A stretch of 64,000 bases of DNA from Glandiceps talaboti. Its lineage: Eukaryota > Hemichordata > Enteropneusta > Spengelidae. The position numbers were made by a program, and so were the translations under genes. This document shows positions 1-64,000 of the stretch, piece by piece; positions within the stretch are counted from its first letter, which is position 1, and the number at the start of each line of letters is the position of its first letter. The notes below the pieces were generated by a model that made no database searches, was not told the DNA's origin, and saw nothing but the letters and a program-made list of their open reading frames with translations. The stretch lies in NCBI RefSeq assembly GCF_964340395.1, contig NC_135570.1, forward strand, positions 15,764,322 to 15,828,321. The letters are read 5' to 3'.

Positions 1-1
1 A

Positions 2-1133
2 CAACAACATAGATACCCTACAACACCAGTAGTGCATAAAGACTCAAGTTCAGAAGTTTATACTTCTAACCAGTCTGTGATACACCCCGAACATCAACAT
101 TTCCCACTCGCAAACCACAACTTACAGAAGAAAAGAATGACTCCAAAACTAGTGAAACAAAGAAACACAGAAAATAAACCTGCATCAAAGAATGGTAGCA
201 GCTCTGAAATCAAATTAGCAAAGAGACTTCGAAGGAAGTCTCTAGGTGGTTTTGACAATCGAGGAACAGAAGAACTGAAAGAAGCCATTGCACAACAGCA
301 ACAACCTCTGAGACCAAGTAGTGCATTACCTTTCAAAGATCACATGATGGAACATTTAGAGACTGATAAAGGATACACTAGTGTTGATCACATCAAAGGT
401 GGTTTAGTTCATTCTGGGTATGCTACATTACCCAGAAAAGTCAAGACAAAATCAGGATCTGCAGTGTCATCGTCAGCTTTAATGACAAAACAATCAAGTG
501 TACAGGTCAATAACAGTAATGTCATTCCATCAGGGAATGGTCAAACTGTGACAGGGAGTGGTCAAACTGTGACAGGGAGTGGTCAAACTGTGACAGGGAG
601 TGGTGGGCTTCAAAGGAGCGCAAGCTTCCACTGTAGAAGTCAAAACAGTATTTACAAAACTGATGACAGCAATACTGTCATCCCCACAGAGCTTGGTCCA
701 ATGGTCAGAGCAAACAAGCAGATGAATTGTGAGGCAGACAAAGGACGAAATCGCAGCAGTAACAGTAGTGCAGATTCTTGTCATAGTGAAACAAGTAGTC
801 GACATAGTGTACAGTCTGAGAAGTATGGGCGGCAGTCAAACACGGCCACTCCACTCATGAAGCACAAAGGTGTATTGCAGGGAGACACTCCTTATATAGC
901 AGAGATTGGTAGGAGAGACTCGGGATACAAAAGTGGAGACAGAACAAGTGGTAGCTCAACTAGCAGTTTCTCAGCAGACATACCAATAGTAGAACACAGC
1001 CATAGCTATATGCCCCTACGCAACTTGAGGCATGGACCACATATAGACAAGAATCACCAAGGTCAGATGTCATCTGATAATGGTCAAAATCTGATAGATT
1101 TCAGCCGTGCAGAACAAGTCAAGCTCTCCAAAG
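2..1133 (+). CDS. USP54: USP54-like exon 1 of window (5' partial)
   Basis: This is an open frame from base 2, rich in Ser, Gln and Lys, predicted disordered. It ends at AAG|GTAAGAA after phase 1. It contains a three-copy coding repeat GQTVTGS at 539-602 and the motif RRDSGYKSGDRTSGSS. Reading through the donor would add about 20 residues before a stop at 1195. Confidence 0.75.
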
Positions 1134-4100
1134 GTAAGAACACAAAAGCATCTAAAGATATTTTTATTAATATTTTTAATTTTTTACATTTGTAAGGCTA
1201 AGAACATATCAGTGTTCTAACATTACCCTCAACTCAATCTGTGCCTCTTACCATACTTAACCATGTTAGCACCCCAGGCACTTCCATTGTAACCTCTCAA
1301 AGTAGGGGATGTGTGCTAGCTCAGACACCCCTCAATTGCAATGGTTGAGACCTGGGTGTTGACTGGAATATTTACCAAAAACAAAACTTACTAAACTGAA
1401 AGTACTGGGCCCTTGCTCAAGCAAGGACACTAAATTAAATGCAGTTACATGTAAGTATGGTAATTATCAAATTAATGTATAATTACACATGTATTATACC
1501 ATCACAACAGTTTAGCTAAATTTTAATGTGACCTTTTCTAGCACATATATACTACAAGTGTGTGTCTTTCTACCATATCAGACCAAAATCACAAGTCTCA
1601 AGCCCCCCTCACTTGTGAAGTCTCAAGGCCCCCCCCCCCCCCATTACTTTTAAAGACTCCAACACCCCTCATGTTTAATGTTATTGTGGAGTTATTCAAA
1701 ACACTTTGACACAACTGGCCCTAGCTACCATGACCACACCCTTACATGTAGCAACAGTGAAATGGTGATGTATCACAAAGATAACAACAGGGATGGGTAG
1801 GTACATGAATAAAGGTTCAAAAATTGTATGCATATATGCCCAGCAACAAGACCACACCCATAGCAACAGCCAAATACAGTTGTGCTACAACGCCACTGGC
1901 ACTATTTTTTGATATGGGGATTTGTATGCGTATCATATTTACATGTACTACCAGTTATGAACTGGACAATTAAATAAAATGTCCTTTAAATGTACTTCCC
2001 CAAACTACTAGTCCATAGCTAATATGTGGTCGTATGAAAGTGTTTTGAGCATGAGAAGAGTAAAACACAGAACCATATACCTTAGTTTGTAAGTTATAGA
2101 AAATACAACTTAATTTACAGAAGTTTCCCTTTGTCTGTAAAATATGTTGCCGTCAAGACAAATTATTGTCAAGACGAATTCTAATGAAAGATGTACTCTC
2201 AACCTCTTCTAAAATGTTATCACCAAAAATCCAATTATTACTAGTGTTTTCATTGTAACTTACATGTCATGGTTAAATTGTATTTCAGATAGTGAATATT
2301 GCCAATATTGATGTCAGGCTATTCACAATATGTACATGTAGCTAATCTGTGGTTTGCATTTAGTTGACAGCATTCGATGTGATTCATTACTCCAAGAAGC
2401 TGAAAATCTTATGGATAAATCCTCACAAGCAGAGAAGAAGGGAGATCTAGCAACATCATTATGTTCATGTTTGAATGCCATAAGTAAGTTACCCCTCTGA
2501 GCGTTAGTGTATACCCTATGTACCCATACCTGTATACCCATATGTACCTTTACCTGTATACCCATATGTACCTTTACCTGTATACCCTATGTACCCTTAC
2601 CTGTATGCCCATATGTACCCTTACCTGTATACCCATTATGTACCCATACCTGTATGCCCATATGTACCCTTACCTGTATGCCCATTATGTACCCTTACCT
2701 GTATGCCCCATGTGTTCCCATACCTGTATACCCATATGTACCTTTACCTGTATACCCATATGTACCTTTACCTGTATACCCTATGTACCCTTACCTGTAT
2801 ACCCATATGTCCCCATACCTGTATACCATATGTACCCTTACCTGTATGCCCCATGTGTTCCCATACCTGTATACCCATATGTACCCATACCTGTATACCC
2901 ATATGTACCTTTACCTGTATACCCTATGTACCTTTACCTGTATACCCTATGTACCCTTACCTGTATGCCCATATGTACCCTTACCTGTATACCCATTATG
3001 TACCCATACCTGTATGCCCATATGTACCCTTACCTGTATGCCCATTATGTACCCTTACCTGTATGCCCCATGTGTTCCCATACCTGTATACCCATATGTA
3101 CCTTTACCTGTATACCCATATGTACCTTTACCTGTATACCCTATGTACCCTTACCTGTATACCCATATGTCCCCATACCTGTATACCATATGTACCCTTA
3201 CCTGTATGCCCCATGTGTTCCCATACCTGTATACCCATATGTACCCATACCTGTATACCCATATGTACCTTTACCTGTATACCCTATGTACCTTTACCTG
3301 TATACCCTATGTACCCTTACCTGTATACCCATATGTCCCCATACCTGTATACCCTATGTACCCTTACCTGTATACCCATATGTACCTTTACCTGTATACC
3401 CATATGTACCTTTACCTGTATACCCTATGTACCTTTACCTGTATACCCATATGTACCCTTACCTGTATACCCATGTGTTCCCATACCTGTATACCCCATA
3501 TGTACCTCTACCTGTATACCCATATGTACCTTTACCTGTATACCCTATGTACCTTTACCTGTATACCCATATGTACCTTTACCTGTATACCCTATGTACC
3601 TTTACCTGTATACCCTATGTACCTTTACCTGTATACCCTATGTACCCATACCTGTATACCCCATATGTACCCATACCTGTATACCCTATGTACCCTTACC
3701 TGTATACCCTATGTACCCTTACCTGTATACCCATATGTACCCTTACCTGTATGCCCATATGTACCCTTACCTGTATACCCTATGTACCCTTACCTGTATA
3801 CCCATATGTACCCTTACCTGTATACCCTATGTACCCTTACCTGTATACCCATATGTACCCATACCTGTATACCCTATGTACCCTTACCTGTATACCCATA
3901 TGTACCCTTACCTGTATACCCATATGTACCTTTACCTGTATACCCACATGTACCCTTACATATATACCCATATGTACCCCTACCTGTATACCCCATATGT
4001 ACCTTTACCTGTATACCCATATGTACCCTTACATATATACCCATATGTACCCTTACCTGTATGCCCATTATGTACCCTTACATATATGCCCATATGTACC

Positions 4101-7100
4101 CTTACCTGTATACCCCATGTGTACCCTTACATATATGCTGAATAAATATAGACTCCACAACACAAGATTGCTAAGTCTCATTTGTTCTTATTTTATTGGA
4201 AAAATAAATGGTATTTTTGGGTAAAAAAAATCAAATTTTTAGTCAAAAATATCAAAATTCACATTTAGAACGTTATTTTCAAAAATACCTGACAAAATTA
4301 CATCAGATGTAGTAAACATGTACCTTTGAAAATTGCAGTGAACAATATACATATTAAAAAAACAGCCCTACATCATGTAAATAACAACAGTATGTAAACA
4401 AGTAAATAAATAGCTCAGTTTTATCGGCAGAATCATGATTTGTTCCTTCCATAATCACATAATTGACAGTTTCTGTTAGAAAACAATCCTGATCTTATTT
4501 CCACTAGAGTCCAGCCTCCAAAATCAACTTCGTCGTTAGTTAATACCCACGGGAAGCTATTACAAAGGGCTCCTTCCGTCCCTAATTATGTAATTTCTCT
4601 GGAAACTGATGCTTTATAAATTGATTGATTTATTTAATACCAATATCTTTGTCATTCTGTAGCTCGTTTAAGAAGTGCAATGGACCTAACAGAAATAGAT
4701 CATAATCATCGTGGTAGGGTTATCCTAGAAACCAGACACAAAGCTTGTTTATTGAAATCTCAAAGTTTGCATCGGCGATTAGTTGCTAAGAGACAAGATC
4801 CAATGATGAATTCTCTCTATAAGGATGACTCAATCAATGACCAATTAAGGTAAGTACAAAACTATAGATAATTTTCATTTCATTCTTGGCACAAAGGTGA
4901 CATTTTAAATTACAATAAAAGTCTCATTTCTACAGTACTATGGTGTCAAATTACAGTAAAATTCTTTCAATTCCACAGTACCAGTAGAACAGTAGAATTC
5001 TTTCATTTTTATAGTACCATGATGTCAAATTACAGTAAAAGAGTGCCATTTCTATTGCACCATGGTATCAAATTACTTTAATTTCGTGAGTACTGTGGTG
5101 TCAAATTACAGTAAAACTCTAAATTTCTTTTCCTCAGTACCATGGTATCAAATCTCAGCATTCCTGGTAAACGAAGTGATGATTTGATCAATTTACAAGA
5201 TCCAGAGTCTAAGAAACAACAAGATTTACAGCAGCAGATCAGAAAACTATATCAGCAAAGAAATGGTAATTTAGTGCCACAATACCCAAGCCAGGACCAA
5301 CCTGTATGTACAAGTCAACCACAAAGTGTGACCAGATATTTACAGCAAAATGACAGAATGATCAATGAACGTGCATCAAATGCACTGGGATCTCAGCCAG
5401 ACCTTTCTAGGGCTCAACCAGTTTCAGAAAGAGAATTGAACACAAATTATAGAAATGTAGAGACTGTGTATCGGACAAAGTCTGATAATTATGGTCAGTT
5501 AGGCTGTGGTAACAAACTACAAAAAAGTCATGAGAACCTACGCTATGGTCGACAAAATAGTACACAGGGCAATCCATCAACAGAAACAAGTAACCTTGAC
5601 AACAAGAATCATTATGGCAACTACTACAGTGTACTTCAAGATGATTCCAGAAGGGATGAACAGAATCACAGAGAGTTTATGCGACAAAGAGAGCAAGAGG
5701 TGAAAATGTTAGAAACTCCAAAGGACAGGACTTACCACAAGTACAAAGAGACATCAAATAGATGTGAGAATGATAACATTGGTTCACATCAACAATACAG
5801 TGCAGTAGGTATTACATATGGTGATCTAACAAGGAGTAAACCCATATCCAAGTCTACACCAAATGTTAATGTCATTGAAACATATCAAAGGACAGCATAC
5901 AGAAAACCACGAACTGAACAGGATAAACAACATGATGTCGATAGACAAAAACAGATCATTCTAGCTAGACATAGAGAAATGGTTGCCAAGCAGAAACAAA
6001 CACTGTTAGAGAAACAGGAGTTGTTAGATAGACAGAATCATAACCCAAAACAACAACTAAACAATGAATATACAAGATCACAACCTATGCTGTACTATCC
6101 ACAATCTGATGTACAAAGACATACCAGTCAAGACCCAAAACAAGTAGCACTGCAAACATGGTATAGGAAAGAAAAAGACAGGCATAATCCAACACAGAGA
6201 AGAGAAACAGGCAATCAAGATACTGCTACATTATCAGGTAAAGAAGACCTCCATATATGTACTTGTACACTAAAGAGTTCAAAACTATATTAGGTCCTTT
6301 AGACTCTAGGGTGCAGTACATTATGAGCATACAAGTCTGACTATCGCTATGTCTAGACTCTAGGGTGCAGTACATTATGAACATACAAGTCTGACTATCG
6401 CTATGTCTAGACTCTAGGGTGCAGTACATTATGAGCATACAAGTGTGACTATCACTAAGTATAGACTCTAGGGTGCAGTACATTATGAGCATACAAGTCT
6501 GACTATCACTAAGTATAGACTCTAGGGTGCAGTACATTATGAGCATACAAGTCTGACTATCGCTATGTCTAGACTCTAGGGTGCAGTACATTATGAGCAT
6601 ACAAGTGTGACTATCGCTAAGTATAGACTCTAGGGTGCAGTACATTATGAGCATACAAGTCTGACTATCACTAAGTATAGACTCTAGGGTGCAGTACATT
6701 ATGAGCATACAAGTCTGACTATCGCTATGTCTAGACTCTAGGGTGCAGTACATTATGAGCATACAAGTGTGACTATCGCTAAGTATAGACTCTAGGGTGC
6801 AGTACATTATGAGCATACAAGTGTGACTATCGCTAAGTATAGACTCTAGGGTGCAGTACATTATGAGCATACAAGTCTGACTATCGCTATGTCTAGACTC
6901 TAGGGTGCAGTACATTATGAGCATACAAGTGTGACTATCACTAAGTATAGACTCTCGGGTGCAGTACATTATGAGCATACAAGTGTGACTATCGCTAAGT
7001 ATAGACTCTAGGGTGCAGTACATTATGAGCATACAAGTCTGACTATCGCTATGTCTAGACTCTAGGGTGCAGTACATTATGAGCATACAAGTCTGACTAT

Positions 7101-8939
7101 CACTAAGTATAGACTCTAGGGTGCAGTACATTATGAGCATACAAGTCTGACTATCGCTATGTCTAGACTCTAGGGTGCAGTACATTATGAGCATACAAGT
7201 CTGACTATCGCTATGTCTAGACTCTAGGGTGCAGTACATTATGAGCATACAAGTGTGACTATCGCTAAGTATAGACTCTAGGGTGCAGTACATTATGAGC
7301 ATACAAGTGTGACTATCGCTAAGTATAGACTCTAGGGTGCAGTACATTATGAGCATACAAGTCTGACTATCGCTATGTCTAGACTCTAGGGTGCAGTACA
7401 TTATGAGCATACAAGTGTGACTATCGCTATGTCTAGACTCTAGGGTGCAGTACATTATGAGCATACAAGTCTGACTATCGCTATGTCTAGACTCTAGGGT
7501 GCAGTACATTATGAGCATACAAGTCTGACTATCGCTAAGTATAGACTCTAGGGTGCAGTACATTATGAGCATACAAGTCTGACTATCGCTATGTCTAGAC
7601 TCTAGGGTGCAGTACATTATGAGCATACAAGTGTGACTATCGCTATGTCTAGACTCTAGGGTGCAGTACATTATGAGCATACAAGTCTGACTATCGCTAT
7701 GTCTAGACTCTAGGGTGCAGTACATTATGAGCATACAAGTCTGACTATCGCTATGTCTAGACTCTAGGGTGCAGTACATTATGAGCATACAAGTCTGACT
7801 ATCGCTATGTCTAGACTCTAGGGTGCAGTACATTATGAGCATACAAGTCTGACTATCGCTATGTCTAGACTCTAGGGTGCAGTACATTATGAGCATACAA
7901 GTCTGACTATCGCTATGTCTAGACTCTAGGGTGCAGTACATTATGAGCATACAAGTCTGACTATCGCTATGTCTAGACTCTAGGGTGCAGTACATTATGA
8001 GCATACAAGTGTGACTATCACTATCCTACATTATGTACATGTACATTATGACCACTTTCACTTGTTTGACAGGTACCTGTCCAAAGTGTGGATGCAAGGA
8101 ATATTGGTTACCTGATGCAGCCAAATGTTACATGTGTGACTTCCATACAAACACACAGACAATACCAATAGGTGAGTACACAACATGACTTCCATACAAA
8201 CACACAGACAATACCAATAGGTGAGTACACAACATGACTTCCATACAAACACGCAGACAATACCAATAGGTGAGTACACAACATGACTTCCATACAAACA
8301 CCCAGACAATACCAATAAGGTGAGTACACATGTAACTTCCAGACAAACACACAAACAGTACCAATAGGTGAGTACACAACGTAACTTCCATACATACAAA
8401 CAAACACACAGACAATACCAATAGGTGAGTACAGATGTGACCTCCAGACAAACACACAGACAATACCAGTAGGTGAGTCCAACCCACCTATCAGAAAAAA
8501 AATTTGAACACCCTGATAATGTGACAGATGTAGATATTGGGTGCTCAGGGGACTAAAAGCGAACAAACGACAATAAGTAAATAAAGAAATGGCGCCAGGT
8601 TTACTACATAGGATTAAAATCAGACTGTGTTATACCCACATTGACACTCACATAGCATGGGATTAGGTTGCATGTTTTAAGCAAAACAACAGATTTCTGT
8701 GAAAATATACTGTGTGATCACTCAATTTCATGTACAAGGAATGAATGCATGCGAATTTGCATATCACTTGCATAAGGTATATGTACAGATAAATCAGGGG
8801 TTGCTCAAATGGACCATGTGACCTGTGGGTACTATTGGTACTTCCTTATAGTAACTTTTACTTCAATGTTTTAGGCAACATTTCTAAATCCAATAATGTT
8901 GTATGTTTGATTGCAGGCATTGCAAGCACAAGAACATGA
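2..8939 (+). CDS. USP54: Inactive ubiquitin carboxyl-terminal hydrolase 53/54-like, C-terminal half (six exons, 5' partial)
   Basis: Joined exons 2-1133, 2364-2483, 4663-4849, 5138-6237, 8073-8171 and 8917-8939 give 886 residues and a stop, with intron phases 1,1,2,1,1 that all agree. The frame is open to the left edge, so the N-terminal USP-fold domain lies outside the window. Seen: a Ser/Gln/Arg-rich disordered tail (RRDSGYKSGDR), a helical hairpin (CDSLLQEAENLMDKSSQAEK, then RLRSAMD and KACLLKSQSLHRRLVAKR), a Gln/Lys-rich coiled-coil region (QQDLQQQIRKLYQQR; EMVAKQKQTLLEKQELLDRQ) and a C-terminal Cys motif, CPKCGC...CYMC. Known: the hairpin block resembles the tail of USP53/USP54, catalytically dead USPs linked to cell junctions. 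Inferred: orthologue of the USP53/54 ancestor; I cannot decide between the two paralogues. The last tiny exon is the least certain part. Confidence 0.75.
539..602 (+). repeat. Coding 21-bp tandem repeat, three copies
   Basis: Three perfect 21-base units encode GQTVTGS three times inside the first USP54-like exon. The unit is a multiple of three, so copy-number change would keep the frame. Confidence 0.85.
1719..1905 (+). mobile_element. Dispersed element family A, 3' half
   Basis: This intronic stretch matches copies near 10385-10830, 27422-27592 and 33108-33412. It carries the paired phrases 'agcaacaagaccaca' and 'catagcaacagccaaat' and the end motif 'acagttgtgctacaacgcca'. It is preceded at 1629-1642 by a poly-C run. 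No coding capacity is seen. Confidence 0.6.
2364..2483 (+). CDS. USP54: USP54-like exon 2 (helical hairpin, first part)
   Basis: The acceptor TTTAG|TTGACAGC and donor ATAA|GTAAGT frame 40 codons reading VDSIRCDSLLQEAENLMDK and onward to NAI. It joins in phase to the exons on both sides. The pattern CDxLLxEAExLxxKSxQAE is the part that most clearly points to USP53/54. Confidence 0.78.
2503..4140. repeat. Minisatellite with ~23-24 bp unit in USP54-like intron 2
   Basis: About 68 degenerate units built on 'acctgtatacccatatgta' fill most of the intron between exons 2 and 3. Bases 2581-2940 and 2941-3300 are an identical 360-base duplication of a 15-unit block. Stops are rare in the unit, so all three forward frames stay open for more than 500 codons; this is not evidence of coding. 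Confidence 0.95.
4663..4849 (+). CDS. USP54: USP54-like exon 3 (helical hairpin, second part)
   Basis: The acceptor TTCTGTAG|CTCG and donor TTAAG|GTAAGT flank TRLRSAMDLTEIDHNHRGR and KACLLKSQSLHRRLVAKR. The Lys/Arg-rich helix continues the hairpin begun in exon 2, as in USP53/54. It exits in phase 2. Confidence 0.78.
4895..5137 (+). repeat. Degenerate ~57-bp repeats carrying copies of the exon 4 splice acceptor
   Basis: The end of USP54-like intron 3 contains four to five diverged copies of a unit that includes 'ACAG|TACTATGGTGTCAAAT' and 'ATAG|TACCATGATGTCAAAT'. The true exon start reads CTCAG|TACCATGGTATCAAAT. The array therefore consists of old duplications of the intron-exon border. Confidence 0.8.
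5138..6237 (+). CDS. USP54: USP54-like exon 4 (Gln-rich coiled-coil region)
   Basis: The acceptor CCTCAG|TACCATGG completes an AGT serine codon from exon 3; the donor is TATCAG|GTAAAG. The 1,100-base exon encodes a low-complexity Gln/Asn/Arg/Tyr region with heptad-like stretches. The ATG at 5142 lies within the exon and is not a gene start. The first bases of this exon are repeated upstream with their own AG acceptors. Confidence 0.75.
6294..8030. repeat. 54-bp minisatellite, ~32 copies, in USP54-like intron 4
   Basis: Units share 'gactctagggtgcagtacat' and vary at two or three positions (gtctgac/gtgtgac, atgtctag/aagtatag). Because 54 is divisible by three, the minus strand stays open for 592 codons with an 18-residue repeat. 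The array lies within an intron, and nothing suggests the repeat peptide is made. Confidence 0.95.
8073..8171 (+). CDS. USP54: USP54-like exon 5 (C-terminal four-cysteine motif)
   Basis: The acceptor TTTGACAG|GTACC and donor CCAATAG|GTGAGT flank 33 residues with TCPKCGCKEYW and AKCYMCDF, a probable zinc ribbon or zinc-binding knuckle pair. Phases fit both neighbours. The last 30 bases plus the donor are tandemly repeated downstream. Confidence 0.68.
   Translation, partial: VPVQSVDARNIGYLMQPNVTCVTSIQTHRQYQ
8172..8476 (+). repeat. 49-bp tandem copies of the exon 5 donor border
   Basis: Six to seven units each repeat the last ~30 bases of the exon and its donor ('aataccaataggtgagtac'). The first unit is the genuine exon edge at 8138-8171. 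Each later unit keeps a near-consensus GTGAGT donor. Confidence 0.9.
8917..8939 (+). CDS. USP54: USP54-like terminal exon (seven codons and stop)
   Basis: TTGATTGCAG|GCATTGC is a good acceptor in the required phase and gives GIASTRT then TGA. It is short, so the support is only phase and splice-site quality; another terminal exon is possible. Confidence 0.45.
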
Positions 8940-9362
8940 GAACCCCTTTCAATCCAACACTGAATGGAGAAACTAGCATACCAGCATATATACATAATGT
9001 ACAGTTAGTTTATGAAGCTATACATTTGAATGACATAGACTAGTATGACATGCTTCCAAACAGACTAATTGAACCATGTGAAAATGAAGGAAAATTTTGA
9101 ACCTGAACTTTAATACAGGAATGAGAGAAAACAGTACACAAACAAGACAGTTATCCGGAATGAGTGATGTTGTATGACTAGATGTATACAAAGGAAACCA
9201 GACCGTTAATACATAGGACACTCCAGCAAGATGCAGCAATTGTACATGTAGCAACAGAGTTGTTAGTACATGGGAAGGGATACTGTATGCAACAAGATGC
9301 ACAAAGCACAACCTGATTGTTAGCATGTGTCAAACAAATAATATTACAAAAGAGAAATTAAA

Positions 9363-9368
9363 AATAAA
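9363..9368 (+). other. Candidate polyadenylation signal for the USP54-like gene
   Basis: AATAAA lies about 425 bases after the proposed stop codon, in a plausible 3' UTR without other genes. It is a six-base motif in AT-rich DNA, so support is modest. Confidence 0.35.
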
Positions 9369-9369
9369 A

Positions 9370-9755
9370 TCATGGGACCATATAGTTTATTTGTGTTGTG
9401 AAATGTATTTAATCATTTAATCACTTTTTACATAATCAAGAAAAATGCAAAACAAGCAGACTATCAGATACGTTGTGTTGGTCCGCCCTCACCAGTGAGA
9501 GGGGTTAATGGATGTGTGAGGGCGTCCTATCATGGCGTACCTTACAGACTACAAAATAAGGCGTTGTGTTTGATTTCTTTGCATGTACAGGACTATGCAT
9601 GTTTACTGCCAATCATGAAATAAAACTTAATTTTAGGAATGATAGACTAGCAAATTGAAATAGAATTGAAAATTATCCAAAGTTGTTGCTATGCAGGACA
9701 AAGTAAACAAAAATCAAAGCCATTTCAATCATGTCCGTTGATTTTTCATTTTAAG
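9370..9755. other. Intergenic, no feature seen
   Basis: This AT-rich stretch follows the USP54-like 3' UTR. A CpG-containing inverted phrase is present near 9480-9535, but I see no gene, RNA or clear repeat. Confidence 0.5.
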
Positions 9756-10835
9756 CACAACTGAACTAATGAACTTCAGTAGTGCTATAGGCATGGTGCA
9801 GTCTGTGTGTGTGTGTGTGTGTGTGTGTAAACTACAAACTCAAAAAGGCCAACCAATTGCATTGGACATAACTTATGGTTTCTAGGTTTGGAAATTGTTC
9901 AAAGTAAAATGACAGGTATGTGATTTGGGCCAAAATTTAAACTCTAAAGCCACTGGGCAGATCGGGTGTTTAGATTAAGAATTGTTCATGACATGATGAT
10001 CCCATTAATGATATGCAAATCAGGACAGAAAATTTTGTCGTTTTAGTCCAAAATCTATAGTTCCAGAACTCTACTGAGCAGATTGGGATAAAATGTGATG
10101 GTAACATTCTTCGGGGTGTTTAGATTAACAATTATTCATGACATGACAATCCCATCAGGGCTAAGGTGTGTCTTAATTGTTAAAAAGCTTTAATTCCAAA
10201 ACTACTGAGCAGATTGGGCTGAAATTTAATGGAGATGCATCTGGGGATGTGTAGATGAAGATGTATTCACAACATGATGGATCCCATCTGCGATATGATA
10301 ATTAGGTCTAAAAATCTCAATTTTGGTAAAAAACTAATATATTGAAAACTACATGGTGAAAGGGGCTGAAACTTAAGGATTTTGCCCTAGCAACCATGAC
10401 CACACCTTTAGCAACAGTGAAATGATTATGTATGCAAATATGCCTAGCAATAAGGCCACGCCTATAGCAACAGCCAAATGGTTTATATTGCAAAGATGTA
10501 AGCTGGGAAGGGTAGGCAAGTAACATTCCAAAAATGTATACAAATATGCCTAGCAACAGCACAATGCCCATAGCAACAGCCAAATGATGGCATATATTGT
10601 AAAGATAATAACTGATTACTATGCAAGCAAATAAACATTCAATGTATTCAAATATTCCTATCAACATGACCATGTCCATAGCAACAACCAAATGATTTAT
10701 ATTGCTTAGATGAAACCTGACATGGGTAGGTAAGTGAATAAAGATTCCAACAATGTAAGCAAATATGCCTTGCAACAAGACCACGCCCATAGCAACAGCT
10801 AAATACAGTTGTGCTACAACGCCATTGTTGCTCAG
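9756..10835 (+). mobile_element. Dispersed element family A, longest copy
   Basis: It begins with a palindromic head ('agcacaactgaac' ... 'cagtagtgctatagg'), then a GT run (9806-9829). Three diverged ~130-190-base direct repeats around 'actactgagcagattggg' and 'attattcatgacatga' follow, then 'cctagcaac...accacgcccatagcaac' blocks, and it ends 'acagttgtgctacaacgcca'. The head TAGCACAACTG and the tail CAGTTGTGCTA are inverted copies, so a non-autonomous DNA element with terminal inverted repeats is likely. No coding capacity is seen. Confidence 0.6.
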
Positions 10836-11595
10836 TAAAATACAAGTCCATCATTTTCATATTTTAGCTTATACGGAAGAGCTTCTAATCTGTTTAGACT
10901 GGTAATACAGAATTGTATCCACTCTCAGAAGACAGTTTCCCATTGCAGTAAAAATCTCAATTTGTGATGTACTTATCTTTTTTGTGAGAATGTTCTATCA
11001 ATGTACACTAACTACAGTACTGTGACATCTACTACATGTAAATAAATAATTATACACTATGTAGTACTATCTAGTATGTATCAGTGAGAATTGTGGTGAA
11101 ATGGATGCTGTTGTAGCCAGTGTTAGGAAGTCAGATACAACAATAGATGCGAGTATACAACGTATATTTTATGTATTTCAGTAATAAGTTAACAAGTGCT
11201 AGGTATACAGATATTTCCATTTGTGTGCACTACCCAAATAAATCATTTCATTACAATTCCATTTGTAAAATCTCTCAAATTCTGAGATGAAATACTGTTG
11301 CTAAATCATGATAGCTCTGTAAACACTTTAAAACATTACATATGTTGAAAATTATTGTCTGTGCTTATATTACCAGATTGGCAAGGTAAAAGTAAAATTG
11401 TAAGTTCTTCATATTTCATATAGACACTGCAGCAGAGATTGCTGTCATAATTAGTTTGTGAAAGAAGAGTACATACATTAATGAAGTCAGAGGGCATCTT
11501 AGCATTGAGACTAAACCTTTTTATACATTCTGGTGAGAGTTTACCGGTAAAATTGTGAAGTCGTAACTGTGTTTTTTCTTACAATCACTAGCTTT
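10836..11595. other. Intergenic, no feature seen
   Basis: Unique-looking AT-rich DNA between the family A element and a minisatellite. No open frame, RNA gene or repeat stands out. Confidence 0.45.
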
Positions 11596-11940
11596 CCATT
11601 TGTAAGTTCATCCATGGAATGAGACCAGTGTGAAAGTGTAGTAAGTTCATCCATGGAATGAGACCAGTGTGAAAGTGTAGTAAGTTCATCCATGGAATGA
11701 GACCAGTGTGAAAGTGTAGTAAGTTCATCCATGGAATGAGACCAGTGTGTAACTGTGTATTTGTAAGTTCATCCATGGAATGAGACCAGTGTGAAAGTGT
11801 AGTAAGTTCATCCATGGAATGAGACCAGTGTGTAACTGTGTATTTGTAAGTTCATCCATGGAATGAGACCAGTGTGAAAGTGTAGTAAGTTCATCCATGG
11901 AATAAGACCAGTTACGTGTGTATTTGTAAGTTCATCCATG
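11596..11940. repeat. ~38-44 bp minisatellite containing GTAAGT
   Basis: About nine units of 'gtaagttcatccatggaatg' followed by 'agaccagtgtgaaagtgta' or a longer 'gtaactgtgtattt' variant. It lies between genes. Each unit carries a donor-like GTAAGT, but no adjoining exon was found. Confidence 0.9.
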
Positions 11941-11944
11941 AGAC

Positions 11945-12155
11945 ATGAAGTTTTCAGAAAAACAAGTCTTCATAGAAAATATACTCCCCCTTCAAATGTG
12001 ACTGAATGGAGACATGATTTCAAAGTGTCTGTGATAATGCAGTGAATTGCTGAATTTCAGTAACTGAACCTGAAGATCCAGGTCTAGGTCAAAGGTCAAT
12101 GTCTAAAAAGAAAGTTTAAACCTGACAATATAGGGGTAGACACTTTAATGTAGTC
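11945..12155 (-). mobile_element. Dispersed element family B, inverted copy
   Basis: The reverse complement matches 27843-28075 over about 200 bases, including 'gacctttgacctagacctgg', 'tcaggttcagttactga', 'accattcagtcacattt' and 'tctatgaagacttg'. It is non-coding and dispersed, of unknown class. Confidence 0.65.
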
Positions 12156-12159
12156 TCCA

Positions 12160-14725
12160 TTTATTTAATGTTTTGAGTTAATTGGTGAATCATGATTGAG
12201 TATGGCTGCAAAGTTTAAGTTGTAAAACGTTTCACTAAAAGTTGATACTAGTATTTTCTTGTTTTATTTTGTTGTTAAATAATGAAAGGAAGCTTAATTT
12301 ATTAATCAATTTACCATTATCAAAATCATAAAAAAAAATCGAACTATAAATGAACTTCATGAAGAATTTTGTTGTGTAAAACACTGTGTGTATAGCGATT
12401 GAATAATTTCCCTTGATGTTATAATTTTGGTGGACAAAAAAGTACTGCCTTTGACTTTGACATGGTGCAAAGTTTGTTTTAGAACATCTCCCTCACACGT
12501 ACGTATACGGTGTAGAAGCAGGATTAGTAGTGCTGTATGTACATTGTACTTCCATTATTGTACGAGCTCAGATCGCTTAATTCTTTTTGTGGTCTGAGGT
12601 ACAAGTAATAAGGGAAGTATAGTTAAACAATAACACGAGTGATCATGAGATGACTGCAGTTTTTTCACAGAGTTCAGGCTCAGTTAGTAAACAAACAAAC
12701 AAGTAAATAAACAAACACACACACACACAACAACAAACAAAACCATAAACAAACAAACCGATAACTGAGTAGATAAATCAATTAATAAAAAACAACAACA
12801 AACAATCAAATACTGACACTCCCCCCCCCCCCATAAAATAGTCACCATCGGAGATACCCCTAAAAGGTCGAGACTGATCCCTACCCAAAAGGGTATTTCC
12901 ATGGGTGAATTTTTTGGGTTAGTATTTGTTTGTTTGTTTGTTTGTTTGTATTTGTAATTGTAAATAAAACTATAACTGAGCCCGAGCTCCCTGTGGTTCT
13001 TTGTCAAACAAATTAGCATGATTTCGGTTGAAGCTTCAATGTGAATTGGTGTTGGAAATAAAAGCAAGTTGTATACGTTTTCATAACGACGTTGGAATAA
13101 GCAAGTTACATTTGAGAGATAAACGTTGAACATGCACGTAACGTGAGACATGACGTACATGAAACGTACCTGAAGGTCGTCTATGATGCTCAGCCCTCTC
13201 TGAGACGGTGTAGAATATATGTGACAAGTTGGATGATATCTACTGCCCTCTACGGCAATGGGACATCGCTGGCCCGCGGAATGGCCGGAATATCATGCCA
13301 GAAAATGCGCTTGCATTAGATAAGGAATGAACCATTTGATTGGGGGGGGGGGTTCTGGAGGATTTGGACCTAACAACAATTTTTTTTCCAAACACCATGA
13401 CAGCAATTTTATTTTCGAGAGCAATTTGACACAGCAATTTTTTTTTACCAAGTAGAGGTACATATTTTTTTTAATATATGCTTTAAATGAGAAGAGACAT
13501 ACATGATGAAAGTATCTTATTTCAAAACTAAGAGGTAACAATGAATGCGGTTTATTTCAAAACTAAGAGGTAACAGTGAATGCAGCAAGTAAAATTTGAA
13601 AGTAGGCAGTAAAAGTTGAATAGAAGTTTGAGCGAGATAAGTGGGGGTACGTGGTATGGAGAGTTTTGAAATTCAGAGACTAAAAGAATGCTTTCTGGTG
13701 CTATTTTAGCATGCTGAGGTAGTATTCACTGGAAAGAATAAGACTCATGTTTGGTGATTTTCATCACACACTATGTTTGCCATTAGTGTAGTTACCCCTC
13801 AGACTGTGAAAACATACAGTAAACAAACAATTGAATTGGTAATTAGTGAGGAGGTAAAATTACAGGTATGGGGTAAGTTTACCCCTAGACATTTTTGAAA
13901 TTGAAATGCTTTATGTCAAGGTGGAAACAATATACTAGTTAAACTTTGAATCACAATAGAAGAGAGCAGTGTGGGGGTGGAAAGTTTCGGAATTTAAGGA
14001 CTAAAAGAGTGCTATCTGGTGTTATTTTAACATGTCAAGGTGATAATAATACCCTTTCCTGATCACACTTGAAATTTGAATTCAGAAAACTATGACCAAA
14101 ATAAATCCTCAAAGTATATTTTGGGATGCAATGCCATTTAAAATTTATTTTATCTTTATGAACAATTACAGGATTCATTCAAGGTACTAAGTCAGGTCAG
14201 TATTCTTAGTAATTTAATTTGATTGTAGTGTTTCAGTTTGTTTTAGCATTTACCAACTGTTAGTATAAACCTTTGATATTGATAAGAACTTTAAGAAATG
14301 GCTACATCAGAAACACATGTACCTGGGAATTTGACATTTGTAGCCAGTTTCCGCACTTGTGGCACACCATTATTTTTAAAGCTCATACCCTAGAAACAAT
14401 TTTTCTTTTTCTGTCTTGCGTTAGTCAGCATATTCCAATTTTTTCTCTCGAAAATTCTCCAGCCCCCCCCCCCAAATCAAATGGTGTACCCCTTACCTCC
14501 AGCAACATGCTGAGACGTACGTGGGAAGAGGGGGAAGTTGGGGTGTCTTAGGACTCCCCGGGGCTGTATTCAGTGGCACTGCACTGCGCTGCAGAAGTGG
14601 TCTCTGTTATAATAATAGTCAACACAAGGCGTTTGCTATTATATGTGCAAGTGCATGTATTTGCAAAGTTGTTATCTGTGTACAAACAAGCCACGCTACA
14701 CGTATTTCCAAAGACCATTACCGCC
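12160..14725. other. Intergenic, low-complexity stretches, DHDH upstream region
   Basis: It contains a (CA/CAAA)-rich run at 12690-12760, poly-C at 12820-12832, poly-G at 13341-13351 and poly-C at 14463-14472. There is a 2-copy repeat at 13515-13580 and a diverged ~100-base direct duplication (13620-13730 versus 13960-14050). The last ~200 bases are less AT-rich and probably hold the DHDH promoter and 5' UTR, but no TATA box is evident. Confidence 0.45.
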
Positions 14726-14936
14726 ATGGCAGCACCAGCAACAAGATGGGGTATTTTAAGCGCGGGCAAAATTTCACACGACTTTTGCTGTGCTCTTCGA
14801 ACCCTGGACCCAAATGAACATCAAATTACAGCAGTTGCGGCGAGATCTCTCGAAGCGGCCAAGAAATTTGCTGAAGTCCACTCGATCGATAAGGCATACA
14901 GCGACTATGAAGAACTGGCAAGAGACAGTGATATAG
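14726..14936 (+). CDS. DHDH: DHDH exon 1 (start, NADP-binding fold)
   Basis: It runs from the ATG in CCGCCATGG to ATATAG|GTAAGT. It encodes the first 70 residues with the dinucleotide-binding segment [10 protein letters not shown] and [13 protein letters not shown]. Confidence 0.92.
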
Positions 14937-17900
14937 GTAAGTTGTTTCTTGGGATATTATAGTCTTGTTTGCATACGGAGTAATCCGGGACTCGATTCTG
15001 ACAATTGTCCCTCCTACCTTCAGAGTCCAGTCAGTAATATAGACTCGTGCACCGTCGAAATTACTGTCTGCTGTATTTCATCTGTATATAATTATAATAG
15101 CGAGTGGTACAAGTGAATCATTCTTGACACTGCACTGTGTGTGTCAATTTATGACTGTATGATTAGTGTACATTTATTTAATTGTCATGTGAAGAATGGG
15201 CCTTACAATGTACATGTCTGTCATCTCTGTCAATGGGCCTTATTATAATCTACATGTCTGTCATGTCAAGAATGGGTCGTACAATCTACCTGTCTGTCAT
15301 TTGTCTTTTGAACGATTTAATTGAAAAGAACACATTATAACTGATGAATGGCCTCTACTCGTCAAAGTGAACTTTGAAATCTCAAAGTTCAATGGACATT
15401 ACTTCATCCTCTATGGGACAGAATTCATAATTGTCTAGGAGTACAGTAAGTGCTATAATGGTCTGATTTACCAAAAAAAGAGAAAAAAAAAGATATTTCA
15501 GTGTTCTCCCCAGGAGAGATTTCAAGGATGGTGATAGACTGTCAACAGTCTTCTTGACTTTTTTGTAATTTATCTTTAATACTATTTTTACATTTGATTT
15601 AGGAATAAAACCAAGAGACCAGTTTCCAAAGTTAAAATTCTTTATTTTTCCGACGTTTCGGTCTTTCACAGAAGACCTTCCTCAGGGTACTAAAAATGAA
15701 TAAAAGCAGTGAAAAGGACCGGTTAAAAACTAGATATTGGGCAGTGATACAATAAAAGCATAAAATATAAAATGGTAAAATGATACAGCTAGGTGAATAA
15801 AAAAGTTCGAAAAATGGAAGTGTTGAACAAAATAAAAGACTTACAAAGTGGTTCAAACGGCACACAGGTCAACAGAGCGGATCATTTTTACTGTTGAAAT
15901 TAATTAAAAAAACATGGTGTGTGTGTTGGACTTTCAATGAAGTCAAGCTGACTATTCTAACCCACAGTACTTTCATTTCTATGAATTATTCATGAAGTAC
16001 CATTGTTTATTTGCATAACAAAACAAATGTAGCATTTTTGCTTGCACAAGACTCACAAAAGTGATCCAGACTGTGGATGGCCCACTCATGTTAACTTATA
16101 GCATGGATGTATCCCACTAATAAATTAATTAACGGTATATAGCCTTGGTAAAGAATGTTCAGTTCAGTTCATGCATAAGATTAGTTAAAATCCACAGGAC
16201 ATGGGTGATTGCTTGTCCAAGTTGTTAGATTGTCCACCCTGATTATGTAAATATTATGCGTGTCTGAATACAGACTAGGATAGTGGCTAAATTGCTTATT
16301 AATTAACATATAAATAACATGTTAATTTGCATATTGGTTTGCATAGTGATCAGCACATAGTATGCATTTCTTCAACACAAACTCTGACATGTTTATTTTA
16401 ACACATACATACATGTACATTGAGGATCAGTCATTTCTCTTCATGTGAAAGTATTCTATTTTGTCTTTCAAACATTGCTAAAACTCAAGGATGGTAGAAC
16501 CCTTTTGAAGCACAGCAGAAACCTGTTAAGCTTGGCGGCCTAGATGGCAAGGACCATGCTTTCTCTATAGGTAACATTTGTGTTTCGCCATCTTGAACGC
16601 CGCACGGGGTTGTGGGATTGCTCTCGCAATGTGCACCGGGAAATTTGAAGACGACTGTGGGGGTAGAATCAGTTGAAAGCCATCTTTACTATGGACAACA
16701 CCATACGAATACCGCACATTGATTACCGAATTGTTTTGAGTTTCCGTGAGAGTTTGAAGAGATAACCATAAGCTTCTTTTTATCGTTTTTAATGTACATG
16801 TACCAAGATTTTTTTTTCACCGAATGTCGTCATTTCAAGACATTTTTTTACGATCGGCGATTTGGACGTGTTGTGATCGACTGTCAGTGGTAATTGAATG
16901 CTGTTTACATCAGTTTATGACGCGTTTTCGACTTACAATCAGTATTCTGATGTCGTATTGCTCTCTATTTGTACGTGATTTTACAACATGAATGTGCAAT
17001 GAACTATAGTGAGACAATATTTATACATGTATATATTATATAAATTTATTTTTTAGTATATTTGACAAGGAAGCCATGCAATGATTGAATTGAATCAGAA
17101 TTTCTCTCCAGACACGCCACTCATGTTTTCATGCGCGATCGTTCGCTTCCGTGTTTTTCGTCAAAATATAGCAGTAAAATGTTGGAATCATGACATAGAC
17201 AAAGAAATATTACCGAAATTGTGCTTAATTTACCAGAAGTAATAACGGGACACATGATATGGCGATGCTACAAATAGCGTTTACAGCCGTACTCGTGTTG
17301 ATTAATTCCTTAGTTGTATGACGACGTACAGTGAAAAAACACTTCTTAGTACATTCAAGACAATGAAATTGAGCTACCGGAGTGGCTGTCGCTTCAAACT
17401 TTTACTGAAATTCAAAATAATTCGGTAATCAATGTGCGGTATTCGTATGGTGTTGTCCATAGTAAAGATGGCTTTCGACTGATTCTACCCCCACAGTCGT
17501 CTTCAAATTTCCTGGTGCACATTGCGAGAGCAATCCCACAACCCCGTGCGGCGTTCAAGATGGCGAAACACAAATGTTGCCTATAGTGGGGAGAACACTG
17601 TATTTGTAGCACAAACTGAATTTCAGTTCAGTTGTGCTATTATGGCAAAGTCTCTGTCTATCTGTGTGTGTGTATATGTGTATATACGTGCGTGTGTGTG
17701 TGTGTGTAAATGACCTAAAGTCAAACCTCAAAACCAATTGCTTTAATATTAGTATGAAATACAAGAGATTTTTTGTCAAAAATCTTTTGGTCAAAAATTC
17801 CAAAACTACTAAGCAGATGGGCTATTTTTAAAAACATTTTTGTGAATTAAAGAAGTACAGTCATGAGAAGGGCCACCTTGTCCATTGAACTTTTTTGAGA

Positions 17901-17990
17901 TATGTCCACAGACAGACAGACAGACAGGCAGACAGATGGACAGCCAGACAGACAGATGGACAGACAGACAGATGGACAGACAGACAGATG

Positions 17991-18022
<32 letters not shown>

Positions 18023-21000
18023 TACTGACAGGCTGGCTGACTGACTGACTGACTGACTGACTGACTGACTGACTGACTGACTGACTGACTGACTGACTGA
18101 CTGACTGACTGACTGACTGACTGACAAAAGTATAACATAACCCTCTTCCAGGAAGTGAAAATAAAAAGGGCCACATGAATCATTAATCTTTGATGGCATT
18201 TTCAGATATTGTATACATTGGGTCCATTCATACACAACATGCCAATTGGAGCAAGATTATGTTGACTCATGGTAAACCAGTTCTGTGTGAGAAACCTGGA
18301 GGTGTCAACAGTAAAGAAGTATCAGAGGTCATTGCCTTAGCCAAAGAAAAAAATGTATTCTTTATGGAGGTAAGATTGCATGCACTGTGTATCATCAGTT
18401 AAAGTAGTTTTATTCCAAAATATGATATATTTTTTTATCTAATCAGAAGCTCTTGCATAGCACTGGCCCAAAAAAGTGTTGTTTATTAAGACCATGCATT
18501 TTGTGGCAGATAAAATGTAATTGTAAGCCACTTTTACAGTTCCATCAAAGACTCAAGAAGCAGTCAAGAAGCTGTGATTTTTAGCACAACTGAACTGAGG
18601 TTTAGTAGTGCTATAGGGATCGCCCGGTGTCTGTCTGTGTGTGTGTGTGTGTGTGTGTGTAAACAACTTAAAGTCAAAAACCAATACGCCATATTCCGGT
18701 TATCGAACTTCCGGTAATTTCGCAGGAAAGTATCGCGAGAGGGCGCACCATATCTGACAAAGTGAGGGCCAGAATTTTCGTCATGGCATCTAATAGTATG
18801 GCGATGTATGAAGCTGTCAACAAAATGGGCGTAAAAGAACTCCGTGCATTCATAAAAGAGCGGAAAATTACTACTTCTAAAACGAGGAAAGCCGATCTAC
18901 TAGATATCGCCAGAAATGCTGTCAACCTTGGTCTTGAAACACTGGAAAATGATGATTTTCTGAGAGAACGGAAGAGGAGACGAATAGTGCATGTCGGGCA
19001 TCAAAAGATCGAACTAATCGACAGCGGAAACATTGAAAGTTGGACAGAGGACCTTCGTAATATACCCGATATAGATATGATAAACGTCTTTCTTTACCTT
19101 ACTGGTGTCTGTTGCTGGACCAAAGAACGTTTAGAAAATTACAAATCTGACAACAGCTTCCAGCTAAATGAGGACCGACACATAGACAACGTCAAATGCC
19201 ACCACATACCAAATCTCGACCATCTGTACGTAAAAAGTACATGTGTAAGGGAAACCAGCCAATCTGAAAAACCTTATGAAGCAGTGATTTTGATGAATTA
19301 CAATGGAAAAATCATCTCAGGATCGTGTCCTTGTGTTGCGTATTTATCTTTCACACCTTTACTCTCATGAAGCATTTCTATCGGTCCTCAACAAACCTAG
19401 CAGCTGTTATCGGCATTTATAAGTACGACAGGAAGTTTTTCCCCCTGTCAAATTAAGTGCTAATCGATGCTCGTTCACTTTATTGTGTTTCTTTGACTTA
19501 TTTGTTCGTCAGCAATTTAAAAATGTAATAAAAGTCACCACATTCCACTTAGTTTTATTTTTTTCGATTGCCTATGGATGATGGGAGTGGGCGCGACTGT
19601 TGACTTGTCCGTATTTCTTGGGGAAATGAAATTAACTTAGCAAATTCCAACACTCTGAATCGTAAAGACGCATTTTATGAATATCTATTCGTTATTTCTT
19701 CTATCATTACAGTGACAATGGTACTTGCAAACACTGTGTTGCAGTGCTGTTTAGTTTACATGATTTTACCCAGAGAAACAAAGACAGAAACACCGAGGTG
19801 TGTACCGATGTTCAGTGTAAATGGGACAAACCAAGGAAACAATCAAAACCAATGCGCATAGATGATATCGATGTCCGAAAAAAAAGGAGGACCCCAATGC
19901 CACCAAAACCAACGATGGATACATATAAACCCGTTACTGAGTTTCCGACAATGACCAAAGATGAACTCAGATTAGCAGTATTTGATATGTGCGAGGGTAC
20001 TAATGCTCTGTACAGAGATTCGTTGGATACAAACTTACCAAATGATGTCGAAGATGCTAAACCAGCAACAGTCGCAGAACTCGCAGAAATGTTCAACTCC
20101 AGGCAAGATTCAGATTTCATTTCATTTATGCAACAATTTTCATCACATTTGTCGTTATCGCGGTAACAAACTTGACAACTACCTCGTGTCAAAGATTTTA
20201 TCAGAGGGATCAAAACATCTCAATGTACCCGCAATAAAGTTTGGACATGAATATGAATCTGTCGCAAGGCAGCTATACCATCAGTATTTACAAGATGAGG
20301 GGCATAAAGGTGTTAAAATTTACGAGAGTGGCTTAGTTATTTCATCGGACGATTCGTATATTGGGGCGAGTCCCGATGGCATTGTTGAATGCTCATGTTG
20401 TGGGAAAAGACTTCTGGAAATAAAATGTAGCTATAAATTTCAGGATGCGTTACCTTATGAAGCTGCACAAGACTCAGCATACAATTTGTACCTTGACAAA
20501 AATGAACGCATTAGATTAAAGACATCCTCAACGTGGTATTCACAGATACAAGGTCAGCTCGGGGTTTGCCATTTCGATCGCTGTGATTTTGTGTTTTTCA
20601 CGAAAAGGGGTATCTCTGTTGAAACGATAGATTTCAATGCTAGTGTCTGGTCTGACATGAAGGAGAAGTTGTCAACTTTCTACATGAAATTTATTGTGCC
20701 ACATTTGGTGAGGGAATAGGTAATAAATAGTATGATGTATTATAAATATTTATTTTAATTGATACGAATATTGCAGAGTATTGTATTTGGGTTTATGTAC
20801 ATTTTATGCATAATTTGATATTAAATGCAAAGTACGATTTACAAAGTCGTTATTTTATGATATTTGTATATGTGTAAAATTGTATGGATAAATCAACATT
20901 TTATATCAAAGTTTGGTTTTAACACATAAAGTCTTTATTTTTACGACGTAAATGAAATATATTACTATGAAATATTCTCATCCAACATCTTTTCTTTGAA

Positions 21001-24000
21001 AGTAACACATTTACTAGTATACATAGAAACTTCAGTCATACCATATAATGGAATTGATTGATAAAGTAACAGGTTACATAATTTTTTACAGTGAATATTA
21101 ACTTGATAGATCTCAGGTTTTGCCGATCGGCTCGTAAAAGTTGCATATTCCAACAGCGACTGTAACACACTAGTTAGCAACGGGTTTCAGGTCGAGTGGC
21201 ATAATTTGGTAATAGCAAGTGAAAACACTTCATTCTCCCAATAGCTTGTTCGACTTTAATTCTGTGTCTCGCAATACTTCGTGACTCAACTATTTCTGAG
21301 GAATTGAGTCTCTTGCCCTTCACTGTCTTACATTTACGGGTAAACGGAGGAATCCTCAATGTGGCACCTTTTTCTGTAAGACAATCTCATATCAAAAATC
21401 CTCTGTCCGCCATCACTTCGTCACCGGCTTCTATGAGATCTATTAAACCGCTCTCAACTGTGATGTACTTATCGGATACGTTACCACCATATAATTGTGA
21501 CACAAATGTGAATAATCCAGTCGGACTAATGCCTAGTAACAATTTGTATGTATTATGGCTTTTATAGGTACTATATGTTGTTGACTGAGCAGTTGGTGTC
21601 CGTGGCTTCTGTATGAAAAGTTCTGTACAATCTATAATCACTCTCGTTTTGGGAAAGTGTTTTCGAAAAGAATAAGGCATGTGCTTGTCAATTATTCCCC
21701 TGGAAGGCCAAACCAGAAGAATCTTAAAAAAAATTGCGAGATAGGAAATCCAGGTTGTAAATACCCTAGACACATTAGATTGCTACACACCGAATAAGTC
21801 ACCAACGAGACCCGACATTAAACCTAGTCGGAGACGAACTAATGTCAAAACAAATTCTTGAAACCTCGTAAGTTTTCGCTTCGGACCCGACTTTCTACTG
21901 CCTTTCTTTGTTTGGTATCGCTTTGAACTTTCACTCTCTTTACCTCGCCAATACTTCAACCCCGAGTCGTATCTTTCACAAATGGTGAAAAAATTATTGA
22001 GCCCCGAGACTCTTGGAAACCCGGTGTAATATTTGACTGATTTATCGGAGTCCAGTACTTTTTCCATCATGAGTTCTCTCCTTAAGAAATCTTTGTCGTT
22101 TAATTTAGTTTTCAAATCCTCAGTTTCTTCAATATCGACCATGGTCAAGTCTGTCTGTGTAGCTGCATCTCGTTGATTTAGGAATGTCTGGCATCCCATA
22201 TTGTGGCTTTCGATTTCATCGACGTCTGTCGTCCGTAGTATGGCATATTGATGGTCACTCTGTACCGGCGTAATTTCTTCATTCTTCCATACTGTATTTA
22301 TGATAAATGGGGAGAGAAGTATTAGAAAGTATTCAATCAACATTTATTTTATGAACAAAGTACACCATACTAGTACCTAGATTGTAGTATCAATAATATA
22401 AGAGGTGACATTTGAGTGTCGAGAAGATTTTTTTATTTACTTTGTTTTGCTTCCATAACGAACTTCATTAAACAAAAAAATTAGAAGCAAAGTTTTGTAT
22501 TCTCATTCACTTCAGACAAATAAGTGTAAAAACCTAAAGTGTAATGACTGTTGTATTACCGGACGTCAGAACGGAGACGCCATGGCCACGGACGCCGTCT
22601 TTGGAAACATAAAAAGTGCAAAACTGTTTGACACATGCGCGCTAAAATACAAAGTCCCGACTTACTTTCAACATGGGATTTTGCTTGGCAACTGCCAATT
22701 TCCACCTCCCCGGCCACAACACAGTACACATCTTCAGCAGCTAAATCATCTTCGGGGATTTCTTCTCTAGTTTCTCTACAAGTAAAGTTTATTTCATTGT
22801 GGCTTTCTTCGTAGACATCTTCTACATGTAGTTTTTTTATTAGCCTTGACGATCTTGGTTTATGATGGCTTTGGCCCCAGTTTTTATACTCAAATAAAGT
22901 TGGAACTGGATTTTCTGGTGACGGACCTGACCCACCAATAAAATGACGGCTACATACCCTTGAAAATCGGTAAGGTACCCAACTAAATTCGCGTCGCATC
23001 ATCCGGATCCACCTCGATCTGAGACTTTTTTCTTTACCGGCGCTTGGGAATGCATGGAAAGATACATCTTTCATCCATGGATACTTCTCAAGATTTCTGG
23101 CTTTTCTGGACGCAGCATTACATCCAGGAGCATTACAATAGTGGTTCGGCATACTTTGTTATTGATAGGCGATAATGCAATATTATAGCGTAAAGTTACG
23201 GGGAATGACAGAAAATCTTTAGTCAGTGGTTACTATGCCTATAGACTCTACTATGCTTTGCCACAATGCTCTACAATTCTGGCCCTCACTTCCGGTTCTA
23301 AAACAGCGCCCCTAGTGGCCAAACAATCATATCTTTTATCTTTTCGGGGCTTTTTCGATAACCGGAATACGGCGTATTGCCATGATATTAGATGGGTCCA
23401 TTACCTTGGGTGTCTAGTTGGGAATATATAATACATGCATTAGTTTTGGTGTTCGCATAACTTTTAACTAAATGGTCGGAGATATTTGTAGTGAATAATC
23501 ATGATTTGAATTGACCTTTAGGGTCAATTATCAAAATCCAGTCATTTCTTAGATATCACAGACACCCTTTTACCAGTTATTTATTGACACTAATTTGTTT
23601 TAAAATCATGTCACCATTCAGTCACATAGAAGTAAAGTATTTGAGGTGCTGTGTCTTCTATAAAGACTTACAGGTTTCCTGTAAATTACATCTGTAGGCC
23701 ATCTGGAGTCGTCATTTTCCAATCTATGATGAGATTCGCAGTATTGTATCATCTGGTAGGATAGGACAAGTGAAGATGATCATGGCAAATATCGGTTTTA
23801 GTGAACTGATTAATGTACCAAGAATAGCCAAACCAGGTAAAATACACATTTTATATTTGATTTACCGAGAATAAGTAGACCAGGTAAAATACAGATATTG
23901 TATGTGATGTACTAAGAATAGCTAAACCAGGTAAAATACAGATATTGTATGTGATGTACCAAGAATAGCTAAACCAGGTAAAATACAGATATTGTATGTG

Positions 24001-27000
24001 ATGTACCAAGAATAGCTAAACCAGGTAAAATACAGATATTGTATGTGATGTACCAAGAATAGCTAAACCAGGTAAAATACAGATATTGTATGTGATGTAC
24101 TAAGAATAGCCAAACCAGGTAAAATACAGATATTATATGTGATGTACCAAGAATAGCTAAACCAGGTAAAATACACATTTTGTACAGTCATGCATAAAGG
24201 TCGAGTCATGAAACTATACAAACAAGATAACTATGTTGTGATATGACACAATAAACTGGCATCCTGTTGATTATTACCACTAAAGCAATAGTCGTGGGTA
24301 TTTAGGACAAAGATCGACTAGGTGACATAGGTCTTGTTTGTCTTCTAAAATCATGAAAATACAATCATTATTGATGTGTGAGTTACACCTGTATTATGGA
24401 TGGGGGGGGGGGGGGGTTCAGACATTTGGTACTGCATGTCATCACCATGCATGCGCTCTATGAGAAAGTCGTGACCATTTGGTTCAGCGTTCAGTGCACA
24501 TGGTGAGGAATATGCCACAAATGACCAAAATTATCAAACATGCTTGATATTTGGCTCACAGCCACGATTGACCAAAATCTCAATAAAAATTACCCGCACA
24601 TGAGAGGAATCGGTACTAGGAAATGGCCGTGAGTAACATTTTACTGGCCTTTAAAGGAATGCTGAATTTTATACATATCACAGGGTTAACACTCCTCAAT
24701 AATTGTTTCAATTCCAGTCATGATATAATTATCACAATGTTAATCATACTTTTCAATAAATACATGATAAAAGTCATGAATTTGTCACCTTGAAATCACC
24801 ACACATCTGAATTTGAAATCACGTCACATTTGAATTTGAAATCATCGCATGTTTGAATTTGAAATCACCACACATTTGAATTTGAAACCACAGCATGTTT
24901 GAATTTGAAATCACAGCACGTTTGAATTTGAAATCGCCTCACGTTTGAATTTGAAATCGCCTCACGTTTGAATTTGAAATCACATCACATTTGAATTTGA
25001 AATCATCGCACGTTTGAATTTGAAATCATCGCACGTTTGAATTTGAAATCATCGCACGTTTGAATTTGAAATCACATCACATTTAAATTTGAAACCACAG
25101 CATGTTTGAATTTGAAATCACAGCACGTTTGAATTTGAAATCGCCTCACGTTTGAATTTGAAATCGCCTCACGTTTGAATTTGAAATCACATCACATTTG
25201 AATTTGAAATCATCGCACGTTTGAATTTAAAATCACAGCACATTTGAATTTGAAATCACCTCACATTTGAATTTGAAATCACATCACATTTGAATTTGAA
25301 ATCACCACACATTTAAATTTGAAATCATCGCACATTTGAATTTGAAATCACAGCACATTTGAATTTGAAATCACAGCATGTTCGAATTTGAAATCACCGC
25401 ACGTTTGAATTTGAAATCACAGCACATCTGAATTTGAAATCACAACACATTTGAATTTGAAATCACCGCACATTTGAATTTGAAATCACAGCACATTTGA
25501 ATTTGAAATCACCACACGTTTGAATTTGAAATCACAGCACATTTGAATTTGAAATCATTGCATGTTTGAATTTGAAATCACAGCACATTTGAATTTGAAA
25601 TCATCGCACTTTGAATTTGAAATCACCGCATGTTTGAATTTGAAATCATTGCACGTTTGAATTTGAAATCACAGCACATGACTGACTGATGAATTTTGAT
25701 CTCTTTAGAACATGCAGGTGGTGGTATTCTGGATGTTGGAATTTACCCAGTTCAGCTAGTTGTTATGTTGTATGGAAATGAGAAACCACTGATAACAACC
25801 AAGGGATTCCTTTCAGAACAAGGTAATATATATGTGTATGACAGGGTGGGGGCCTAAATACTAACAACGTGCGATACACAGAGTAAATGGGAATTAGTTA
25901 GGATAGCCGAATAGTGTAGCAATAGTCTACAGGTAGGCTACAGTTAGGATAGTGGAATAGTGTAGCAATAGTCTACAGGTAGGCTACAGTTAGGATAGTG
26001 GAATAGTGTAGCAATAGTCTACAGGTAGGCTACAGTTAGGATAGCAGAATAGTGTAGCAATAGTTTACAGGTAGACTACAGTTAGGATAGTGGAATAGTG
26101 TAGCAATAGTTTACAGGTAGACTACAGTTAGGATAGTGGAATAGTGTAGCAATAGTCTACAGGTAGGCTACAGTTAGGATAGTGGAATAGTGTAGCAATA
26201 GTTTACAGGTAGACTACAGTTAGGATAGTGGAATAGTGTAGCAATAGTTTACAGGTAGGCTATAGTTAGGATAGTGGAATAGTGTAGTAATAGTCTACAG
26301 GTAGGCTACAGTTAGGATAGTGGAATAGTGTAGCAATAGTTTACAGGTAGGCTACAGTTAGGATAGCGGAATAGTGTAGTAATAGTCTACAGGTAGGCTA
26401 TAGTTAGGATAGTGGAATAGTGTAGTAATAGTCTACAGGTAGGCTACAGTTAGGATAGCGGAATAGTGTAGTAATAGTCTACAGGTAGGCTATAGTTAGG
26501 ATAGTGGAATAGTGTAGTAATAGTCTACAGGTAGACTACAGTTAGGATAGTGGAATAGTGTAGCAATAGTCTACAGGTAGGCTACAGTTAGGATAGTGGA
26601 ATAGTGTAGCAATAGTTTACAGGTAGGCTACAGTTAGGATAGCCAAATAGTGTAGCAATAGTTTACAGGTAGGCTACAGTTAGGATAGCCAAATAGTGTA
26701 GCAATAGTTTACAGGTAGGCTATAGTTAGGATAGTGGAATAGTGTAGCAATAGTCTACAAGTAGGCTACAGTTAGGATAGTGGAATAGTGTAGCAATAGT
26801 CTATAAACAGCAAAACACTAAACAATGTGTAAATTTTTTGTTATTGTACGTACAATAACAAACTTTTTATGCTTTTTGCATCATATTGAGTTATGAACAT
26901 GGACTTGGTGTATGTTCTTTCGCTTTATTTTTTCAAGTAGGAAAACATAGTGAAGCTGTTTTATCAAATAAAAATCCAAAATAGATACCAAATTCTCATC

Positions 27001-30000
27001 CATATGGCCACTTTAAATTAAGGATTTTGCTTTAATTTCACCAACTAAGGCTTTGAAGATGTGGGCTGGAGTTAGAAACCGGAGGAAGAATTTTGAAAGC
27101 ATTGTATTTGTAGAAGTATTTGTAGAAGTAGTTGTATTTGTAAATATTTTACTACAGTAACTAAACTACAAGTAGCCCAGGCCCTGCTATTACAAGTCTA
27201 CAAGTAAAGTGAAATGTACTGGATCATTTGAGAATACAAATATGCAAATTAGTATGCTAATATTTATCTCCTTGACACAGTTGAGGAAGTACATGTATAA
27301 AGGGTCCTGAAAGGGCCGTTGTGGCGATATAGATCCGAGCCAGGGGTAATAATTGTAAAGTGCATTGAGCACAGTGGGAAAGCACTATTAAAAACCAACA
27401 TTACTATTATTTATTATTATTATAGCAACAGCCAAATGATCACATATATTGCAAAGATAACAACTTGGTTGGCCACTACGCAACTGGATAATCATTCAGC
27501 AAATGAAAACCTATACTTAGCATGGATCAGCATATGGATAAACATTTTCAATAACTGTACAGTTGTGTTACAACGCCATTGGCGCTAATTTTAAAACTCA
27601 ATCATGCAAGTTTTGCTTAAATTTCATGTAGAAAATCATGGTATTTCTTGGAGTAAACACAGTAAAATATACATACTATGATAGCATGAATTTGTGGCTC
27701 CCTAGCTTGGTCATATTTGATAACTGGCACTTCAATAAAGGCTATGTCAACCTGCTATAAATAGCTTGTGATGACGTAATCTATTGGCGGTAAAGCACCA
27801 ATTTGGGTCCAAAGGGATAATATATGGAGATTACATTTAAAGTGTCTACCCCTATATTGTCAGGTTTAAACTTTTTTTTTTAGACATTGACCTTTGACCT
27901 AGACCTGGATCTTCAGGTTCAGTTACTGAAATTCAGCAATTCACTGCATAATCACAGACACTTTGTAGTATTTATTTGTTGTCACCAATTTCCAATTTCT
28001 TTTAAACCATGTCACCATTCAGTCACATTTGAGGGGGCGGCGGGGCATGTGTCTTCTATGAAGACTTGTTATCAATGAAATACTGTTGAAAGATGATGAC
28101 AATGTTTGACTCATTTTTACTTTCTAATTATACAGGTGTTGATGAAACAGCAATTGCAATATTACAGTATAGTGAAAACCGTTTTGCTGTTGTTAATAGT
28201 CATTGCAGCTTAGATCCAAGTCTTGAGGCTGATATAGTGGGTACCAAGGGAAGACTGAGGGTAAGTCACTGTGTAGGTTGCATGTACCAAAGATACTGGG
28301 TACCAAGGGAAGACTGAGGGTAAGTCACTGTGTAGGTTGCATGTACCAAAGATACTGGGTACCAAGGAAAGAGTTAGGGTAAGTCACTGTGTAGATTGCA
28401 TGTACCAAAGATACTGGGTACCAAGGGAAGACTGAGGGTAAGTCACTATGTAGGTTGCATGTACCAAAGACACTGGGTACCAAGGAAAGAGTTAGGGTAG
28501 GTGACTACAGATAATGGGTACCAAGGAAAGAGTTAGGGTAGGTGACTACAGATAATGGGTACCAAGGAAAGAGTTAGGGTAGGTGACTACAGATAATGAG
28601 TACCAAAGAAAGAGTTAGGGTAGGTGACTACAGATAATGGGTACCAAGGAAAGAGTTAGGGTAGGTGACTACAGATAATGGGTACCAAGGAAAGAGTTAG
28701 GGTAGGTGACTACAGATAATGGGTACCAAGGAAAGAGTTAGGGTAGGTGACTACAGATAATGGGTACCAAGGAAAGAGTTAGGGTAGGTGACTACAGATA
28801 ATGAGTACCAAGGAAAGAGTTAGGGTAGGTGACTACATATAATGCTACCAAGGAAAGAGTTAGGGTAGGTGACTGTAGATAATGGGTACCAAGGAAAGAG
28901 TTAGGGTAGGTGACTACAGATAATGAGTACCAAGGAAAGAGTTAGGGTAGGTGACTGTAGATAATGGGTACCAAGGAAAGAGTTAGGGTAGGTGACTACA
29001 GATAATGGGTATCAAGGAAAGAGTTAGGGTAGGTGACTACAGATAATGGGTACCAAGGAATGAGTTAGGGTAGGTGACTACAGATAATGGGTACCAAGGA
29101 AAGAGTTAGGGTAGGTGACTGTAGATAATGGGTACCAAGGAAAGAGTTAGGGTAGGTGACTACAGATAATGGGTATCAAGGAAAGAGTTAGGGTAGGTGA
29201 CTACAGATAATGGGTACCAAGGAAAGAGTTAGGGTAGGTGACTACAGATAATGGGTACCAAGGAAAGAGTTAGGGTAGGTGACTACAGATAATGAGTACC
29301 AAAGAAAGAGTTAGGGTAGGTGACTACAGATAATGGGTACCAAGGAAAGAGTTAGGGTAGGTGACTGTAGATAATGGGTACCAAGGAAAGAGTTAGGGTA
29401 GGTGACTACAGATAATGGGTATCAAGGAAAGAGTTAGGGTAGGTGACTACAGATAATGGGTACCAAGGAAAGAGTTAGGGTATGTGACTACAGATAATGG
29501 GTACCAAGGAAAGAGTTAGGGTATGTGACTACAGATAATGGGTACCAAGGAAAGAGTTAGGGTAGGTGACTACAGATAATGGGTATCAAGGAAAGAGTTA
29601 GGGTAGGTGACTGTAGATAATGGGTACCAAGGAAAGAGTTAGGGTAGGTGACTACAGATAATGGGTACCAAGGAAAGAGTTGGGGTAGGTGACTACAGAT
29701 AATGGGTACCAAGGAAAGAGTTAGGGTAGGTGACTACAGATAATGGGTACCAAGGAAAGAGTTAGGGTAGGTGACTACAGATAATGGGTACCAAGGAAAG
29801 AGTTAGGGTAGGTGACTACAGATAATGCGTACCAAGGAAAGAGTTAGGGTAGGTGACTACAGATAATGGGTACCAAGGAAAGAGTTAGGGTAGGTGACTA
29901 CAGATAATGGGTACCAAGGAAAGAGTTAAGGTAGGTGACTGCAGATAATGGGTACCAAGGAAAGAGTTAGGGTAGGTCACTGCAGATAATGGGTACCAAG

Positions 30001-32027
30001 TGAAGGGTCAAAATTCAAAACACCAAGATCGACCTAGGTCATATTTGAAGGAAGATTCACATTCTCTGATTTGTGAACTAAGAGATGGTTGAATGTTTTT
30101 AAATGAACTTGACAAATGATAGTGAACCCCAGGAGTGAACCCTGACAGACACACATGGCAACAAAAATATGATAAGCTGATATCATTATATTATGATAGT
30201 GTTCTCCACAAGGGCCACCCGCCCCATTAAAACTGCTGTCACCCCTTTAGATTTACATACCAGCCACTCAGAGACTTGTTTGAAGACAGGCGACTTCCCA
30301 TTGTTTTACAAGGAGACGCTTACGTACGAGCTAATACACTGTTGTCCAACAACTACAGCCAGTGCTAATTACGATTTGTTCATTGGTTTTAGTTCTAACA
30401 CAAGGTGTGACTCACACCTACAAGCCGACATAATTGCGTAAAGGCAAGCATGAAAACATATTCAATGCCATTGACATGATTGCCATTATACAATATATGT
30501 CCATTTGTACCCCAAGAACCATCAAAAGAGTGTAACAGTCTAATATACCTTGGATAAAGTGGGGATATTTTTTCCAATCATCAGTTTTGTGTTCAATTTT
30601 ACTCTTGAAAATACTTATAGTTTGTAGCTTGACATCCTACATCATGAAATTTCAAGCATTTTCCAATATATGGCTAATGATGTCACTAACTATCGCGAGA
30701 TCATTGTAAGTCTTATGTTTCATGAGATTAGCACAGATGCCTGCATGTACACATACACAAACTTAATCCTTAAGGTGCTAACTACAAGAAAATACATATT
30801 GACGTATCTCTTCTGGTTTGCTAACGTACTGTGTGAAAACTTGTACAATGGTTTTGGATCGACATGCACATGTTTTGAAAACGATTTTGTGTGTTACATC
30901 ATTAATAAATGAGACACAGCAGCATGCCTATAGCACTACTGAACCTTATCAGTTCAGTCCTGCTATAAATACACTGGACTAGTATTTCTTGACAAGGTAA
31001 CTACTAAGTGTGTGTACCATGGTATTTGGTGCTGATGTTATCTCCAAGTTTTAGTGTAACTTCAACAATGCCCAATTGTGTCACTTGAGTCAAAGTTGGA
31101 AACCACTAGTAATCTATCAACATCTATGTAACTATTTTTGTTCTTTATTTATCAAAAAAGTTGTAAACTCAACATCTAGTCAGACTGACCTTGTCTCATA
31201 GACAAATGTCTTGTAGAGTAGATGTTCATTTTTGTCTGTGGTGTGTTTGGATCAATTAAGTTATGAGTAGACATTTCAAGGAATCATGTTATCAACTTGA
31301 AGCATATTGGACGACCTTATTTTAGATACCATTAAAGGCACATTTAGTGTTTTGGGGCTATGTCTTAAACAAAGACTTGTTACAGGTAGAAAAAAACTTT
31401 CTGATGTTAATTTAAATGGTATGTTTGTTTTTTTACAGATAGGAAAGCCTTTCTGGTGTCCATCAAAGATTAGTATTGAAGACAGCAATGGTACTGAGAT
31501 CAAAGAATTTCCTTTACCTCAATCTTCAGCAACTTTAAATTTTGTCAACAGTGTTGGATTGAGATATCAAGCTATCACTGTCAGGAAATGTCTTCTTGAA
31601 GGTTAGTCTACCCAGCAGCATTGGGAAGTCATTTATGTACATGTACCATACAATCTAGCTTAATCCTAGTATTAGTGTGGATGTCAACGGGGTGTCAAAT
31701 CATCAATGACCCCATCTGGTCAAACTTATTCAATCATGAACCAGAAAGTTGTTCATGCAAATGAGTAAACTCCCAACTGTTGTAATGATGTAAACAGTAT
31801 ATAAGTAGGTCCTGAGCTGACAAATATACCATATTTGGGCATTGTATAAATGGGGGCAGTTATGTTATGTCCAAATATGGTATATTATTGCTTAAAAATC
31901 TGTGATTGATTAACAAAAACATGTTTTGTTTATGACTCTCTGGGGTGGCTGTGGTTTGATTTTTAGCACAACTGCAGTGATAAGGTTCAGTAGTACTATA
32001 GGCATGGCAAAGTGTCTGTGTCTTTGT

Positions 32028-32108
<81 letters not shown>

Positions 32109-33931
32109 ATTCTCGCAAACCAGAGCTGTTATTTCTTCTGCCTTACTACGAAATAACAGCTCTGGCATCTTACAATGACAGACGGTTATTTCAGATATAG
32201 TAATAAATATTCATGAGAAATTACGTAATGATGAACCATATGTTCTGGCGTGCAAGCATGTTCACCATACGTGTGTATCTAACGCTGGTCGGCGACTAAT
32301 TATACTTACACTCAGACTTATACCAGACCAGTCACTCTGAAAAAATGTCAATGTGACTAATTTGCCTGTTTCTAGGGCTATTCTTGTGAAGCAACAGTAT
32401 TTTCTGAGCATATCAAGCGAGTCAAAAGGTAGACATAGTATATGACAAATGCATGCACTAATGTGAACGAGCAATTCAAAAGACCCATGTAAAAGTTACT
32501 AGTCTCATTTAAATCTATTAGGATAACCAATATTTGGCGGGGTTAAAAAGTGTAAAGTAAGAACGGGAAAGATTCGTTGAAAATTGACATTAAGAGCTGA
32601 TAAACGGACACTTTACAGAGTATTAGCAGTATGGGTGCCATGAACTCATTCCCGGCTTTCTGAAGTCATGCGCCCAAAGAGCACTTTATATGCAGCATTC
32701 AGCCAAGGTTCAGTTCCTTGTAAAATCAAGAATATGGTAAACAACACTTCGATAACTACAGGTTGTGAATGGAATTAAGTTTATCTTGAATGAACTCGCA
32801 TGAATCAGCAAATCTCGGCTTGTTGTAACCATGGAAGTATAACCCCACTTCCATGTTGTAACCTACTTTGCTTCAAACTCACTATCATATCAGACGTCTC
32901 GTCTGACGGTTCAGCAAATCCATGCTCTCACAAACCCTAGTATTGACACTTTGAGGCAAGAGTCATAGATCATTATTTATGTTTATACATATATCATTCC
33001 AATGTTGTCTAGAGGATGACAAAAATTAAACTTCAAGCAACAAGAACCCAACTTGCCAAGTATATATATGCAGGGTGAATTCTGCAGTTATTGATTTGTT
33101 GTTGTTGACATAATTGCCCTAGCAATCATGACCACACCCTTAGCAACAGTGAAATGTTGACGCATATTACCAAGATAGCAGGGATGGGTATGTAAGTGAA
33201 TGCCTATTCAAGAAATGTATGCAAGTATGCCTTTCAACAAGAGCACACCCATAGCAATTAACAGCTAAATGATGGTTTATATTGTAAAGATGAAAAGTAG
33301 GAAGGGCAGGCAAGTTATTAAGATTCAACAAATGTATGCAACTATGCCTAGCAACAAGACCATGCCCATAGCAACAGCCAAATACAGTTGTGCCACAACG
33401 CTATGTTAGCTCAAGAAATTAAATAAACAAAGAATCCATTAAAATGTCTATACCTCAAACGTCAGTGGTTTTTTCATATCGTGACCTTTGCCTTTCATCT
33501 CATATACAAGGTCAAATAGCATTTTGTATGTAGAGACACCATTCAAATATGCACAATATTATTGTTACTATAAAACACACAAGTTGGAGAGGGGGGGGGG
33601 GGGTATGTCTTCAAATGAAGGCTTTGTGTTATCATCAGTGTATATACAAAATCATCTGAAATTTGTAACCTGCATTCTTAAAGATCTTGGATATTTAAGG
33701 GGATTGTGTGGTTTATAAAGACTAGTCATATATTTTGAACTAATATTGTGTTATGTTGTGTTACTTTTTGTTGTGTTGTGTTATGTACAACCTATTACAG
33801 GTCAAATTGAGAGTGAGTTGATGTCGCATGAAGACAGTCAGAAGATAGCCGATATTCTACAACATATGAGACATGGGCTGGGTTATGTACTGCCACAGGA
33901 TACAGAGAAAGTTACCATGTTAAGCCAATAA
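14726..33931 (+). CDS. DHDH: Trans-1,2-dihydrobenzene-1,2-diol dehydrogenase (dihydrodiol dehydrogenase), seven exons
   Basis: Exons 14726-14936, 18206-18369, 23698-23836, 25709-25822, 28136-28260, 31439-31601 and 33801-33931 join in phase (1,0,1,1,0,1) to 348 residues, close to the ~334 of mammalian DHDH. The start has a strong context, CCGCCATGG. The N-terminal Rossmann part reads [11 protein letters not shown]...VAARS; the family motif VLCEKPGG places Lys at residue 100, and [13 protein letters not shown] places Tyr at residue 184, matching the conserved catalytic Lys and Tyr. The C-terminus ends [13 protein letters not shown], beside the FPQD end of mammalian DHDH. Known role: cytosolic NADP-dependent oxidation of trans-dihydrodiols and some sugars (Gfo/Idh/MocA family). 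Oddities: a transposon in intron 2, repeats copied from exon edges, and a tandem repeat across the stop codon. Confidence 0.93.
14937..16564. other. DHDH intron 1, first part
   Basis: No exon is seen. It contains short 'gggactcgattctgaca' (near 14987), which recurs near 63205, three related ~50-base segments around 'catgtctgtcat' (15205-15310) and a retroelement-tail-like motif at 15644-15690. Confidence 0.5.
15638..15700 (-). mobile_element. Retroelement-tail-like motif
   Basis: On the minus strand the sequence reads 'ccctgaggaaggtcttctgt' then 'gaaagaccgaaacgtcgg'. The GGTCTT/AAGACC stem sits between CTGAGGA and GAAAC. Motifs of this kind are frequent at ends of retroelements in animal genomes, and the core resembles part of a hammerhead ribozyme, but no stem III or cleavage site is visible. 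Confidence 0.35.
16565..17586. mobile_element. Foldback/MITE-like element with ~195-bp terminal inverted repeats
   Basis: Bases 16565-16760 and 17391-17586 are inverted copies (for example 'ggttgtgggattgctctcgc' and its complement) with a few mismatches. The interior of ~630 bases has no coding capacity. The ends meet the self-complementary hexamer CTATAG on both sides, which may be the target duplication or part of the repeat. It lies in DHDH intron 1. Confidence 0.82.
17606..17870 (+). mobile_element. Dispersed element family A, 5' part
   Basis: It has the palindromic head 'gcacaaactgaatttcagtt', a GT-rich run, 'taaagtcaaacctcaaaacc' and 'aattccaaaactactaagca', in the same order as 9756-10200. 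It gives the uninterrupted sequence used to define the transposon target site at 18684. Confidence 0.55.
17907..18125. repeat. (CAGA)n and (GACT)n microsatellite
   Basis: CAGA/CAGATGGA units (17907-18020) pass into a perfect GACT run (18036-18125) just upstream of DHDH exon 2. Minus-strand frames here are simple Ser/Val repeats and not genes. Confidence 0.95.
18206..18369 (+). CDS. DHDH: DHDH exon 2 (EKP motif)
   Basis: The acceptor ATTTTCAG|ATATTG and donor ATGGAG|GTAAGA bound [19 protein letters not shown] and FFME. The Lys of EKP is the conserved active-site lysine of the family. Confidence 0.92.
18578..18685 (+). mobile_element. Dispersed element family A, 5' part, interrupted by a transposon
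   Basis: The head 'tagcacaactgaactgaggt', a GT run and 'aaagtcaaaaaccaat' match the other family A copies. The continuation 'attgcc...' resumes at 23376 after the ISL2EU element. Confidence 0.6.
18686..18707 (+). repeat. 5' terminal inverted repeat of the ISL2EU element
   Basis: 'acgccatattccggttatcg' plus two bases, matching the complement of 23354-23375 with one mismatch. Confidence 0.9.
18783..20719 (+). pseudogene. Transposon protein with SAP-like head, SWIM zinc finger and YqaJ exonuclease domain, frameshifted
   Basis: Exon 1 (18783-19339) starts at ATGGCATCT and has a SAP-like stretch, [20 protein letters not shown]. The donor TTGC|GTATTT joins the acceptor TTACAG|TGAC (19713) to form a SWIM finger, CPCVADNGTCKH. 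After a low-complexity linker the frame breaks near 20150-20166. The YqaJ domain then continues in the next forward frame: [22 protein letters not shown] and LLEIKCSYK hold the E, D and ExK residues of this lambda-exonuclease-like fold, and IQGQLGVC follows. The expected RxTAS segment just before [10 protein letters not shown] is missing, so a small deletion rather than an intron is likely. Known role: accessory nuclease of ISL2EU elements. Confidence 0.75.
21100..23152 (-). pseudogene. THAP-domain DDE transposase (DDE_Tnp_4 type), with nonsense codons and a frameshift
   Basis: Exon 1 (23152-22666) encodes a THAP zinc finger: CNAPGC, then C-S-R-H in VCSRHFIGG and the PVPTLF box. The donor GAAA|GTAAGTC joins the acceptor ATACAG|TATGG, exon 2 starting at 22291, in phase. 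The catalytic part shows [11 protein letters not shown] (first Asp), the [20 protein letters not shown] block, EVMADRGF (second Asp) and [12 protein letters not shown] (Glu). In-frame stops interrupt at 21783-21785 (after GDLFGV, where a Ser is usual) and 21387-21389 (after GFLI; TGA, perhaps from CGA). A frameshift and a further stop lie near 21165-21200. Inferred inactive. Confidence 0.82.
23354..23375 (-). repeat. 3' terminal inverted repeat of the ISL2EU element
   Basis: Reads 'cgataaccggaatacggcgt' at its end; followed by the AT target duplicate. Confidence 0.9.
23505..23690 (+). mobile_element. Dispersed element family B, copy adjoining DHDH exon 3
   Basis: Similar to 27843-28075 ('catgtcaccattcagtcaca', 'gtgtcttctataaagactt'). 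It ends about 10-15 bases before the exon 3 acceptor, so it supplies the branch-point region of this intron. Confidence 0.6.
23698..23836 (+). CDS. DHDH: DHDH exon 3
   Basis: The acceptor TCTGTAG|GCCATCTGG and donor AAACCAG|GTAAAA bound [15 protein letters not shown]...INVPRIAKP, matching AIWTRFFP in mammals. Its last ~28 bases are repeated downstream. A family B repeat ends about 13 bases before the acceptor. Confidence 0.92.
23837..24180 (+). repeat. 47-bp tandem copies of the DHDH exon 3 donor border
   Basis: About seven units repeat the exon end and donor: 'gtaccaagaatagctaaacc' then AG|GTAAAATAC. The genuine exon edge at 23809-23836 is the first unit, with 'agccaaaccag'. Confidence 0.92.
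24181..24790. other. DHDH intron 3, unique part
   Basis: No gene seen. A poly-G run at 24401-24416 is preceded by weak similarity to family B. Confidence 0.45.
24790..25678. repeat. 23-bp minisatellite, ~38 copies
   Basis: Units of 'gaatttgaaatcac' plus a variable 'agcacattt/cgcacgttt' segment run to 30 bases before DHDH exon 4. Not derived from the exon. Confidence 0.95.
25709..25822 (+). CDS. DHDH: DHDH exon 4 (DxGIY motif)
   Basis: The acceptor CTCTTTAG|AACATG and donor GAACAAG|GTAATA bound [19 protein letters not shown]. The Tyr of GIY is the conserved catalytic tyrosine. Confidence 0.92.
25896..26803. repeat. 46-bp minisatellite, ~20 copies, in DHDH intron 4
   Basis: Units of 'agttaggatagtggaatagt' followed by 'gtagcaatagtctacaggta' and 'ggctac', with a few point variants. 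Confidence 0.95.
27295..27424 (+). mobile_element. SINE-like element with (TTA)n tail
   Basis: The tail 'gtaaagtgcattgagcacag' then 'tgggaaagcactatt' ends in ATT/TTA repeats. This form (GTAAAGYGC...GCRCTAT, ATT tail) is common in SINEs of marine animals. It is inserted next to a family A fragment. No clear pol III box A/B was confirmed. Confidence 0.5.
27422..27592 (+). mobile_element. Dispersed element family A, 3' fragment
   Basis: 'agcaacagccaaatgatcac' to 'acagttgtgttacaacgcca' with 'ttggcgct' at the end, matching the tails at 1905, 10830 and 33412. Confidence 0.6.
27843..28075 (+). mobile_element. Dispersed element family B, copy before DHDH exon 5
   Basis: Matches the complement of 11945-12155 along its length. 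It ends with a G-rich segment and 'tcttctatgaagacttgtta', a near-palindromic end, about 55 bases before the exon 5 acceptor. Confidence 0.65.
28136..28260 (+). CDS. DHDH: DHDH exon 5
   Basis: The acceptor TTATACAG|GTGTTG and donor CTGAGG|GTAAGT bound [16 protein letters not shown]...[12 protein letters not shown], matching GVDDT...SGTKG in mammals. The exon end and donor are copied tandemly for 1.7 kb downstream. Confidence 0.92.
28261..29999 (+). repeat. Tandem copies of the DHDH exon 5 donor border (59-bp then 41-bp units)
   Basis: The first ~3.7 units (28261-28480) are 59 bases long and end like the exon, 'gaagactgagg|gtaagtcac'. Then ~36 units of 41 bases follow with 'gggtaccaaggaaagagtta' and 'gggtaggtgact'. 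The 41-base unit looks like a shortened, mutated form of the 59-base one. Each has a GT in donor position. Confidence 0.93.
30000..31438. other. DHDH intron 5, distal part
   Basis: No exon seen. A family A head-like palindrome ('tatagcactactgaacctta' ... 'cagtcctgctata') is at 30928-30968. Confidence 0.45.
31439..31601 (+). CDS. DHDH: DHDH exon 6
   Basis: The acceptor TTTTTACAG|ATAGG and donor CTTGAAG|GTTAGT bound [14 protein letters not shown]...[16 protein letters not shown]. The W-CP and the final RKCLxxG match the family C-terminal domain. Confidence 0.92.
31960..32110 (+). mobile_element. Dispersed element family A head with long (GT)n
   Basis: 'tagcacaactgcagtgataa' and 'cagtagtactataggcatgg' are followed by a GT run (32034-32107). 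Frames through it are dinucleotide artefacts. Confidence 0.55.
32111..33107. other. DHDH intron 6, no gene seen
   Basis: Short inverted phrase 'aaccagagctgttatttct' / 'gaaataacagctctgg' at 32119-32165 forms a hairpin. Otherwise unremarkable. Confidence 0.45.
33108..33412 (+). mobile_element. Dispersed element family A, 3' half
   Basis: 'gccctagcaatcatgaccac' to 'acagttgtgccacaacgcta', colinear with 10380-10830. Confidence 0.6.
33801..33931 (+). CDS. DHDH: DHDH exon 7 (terminal)
   Basis: The acceptor CCTATTACAG|GTCAA leads to [20 protein letters not shown] and ends [13 protein letters not shown] then TAA. The last coding bases and the stop lie within the first unit of a 57-bp tandem repeat. 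Confidence 0.9.
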
Positions 33932-34117
33932 TTGGAGTTTACTCTACTGCCACAGGATACAGAGAAAGTTACCATGTTAAGCCAATAATTGGAGTTTACT
34001 CTACTGCCACAGGATACAGAGAAAGTTACCATGTTAAGCCAATAATTGGAGTTTACTCTACTGCCACAGGATACAGAGAAAGTTACCATGTTAAGCCAAC
34101 AGTTGGAGTTTACTCTA
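33889..34117 (+). repeat. 57-bp tandem repeat across the DHDH stop codon, four copies
   Basis: Each unit runs from 'ctgccacaggatacagagaa' to 'ggagtttactcta'. 57 is divisible by three, so every copy is in the coding frame. Copies 1-3 read CAA TAA TTG at the stop; copy 4 reads CAA CAG TTG, so the frame would continue there for about a dozen codons to a TGA near 34138. Confidence 0.92.
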
Positions 34118-34131
34118 TACAAGATATTAGT

Positions 34132-34769
34132 AGTTTGAGTTAAAGGACAAGTCCAAGTCTGGTTAATAATTACGCTTTATTTCTACAAAATAAGTCTGAC
34201 TCATTATAATATATGGCAGTAGTAGGAGTAGCCAATACAAGATGTTATAATACTTGACAGTAAATAACACCATTACATTGTTAATGTGTACATCAAAGAC
34301 TACCTTAAAAACCATTGGTTTTTGGTCAAAGAAAATCAACCTTTTTTCCTTGAATGTAAATTTTAAATAAGATATTTTGTGTTTGATACAATTCATGTAA
34401 ACTTTCTAGAAAGTTAGAAAATCAGTCTTGAATTCTGTTAAAGAAATACAGTGTAATATTTAAAGCATATGTAGAATTGATCTGAGGTGATGTGATGATA
34501 ATGGGTATGAATGAAGTTTCTTGTCAGGAAATGGGAATGTATGTGAACTGGAAATCACAACCTGCCAGGCTGATAAGAGTGAAAGTTGATTTGATGAGCT
34601 ATTACATATGATTCCTGGTAAAACAGCTTTAACTATAAAAAAAAATTAAAAAGGTCAGATATGGGAAGGTGCAATCACCCGCAACAAAACAAACAACACT
34701 GAACGATGGAAATAGAGGTAAATAAAGACAGCTAGCCACTTTTACCACATCAGATTTTAATCAGATTGC
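34132..34769. other. DHDH 3' flank, no gene seen
   Basis: AT-rich, presumably 3' UTR then intergenic. No repeat or open frame of note. Confidence 0.4.
34721..34726 (+). other. Candidate polyadenylation signal for DHDH
   Basis: AATAAA about 790 bases after the stop; one of few such motifs on this strand before the satellite. Weak support. Confidence 0.25.
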
Positions 34770-35049
34770 TAGACTGTCGACAGTCACTTGCGCCTTTTTT
34801 TCCCTACATTTAATCTAAACTTAAGTCGTTGCCCCGCTCCGATCCGGTGCAATACTACTATAATCATATACTGATATCAAGGGCTGAAGGCCCGAGCCGG
34901 GCCTAGCCTTCGGCCCTCAATCTCTCGGGCCTTTGGCCCTCGATATCAGTATGCGATTATAGTAGTGTTGCGCCGAATCGGAGCACAGCTACAACTTATG
35001 TTTAGATAAAACGTAGGAAAAAAAGACGCAAGCGACTGTCGACAGTCTA
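34770..35049. mobile_element. Foldback MITE with 9-bp target duplication (Mutator-like size)
   Basis: The ends are inverted repeats starting 'tagactgtcgacagtc'; the arms of ~130 bases meet near 34915 in a GC-rich hairpin with 'gggctgaaggcccgagcc'. Perfect 9-base flanks TCAGATTGC lie at 34761-34769 and 35050-35058. A 9-bp duplication with long inverted repeats suits the Mutator group; it is non-coding. Confidence 0.85.
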
Positions 35050-35059
35050 TCAGATTGCC

Positions 35060-36039
35060 AGTAGTCAAGACAGTTTACTGAATGAGGTGGAATGTGTAGC
35101 CACTTAAGAAAAAAGGCCACCTTAGGAAAACTAGCTTTAAGAGGTGTCACCCTACTGTGAATGGAATTAATTCAATCTCAGTTTATATCGATTGCCTACA
35201 TCAACAACTTGATAGCAATGATAGTTTTTATCTTGTGTGGTCAACAGAATATTGATTTCCTTTGTAGAATCAAGTGAAATTTGGATCAGTGACTGCAAAC
35301 TAAGGTTCTTTCTTAGAAATAAACAAATTCATTGACAAGCATTTCTTCTTTGCTCCAATACCGTTGTGCTATTTGAAAGTAACACCAATATTGCATTGAA
35401 GTACAAGTCTACAGTTTATATGTTGTACATTTGTCAATTTGTCAAATATCGTGTAATTTCTTGCATATCACATGCAATCAGTGGTGTTCTTTTATTTTCA
35501 ATTTCTTTTTTAAATTAAATCATGTTTACAAATGATACAGGCAGGGAGATTCTTGATCAGTTGTTGTTTTTGAAGCTCATGTCAATATTTACTGCCAAGA
35601 ATGGTGGCCATTTTGTCGCTAAAATTCAATCTTTATTGCATTAACTGTGTATATTACATAGACACTTCATTGAAATGACTACTCCTATGTAATTAGATGT
35701 GAACTTTTTATCATGACATTGAATTTTGACCTTGGTGGTCACATGACAAAATCAGTTAATTTCTTGCATATCACATGCACTGAATGGTGTTCATAATCAC
35801 ATGCAAGTAAACTACATGGAGGGGGGGGGGGGGAGGGGGGCTCTGTGTTCTATGAAGACTTGTTAAAGGTGTGCAGTTGTTATCATTTGTGTATCAGCCA
35901 GCAGTAATAAAGATAAATGTTGCCACTAAATGCATTTAGTGTGCTGTCCAATTGATTTGTAAAAATGACAATGACATATAATTACCCCAGTGTGTACACT
36001 AGCTGCATTTGACATATTGGTTAACACTACTTTGTAAGA
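35060..36039. other. Intergenic, possible family B fragments
   Basis: 35690-35872 has 'gtgttctatgaagacttgtt' after a poly-G run, weakly like family B. No gene seen. Confidence 0.4.
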
Positions 36040-36476
36040 GATAATACTATACACCACGAGTGTATTGAGTCATCTATAGGTAAATATATAATAATATACA
36101 CCACGAGTGTATTGAGTCATCTATAGGTAAATATATAATAATATACACCACCACGAGTGTATTGAGTCATCTATAGGTAAATATATAATAATATACACCA
36201 CCACGAGTGTATTGAGTCATCTATAGGTAAATATATAATAATATACACCACGAGTGTATTGAGTCATCTATAGGTAAATATATAATAATATACACCATGA
36301 GTGTATTGAGTCATCTATAGGTAAATATATAATAATATACACCACGAGTGTATTGAGTCATCTATAGGTAAATATATAATAATATACACCACGAGTGTAT
36401 TGAGTCATCTATAGGTAAATATATAATAATATACACCACCACGAGTGTATTGAGTCATCTATAGGTAAATATATAA

Positions 36477-37357
36477 TATTATATTATACCAGTATATTGA
36501 TGGTGGAAATCGAGGGATCTGATTGGTCTAGCCATCGAACTAGCGCGTCTAAAACGAGTGATAATGCACTGCTGGTACGATAATGCACTGCTGGCACGCG
36601 TCCAAATTTTGTTCGTCTACGAGCGTTGAGTTGTAGTCCGCCGTGATACTGATAGTGAACTCTTCGAATTGTCAGAGGAGGATTTTCTCTCAATGAGACA
36701 ATATTTTATGAGAAATTATGAAGGAAATTTCGAAAGCAACCCAGTCATCGCGTATTTGTTCAAATCATCGCCTACTACATGTACTAAGGTCAAGGCGCTA
36801 GGCATGCACGAGATCGGTCCCAGCCTCGGTGAGCTGTCCTGTCCTGTCATAAAAATGAAGCAAGTGAAAGAGGTTACACTGGCCGACTTACCATTATTCT
36901 AAATATAAATTTGTCTGGGATCCTGTCCTAGAGTATCAGTCATCAATCCGAGAGGGAAATCCTCAAACCCGAAAATCTACTGATGTAACTTCCAGTAATA
37001 TAAATAATGTAAATATCAACCTGTCTATCATTTCACCGAGTCGCGAATTCGGCCGGGAACGATCGAAGCACGCTGTATTCAATAAACCACTTCAAGTTTA
37101 TACTTTGAGTCAAACAGGTTGTTTATTCATCACTGTGCACTTTTAATGAGCCGATCAATGTACAGATTATCCCTAGAAACGACGAGCAGATAAAATAAAT
37201 CCAGTCGCTGCACGACGTTCACATTGAGGCCAAGATCAGCTGTCTTGAAAAGCAGCGTTATTGTTATGCAAATTAGACACAGAGGCGCATATGAAACGAG
37301 AAAACGTTAGTTCTTATCTTGTTTCCGATATTTTCAATATACTGGTATAATATAATA
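36477..37357 (+). mobile_element. DNA element E, copy 1 (24-bp terminal inverted repeats)
   Basis: The ends 'attataccagtatattga' and 'tcaatatactggtataat' are inverted. The interior (~830 bases) is more GC-rich than the satellite and has a short frame, SEEDFLSMRQYFMRNYEG, of unknown meaning, kept almost intact in copy 2. No transposase motif is seen, so probably non-autonomous. Confidence 0.8.
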
Positions 37358-37498
37358 GCGATAAACCACCCCTGGGGAAGGTATACCACTCGGTTTTGAC
37401 CAGTGAACTCAATATATGCACTCGCTATCGCTCGTGCATATATTTCGTTCACTGGTCAAAACCTCTTGGTATACCATCCCCAGGGGGTGGTTTATTGC
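37358..37498. mobile_element. Palindromic element H, copy 1
   Basis: A near-perfect 141-base palindrome from 'gcgataaaccaccc' to 'gggtggtttattgc', centred near 'ctcgctatcgctcg'. It directly follows element E. Confidence 0.85.
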
Positions 37499-37976
37499 TT
37501 AAATATACACCACGAGTGTATTGAGTCATCTATAGGTAAATATATAATAATATACACCACGAGTGTATTGAGTCATCTATAGGTAAATATATAATAATAT
37601 ACACCACGAGTGTATTGAGTCATCTATAGGTAAATATATAATAATATACACCACGAGTGTATTGAGTCATCTATAGGTAAATATATAATAATATACACCA
37701 CGAGTGTATTGAGTCATCTATAGGTAAATATATAATAATATACACCACGAGTGTATTGAGTCATCTATAGGTAAATATATAATAATATACACCACGAGTG
37801 TATTGAGTCATCTATAGGTAAATATATAATAATATACACCACGAGTGTATTGAGTCATCTATAGGTAAATATATAATAATATACACCACGAGTGTATTGA
37901 GTCATCTATAGGTAAATATATAATAATATACACCACCACGAGTGTATTGAGTCATCTATAGGTAAATATATATTAA

Positions 37977-38117
37977 GCAATAAACCACCCCCTGGGGATG
38001 GTATACCAAGAGGTTTTGACCAGTGAACGAAATATATGCACGAGCGATAGCGAGTGCATATATTGAGTTCACTGGTCAAAACCGAGTGGTATACCTTCCC
38101 CAGGGGGTGGTTTATCG
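37977..38117. mobile_element. Palindromic element H, copy 2 (inverted partner)
   Basis: Same palindrome as 37358-37498, here 'gcaataaaccaccccctggg' first and adjoining E copy 2 on its right. Confidence 0.85.
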
Positions 38118-39023
38118 CTATTATATTATACCAGTATATTGAAAATATCGGAAACAAGATAAGAACTAACGTTTTCTCGTTTCATATGCGCCCCTGTGGC
38201 TAATTTGCATAACAATAACGCTGCTTTCAAGACAGCTGATCTTGGCCTCAACGTGAACGTCGTGCAGCGACTGGATTTATTTTACCTGCGAATCGTTTCT
38301 AGGGATAATCTGTACATTGATCGGCTCATTAAAAGTGCACAGTGATGAATAAACAACCTGTTTGACTCAAGGTATAAACTTGAAGTGGTTTATTGAATAC
38401 AGCATGCTTCGATCGTTCCCGGCCGAATTCGCGACTCGGTGAAGTGATAGACAGGTTGATATTTACAATGTATTTATATTACTGGAAGTTACGTCAGTAG
38501 ATTTTCGGGTTTGAGGATTTCCCTCTCGGATTGATGACTGATACTCTAGGACAGGATCCCAGACAAATTTCTATATAGATTAATGGTAAGTCGGCCAGTG
38601 TAACCTTTTTCACTTGCTTCATTTTTATGACAGGACAGGACAGCTCACCAATGTTTCCACTCCAGCCGCGCCGAGGCAGGGACCGATCTCGTGCATGCCT
38701 ATAGCGCCTTGACCTTAGTACATGTAGTAGGCGATGATTTGAACAAATACGCGATGACTGGGTTGCTTTCGAAATTTCCTTCATAATTTCTCATAAAATA
38801 TTGTCTCATTGAGAGAAAATCCTCCTCTGACAATTCGAAGAGTTCACTATCAGTATCACGGCGGACTACAACTCAACGCTCGTAGACGAACAAAATTTGG
38901 ACGCGTGCCAGCAGTGCATTATCGTACCAGCAGTGCATTATCACTCGTTTTAGACGCGCTAGTTCGATGTCTAGACCAATCAGATCCCTCGATTTCCACC
39001 ATCAATATACTGGTATAATATAA
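38118..39023 (-). mobile_element. DNA element E, copy 2 (inverted)
   Basis: Reverse complement of 36477-37357 with a low number of differences (for example around 38216 and 38470). It ends 'actggtataatata' against the satellite. Confidence 0.85.
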
Positions 39024-41259
39024 ATATACACCACGAGTGTATTGAGTCATCTATAGGTAAATATATAATAATATACACCACCACGAGTGTATTGAGTCAT
39101 CTATAGGTAAATATATAATAATATACACCACGAGTGTATTGAGTCATCTATAGGTAAATATATAATAATATACACCACGAGTGTATTGAGTCATCTATAG
39201 GTAAATATATAATAATATACACCACGAGTGTATTGAGTCATCTATAGGTAAATATATAATAATATACACCACGAGTGTATTGAGTCATCTATAGGTAAAT
39301 ATATAATAATATACACCACCACGAGTGTATTGAGTCATCTATAGGTAAATATATAATAATATACACCACCACGAGTGTATTGAGTCATCTATAGGTAAAT
39401 ATATAATAATATACACCACGAGTGTATTGAGTCATCTATAGGTAAATATATAATAATATACACCACCACGAGTGTATTGAGTCATCTATAGGTAAATATA
39501 TAATAATATACACCACGAGTGTATTGAGTCATCTATAGGTAAATATATAATAATATACACCACGAGTGTATTGAGTCATCTATAGGTAAATATATAATAA
39601 TATACACCACGAGTGTATTGAGTCATCTATAGGTAAATATATAATAATATACACCACCACGAGTGTATTGAGTCATCTATAGGTAAATATATAATAATAT
39701 ACACCACCAGTGTATTGAGTCATCTATAGGTAAATATATAATAATATACACCACCACGAGTGTATTGAGTCATCTATAGGTAAATATATAATAATATACA
39801 CCACGAGTGTATTGAGTCATCTATAGGTAAATATATAATAATATACACCACGACGAGTGTATTGAGTCATCTATAGGTAAATATATAATAATATACACCA
39901 CCACGAGTGTATTGAGTCATCTATAGGTAAATATATAATAATATACACCACCAGTGTATTGAGTCATCTATAGGTAAATATATAATAATATACACCACGA
40001 GTGTATTGAGTCATCTATAGGTAAATATATAATAATATACACCACCACGAGTGTATTGAGTCATCTATAGGTAAATATATAATAATATACACCATGAGTG
40101 TATTGAGTCATCTATAGGTAAATATATAATAATATACACCACCATGAGTGTATTGAGTCATCTATAGGTAAATATATAATAATATACACCATGAGTGTAT
40201 TGAGTCATCTATAGGTAAATATATAATAATATACACCATGAGTGTATTGAGTCATCTATAGGTAAATATATAATAATATACACCACCACGAGTGTATTGA
40301 GTCATCTATAGGTAAATATATAATAATATACACCACGACGAGTGTATTGAGTCATCTATAGGTAAATATATAATAATATACACCACGACGAGTGTATTGA
40401 GTCATCTATAGGTAAATATATAATAATATACACCACGAGTGTATTGAGTCATCTATAGGTAAATATATAATAATATACACCACGACGAGTGTATTGAGTC
40501 ATCTATAGGTAAATATATAATAATATACACCACCAGTGTATTGAGTCATCTATAGGTAAATATATAATAATATACACCACCACCAGTGTATTGAGTCATC
40601 TATAGGTAAATATATAATAATATACACCACGAGTGTATTGAGTCATCTATAGGTAAATATATAATAATATACACCACCACGAGTGTATTGAGTCATCTAT
40701 AGGTAAATATATAATAATATACACCACCACGAGTGTATTGAGTCATCTATAGGTAAATATATAATAATATACACCACCACGAGTGTATTGAGTCATCTAT
40801 AGGTAAATATATAATAATATACACCACCACGAGTGTATTGAGTCATCTATAGGTAAATATATAATAATATACACCACGAGTGTATTGAGTCATCTATAGG
40901 TAAATATATAATAATATACACCACGAGTGTATTGAGTCATCTATAGGTAAATATATAATAATATACACCACCAGTGTATTGAGTCATCTATAGGTAAATA
41001 TATAATAATATACACCACGAGTGTATTGAGTCATCTATAGGTAAATATATAATAATATACACCACGAGTGTATTGAGTCATCTATAGATAAATATATATA
41101 ATAATATACACCACCACGAGTGTATTGAGTCATCTATAGGTAAATATATAATAATATACACCACCACGGGTGTATTGAGTCATCTATAGGTAAATATATA
41201 ATAATATACACCACCAGTGTATTGAGTCATCTATAGGTAAATATATAATAATATACACC

Positions 41260-44200
41260 ACGAGTGTATTGAGTCATCTATAGGTAAATATATAATAATA
41301 TACACCACCACGAGTGTATTGAGTCATCTATAGGTAAATATATAATAATATACACCACCAGTGTATTGAGTCATCTATAGGTAAATATATAATAATATAC
41401 ACCATGAGTGTATTAAGTCATCTATAGGTAAATATATAATAATATACACCACGAGTGTATTGAGTCATCTATAGGTAAATATATAATAATATACACCACG
41501 AGTGTATTGAGTCATCTATAGGTAAATATATAATAATATACACCACCACGAGTGTATTGAGTCATCTATAGGTAAATATATAATAATATACACCACGAGT
41601 GTATTGAGTCATCTATAGGTAAATATATAATAATATACACCACGAGTGTATTGAGTCATCTATAGGTAAATATATAATGATATACACCACCAGTGTATTG
41701 AGTCATCTATAGGTAAATATATAATAATATACACCACGAGTGTATTGAGTCATCTATAGGTAAATATATAATAATATACACCACGAGTGTATTGAGTCAT
41801 CTATAGGTAAATATATAATAATATACACCACCAGTGTATTGAGTCATCTATAGGTAAATATATAATAATATACACCACGAGTGTATTGAGTCATCTATAG
41901 GTAAATATATAATGATATACACCACGGGTGTATTGAGTCATCTATAGGTAAATATATAATAATATACACCATGAGTGTATTGAGTCATCTATAGGTAAAT
42001 ATATAATAATATACACCATGAGTGTATTGAGTCATCTATAGGTAAATATATAATAATATACACCATGAGTGTATTGAGTCATCTATAGGTAAATATATAA
42101 TAATATACACCACGAGTGTATTGAGTCATCTATAGGTAAATATATAATAATATACACCACGAGTGTATTGAGTCATCTATAGGTAAATATATAATAATAT
42201 ACACCACGAGTGTATTGAGTCATCTATAGGTAAATATATAATAATATATACCACGAGTGTATTGAGTCATCTATAGGTAAATATATAATAATATACACCA
42301 CCACGAGTGTATTGAGTCATCTATAGGTAAATATATAATAATATACACCACCACGAGTGTATTGAGTCATCTATAGGTAAATATATAATAATATACACCA
42401 CCACGAGTGTATTGAGTCATCTATAGGTAAATATATAATAATATACACCACCACGAGTGTATTGAGTCATCTATAGGTAAATATATAATAATATACACCA
42501 CCAGTGTATTGAGTCATCTATAGGTAAATATATAATAATATACACCACGAGTGTATTGAGTCATCTATAGGTAAATATATAATAATATACACCACCACGA
42601 GTGTATTGAGTCATCTATAGGTAAATATATAATAATATACACCACCACGAGTGTATTGAGTCATCTATAGGTAAATATATAATAATATACACCACCACGA
42701 GTGTATTGAGTCATCTATAGGTAAATATATAATAATATACACCACGAGTGTATTGAGTCATCTATAGGTAAATATATAATAATATACACCACGAGTGTAT
42801 TGAGTCATCTATAGGTAAATATATAATAATATACACCACGAGTGTATTGAGTCATCTATAGGTAAATATATAATAATATACACCACCAGTGTATTGAGTC
42901 ATCTATAGGTAAATATATAATAATATACACCACCACGAGTGTATTGAGTCATCTATAGGTAAATATATAATAATATACACCACCACGAGTGTATTGAGTC
43001 ATCTATAGGTAAATATATAATAATATACACCACCAGTGTATTGAGTCATCTATAGGTAAATATATAATAATATACACCACCAGTGTATTGAGTCATCTAT
43101 AGGTAAATATATAATAATATACACCACCAGTGTATTGAGTCATCTATAGGTAAATATATAATAATATACACCACCACGAGTGTATTGAGTCATCTATAGG
43201 TAAATATATAATAATATACACCACCACGAGTGTATTGAGTCATCTATAGGTAAATATATAATAATATACACCACCACGAGTGTATTGAGTCATCTATAGG
43301 TAAATATATAATAATATACACCACCACGAGTGTATTGAGTCATCTATAGGTAAATATATAATAATATACACCACGAGTGTATTGAGTCATCTATAGGTAA
43401 ATATATAATAATATACACCACCACGAGTGTATTGAGTCATCTATAGGTAAATATATAATAATATACACCACGAGTGTATTGAGTCATCTATAGGTAAATA
43501 TATAATAATATACACCACCACGAGTGTATTGAGTCATCTATAGGTAAATATATAATAATATACACCACGAGTGTATTGAGTCATCTATAGGTAAATATAT
43601 AATAATATACACCACGAGTGTATTGAGTCATCTATAGGTAAATATATAATAATATACACCACGAGTGTATTGAGTCATCTATAGGTAAATATATAATAAT
43701 ATACACCATGAGTGTATTGAGTCATCTATAGGTAAATATATAATAATATACACCACGACGAGTGTATTGAGTCATCTATAGGTAAATATATAATAATATA
43801 CACCACGAGTGTATTGAGTCATCTATAGGTAAATATATAATAATATACACCACGAGTGTATTGAGTCATCTATAGGTAAATATATAATAATATACACCAC
43901 GAGTGTATTGAGTCATCTATAGGTAAATATATAATAATATACACCACCACGAGTGTATTGAGTCATCTATAGGTAAATATATAATAATATACACCACCAC
44001 GAGTGTATTGAGTCATCTATAGGTAAATATATAATAATATACACCACCACGAGTGTATTGAGTCATCTATAGGTAAATATATAATAATATACACCACCAG
44101 TGTATTGAGTCATCTATAGGTAAATATATAATAATATACACCACCACGAGTGTATTGAGTCATCTATAGGTAAATATATAATAATATACACCACCACGAG

Positions 44201-47200
44201 TGTATTGAGTCATCTATAGGTAAATATATAATAATATACACCACGAGTGTATTGAGTCATCTATAGGTAAATATATAATAATATACACCACCAGTGTATT
44301 GAGTCATCTATAGGTAAATATATAATAATATACACCACGAGTGTATTGAGTCATCTATAGGTAAATATATAATAATATACACCACGAGTGTATTGAGTCA
44401 TCTATAGGTAAATATATAATAATATACACCACGAGTGTATTGAGTCATCTATAGGTAAATATATAATAATATACACCATGAGTGTATTGAGTCATCTATA
44501 GGTAAATATATAATAATATACACCACGAGTGTATTGAGTCATCTATAGGTAAATATATAATAATATACACCACCACGAGTGTATTGAGTCATCTATAGGT
44601 AAATATATAATAATATACACCACGAGTGTATTGAGTCATCTATAGGTAAATATATAATAATATACACCACCACGAGTGTATTGAGTCATCTATAGGTAAA
44701 TATATAATAATATACACCACGAGTGTATTGAGTCATCTATAGGTAAATATATAATAATATACACCACCACGAGTGTATTGAGTCATCTATAGGTAAATAT
44801 ATAATAATATACACCACGAGTGTATTGAGTCATCTATAGGTAAATATATAATAATATACACCACGAGTGTATTGAGTCATCTATAGGTAAATATATAATA
44901 ATATACACCACCACGAGTGTATTGAGTCATCTATAGGTAAATATATAATAATATACACCACCACGAGTGTATTGAGTCATCTATAGGTAAATATATAATA
45001 ATATACACCACGAGTGTATTGAGTCATCTATAGGTAAATATATAATAATATACACCACCACGAGTATATTGAGTCATCTATAGGTAAATATATAATAATA
45101 TACACCACGGGTGTATTGAGTCATCTATAGGTAAATATATAATAATATACACCACGAGTGTATTGAGTCATCTATAGGTAAATATATAATAATATACACC
45201 ACGAGTGTATTGAGTCATCTATAGGTAAATATATAATAATATACACCACCACGAGTGTATTGAGTCATCTATAGGTAAATATATAATAATATACACCACG
45301 AGTGTATTGAGTCATCTATAGGTAAATATATAATAATATACACCACCACGAGTGTATTGAGTTATCTATAGGTAAATATATAATAATATACACCACGAGT
45401 GTATTGAGTCATCTATAGGTAAATATATAATAATATACACCACGAGTGTATTGAGTCATCTATAGGTAAATATATAATAATATACACCACCACGAGTGTA
45501 TTGAGTCATCTATAGGTAAATATATAATAATATACACCACCACGAGTGTATTGAGTCATCTATAGGTAAATATATAATAATATACACCACGAGTGTATTG
45601 AGTCATCTATAGGTAAATATATAATAATATACACCACCACGAGTGTATTGAGTCATCTATAGGTAAATATATAATAATATACACCACGAGTGTATTGAGT
45701 CATCTATAGGTAAATATATAATAATATACACCACCACGAGTGTATTGAGTCATCTATAGGTAAATATATAATAATATACACCACCAGTGTATTGAGTCAT
45801 CTATAGGTAAATATATAATAATATACACCATGAGTGTATTAAGTCATCTATAGGTAAATATATAATAATATACACCACGAGTGTATTGAGTCATCTATAG
45901 GTAAATATATAATAATATACACCACGAGTGTATTGAGTCATCTATAGGTAAATATATAATAATATACACCACCACGAGTGTATTGAGTCATCTATAGGTA
46001 AATATATAATAATATACACCACGAGTGTATTGAGTCATCTATAGGTAAATATATAATAATATACACCACGAGTGTATTGAGTCATCTATAGGTAAATATA
46101 TAATGATATACACCACCAGTGTATTGAGTCATCTATAGGTAAATATATAATAATATACACCACGAGTGTATTGAGTCATCTATAGGTAAATATATAATAA
46201 TATACACCACGAGTGTATTGAGTCATCTATAGGTAAATATATAATAATATACACCACCAGTGTATTGAGTCATCTATAGGTAAATATATAATAATATACA
46301 CCACGAGTGTATTGAGTCATCTATAGGTAAATATATAATGATATACACCACGGGTGTATTGAGTCATCTATAGGTAAATATATAATAATATACACCATGA
46401 GTGTATTGAGTCATCTATAGGTAAATATATAATAATATACACCATGAGTGTATTGAGTCATCTATAGGTAAATATATAATAATATACACCATGAGTGTAT
46501 TGAGTCATCTATAGGTAAATATATAATAATATACACCACGAGTGTATTGAGTCATCTATAGGTAAATATATAATAATATACACCACGAGTGTATTGAGTC
46601 ATCTATAGGTAAATATATAATAATATACACCACGAGTGTATTGAGTCATCTATAGGTAAATATATAATAATATATACCACGAGTGTATTGAGTCATCTAT
46701 AGGTAAATATATAATAATATACACCACCACGAGTGTATTGAGTCATCTATAGGTAAATATATAATAATATACACCACCACGAGTGTATTGAGTCATCTAT
46801 AGGTAAATATATAATAATATACACCACCACGAGTGTATTGAGTCATCTATAGGTAAATATATAATAATATACACCACCACGAGTGTATTGAGTCATCTAT
46901 AGGTAAATATATAATAATATACACCACCAGTGTATTGAGTCATCTATAGGTAAATATATAATAATATACACCACGAGTGTATTGAGTCATCTATAGGTAA
47001 ATATATAATAATATACACCACCACGAGTGTATTGAGTCATCTATAGGTAAATATATAATAATATACACCACCACGAGTGTATTGAGTCATCTATAGGTAA
47101 ATATATAATAATATACACCACCACGAGTGTATTGAGTCATCTATAGGTAAATATATAATAATATACACCACGAGTGTATTGAGTCATCTATAGGTAAATA

Positions 47201-50111
47201 TATAATAATATACACCACGAGTGTATTGAGTCATCTATAGGTAAATATATAATAATATACACCACGAGTGTATTGAGTCATCTATAGGTAAATATATAAT
47301 AATATACACCACCAGTGTATTGAGTCATCTATAGGTAAATATATAATAATATACACCACCACGAGTGTATTGAGTCATCTATAGGTAAATATATAATAAT
47401 ATACACCACCACGAGTGTATTGAGTCATCTATAGGTAAATATATAATAATATACACCACCAGTGTATTGAGTCATCTATAGGTAAATATATAATAATATA
47501 CACCACCAGTGTATTGAGTCATCTATAGGTAAATATATAATAATATACACCACCAGTGTATTGAGTCATCTATAGGTAAATATATAATAATATACACCAC
47601 CACGAGTGTATTGAGTCATCTATAGGTAAATATATAATAATATACACCACCACGAGTGTATTGAGTCATCTATAGGTAAATATATAATAATATACACCAC
47701 CACGAGTGTATTGAGTCATCTATAGGTAAATATATAATAATATACACCACCACGAGTGTATTGAGTCATCTATAGGTAAATATATAATAATATACACCAC
47801 GAGTGTATTGAGTCATCTATAGGTAAATATATAATAATATACACCACCACGAGTGTATTGAGTCATCTATAGGTAAATATATAATAATATACACCACGAG
47901 TGTATTGAGTCATCTATAGGTAAATATATAATAATATACACCACCACGAGTGTATTGAGTCATCTATAGGTAAATATATAATAATATACACCACGAGTGT
48001 ATTGAGTCATCTATAGGTAAATATATAATAATATACACCACGAGTGTATTGAGTCATCTATAGGTAAATATATAATAATATACACCACGAGTGTATTGAG
48101 TCATCTATAGGTAAATATATAATAATATACACCATGAGTGTATTGAGTCATCTATAGGTAAATATATAATAATATACACCACGACGAGTGTATTGAGTCA
48201 TCTATAGGTAAATATATAATAATATACACCACGAGTGTATTGAGTCATCTATAGGTAAATATATAATAATATACACCACGAGTGTATTGAGTCATCTATA
48301 GGTAAATATATAATAATATACACCACGAGTGTATTGAGTCATCTATAGGTAAATATATAATAATATACACCACCACGAGTGTATTGAGTCATCTATAGGT
48401 AAATATATAATAATATACACCACCACGAGTGTATTGAGTCATCTATAGGTAAATATATAATAATATACACCACCACGAGTGTATTGAGTCATCTATAGGT
48501 AAATATATAATAATATACACCACCAGTGTATTGAGTCATCTATAGGTAAATATATAATAATATACACCACCACGAGTGTATTGAGTCATCTATAGGTAAA
48601 TATATAATAATATACACCACCACGAGTGTATTGAGTCATCTATAGGTAAATATATAATAATATACACCACGAGTGTATTGAGTCATCTATAGGTAAATAT
48701 ATAATAATATACACCACCAGTGTATTGAGTCATCTATAGGTAAATATATAATAATATACACCACGAGTGTATTGAGTCATCTATAGGTAAATATATAATA
48801 ATATACACCACGAGTGTATTGAGTCATCTATAGGTAAATATATAATAATATACACCACGAGTGTATTGAGTCATCTATAGGTAAATATATAATAATATAC
48901 ACCATGAGTGTATTGAGTCATCTATAGGTAAATATATAATAATATACACCACGAGTGTATTGAGTCATCTATAGGTAAATATATAATAATATACACCACC
49001 ACGAGTGTATTGAGTCATCTATAGGTAAATATATAATAATATACACCACGAGTGTATTGAGTCATCTATAGGTAAATATATAATAATATACACCACCACG
49101 AGTGTATTGAGTCATCTATAGGTAAATATATAATAATATACACCACGAGTGTATTGAGTCATCTATAGGTAAATATATAATAATATACACCACCACGAGT
49201 GTATTGAGTCATCTATAGGTAAATATATAATAATATACACCACGAGTGTATTGAGTCATCTATAGGTAAATATATAATAATATACACCACGAGTGTATTG
49301 AGTCATCTATAGGTAAATATATAATAATATACACCACCACGAGTGTATTGAGTCATCTATAGGTAAATATATAATAATATACACCACCACGAGTGTATTG
49401 AGTCATCTATAGGTAAATATATAATAATATACACCACGAGTGTATTGAGTCATCTATAGGTAAATATATAATAATATACACCACCACGAGTATATTGAGT
49501 CATCTATAGGTAAATATATAATAATATACACCACGGGTGTATTGAGTCATCTATAGGTAAATATATAATAATATACACCACGAGTGTATTGAGTCATCTA
49601 TAGGTAAATATATAATAATATACACCACGAGTGTATTGAGTCATCTATAGGTAAATATATAATAATATACACCACCACGAGTGTATTGAGTCATCTATAG
49701 GTAAATATATAATAATATACACCACGAGTGTATTGAGTCATCTATAGGTAAATATATAATAATATACACCACCACGAGTGTATTGAGTTATCTATAGGTA
49801 AATATATAATAATATACACCACGAGTGTATTGAGTCATCTATAGGTAAATATATAATAATATACACCACGAGTGTATTGAGTCATCTATAGGTAAATATA
49901 TAATAATATACACCACCACGAGTGTATTGAGTCATCTATAGGTAAATATATAATAATATACACCACCACGAGTGTATTGAGTCATCTATAGGTAAATATA
50001 TAATAATATACACCACGAGTGTATTGAGTCATCTATAGGTAAATATATAATAATATACACCACCACGAGTGTATTGAGTCATCTATAGGTAAATATATAA
50101 TAATATACACC
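41260..50111. repeat. 4,426-bp higher-order tandem duplication inside the satellite
   Basis: Variant positions pair exactly at +4,426: 41401/45827, 41679/46105, 42251/46677, 45065/49491. The two blocks, about 41260-45685 and 45686-50111, abut each other. Edge positions are approximate. A shorter related segment starts near 50740. Confidence 0.85.
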
Positions 50112-51648
50112 ACCACGAGTGTATTGAGTCATCTATAGGTAAATATATAATAATATACACCACCACGAGTGTATTGAGTCATCTATAGGTAAATATATAA
50201 TAATATACACCATGAGTGTATTGAGTCATCTATAGGTAAATATATAATAATATACACCACGAGTGTATTGAGTCATCTATAGGTAAATATATAATAATAT
50301 ACACCACCAGTGTATTGAGTCATCTATAGGTAAATATATAATAATATACACCACCAGTGTATTGAGTCATCTATAGGTAAATATATAATAATATACACCA
50401 CCACGAGTGTATTGAGTCATCTATAGGTAAATATATAATAATATACACCACGAGTGTATTGAGTCATCTATAGGTAAATATATAATAATATACACCACCA
50501 CGAGTGTATTGAGTCATCTATAGGTAAATATATAATAATATACACCACCACGAGTGTATTGAGTCATCTATAGGTAAATATATAATAATATACACCACCA
50601 GTGTATTGAGTCATCTATAGGTAAATATATAATAATATACACCACCAGTGTATTGAGTCATCTATAGGTAAATATATAATAATATACACCACCAGTGTAT
50701 TGAGTCATCTATAGGTAAATATATAATAATATACACCACCACGAGTGTATTGAGTCATCTATAGGTAAATATATAATAATATACACCACCAGTGTATTGA
50801 GTCATCTATAGGTAAATATATAATAATATACACCATGAGTGTATTAAGTCATCTATAGGTAAATATATAATAATATACACCACGAGTGTATTGAGTCATC
50901 TATAGGTAAATATATAATAATATACACCACGAGTGTATTGAGTCATCTATAGGTAAATATATAATAATATACACCACGAGTGTATTGAGTCATCTATAGG
51001 TAAATATATAATAATATACACCACCACGAGTGTATTGAGTCATCTATAGGTAAATATATAATAATATACACCACGAGTGTATTGAGTCATCTATAGGTAA
51101 ATATATAATAATATACACCACCACGAGTGTATTGAGTCATCTATAGGTAAATATATAATAATATACACCACCACGAGTGTATTGAGTCATCTATAGGTAA
51201 ATATATAATAATATACACCACCAGTGTATTGAGTCATCTATAGGTAAATATATAATAATATACACCACGAGTGTATTGAGTCATCTATAGGTAAATATAT
51301 AATAATATACACCACCACGAGTGTATTGAGTCATCTATAGGTAAATATATAATAATATACACCACCACGAGTGTATTGAGTCATCTATAGGTAAATATAT
51401 AATAATATACACCACCACGAGTGTATTGAGTCATCTATAGGTAAATATATAATAATATACACCACCACGAGTGTATTGAGTCATCTATAGGTAAATATAT
51501 AATAATATACACCACCACGAGTGTATTGAGTCATCTATAGGTAAATATATAATAATATACACCACCATGAGTGTATTGAGTCATCTATAGGTAAATATAT
51601 AATAATATACACCACGAGTGTATTGAGTCATCTATAGGTAAATATATA

Positions 51649-52740
51649 TGTGTACTTTGGTAATAGAGTTGAAAGTTTCATGTTTGCATACATAATTAGA
51701 TATCAAATAAGTATATATATATAAGTAGATAATTTCTAATCATTTTCAAAGTTACCAGATTTTAAAGCCATGAATTGAAAAACATGAAAAAAAAATGAAA
51801 AATGTTGATAAATGTGATAAATATAAACAAATGAGTCATCATGTTTTGAACAATAATACTAGCCTAAGACCAACTAATAATTCAGTCAGACTTTCTTAAT
51901 AATCATACAAGAAAAAACATATACATAAATTATAATTGAAACTTTATTAACAAAGAACACAACATTTTATACAAGGAAATCAAGTTAATGTAATAAACCG
52001 ATCAAACTATAAAATATCAAACAATATACTGTATGTAAGACAAATAAAATCATGAAAATAAAATTCCAATGATCAGAAAGAAACAAAATAAGTTTTCAAA
52101 AAAATACAAAACCATTAAATATAAACCCACCCACCATCAATATATATATATATTTATTTAACGGAAGACCAATGGGAATGTGTCCCATTTACAGGCTCCT
52201 TAAAAAACTGAACAACTCAAGAACAAGACAAGTCTATAAAGCACACACACAAGTCAAACAAACAAAACTAACAACCTACACATAAAAACACGGCAAACAC
52301 CAAAATCTTGCTAGGTGAACCTGAGATGACAATCTTGCAAAATTTCATTTTTAAAATTTCTCAGAGATAAATTAATTAAAGTTAATATTCAAAATACTAC
52401 AAATAAAAGACCATTAAAAGTTGTCATATGTCGCTGAATGACATGAGTTTAAGAGAATGTATACAAGAGAAATAATGAGAACTTCTTTTTGTAAACCCCA
52501 GCATTGTAAAAGGTTTGTGGAATGTGGACAGCCACCCATCCACCATGGGTTGTCTTGCAAGGAACACCCCATTGTTACCATGGTTACAACACTTAAATCC
52601 CTCAACTTGTTTCACCAGTACAAGTAGTATAACGGCTGCTGTTTTCATAGGGATGCTAGATTTTAATATGTCCAATTTTAGTTATAATAATATATAACAT
52701 ATTTATATAATATATATAATATAAAACATAACATATTAGC
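51649..52740. other. Intergenic, AT-rich, no gene seen
   Basis: 52140-52200 has a TA run, then 'ttatttatttaacggaagac', like the end of a retroposed element, and a Lys/Asn-rich AT stretch before it. Short frames at 52414-52697 have no recognisable features. Confidence 0.4.
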
Positions 52741-52833
52741 CCCACCCATATGATGACACACCCTGACATATGATGACACACCCTGACATATGATGACACC
52801 CTGACATATTATGACACACCCTGACATATGCAA
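52741..52833. repeat. ~20-bp tandem repeat, four to five copies
   Basis: Units of 'catatgatgacacaccctga'. Confidence 0.85.
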
Positions 52834-52893
52834 ATTACCTGGCTCTATCATATCCAATAGTGCACCTACCTTCGTATGTAATAAGGACTACCT

Positions 52894-53313
52894 AGTAAAC
52901 CCTGAACTTTGATTTCATGTAATAAGGACTCCCTAGTAGACCCTGAACTTTGATTTCATGTAATAAGGACTCCCTAGTAGACCCTGAACTTTGATTTCAT
53001 GTAATAAGGACTCCCTAGTAGACCCTGAACTTTGATTTCATGTAATAAGGACTACCTAGTAGACCCTGAACTTTGATTTCATGTAATAAGGACTCCCTAG
53101 TAGACCCTGAACTTTGATTTCATGTAATAAGGACTCCCTAGTAGACCCTGAACTTTGATTTCATGTAATAAGGACTCCCTAGTAGACCCTGAACTTTGAT
53201 TTCATGTAATAAGGACTACCTAGTAGACCCTGAACTTTGATTTCATGTAATAAGGACTCCCTAGTAGACCCTGAACTTTGATTTCATGTAATAAGGACTA
53301 CCTAGTAGACCCT
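52894..53313. repeat. 41-bp minisatellite, ~10 copies
   Basis: Units of 'gtaataaggactccctagta' then 'gaccctgaactttgatttcat'. It lies just beyond the 3' end of the MPPED gene, perhaps in its 3' UTR. Confidence 0.93.
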
Positions 53314-53377
53314 GCGAACTTTGATTTCAGATATTATTGCACTAAAAATATCATCAATTGTAAATGACTGTCTTGTC

Positions 53378-53460
53378 ACAGAATCCAAATTACATATCCA
53401 TATTGTAAATGACTGTCTTGTCACAGAAATCCAAATTGCATATCCATATTGTAAATGACC
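53378..53460. repeat. ~45-bp duplication in the MPPED 3' region
   Basis: 'tgtaaatgactgtcttgtca' with 'cagaatccaaattacatatcc' occurs about twice, with a partial third copy. Confidence 0.8.
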
Positions 53461-53505
53461 GTGGAAATCAAACTTGGTATCTTCCACTCTGGACTGTTTT
53501 CTACA

Positions 53506-53639
53506 TTATTGACTTGCGGTAGATTGTGTATCAGGAGTGGGCAGGTCAAAGATAATTGGTGGATTGGTTGGTCTGTAGCGTAGAGTGCATGTTGAAGCAT
53601 TGATATATGTTGTATAGCCATCTGTTGTCATACCATAAG
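53506..53639 (-). CDS. MPPED2: MPPED exon 6 (terminal)
   Basis: The acceptor TTCCTTAG|CTTATGG leads to AYGMTTDGYTTYINASTC and ends DTQSTASQ then TAA at 53508-53506. Its acceptor is the edge unit of the 5-kb satellite. Confidence 0.9.
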
Positions 53640-56600
53640 CTAAGGAATACATTGAAATAGTTAGTTTGTTGTAACGCTATAACCTAGGAATACATTGAAA
53701 TAGTTAGTTTGTTGTAACGCTATAACCTAGGAATACATTGAAATAGTTAGTTTGTTGTAACGCTATAACCTAGGAATACATTGAAATAGTTAGTTTGTTG
53801 TAACACTATAACCTAGGAATACATTGAAATAGTTAGTTTGTTGTAACACTATAACCTAGGAATACATTGAAATAGTTAGTTTGTTGTAACGCTATAACCT
53901 AGGAATACATTGAAATAGTTAGTTTGTTGTAACGCTGTAACCTAGGAATACATTGAAATAGTTAGTTTGTTGTAATACTATAACCTAGGAATACATTGAA
54001 ATAGTTAGTTTGTTGTAATACTATAACCTAGGAATACATTGAAATAGTTAGTTTGTTGTAACACTATAACCTAGGAATACATTGAAATAGTTAGTTTGTT
54101 GTAATACTATAACCTAGGAATACATTGAAATAGTTAGTTTGTTGTAACACTATAACCTAGGAATACATTGAAATAGTTAGTTTGTTGTAACACTATAACC
54201 TAGGAATACATTGAAATAGTTAGTTTGTTGTAACACTATAACCTAGGAATACATTGAAATAGTTAGTTTGTTGTAATACTATAACCTAGGAATACATTGA
54301 AATAGTTAGTTTGTTGTAACACTATAAGTATAACCTAGGAATACATTGCAATAGTTAGTTTGTTGTAACACTATAACCTAGGAATACATTGAAATAGTTA
54401 GTTTGTTGTAATACTATAACCTAGGAATACATTGAAATAGTTAGTTTGTTGTAACACTATAACCTAGGAATACATTGAAATAGTTAGTTTGTTGTAATAC
54501 TATAACCTAGGAATACATTGAAATAGTTAGTTTGTTGTAACGCTGTAACCTAGGAATGCATTGAAATAGTTAGTTTGTTGTAATACTATAACCTAGGAAT
54601 ACATTGAAATAGTTAGTTTGTTGTAATGCTATAACCTAGGAATACATTGAAATAGTTAGTTTGTTGTAATACTATAACCTAGGAATACATTGAAATAGTT
54701 AGTTTGTTGTAACACTATAACCTAGGAATACATTGAAATAGTTAGTTTGTTGTAACACTATAACCTAGGAATACATTGAAATAGTTAGTTTGTTGTAACA
54801 CTATAACCTAGGAATACATTGAAATAGTTAGTTTGTTGTAACGCTATAACCTAGGAATACATTGAAATAGTTAGTTTGTTGTAACGCTGTAACCTAGGAA
54901 TACATTGAAATAGTTAGTTTGTTGTAATGCTATAACCTAGGAATACATTGAAATAGTTAGTTTATTGTAATGCTATAACCTAGGAATACATTGAAATAGT
55001 TAGTTTGTTGTAACACTATAACCTAGGGAATACATTGAAATAGTTAGTTTGTTGTAACACTATAACCTAGGAATACATTGAAATAGTTAGTTTGTTGTAA
55101 CACTATAACCTAGGAATACATTGAAATAGTTAGTTTGTTGTAACACTATAACCTAGGAATACATTGAAATAGTTAGTTTGTTGTAACACTATAACCTAGG
55201 AATACATTGAAATAGTTAGTTTGTTGTAATACTATAACTTAGGAATACATTGAAATAGTTAGTTTGTTGTAACGCTATAACCTAGGAATACATTGAAATA
55301 GTTAGTTTGTTGTAACGCTATAACCTAGGAATACATTGAAATAGTTAGTTTGTTGTAATACTATAACCTAGGAATACATTGAAATAGTTAGTTTGTTGTA
55401 ACGCTATAACCTAGGAATACATTGAAATAGTTAGTTTGTTGTAACGCTATAACCTAGGAATACATTGAAATAGTTAGTTTGTTGTAACACTATAACTTAG
55501 GAATACATTGAAATAGTTAGTTTGTTGTAACACTATAACTTAGGAATACATTGAAATAGTTAGTTTGTTGTAACGCTATAACCTAGGAATACATTGAAAT
55601 AGTTAGTTTGTTGTAACACTATAACCTAGGAATACATTGAAATAGTTAGTTTGTTGTAATACTATAACCTAGGAATACATTGAAATAGTTAGTTTGTTGT
55701 AACACTATAACCTAGGAATACATTGAAATAGTTAGTTTGTTGTAACACTATAACCTAGGAATACATTGAAATAGTTAGTTTGTTGTAATGCTATAACCTA
55801 GGAATACATTGAAATAGTTAGTTTGTTGTAATACTATAACCTAGGAATACATTGAAATAGTTAGTTTGTTGTAATACTATAACTTAGGAATACATTGAAA
55901 TAGTTAGTTTGTTGTAATACTATAACTTAGGAATACATTGAAATAGTTAGTTTGTTGTAACACTATAACTTAGGAATACATTGAAATAGTTAGTTTGTTG
56001 TAACGCTATAACCTAGGAATACATTGAAATAGTTAGTTTATTGTAACACTATAACCTAGGAATACATTGAAATAGTTAGTTTGTTGTAACACTATAACCT
56101 AGGAATACATTGAAATAGTTAGTTTATTGTAATGCTATAACCTAGGAATACATTGAAATAGTTAGTTTGTTGTAACGCTATAACCTAGGAATACATTGAA
56201 ATAGTTAGTTTGTTGTAACGCTATAACCTAGGAATACATTGAAATAGTTAGTTTGTTGTAACACTATAACCTAGGAATACATTGAAATAGTTAGTTTGTT
56301 GTAACACTATAACCTAGGAATACATTGAAATAGTTAGTTTGTTGTAATGCTATAACCTAGGAATACATTGAAATAGTTAGTTTGTTGTAATGCTATAACC
56401 TAGGAATACATTGAAATAGTTAGTTTGTTGTAACACTATAACCTAGGAATACATTGAAATAGTTAGTTTGTTGTAACACTATAACCTAGGAATACATTGA
56501 AATAGTTAGTTTGTTGTAATACTATAACCTAGGAATACATTGAAATAGTTAGTTTGTTGTAATGCTATAACCTAGGAATACATTGAAATAGTTAGTTTGT

Positions 56601-59600
56601 TGTAATGCTATAACCTAGGAATACATTGAAATAGTTAGTTTGTTGTAACGCTATAACCTAGGAATACATTGAAATAGTTAGTTTGTTGTAATACTATAAC
56701 CTAGGAATACATTGAAATAGTTAGTTTGTTGTAACACTATAAGCTAGGAATACATTGAAATAGTTAGTTTGTTGTAATGCTATAACCTAGGAATACATTG
56801 AAATAGTTAGTTTGTTGTAACACTATAACCTAGGAATACATTGAAATAGTTAGTTTGTTGTAACACTGTAACCTAGGAATACATTGAAATAGTTAGTTTG
56901 TTGTAACGCTATAACCTAGGAATACATTGAAATAGTTAGTTTGTTGTAACGCTGTAACCTAGGAATACATTGAAATAGTTAGTTTATTGTAACACTATAA
57001 CCTAGGAATACATTGAAATAGTTAGTTTATTGTAACGCTGTAACCTAGGAATACATTGAAATAGTTAGTTTGTTGTAACACTATAACCTAGGAATACATT
57101 GAAATAGTTAGTTTGTTGTAACACTATAACCTAGGAATACATTGAAATAGTTAGTTTGTTGTAACACTATAACCTAGGAATACATTGAAATAGTTAGTTT
57201 GTTGTAACGCTATAACCTAGGAATACATTGAAATAGTTAGTTTGTTGTAACACTATAACCTAGGAATACATTGAAATAGTTAGTTTGTTGTAACACTATA
57301 ACCTAGGGAATACATTGAAATAGTTAGTTTGTTGTAATACTATAACCTAGGAATACATTGAAATAGTTAGTTTGTTGTAATGCCATAAGCTAGGGAATAC
57401 ATTGAAATAGTTAGTTTGTTGTAACACTATAACCTAGGAATACATTGAAATAGTTAGTTTGTTGTAACACTATAATCTAGGGAATACATTGAAATAGTTA
57501 GTTTGTTGTAATACTATAACCTAGGAATACATTGAAATAGTTAGTTTGTTGTAACACTATAACCTAGGAATACATTGAAATAGTTAGTTTGTTGTAACGC
57601 TATAAGCTAGGAATACATTGAAATAGTTAGTTTGTTGTAACACTATAACCTAGGAATACATTGAAATAGTTAGTTTGTTGTAACGCCATAACCTAGGAAT
57701 ACATTGAAATAGTTAGTTTGTTGTAACGCTGTAACCTAGGAATACATTGAAATAGTTAGTTTGTTGTAACGCTATAACCTAGGAATACATTGAAATAGTT
57801 AGTTTGTTGTAACACTATAACCTAGGAATACATTGAAATAGTTAGTTTGTTGTAACGCCATAACCTAGGAATACATTGAAATAGTTAGTTTGTTGTAACA
57901 CTATAACCTAGGAATACATTGAAATAGTTAGTTTGTTGTAACACTATAACCTAGGAATACATTGAAATAGTTAGTTTGTTGTAACACTATAACTTAGGAA
58001 TACATTGAAATAGTTAGTTTGTTGTAACACTATAACCTAGGAATACATTGAAATAGTTAGTTTGTTGTAATACTATAACCTAGGAATACATTGAAATAGT
58101 TAGTTTGTTGTAACACTATAACCTAGGAATACATTGAAATAGTTAGTTTGTTGTAACGCCATAACCTAGGAATACATTGAAATAGTTAGTTTGTTGTAAC
58201 ACTATAACCTAGGAATACATTGAAATAGTTAGTTTGTTGTAACACTATAACCTAGGAATACATTGAAATAGTTAGTTTGTTGTAACACTATAACTTAGGA
58301 ATACATTGAAATAGTTAGTTTGTTGTAACACTATAACCTAGGAATACATTGAAATAGTTAGTTTGTTGTAACGCTGTAACCTAGGAATACATTGAAATAG
58401 TTAGTTTGTTGTAACACTATAACCTAGGAATACATTGAAATAGTTAGTTTGTTGTAACACTATAACCTAGGAATACATTGAAATAGTTAGTTTGTTGTAA
58501 TACTATAACCTAGGAATACATTGAAATAGTTAGTTTGTTGTAACGCTATAACCTAGGAATACATTGAAATAGTTAGTTTGTTGTAACGCTATAACCTAGG
58601 AATACATTGAAATAGTTAGTTTGTTGTAATACTATAACCTAGGAATACATTGAAATAGTTAGTTTGTTGTAACGCTGTAACCTAGGAATGCCGAAATACG
58701 TTATTCAATGGTTGAACATTGAATATTCATGATTATGTAATCTGGTTGCACTGTACAGGATATTGGGCAGTTTAGTACTGTCATGATTTAGAAACCTGAT
58801 GGGGTTGAACTACACAACTTACCTTACAATCTATTTAAACCCATGTCCCTTAAATACAAATTACAATGTATGTATCATGATTTCTGAGATACACATACCT
58901 TCATGTATATGACCAAATACATGATATTTTGGTCTAACTCTTTTTTGAATTGTTTGTAGTAATTCCACACATCCCGTCCTCTGCTCACCAAAATTCATAT
59001 CACCATACCCTTGACGATAAATAAGAAAACATAATTAGACATGGTTTTATTCTAACACCAGTTATATGTTATACACATACAAGTCCTCTTCTTCCACATT
59101 TTATTGAGAAATAGACACGTTTCAAACAAATCAATTGGTCTTCTTTAGTGACTAATCTGGATCTGACCTTTGTCGTAAACCACAGCCTCTTTTACTGTGC
59201 CATCCTAGAGCCAAGAGGCAATGGCTTCATTCACATATAAAGGTAGTATTTATCTCTGGCTTTGTACATCAACACTACAACCAATCAGATTGCCTCATGC
59301 ATACCATGTGATGTACTAGTATGTACACTGAAAACTGACTTGGACAAAGTTGGGTTCTCGTTGCTGAAATTTAATTTTGTCATCCTACAGACAAGATTGG
59401 AATGATATGAACAGGAAATAATGACTTATAAATCTTGCCTGGAAGTATCAAATACGGTTTGTGAGAGCATGGATTTCACTGATGCTGTGTACCATCAGAT
59501 AAGACAGAATAATCCAAATTTGCTGTCTGTTTACGTTGCATGTTTGTATTATTGACAGTAACCACTTTCATTTTCTGTCATGATTATGTGGTCTTGTTGC

Positions 59601-62520
59601 TAGACATATTTGCATACATTTTATGTGGTCTTGTTGCTCGACATATTTGCATACATTTTATGTGGTGTTGTTGCTAGACATATTTGCATACATTTTATGT
59701 GGTCTTGTTGCTAGACATATTTGCATACATTTTATGTGGTCTTGTTGCTAGACATATTTGCATACATTTTATGTGGTCTTGTTGCTAGACATATTTGCAT
59801 ACATTTTATGTGGTCTTGTTGCTAGACATATTTGCATACATTTTATGTGGTCTTGTTGCTAGACATATTTGCATACATTTTATGTGGTCTTGTTGCTAGA
59901 CACATTTGCATACATTTGATGTGGTCTTGTTGCTCGACACATTTGCATACATTTTATGTGGTCTTGTTGCTCGACATATTTGCATACATTTTATGTGGTC
60001 TTGTTGCTAGACATATTTGCATACATTTTATGTGGTCTTGTTGCTAGACATATTTGCATACATTTTATGTGGTCTTGTTGCTAGACATATTTGCATACAT
60101 TTTATGTGGTCTTGTTGCTAGACATATTTGCATACATTTTATGTGGTCTTGTTGCTAGACATATTTGCATACATTTTATGTGGTCTTGTTGCTAGACATA
60201 TTTGCATACATTTTTGGAAGATTTATTCTATACATAGTACAATATCTTAGTAAAGTTTCTTATTGGTACTAATGTGGACTGAGAAATAAACTAGCATTTA
60301 ACTTTTTCTTTGGCCATATGTACTTCTTGTTTGTTACTATGATGTACTTTGATTTTATCATTAATGTGGTCATCAATAGTAAAGGTTATGCTAATTTATG
60401 CTAATTTATGCTATTAACCAAGGTCCTAAAACAATTACTGGGAACACAGAAGTGATTTCAATTGAAGACTTACCAAGTGGAGGGCCATGAGTTATTAGGA
60501 TATCAATACCCTCTGGTATTTTATTCCATACATCTAATAGTGGTTGTCCACGTGGTAAGTTAAAGGCCCAGTCAACAAATTCAGGTTGCCTGAAACAAAC
60601 ATAAGACAAACATAATGATGATTCTTCTTGAGAAAGATTTCTACTGTATTTTATAATGAAAAAAAACCTGATAATAAAATTATATAATTGAGACTCTACT
60701 TCAGAATCAGTATACACTATTGTGGCAATGTCAGTAGACGCTATTGTAGCAATGTCAGTACACACTATTGTAGCAATGTCAGTACACACTATTGTAGCAA
60801 TGTCAGTACACACTATTGTGCCTATGTTAGTACATGCTAGCGCTTGTAGCAATGTCAGGAAACACTATTGGAATTTGTAGCAATGGGATGACCTCATCAT
60901 TTTGGTTATCACTAAAAATGAGAAAAGAATTTGCGATGATTTCCCATCCTGGCCACTCTCCTCACAAGGCTGCACACCCCAACATGACACCTCACCCCAA
61001 CATGACACCTCACCCCAACATGACACCTCACCCCAACATGACACCTCACCCCATTGACTTCAAACACCTGGAAACATATATCATCTATACAATCATAATA
61101 AATTGTCCATTGAAATTATCATGCAACTAGAAACCTCTCTTATCTGATGAAACTGATAAAAAAATAACTTGAAATTGTGACCAATGGGTGAACAAAATTC
61201 AACTTAACCACAATAAATCAAAGATCTGGAAACACATGGCTTATTTTCTGAATTATAGTCACTTTTAGATGTACACTGTATACTAACCATGGTGAGCCAT
61301 AGATGTGGAAACCCATAATATTTGTCTCTGCATCTTCTAAGTATGTGCAATTAGTCAGTTTTAGATGTAGATCTTTCAACTCTTCACTCCTATACTTCTT
61401 TAGCTGTGGTGCAAACTTATAATTGGCTTCATCCCGGTTAGGTTCAAAGGTTAATTCGTGGTTACCAGCAATGACTATCTTATGTTTGTATGGTAGACTT
61501 CCTATAGTATACAAACAAACAGTGACAAGGGTACCATAGTATACAGACAAGAGTCAAATACTGAAACAATTAACTGAGATACAAAAATTGGGAATTATCT
61601 GCTAAAAACTTGTGAACCAAACACCAGTTTTGTCGGAATCACCTTGTGAGGGCGCAAACAAAAGGAAGGCTTGTGCTGGCGAGTGTTATTTTTCTTCTGA
61701 AATTAGCGTTCAGTTTTAGATTGGATGTCTTAATGTCCCATCCAATATATATATAAGTATTTGTTTATCCTTACGGAGGGTTTCAAAGTTTGGTATAGTA
61801 GACACATGTGTTGATCATGCCGGAAGGCATTCAATGTTTGGTATAGTATACACATATGTTGATCATGTCGAAAGGCATTCAGGAGTTCTGTGTAGGTATG
61901 TATTGATCCTTATAGAAGCCATTTGATAGTTTGGTATACATGTCTGTTATGTTAATCCTTACACTTAACAGAAGGCATTCAGTTTCTATCTGACTACAGT
62001 AGGTATGAAGGTTTTCCATTTGTTAACTCAACTGTAAACTTGAACTGCTGGAAACAGAAGATTTTTTCTTGGAAATTCTTTTCTCAGCTTGGCATAACTG
62101 GTCTGAGTATATCATGCATTAATTTAAAAACTTCTCCCAAAATGAGATGAAAATTTAATAAAACAATTTAAATTTAACATTTTTACCTAGCCAATCATTA
62201 AATTTCTCCACTTCTTTAGGGAATCCTAATTCAGTGAAATCACCAGCATGTATAAGGACATCACCTTCTGGCATCATTGTCATCTTGTCAGTCTTAGAGT
62301 GGGTATCTGATACACATACAAATCTGGTATGACCTGTTGGCAAAGTACACACACACATAAATAAATAAGACATGCCTTCATAGAAGACATAGCACCAACT
62401 GGTTTGTTGTAATTGGTAAAGTCATTGTCCAAATGAATAGCATTTCTATGGTTTATATGGGATACTGTGAGAGAGTGTCAAGTTATGTCTCCATCAAATC
62501 TCATGGTCATGTTTTTGTCG

Positions 62521-62575
<55 letters not shown>

Positions 62576-62931
62576 TCATGTACACATACAAACACAGTCA
62601 TTTCAGGATGCCTATACTATAGCCCTACTCACAGACAAGTTCTCTGTGCCCTAGGCTACTAGTAACTACTTTAGTGTTGTGCTTTACACAACAAAACCAG
62701 CCTGACTTCAAGGCTATTAGTATTACATATAGTATTCAGTTGCAATAAAAAGTACTTGGTATTCAGCACCATTACATCATACTAACCTGGCAGTTTTGGT
62801 GTGTCATAAGATAATGGTGTCACTTTGACTTTGTTCTGTTTGATTTTCAACTCTGCCCATGCCTTGGTTGGATTCCAACTGCAAGGGTGCACTGTAATTT
62901 CTGGTCCATTTACTTTTCCTTCTGTTTCCAT
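53506..62931 (-). CDS. MPPED2: Metallophosphoesterase domain-containing protein, MPPED1/MPPED2 type, six exons
   Basis: Exons on the minus strand, 62931-62787, 62333-62187, 61501-61288, 60589-60474, 59009-58899 and 53639-53506, join in phase (1,1,2,1,1) to 288 residues, against ~294 in mammalian MPPED2. Metallophosphoesterase motifs in order: SDTH (57-60), GDFTE (79-83), GNHE (110-113), THGPP (202-206), GHIH (240-243). The end TDGYTTYINASTC and PTNPPIIFDLPTP is diagnostic. Known: cyclic nucleotide and phosphodiester hydrolysis in class III phosphodiesterase relatives; mammalian MPPED1/2 have Gly where this protein has the first His of GHIH. Inferred: an invertebrate pre-duplication orthologue with a complete metal site. 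Confidence 0.93.
53640..58688. repeat. 43-bp satellite, ~117 copies, filling MPPED intron 5
   Basis: Plus-strand units read 'aggaatacattgaaatagtt' then 'agtttgttgtaacactataacct'. On the gene's strand each unit contains 'tgtattcctag|gttatagtgt' and 'tacaac', a mutated copy of the true acceptor and exon start 'tgtattccttag|cttatggtat' and 'gacaac'. Variation is mostly at ACACT/ACGCT/ATACT/ATGCT. Confidence 0.95.
58700..58898. other. MPPED intron 5, unique start
   Basis: About 200 bases between the donor of exon 5 and the satellite; nothing else is seen. Confidence 0.5.
58899..59009 (-). CDS. MPPED2: MPPED exon 5 (GHIH motif)
   Basis: The acceptor CGTCAAG|GGTATGG and donor GAAG|GTATGT bound GCVELLQTIQKRVRPKYHVF followed by GHIHE. 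It has no long open frame of its own but fits both neighbours in phase. Confidence 0.9.
59586..60211. repeat. 37-bp minisatellite derived from family A, ~17 copies, in MPPED intron 4
   Basis: Units of 'gtggtcttgttgctagacat' then 'atttgcatacattttat'. The complement, 'atgtctagcaacaagaccac', is a segment of family A elements. Confidence 0.93.
60474..60589 (-). CDS. MPPED2: MPPED exon 4 (HGPP motif)
   Basis: The acceptor GTTTCAG|GCAACC and donor CTTG|GTAAGT bound FVDWAFNLPRGQPLLDVWNK and DILITHGPPLG. Confidence 0.93.
60700..60845. repeat. 24-bp tandem repeat, ~6 copies, in MPPED intron 3
   Basis: Units of 'gtagcaatgtcagtacacac' plus 'tatt'. Confidence 0.9.
60972..61052. repeat. 18-bp tandem repeat, ~4-5 copies
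   Basis: Units of 'ccccaacatgacacctca' in MPPED intron 3. Confidence 0.9.
61288..61501 (-). CDS. MPPED2: MPPED exon 3 (GNHE motif)
   Basis: The acceptor CTATAG|GAAGTC and donor CCATG|GTTAGT bound YKHKIVIAGNHELTFEPN and GFHIYGSPW. Confidence 0.93.
61502..62186. other. MPPED intron 2
   Basis: Contains three loosely related ~75-base segments around 'ggcattcag' and 'ttggtatagta' (61780-61990). No exon seen. Confidence 0.45.
62187..62333 (-). CDS. MPPED2: MPPED exon 2 (SDTH and GD motifs)
   Basis: The acceptor CCAACAG|GTCATACC and donor CTAG|GTAAAA bound GHTRFVCVSDTHSKTD and HAGDFTELGFPKEVEKFNDW. Confidence 0.93.
62523..62573. repeat. (CA)n microsatellite
   Basis: About 25 CA units in MPPED intron 1. 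Confidence 0.97.
62787..62931 (-). CDS. MPPED2: MPPED exon 1 (start)
   Basis: The ATG gives METEGKVNGPEITVHPCSWN and ends SYDTPKLP; donor CCAG|GTTAGT. PYDTPKP at this place is shared with mammals. Confidence 0.88.
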
Positions 62932-63605
62932 GCTTCACTTAGATCTCATGTAAAGTGTACACTTATCAGTTGTCAACAACGAATGATGGACTCCGATATT
63001 TTATCGAGTTCTGTCTCATGAAATCATGAAAAACACTTTCTTATAAATCATGCACACCTGTTCGAGTGTGAAAATCGAGTGATGCTGCACATACCAATAA
63101 ACTGATTCATAGAGTTACTATAAATGACATGACGCCTCTATACACGACGTAACAGTGTAAAACGTCAAATTTTAACTAGCTGATTTGACTGACGGGTAAT
63201 TCTGGGACTCGATTCTGACAGTTCGTTCTCTACGCCATCGGCTGCTTGCAGGCAAAGATGAAGTCCTACTTGCGGGCGGATAGTCAGTATCGACGAGTGT
63301 ACCACCCGTCCGCAAGTGGGACTAATTTAAACACCACCGCCACCATACAAACGATAAAAGATGGGTTAGATTTATACTAGTATATATATATATCATGATT
63401 GTAGTATTTATCGTTTGTCGACATCAAGTGTCTGTCAGTTATTCTGTTACCTTTGACCCCGGTTGAAAATCCTACAGTCAGCAATCTGCGATCTTTCATC
63501 TGTAATAAACAGTGTGTAACTAATAGCACAGAGCTGAGGTATTTTAGTTACATCAGACTATGCAGCGCCCTCAATTGTAAAACCTGAGTGTAGTGACGCC
63601 ATTTC
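62932..63605. other. Divergent intergenic region between MPPED and the next gene
   Basis: It should hold the MPPED promoter and 5' UTR. It has a GC-richer segment at 63185-63340 with the inverted phrases 'tcctacttgcgggcgg' and 'ccgtccgcaagtgggact', and 'gggactcgattctgaca', which also occurs near 14987. Confidence 0.45.
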
Positions 63606-63614
63606 TATAAATAG
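63606..63614 (+). promoter_or_regulatory. TATA box
   Basis: TATAAATAG lies about 35 bases before an initiator-like TCATC (A at 63641) and 53 bases before an ATG. The spacing is right for a TATA promoter on the plus strand. Confidence 0.5.
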
Positions 63615-63658
63615 CTCCTCGACTGTTCCTGGTCTGAGTCATCGGTAACACTGTTGAC

Positions 63659-63748
63659 ATGAAGATATTGCATGCATTGCCAGTAACTTGCGATTACGGC
63701 GAACAAGCCACGTCTGTCCAACGAGACATTTCGAATTACATGTACGAA
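63659..63748 (+). CDS. Candidate first coding exon of an unrecognised gene
   Basis: The ATG opens 30 codons, MKILHALPVTCDYGEQATSV to SNYMYE, ending at a perfect donor GAA|GTAAGT in phase 0. A TATA box stands upstream. I do not recognise the protein; the rest would lie beyond the window. Confidence 0.4.
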
Positions 63749-64000
63749 GTAAGTACGAGTAAGTGTGCAAATGTGTACAGTAATAGTCCTGCTGGAGTTA
63801 CACCACCGATCGATACTTGTACATAATCAAAATTAGTACGTACTGTATGGCAAGCAGTCAAAAAGTGTTAAGTGTTATTTTAGTTTAGCTACAGTATTTT
63901 GTATTTTTCGTTGTTTCAAACTAATTTAACCGTCTACGTGTATATTTTCGATGGAATCCACACTTTTATTCCATGGTAACATTATTTAATTCAAACAATA

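What the first reader, a model, noticed from the sequence alone, without database searches (positions are those of the whole stretch)
4895..58688. Minisatellites repeatedly seeded on exon edges, copying splice sites, in three unrelated genes
In six places the tandem unit is the border of an exon with its own splice site: USP54-like exon 4 acceptor, USP54-like exon 5 donor, DHDH exon 3 donor, DHDH exon 5 donor, MPPED exon 6 acceptor, and the DHDH terminal exon across the stop. In each case the genuine border is the outermost unit and the array extends into the intron (or the 3' UTR). Chance placement of six arrays exactly on junctions seems unlikely when exons are a few per cent of the span. 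Possible explanations are a duplication mechanism that favours splice-site sequence (for example R-loop or spliceosome-linked breaks), or selection tolerating only repeats that keep a working splice site next to the exon. Intron growth by junction duplication would follow.
Basis: partly seen in the sequence, partly recalled or inferred. Interest (0 to 1): 0.87.

Follow-up and report, generated by a model that had tools for sequence, protein, structure and literature searches.

The report
Minisatellites copying exon-end splice sites
In this animal genome short tandem repeats are often built from the end of an exon plus its own splice site, a pattern already described in amphioxus as "mirages"; new here is a sign that 5' splice sites, but not 3' ones, are copied about three times more often than chance predicts.

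Summary
Five window arrays copy a splice border (three donors, two acceptors); a sixth covers the DHDH stop codon, not a splice border. With the outermost copy as border, joined DHDH and MPPED align to solved homologues with no insertion there. The kind is known: amphioxus "mirages".

Arrays cover 45% of the window, so uniform placement predicts 13 of 29 borders covered; a null for the first unit's position predicts 0.5. I tested that null in 269 kb of the same genome chosen without regard to repeats. Counting annotated borders gives no significant excess (9 of 308; 5.6 expected, p=0.12). A test without exon annotation does: 18 of 72 arrays carry a sense-strand donor (7 expected, p=0.0002), antisense 1 (4 expected), acceptors 7 (9-11 expected). 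Genome-wide, the donor word AGGTAAGT is paired at minisatellite spacing 3.0 times more often than its reversed control; an acceptor word 0.97 times.

So a donor-specific bias, about threefold, is likely but rests on few controls. Its cause, splicing-coupled duplication or better survival, is unsettled.

The parts
4663..4849 (+). USP54-like coding exon upstream of the acceptor array
   Evidence: open frame with AG/GT borders
4895..5137 (+). degenerate repeats of the acceptor border (AG|TACCATGGTGTCAAAT...), seen by eye, not called by TRF
5138..6237 (+).
8073..8171 (+).
8137..8478 (+). 49-bp array of the exon 5 donor border, 7 donor copies
14726..14936 (+). DHDH exon 1
18206..18369 (+). DHDH exon 2
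23698..23836 (+). DHDH exon 3
23813..24184 (+). 47-bp array of the DHDH exon 3 donor border, 8 donor copies
25709..25822 (+). DHDH exon 4
28136..28260 (+). DHDH exon 5
28234..30000 (+). 59-bp then 41-bp arrays of the DHDH exon 5 donor border; 1740 of the 3178 bp of intron 5
31439..31601 (+). DHDH exon 6
33801..33931 (+). DHDH exon 7 with the stop codon
33888..34117 (+). 57-bp array across the DHDH stop codon; not a splice border
53506..53639 (-).
53623..58689 (-). 43-bp array of the MPPED last-exon acceptor, 106 acceptor copies by motif; 96% of the intron
58899..59009 (-). MPPED exon before the array

Best explanation
These are minisatellites of the 'mirage' kind. Short local duplications (units here 41-141 bp) arise all through gene bodies in a repeat-rich genome. 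When one covers an exon end, selection keeps the outermost copy as the working border, the other copies become intron, and later unequal exchange or slippage expands them, so the intron grows from its own edge. Duplications that contain a 5' splice site are about threefold over-represented and lie in sense orientation; 3' splice sites are not over-represented. Shown here: the anatomy, the donor excess by two measures, and for two borders that the intron position is shared with paralogues with no array called at that border. Inferred: that splicing uses the outermost copy, that expansion is by exchange or slippage, and that the donor excess comes from something acting on transcribed donors (splicing- or transcription-coupled duplication, or better survival of donor copies) rather than from the DNA word alone.
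For: Gapless homology with the outermost copies in DHDH and MPPED. In 269,496 bp sampled by protein family, 9 of 308 annotated borders are spanned (7 of 148 donors, 2 of 160 acceptors). Of the 11 sense-donor arrays not at annotated borders I inspected five; four lie at unannotated exon ends by their translation. Sense donor (score 7 or more) in 18 of 72 units against 7.3 (p=2.4e-4), 6.9 in a within-gene null (p=2e-4); antisense 1 against 4.3; acceptor 7 against 9.2. With 200-280 true donors in the sample (my estimate) 3.3-4.7 donor arrays are expected against 11 found (p=0.0007-0.009). Genome-wide AGGTAAGT pairs over singles 3831/28973=13.2%, reversed control 1627/36815=4.4%; acceptor word 3404/97599=3.5%, its control 2189/60944=3.6%. 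Two of eight array borders tested share intron position and phase with paralogues with no array called at that border.
Against: The direct count at annotated borders is not significant (9 against 5.6, p=0.12; ratios 0.91-1.64 over the settings). Two nonsense controls made from the same 72 units were not low at score 7: reversed 6, complement 12, against sense 18 and antisense 1; at score 10 they are 1 and 4 against 9 and 1. Borders lie inside repeats less often than random intron positions (3.2% against 10.1%). No array of three or more copies lies on an annotated border in the sample (0 against 1.8 expected); the one such border array, C2:33105225 with 5.6 copies, came from later inspection, so the large arrays of the window are not typical. 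I inspected donor-scoring arrays only, so 11 donors against 2 acceptors is not a fair contrast. At C12:385958 the annotated border falls in the second copy, and which copy is used is unclear. Pair counts are not independent: big arrays count many times. No RNA was available.
Confidence: 0.6

Rival explanations
1. No bias at all: duplications start uniformly, exon interiors are purged, and border arrays are simply the edge of the intronic distribution.
For: Direct count 9 of 308 against 5.6, p=0.12; the edge density of arrays at acceptors is flat across the border; random intron positions lie in repeats more often than borders do; the complement control reaches 12 of 72 at score 7.
Against: Sense-donor excess 18 against about 7 of 72 arrays and the threefold genome-wide donor-word excess.
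Confidence: 0.22
2. Survival bias: duplications hit donors and other sites alike, but donor copies are better tolerated (the first donor is used) and last longer because one copy is under selection, while acceptor copies, lying upstream of the true one, are weeded out.
For: Acceptor-containing arrays at or below expectation (7 against 9.2-11.5); donor arrays are not younger than others (mean match 86.5% against 88.9%, p=0.31).
Against: Intronic arrays are the baseline, so tolerance alone should give at most 1.0 for donors; slower decay would help acceptors equally.
Confidence: 0.4
3. Splicing- or transcription-coupled duplication: donors are break or slippage hot spots only where they are transcribed in sense.
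For: Sense, not antisense, enrichment (18 against 1 of 72). At least 11 of the 18 arrays lie at real exon ends (7 annotated, 4 inspected). The other seven, six of them not inspected, are near the 4.9 expected from background segments away from annotated exons (6.8% of 72).
Against: No mechanism was observed; survival bias predicts much of the same; the complement control is high at score 7.
Confidence: 0.28

Closest known systems
Amphioxus 'mirages' (Adh3, globins BflGb6 and BflGb9, TnC, PGBD5); PMC3087553 and PMC3902484, passages seen; the Adh3 and TnC papers themselves not read
   Same: Minisatellite-like tandem copies spanning an exon-intron border, at donors and acceptors; many copies keep splice signals; proposed to explain new introns; reported not to disturb splicing.
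   Different: In the passages I saw they are described gene by gene, without a count against a null. This genome is probably not Branchiostoma: at least 21 contigs of about 16 Mb or more here, 19-20 chromosomes there (recalled).
Intron gain by tandem duplication of AGGT segments (review PMC3443670, passages seen; human internal tandem repeats PMC2812944, passages seen)
   Same: Local tandem duplication of sequence with splice signals inside genes.
   Different: There a new intron is created inside an exon; here existing introns are enlarged, and at two of eight tested borders the intron position is shared with paralogues.
Human introns from tandem arrays (Zhuo et al. 2007, recalled, not read)
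   Same: Introns associated with tandem direct repeats at their borders.
   Different: Both intron borders match each other there (recalled); here only one border is copied.

Membership tests
mirage minisatellites | tandem units span an exon-intron border | tested here: met
   five window borders; nine in the sample and four more by inspection
mirage minisatellites | both donor and acceptor borders can be affected | tested here: met
   3 donors and 2 acceptors in the window; 7 donors and 2 acceptors among 308 annotated sample borders
mirage minisatellites | normal mRNA splicing despite the copies | not testable with these tools
   no RNA; only gapless protein homology for DHDH and MPPED
mirage minisatellites | length instability between alleles or tissues | not testable with these tools
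   one assembly only
mirage minisatellites | host is a cephalochordate (where described) | tested here: inconclusive
   species not given; contig sizes argue against Branchiostoma by recalled chromosome numbers; mitochondrial search did not complete
intron gain by AGGT tandem duplication | the array-bearing intron is newly gained | tested here: inconclusive
   against it at two of eight array borders tested (position within 2.5 profile columns and phase shared with paralogues with no array called at that border); the other six undecided

The most novel reading that the evidence does not exclude
Transcribed 5' splice sites, and not 3' splice sites or the same DNA word in antisense, are hot spots of local tandem duplication in this genome, so that spliceosome or U1/R-loop-linked DNA damage at donors seeds minisatellites and lengthens introns from their 5' ends.
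Probability: 0.27. Interest if true: 0.8.

Novelty: new member of a known kind. Interest (0 to 1): 0.55.

Why it matters
If the donor bias holds genome-wide it would link splicing to local DNA duplication, give introns a route to grow from one end, and make the amphioxus 'mirages' part of a measurable, directional process. The MPPED intron is also a natural test of splice-site choice: one weak true acceptor (score 1.9) downstream of 105 copies that all score higher.

Tried and rejected
Direct count at annotated borders: no significant excess; the subset of arrays under three copies, looked at afterwards, gives 9 against 3.8 (p=0.017). Duplicate-near-border scan: borders 3.2% (10 of 308), random intron 10.1% (606 of 6000), decoy AGGTRAG 14.9% (7 of 47) at the lowest threshold; it mixes array interiors with seeds, so I read it as coverage depletion, not as a test of seeding. 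Age difference of donor arrays: none. Further control words and a second donor word (TGAATGGA pair list, AGGTGAGT pairs and singles) did not complete. Species by mitochondrial COX1 (PF00115): not completed. USP54 identity: no Pfam support. Literature for a genome-wide count of repeats on splice borders: none seen in the listings.

The sample: PF00063 all 78 rows, PF00118 all 57, PF00443 8 of 75 rows (those with loci), PF00225 56 of 142 rows (those in stretches chosen for fetching; clustered near-identical kinesin copies left out on purpose). Of 370 ends of 185 exons, 308 borders passed the filter; the filter drops ends with two near-equal candidates, which may remove some repeated borders. The splice matrices were trained on borders of the same sample, array-bearing ones included. 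Array cut-offs (period 15 or more, score 80 or more) and matrix thresholds were chosen after looking; several are reported.
Full report
What was checked. The window lies in a 590-Mb animal genome (G000:C24:15764322-15828321). Gene models were built from open frames and splice signals. DHDH has seven exons and 348 codons and aligns to dimeric dihydrodiol dehydrogenase 2o48 over residues 5-340 (E=1.1e-81). The MPPED part (five exons found, minus strand) aligns to MPPED2 3rl4 (E=4.5e-103). Neither alignment has an insertion at the array-bearing junctions when the outermost copy is taken as the border.

The six places. Three are donor arrays (8137-8478; 23813-24184; 28234-30000), two are acceptor arrays (53623-58689 minus; about 4895-5137, degenerate and found by eye), and one is an array over the DHDH stop codon (33888-34117), which is not a splice border. 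The copies keep the splice signal: 7, 8 and 38 donors and 106 acceptors found by motif. In the DHDH exon 3 array all eight donors score alike. In the MPPED array the true acceptor scores 1.9 while 101 of 106 copies score 5.2 and the other four 2.8-4.6; each consensus unit also carries ACTAAC, which looks like a branch point (motif recalled). Arrays make up 96% of MPPED intron 5, 55% of DHDH intron 5, 19% of DHDH intron 3, and about 84% of the USP54-like intron before 5138.

Chance. Tandem arrays (period 15 or more, score 80 or more) cover 45% of the window. If arrays were laid down at random 13.2 of 29 borders would be covered; 4 are spanned by called arrays. If instead one asks how often a first unit would lie across a border, 0.50 is expected (p=0.0017). 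The window was chosen because of the pattern, so an independent sample was needed.

Independent sample. Exons were found by four protein families in the same genome and 95 merged stretches, 269,496 bp, were analysed (loci and stretches). In 185 exons 308 borders were placed. Arrays span 9: 7 of 148 donors, 2 of 160 acceptors, in myosin, chaperonin and kinesin genes. The seed null expects 5.6 (p=0.12): not significant; other settings give ratios 0.91-1.64. All nine have fewer than three copies. In one of them (C12:385958) the annotated border falls in the second copy. Array edges occur at much the same density in introns and in the last 100 bp of exons, with none 100-150 bp inside exons; they are somewhat denser around donors (16 edges within 100 bp either side of 148 donors, my sum of the bins).

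Annotation-free test. Because exons outside the family domains were not annotated, I asked instead whether the repeat unit contains a strong donor or acceptor in the sense of the gene, against length-matched segments of the same genes. Donor score 7 or more: 18 of 72 in sense against 7.3 expected (p=2.4e-4), 6.9 in a within-gene null (p=2e-4). Score 10 or more: 9 against 2.4 (p=6e-4). Antisense donor: 1 against 4.3. Acceptor: 7 against 9.2 (11.5 within genes). Two nonsense readings of the same units serve as further controls and are less clean: at score 7 reversed 6 and complement 12, at score 10 they are 1 and 4. The ten arrays with donor 9 or more fall in 9 of 61 gene clusters. Of the 18 arrays 7 are at annotated donors; of the other 11 I read five through: four are at exon ends (for example the myosin P-loop exon ending GKTESTKYILR at C4:29915298), one is intronic; six were not inspected. 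The sense-over-antisense excess of donor sites suggests about 200-280 true donors in the sample (estimate), hence 3.3-4.7 expected donor arrays against 11 (p=0.0007-0.009). Acceptor-scoring arrays were not inspected in the same way.

Whole genome. The donor word AGGTAAGT occurs 28,973 times and 3,831 times as a pair 25-55 bases apart (13.2%). The same word read backwards: 36,815 and 1,627 (4.4%). The acceptor word TTTNCAGG: 97,599 and 3,404 (3.5%); backwards 60,944 and 2,189 (3.6%). CAGGTAAGT pairs: 623 against 264 for its reversal; no singles were counted. Ratios: donor 3.0, acceptor 0.97. By locus, in the parts of C1 that were listed, array loci with several matches are 4 per about 248 donor words (first 5.05 Mb) and 5 per about 3,797 acceptor words (first 22.97 Mb; p=0.001), or 2 per about 835 acceptor words in the same 5.05 Mb (p=0.03). 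I counted these clusters by eye and left out single pairs and a recurrent dispersed element among the acceptor matches. Big arrays count many times in the raw totals.

Meaning. A hot spot made by the DNA word would act in both orientations; antisense donors are not enriched, so something that reads the transcript matters: splicing-linked damage, or survival. Survival explains the lack of acceptors well but not easily a donor excess above intronic arrays. At two of eight array borders tested the intron position and phase are shared with paralogues with no array called at that border, so there the array came to an existing intron.

Known or new. The kind is known. Amphioxus globin, Adh3, TnC and PGBD5 genes carry such 'mirages' and are reported to splice normally (passages of PMC3087553 and PMC3902484). 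I saw no report of donor specificity or a genome-wide count in my searches (listings), whose library lacks most subscription papers. The species here is not named; contig sizes with recalled chromosome numbers argue against Branchiostoma.

Noticed in passing
window 53623-58689: The 43-bp unit of the MPPED array holds an ACTAAC branch-point-like word, a short pyrimidine run and CCTAG|G, so the copies look like complete 3' splice sites that score higher than the true one.
   Followed up: partly
window 36479-39023: A nested set of inverted repeats (five arm pairs, 129-322 nt, 95-100% complementary) flanked by 47-bp arrays (36041-36483, 37502-37976, 39023-51648); the unit carries CTATAGGTAAAT.
   Followed up: partly
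window 19976-20716: Open frame with a YqaJ-like recombinase domain (E=3.5e-12) inside DHDH intron 2, probably part of a mobile element.
   Followed up: no
window 22559-23158 minus: Open frame with a THAP domain (E=1.9e-10) inside DHDH intron 2.
   Followed up: no
window 25896-26803: 46-bp array with CTACAG|GTAGGC, about 74 bp after the DHDH exon 4 donor: donor-like but not at an exon end.
   Followed up: partly
G000 C9, C22, C23 (kinesin rows): Similar kinesin exon matches spaced about 1.8-2 kb, several per place, on three contigs: looks like local gene amplification.
   Followed up: no
G000 C1: Acceptor-word pairs recur about 1,150 bp apart at several places, pointing to a dispersed element with internal short repeats.
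   Followed up: no
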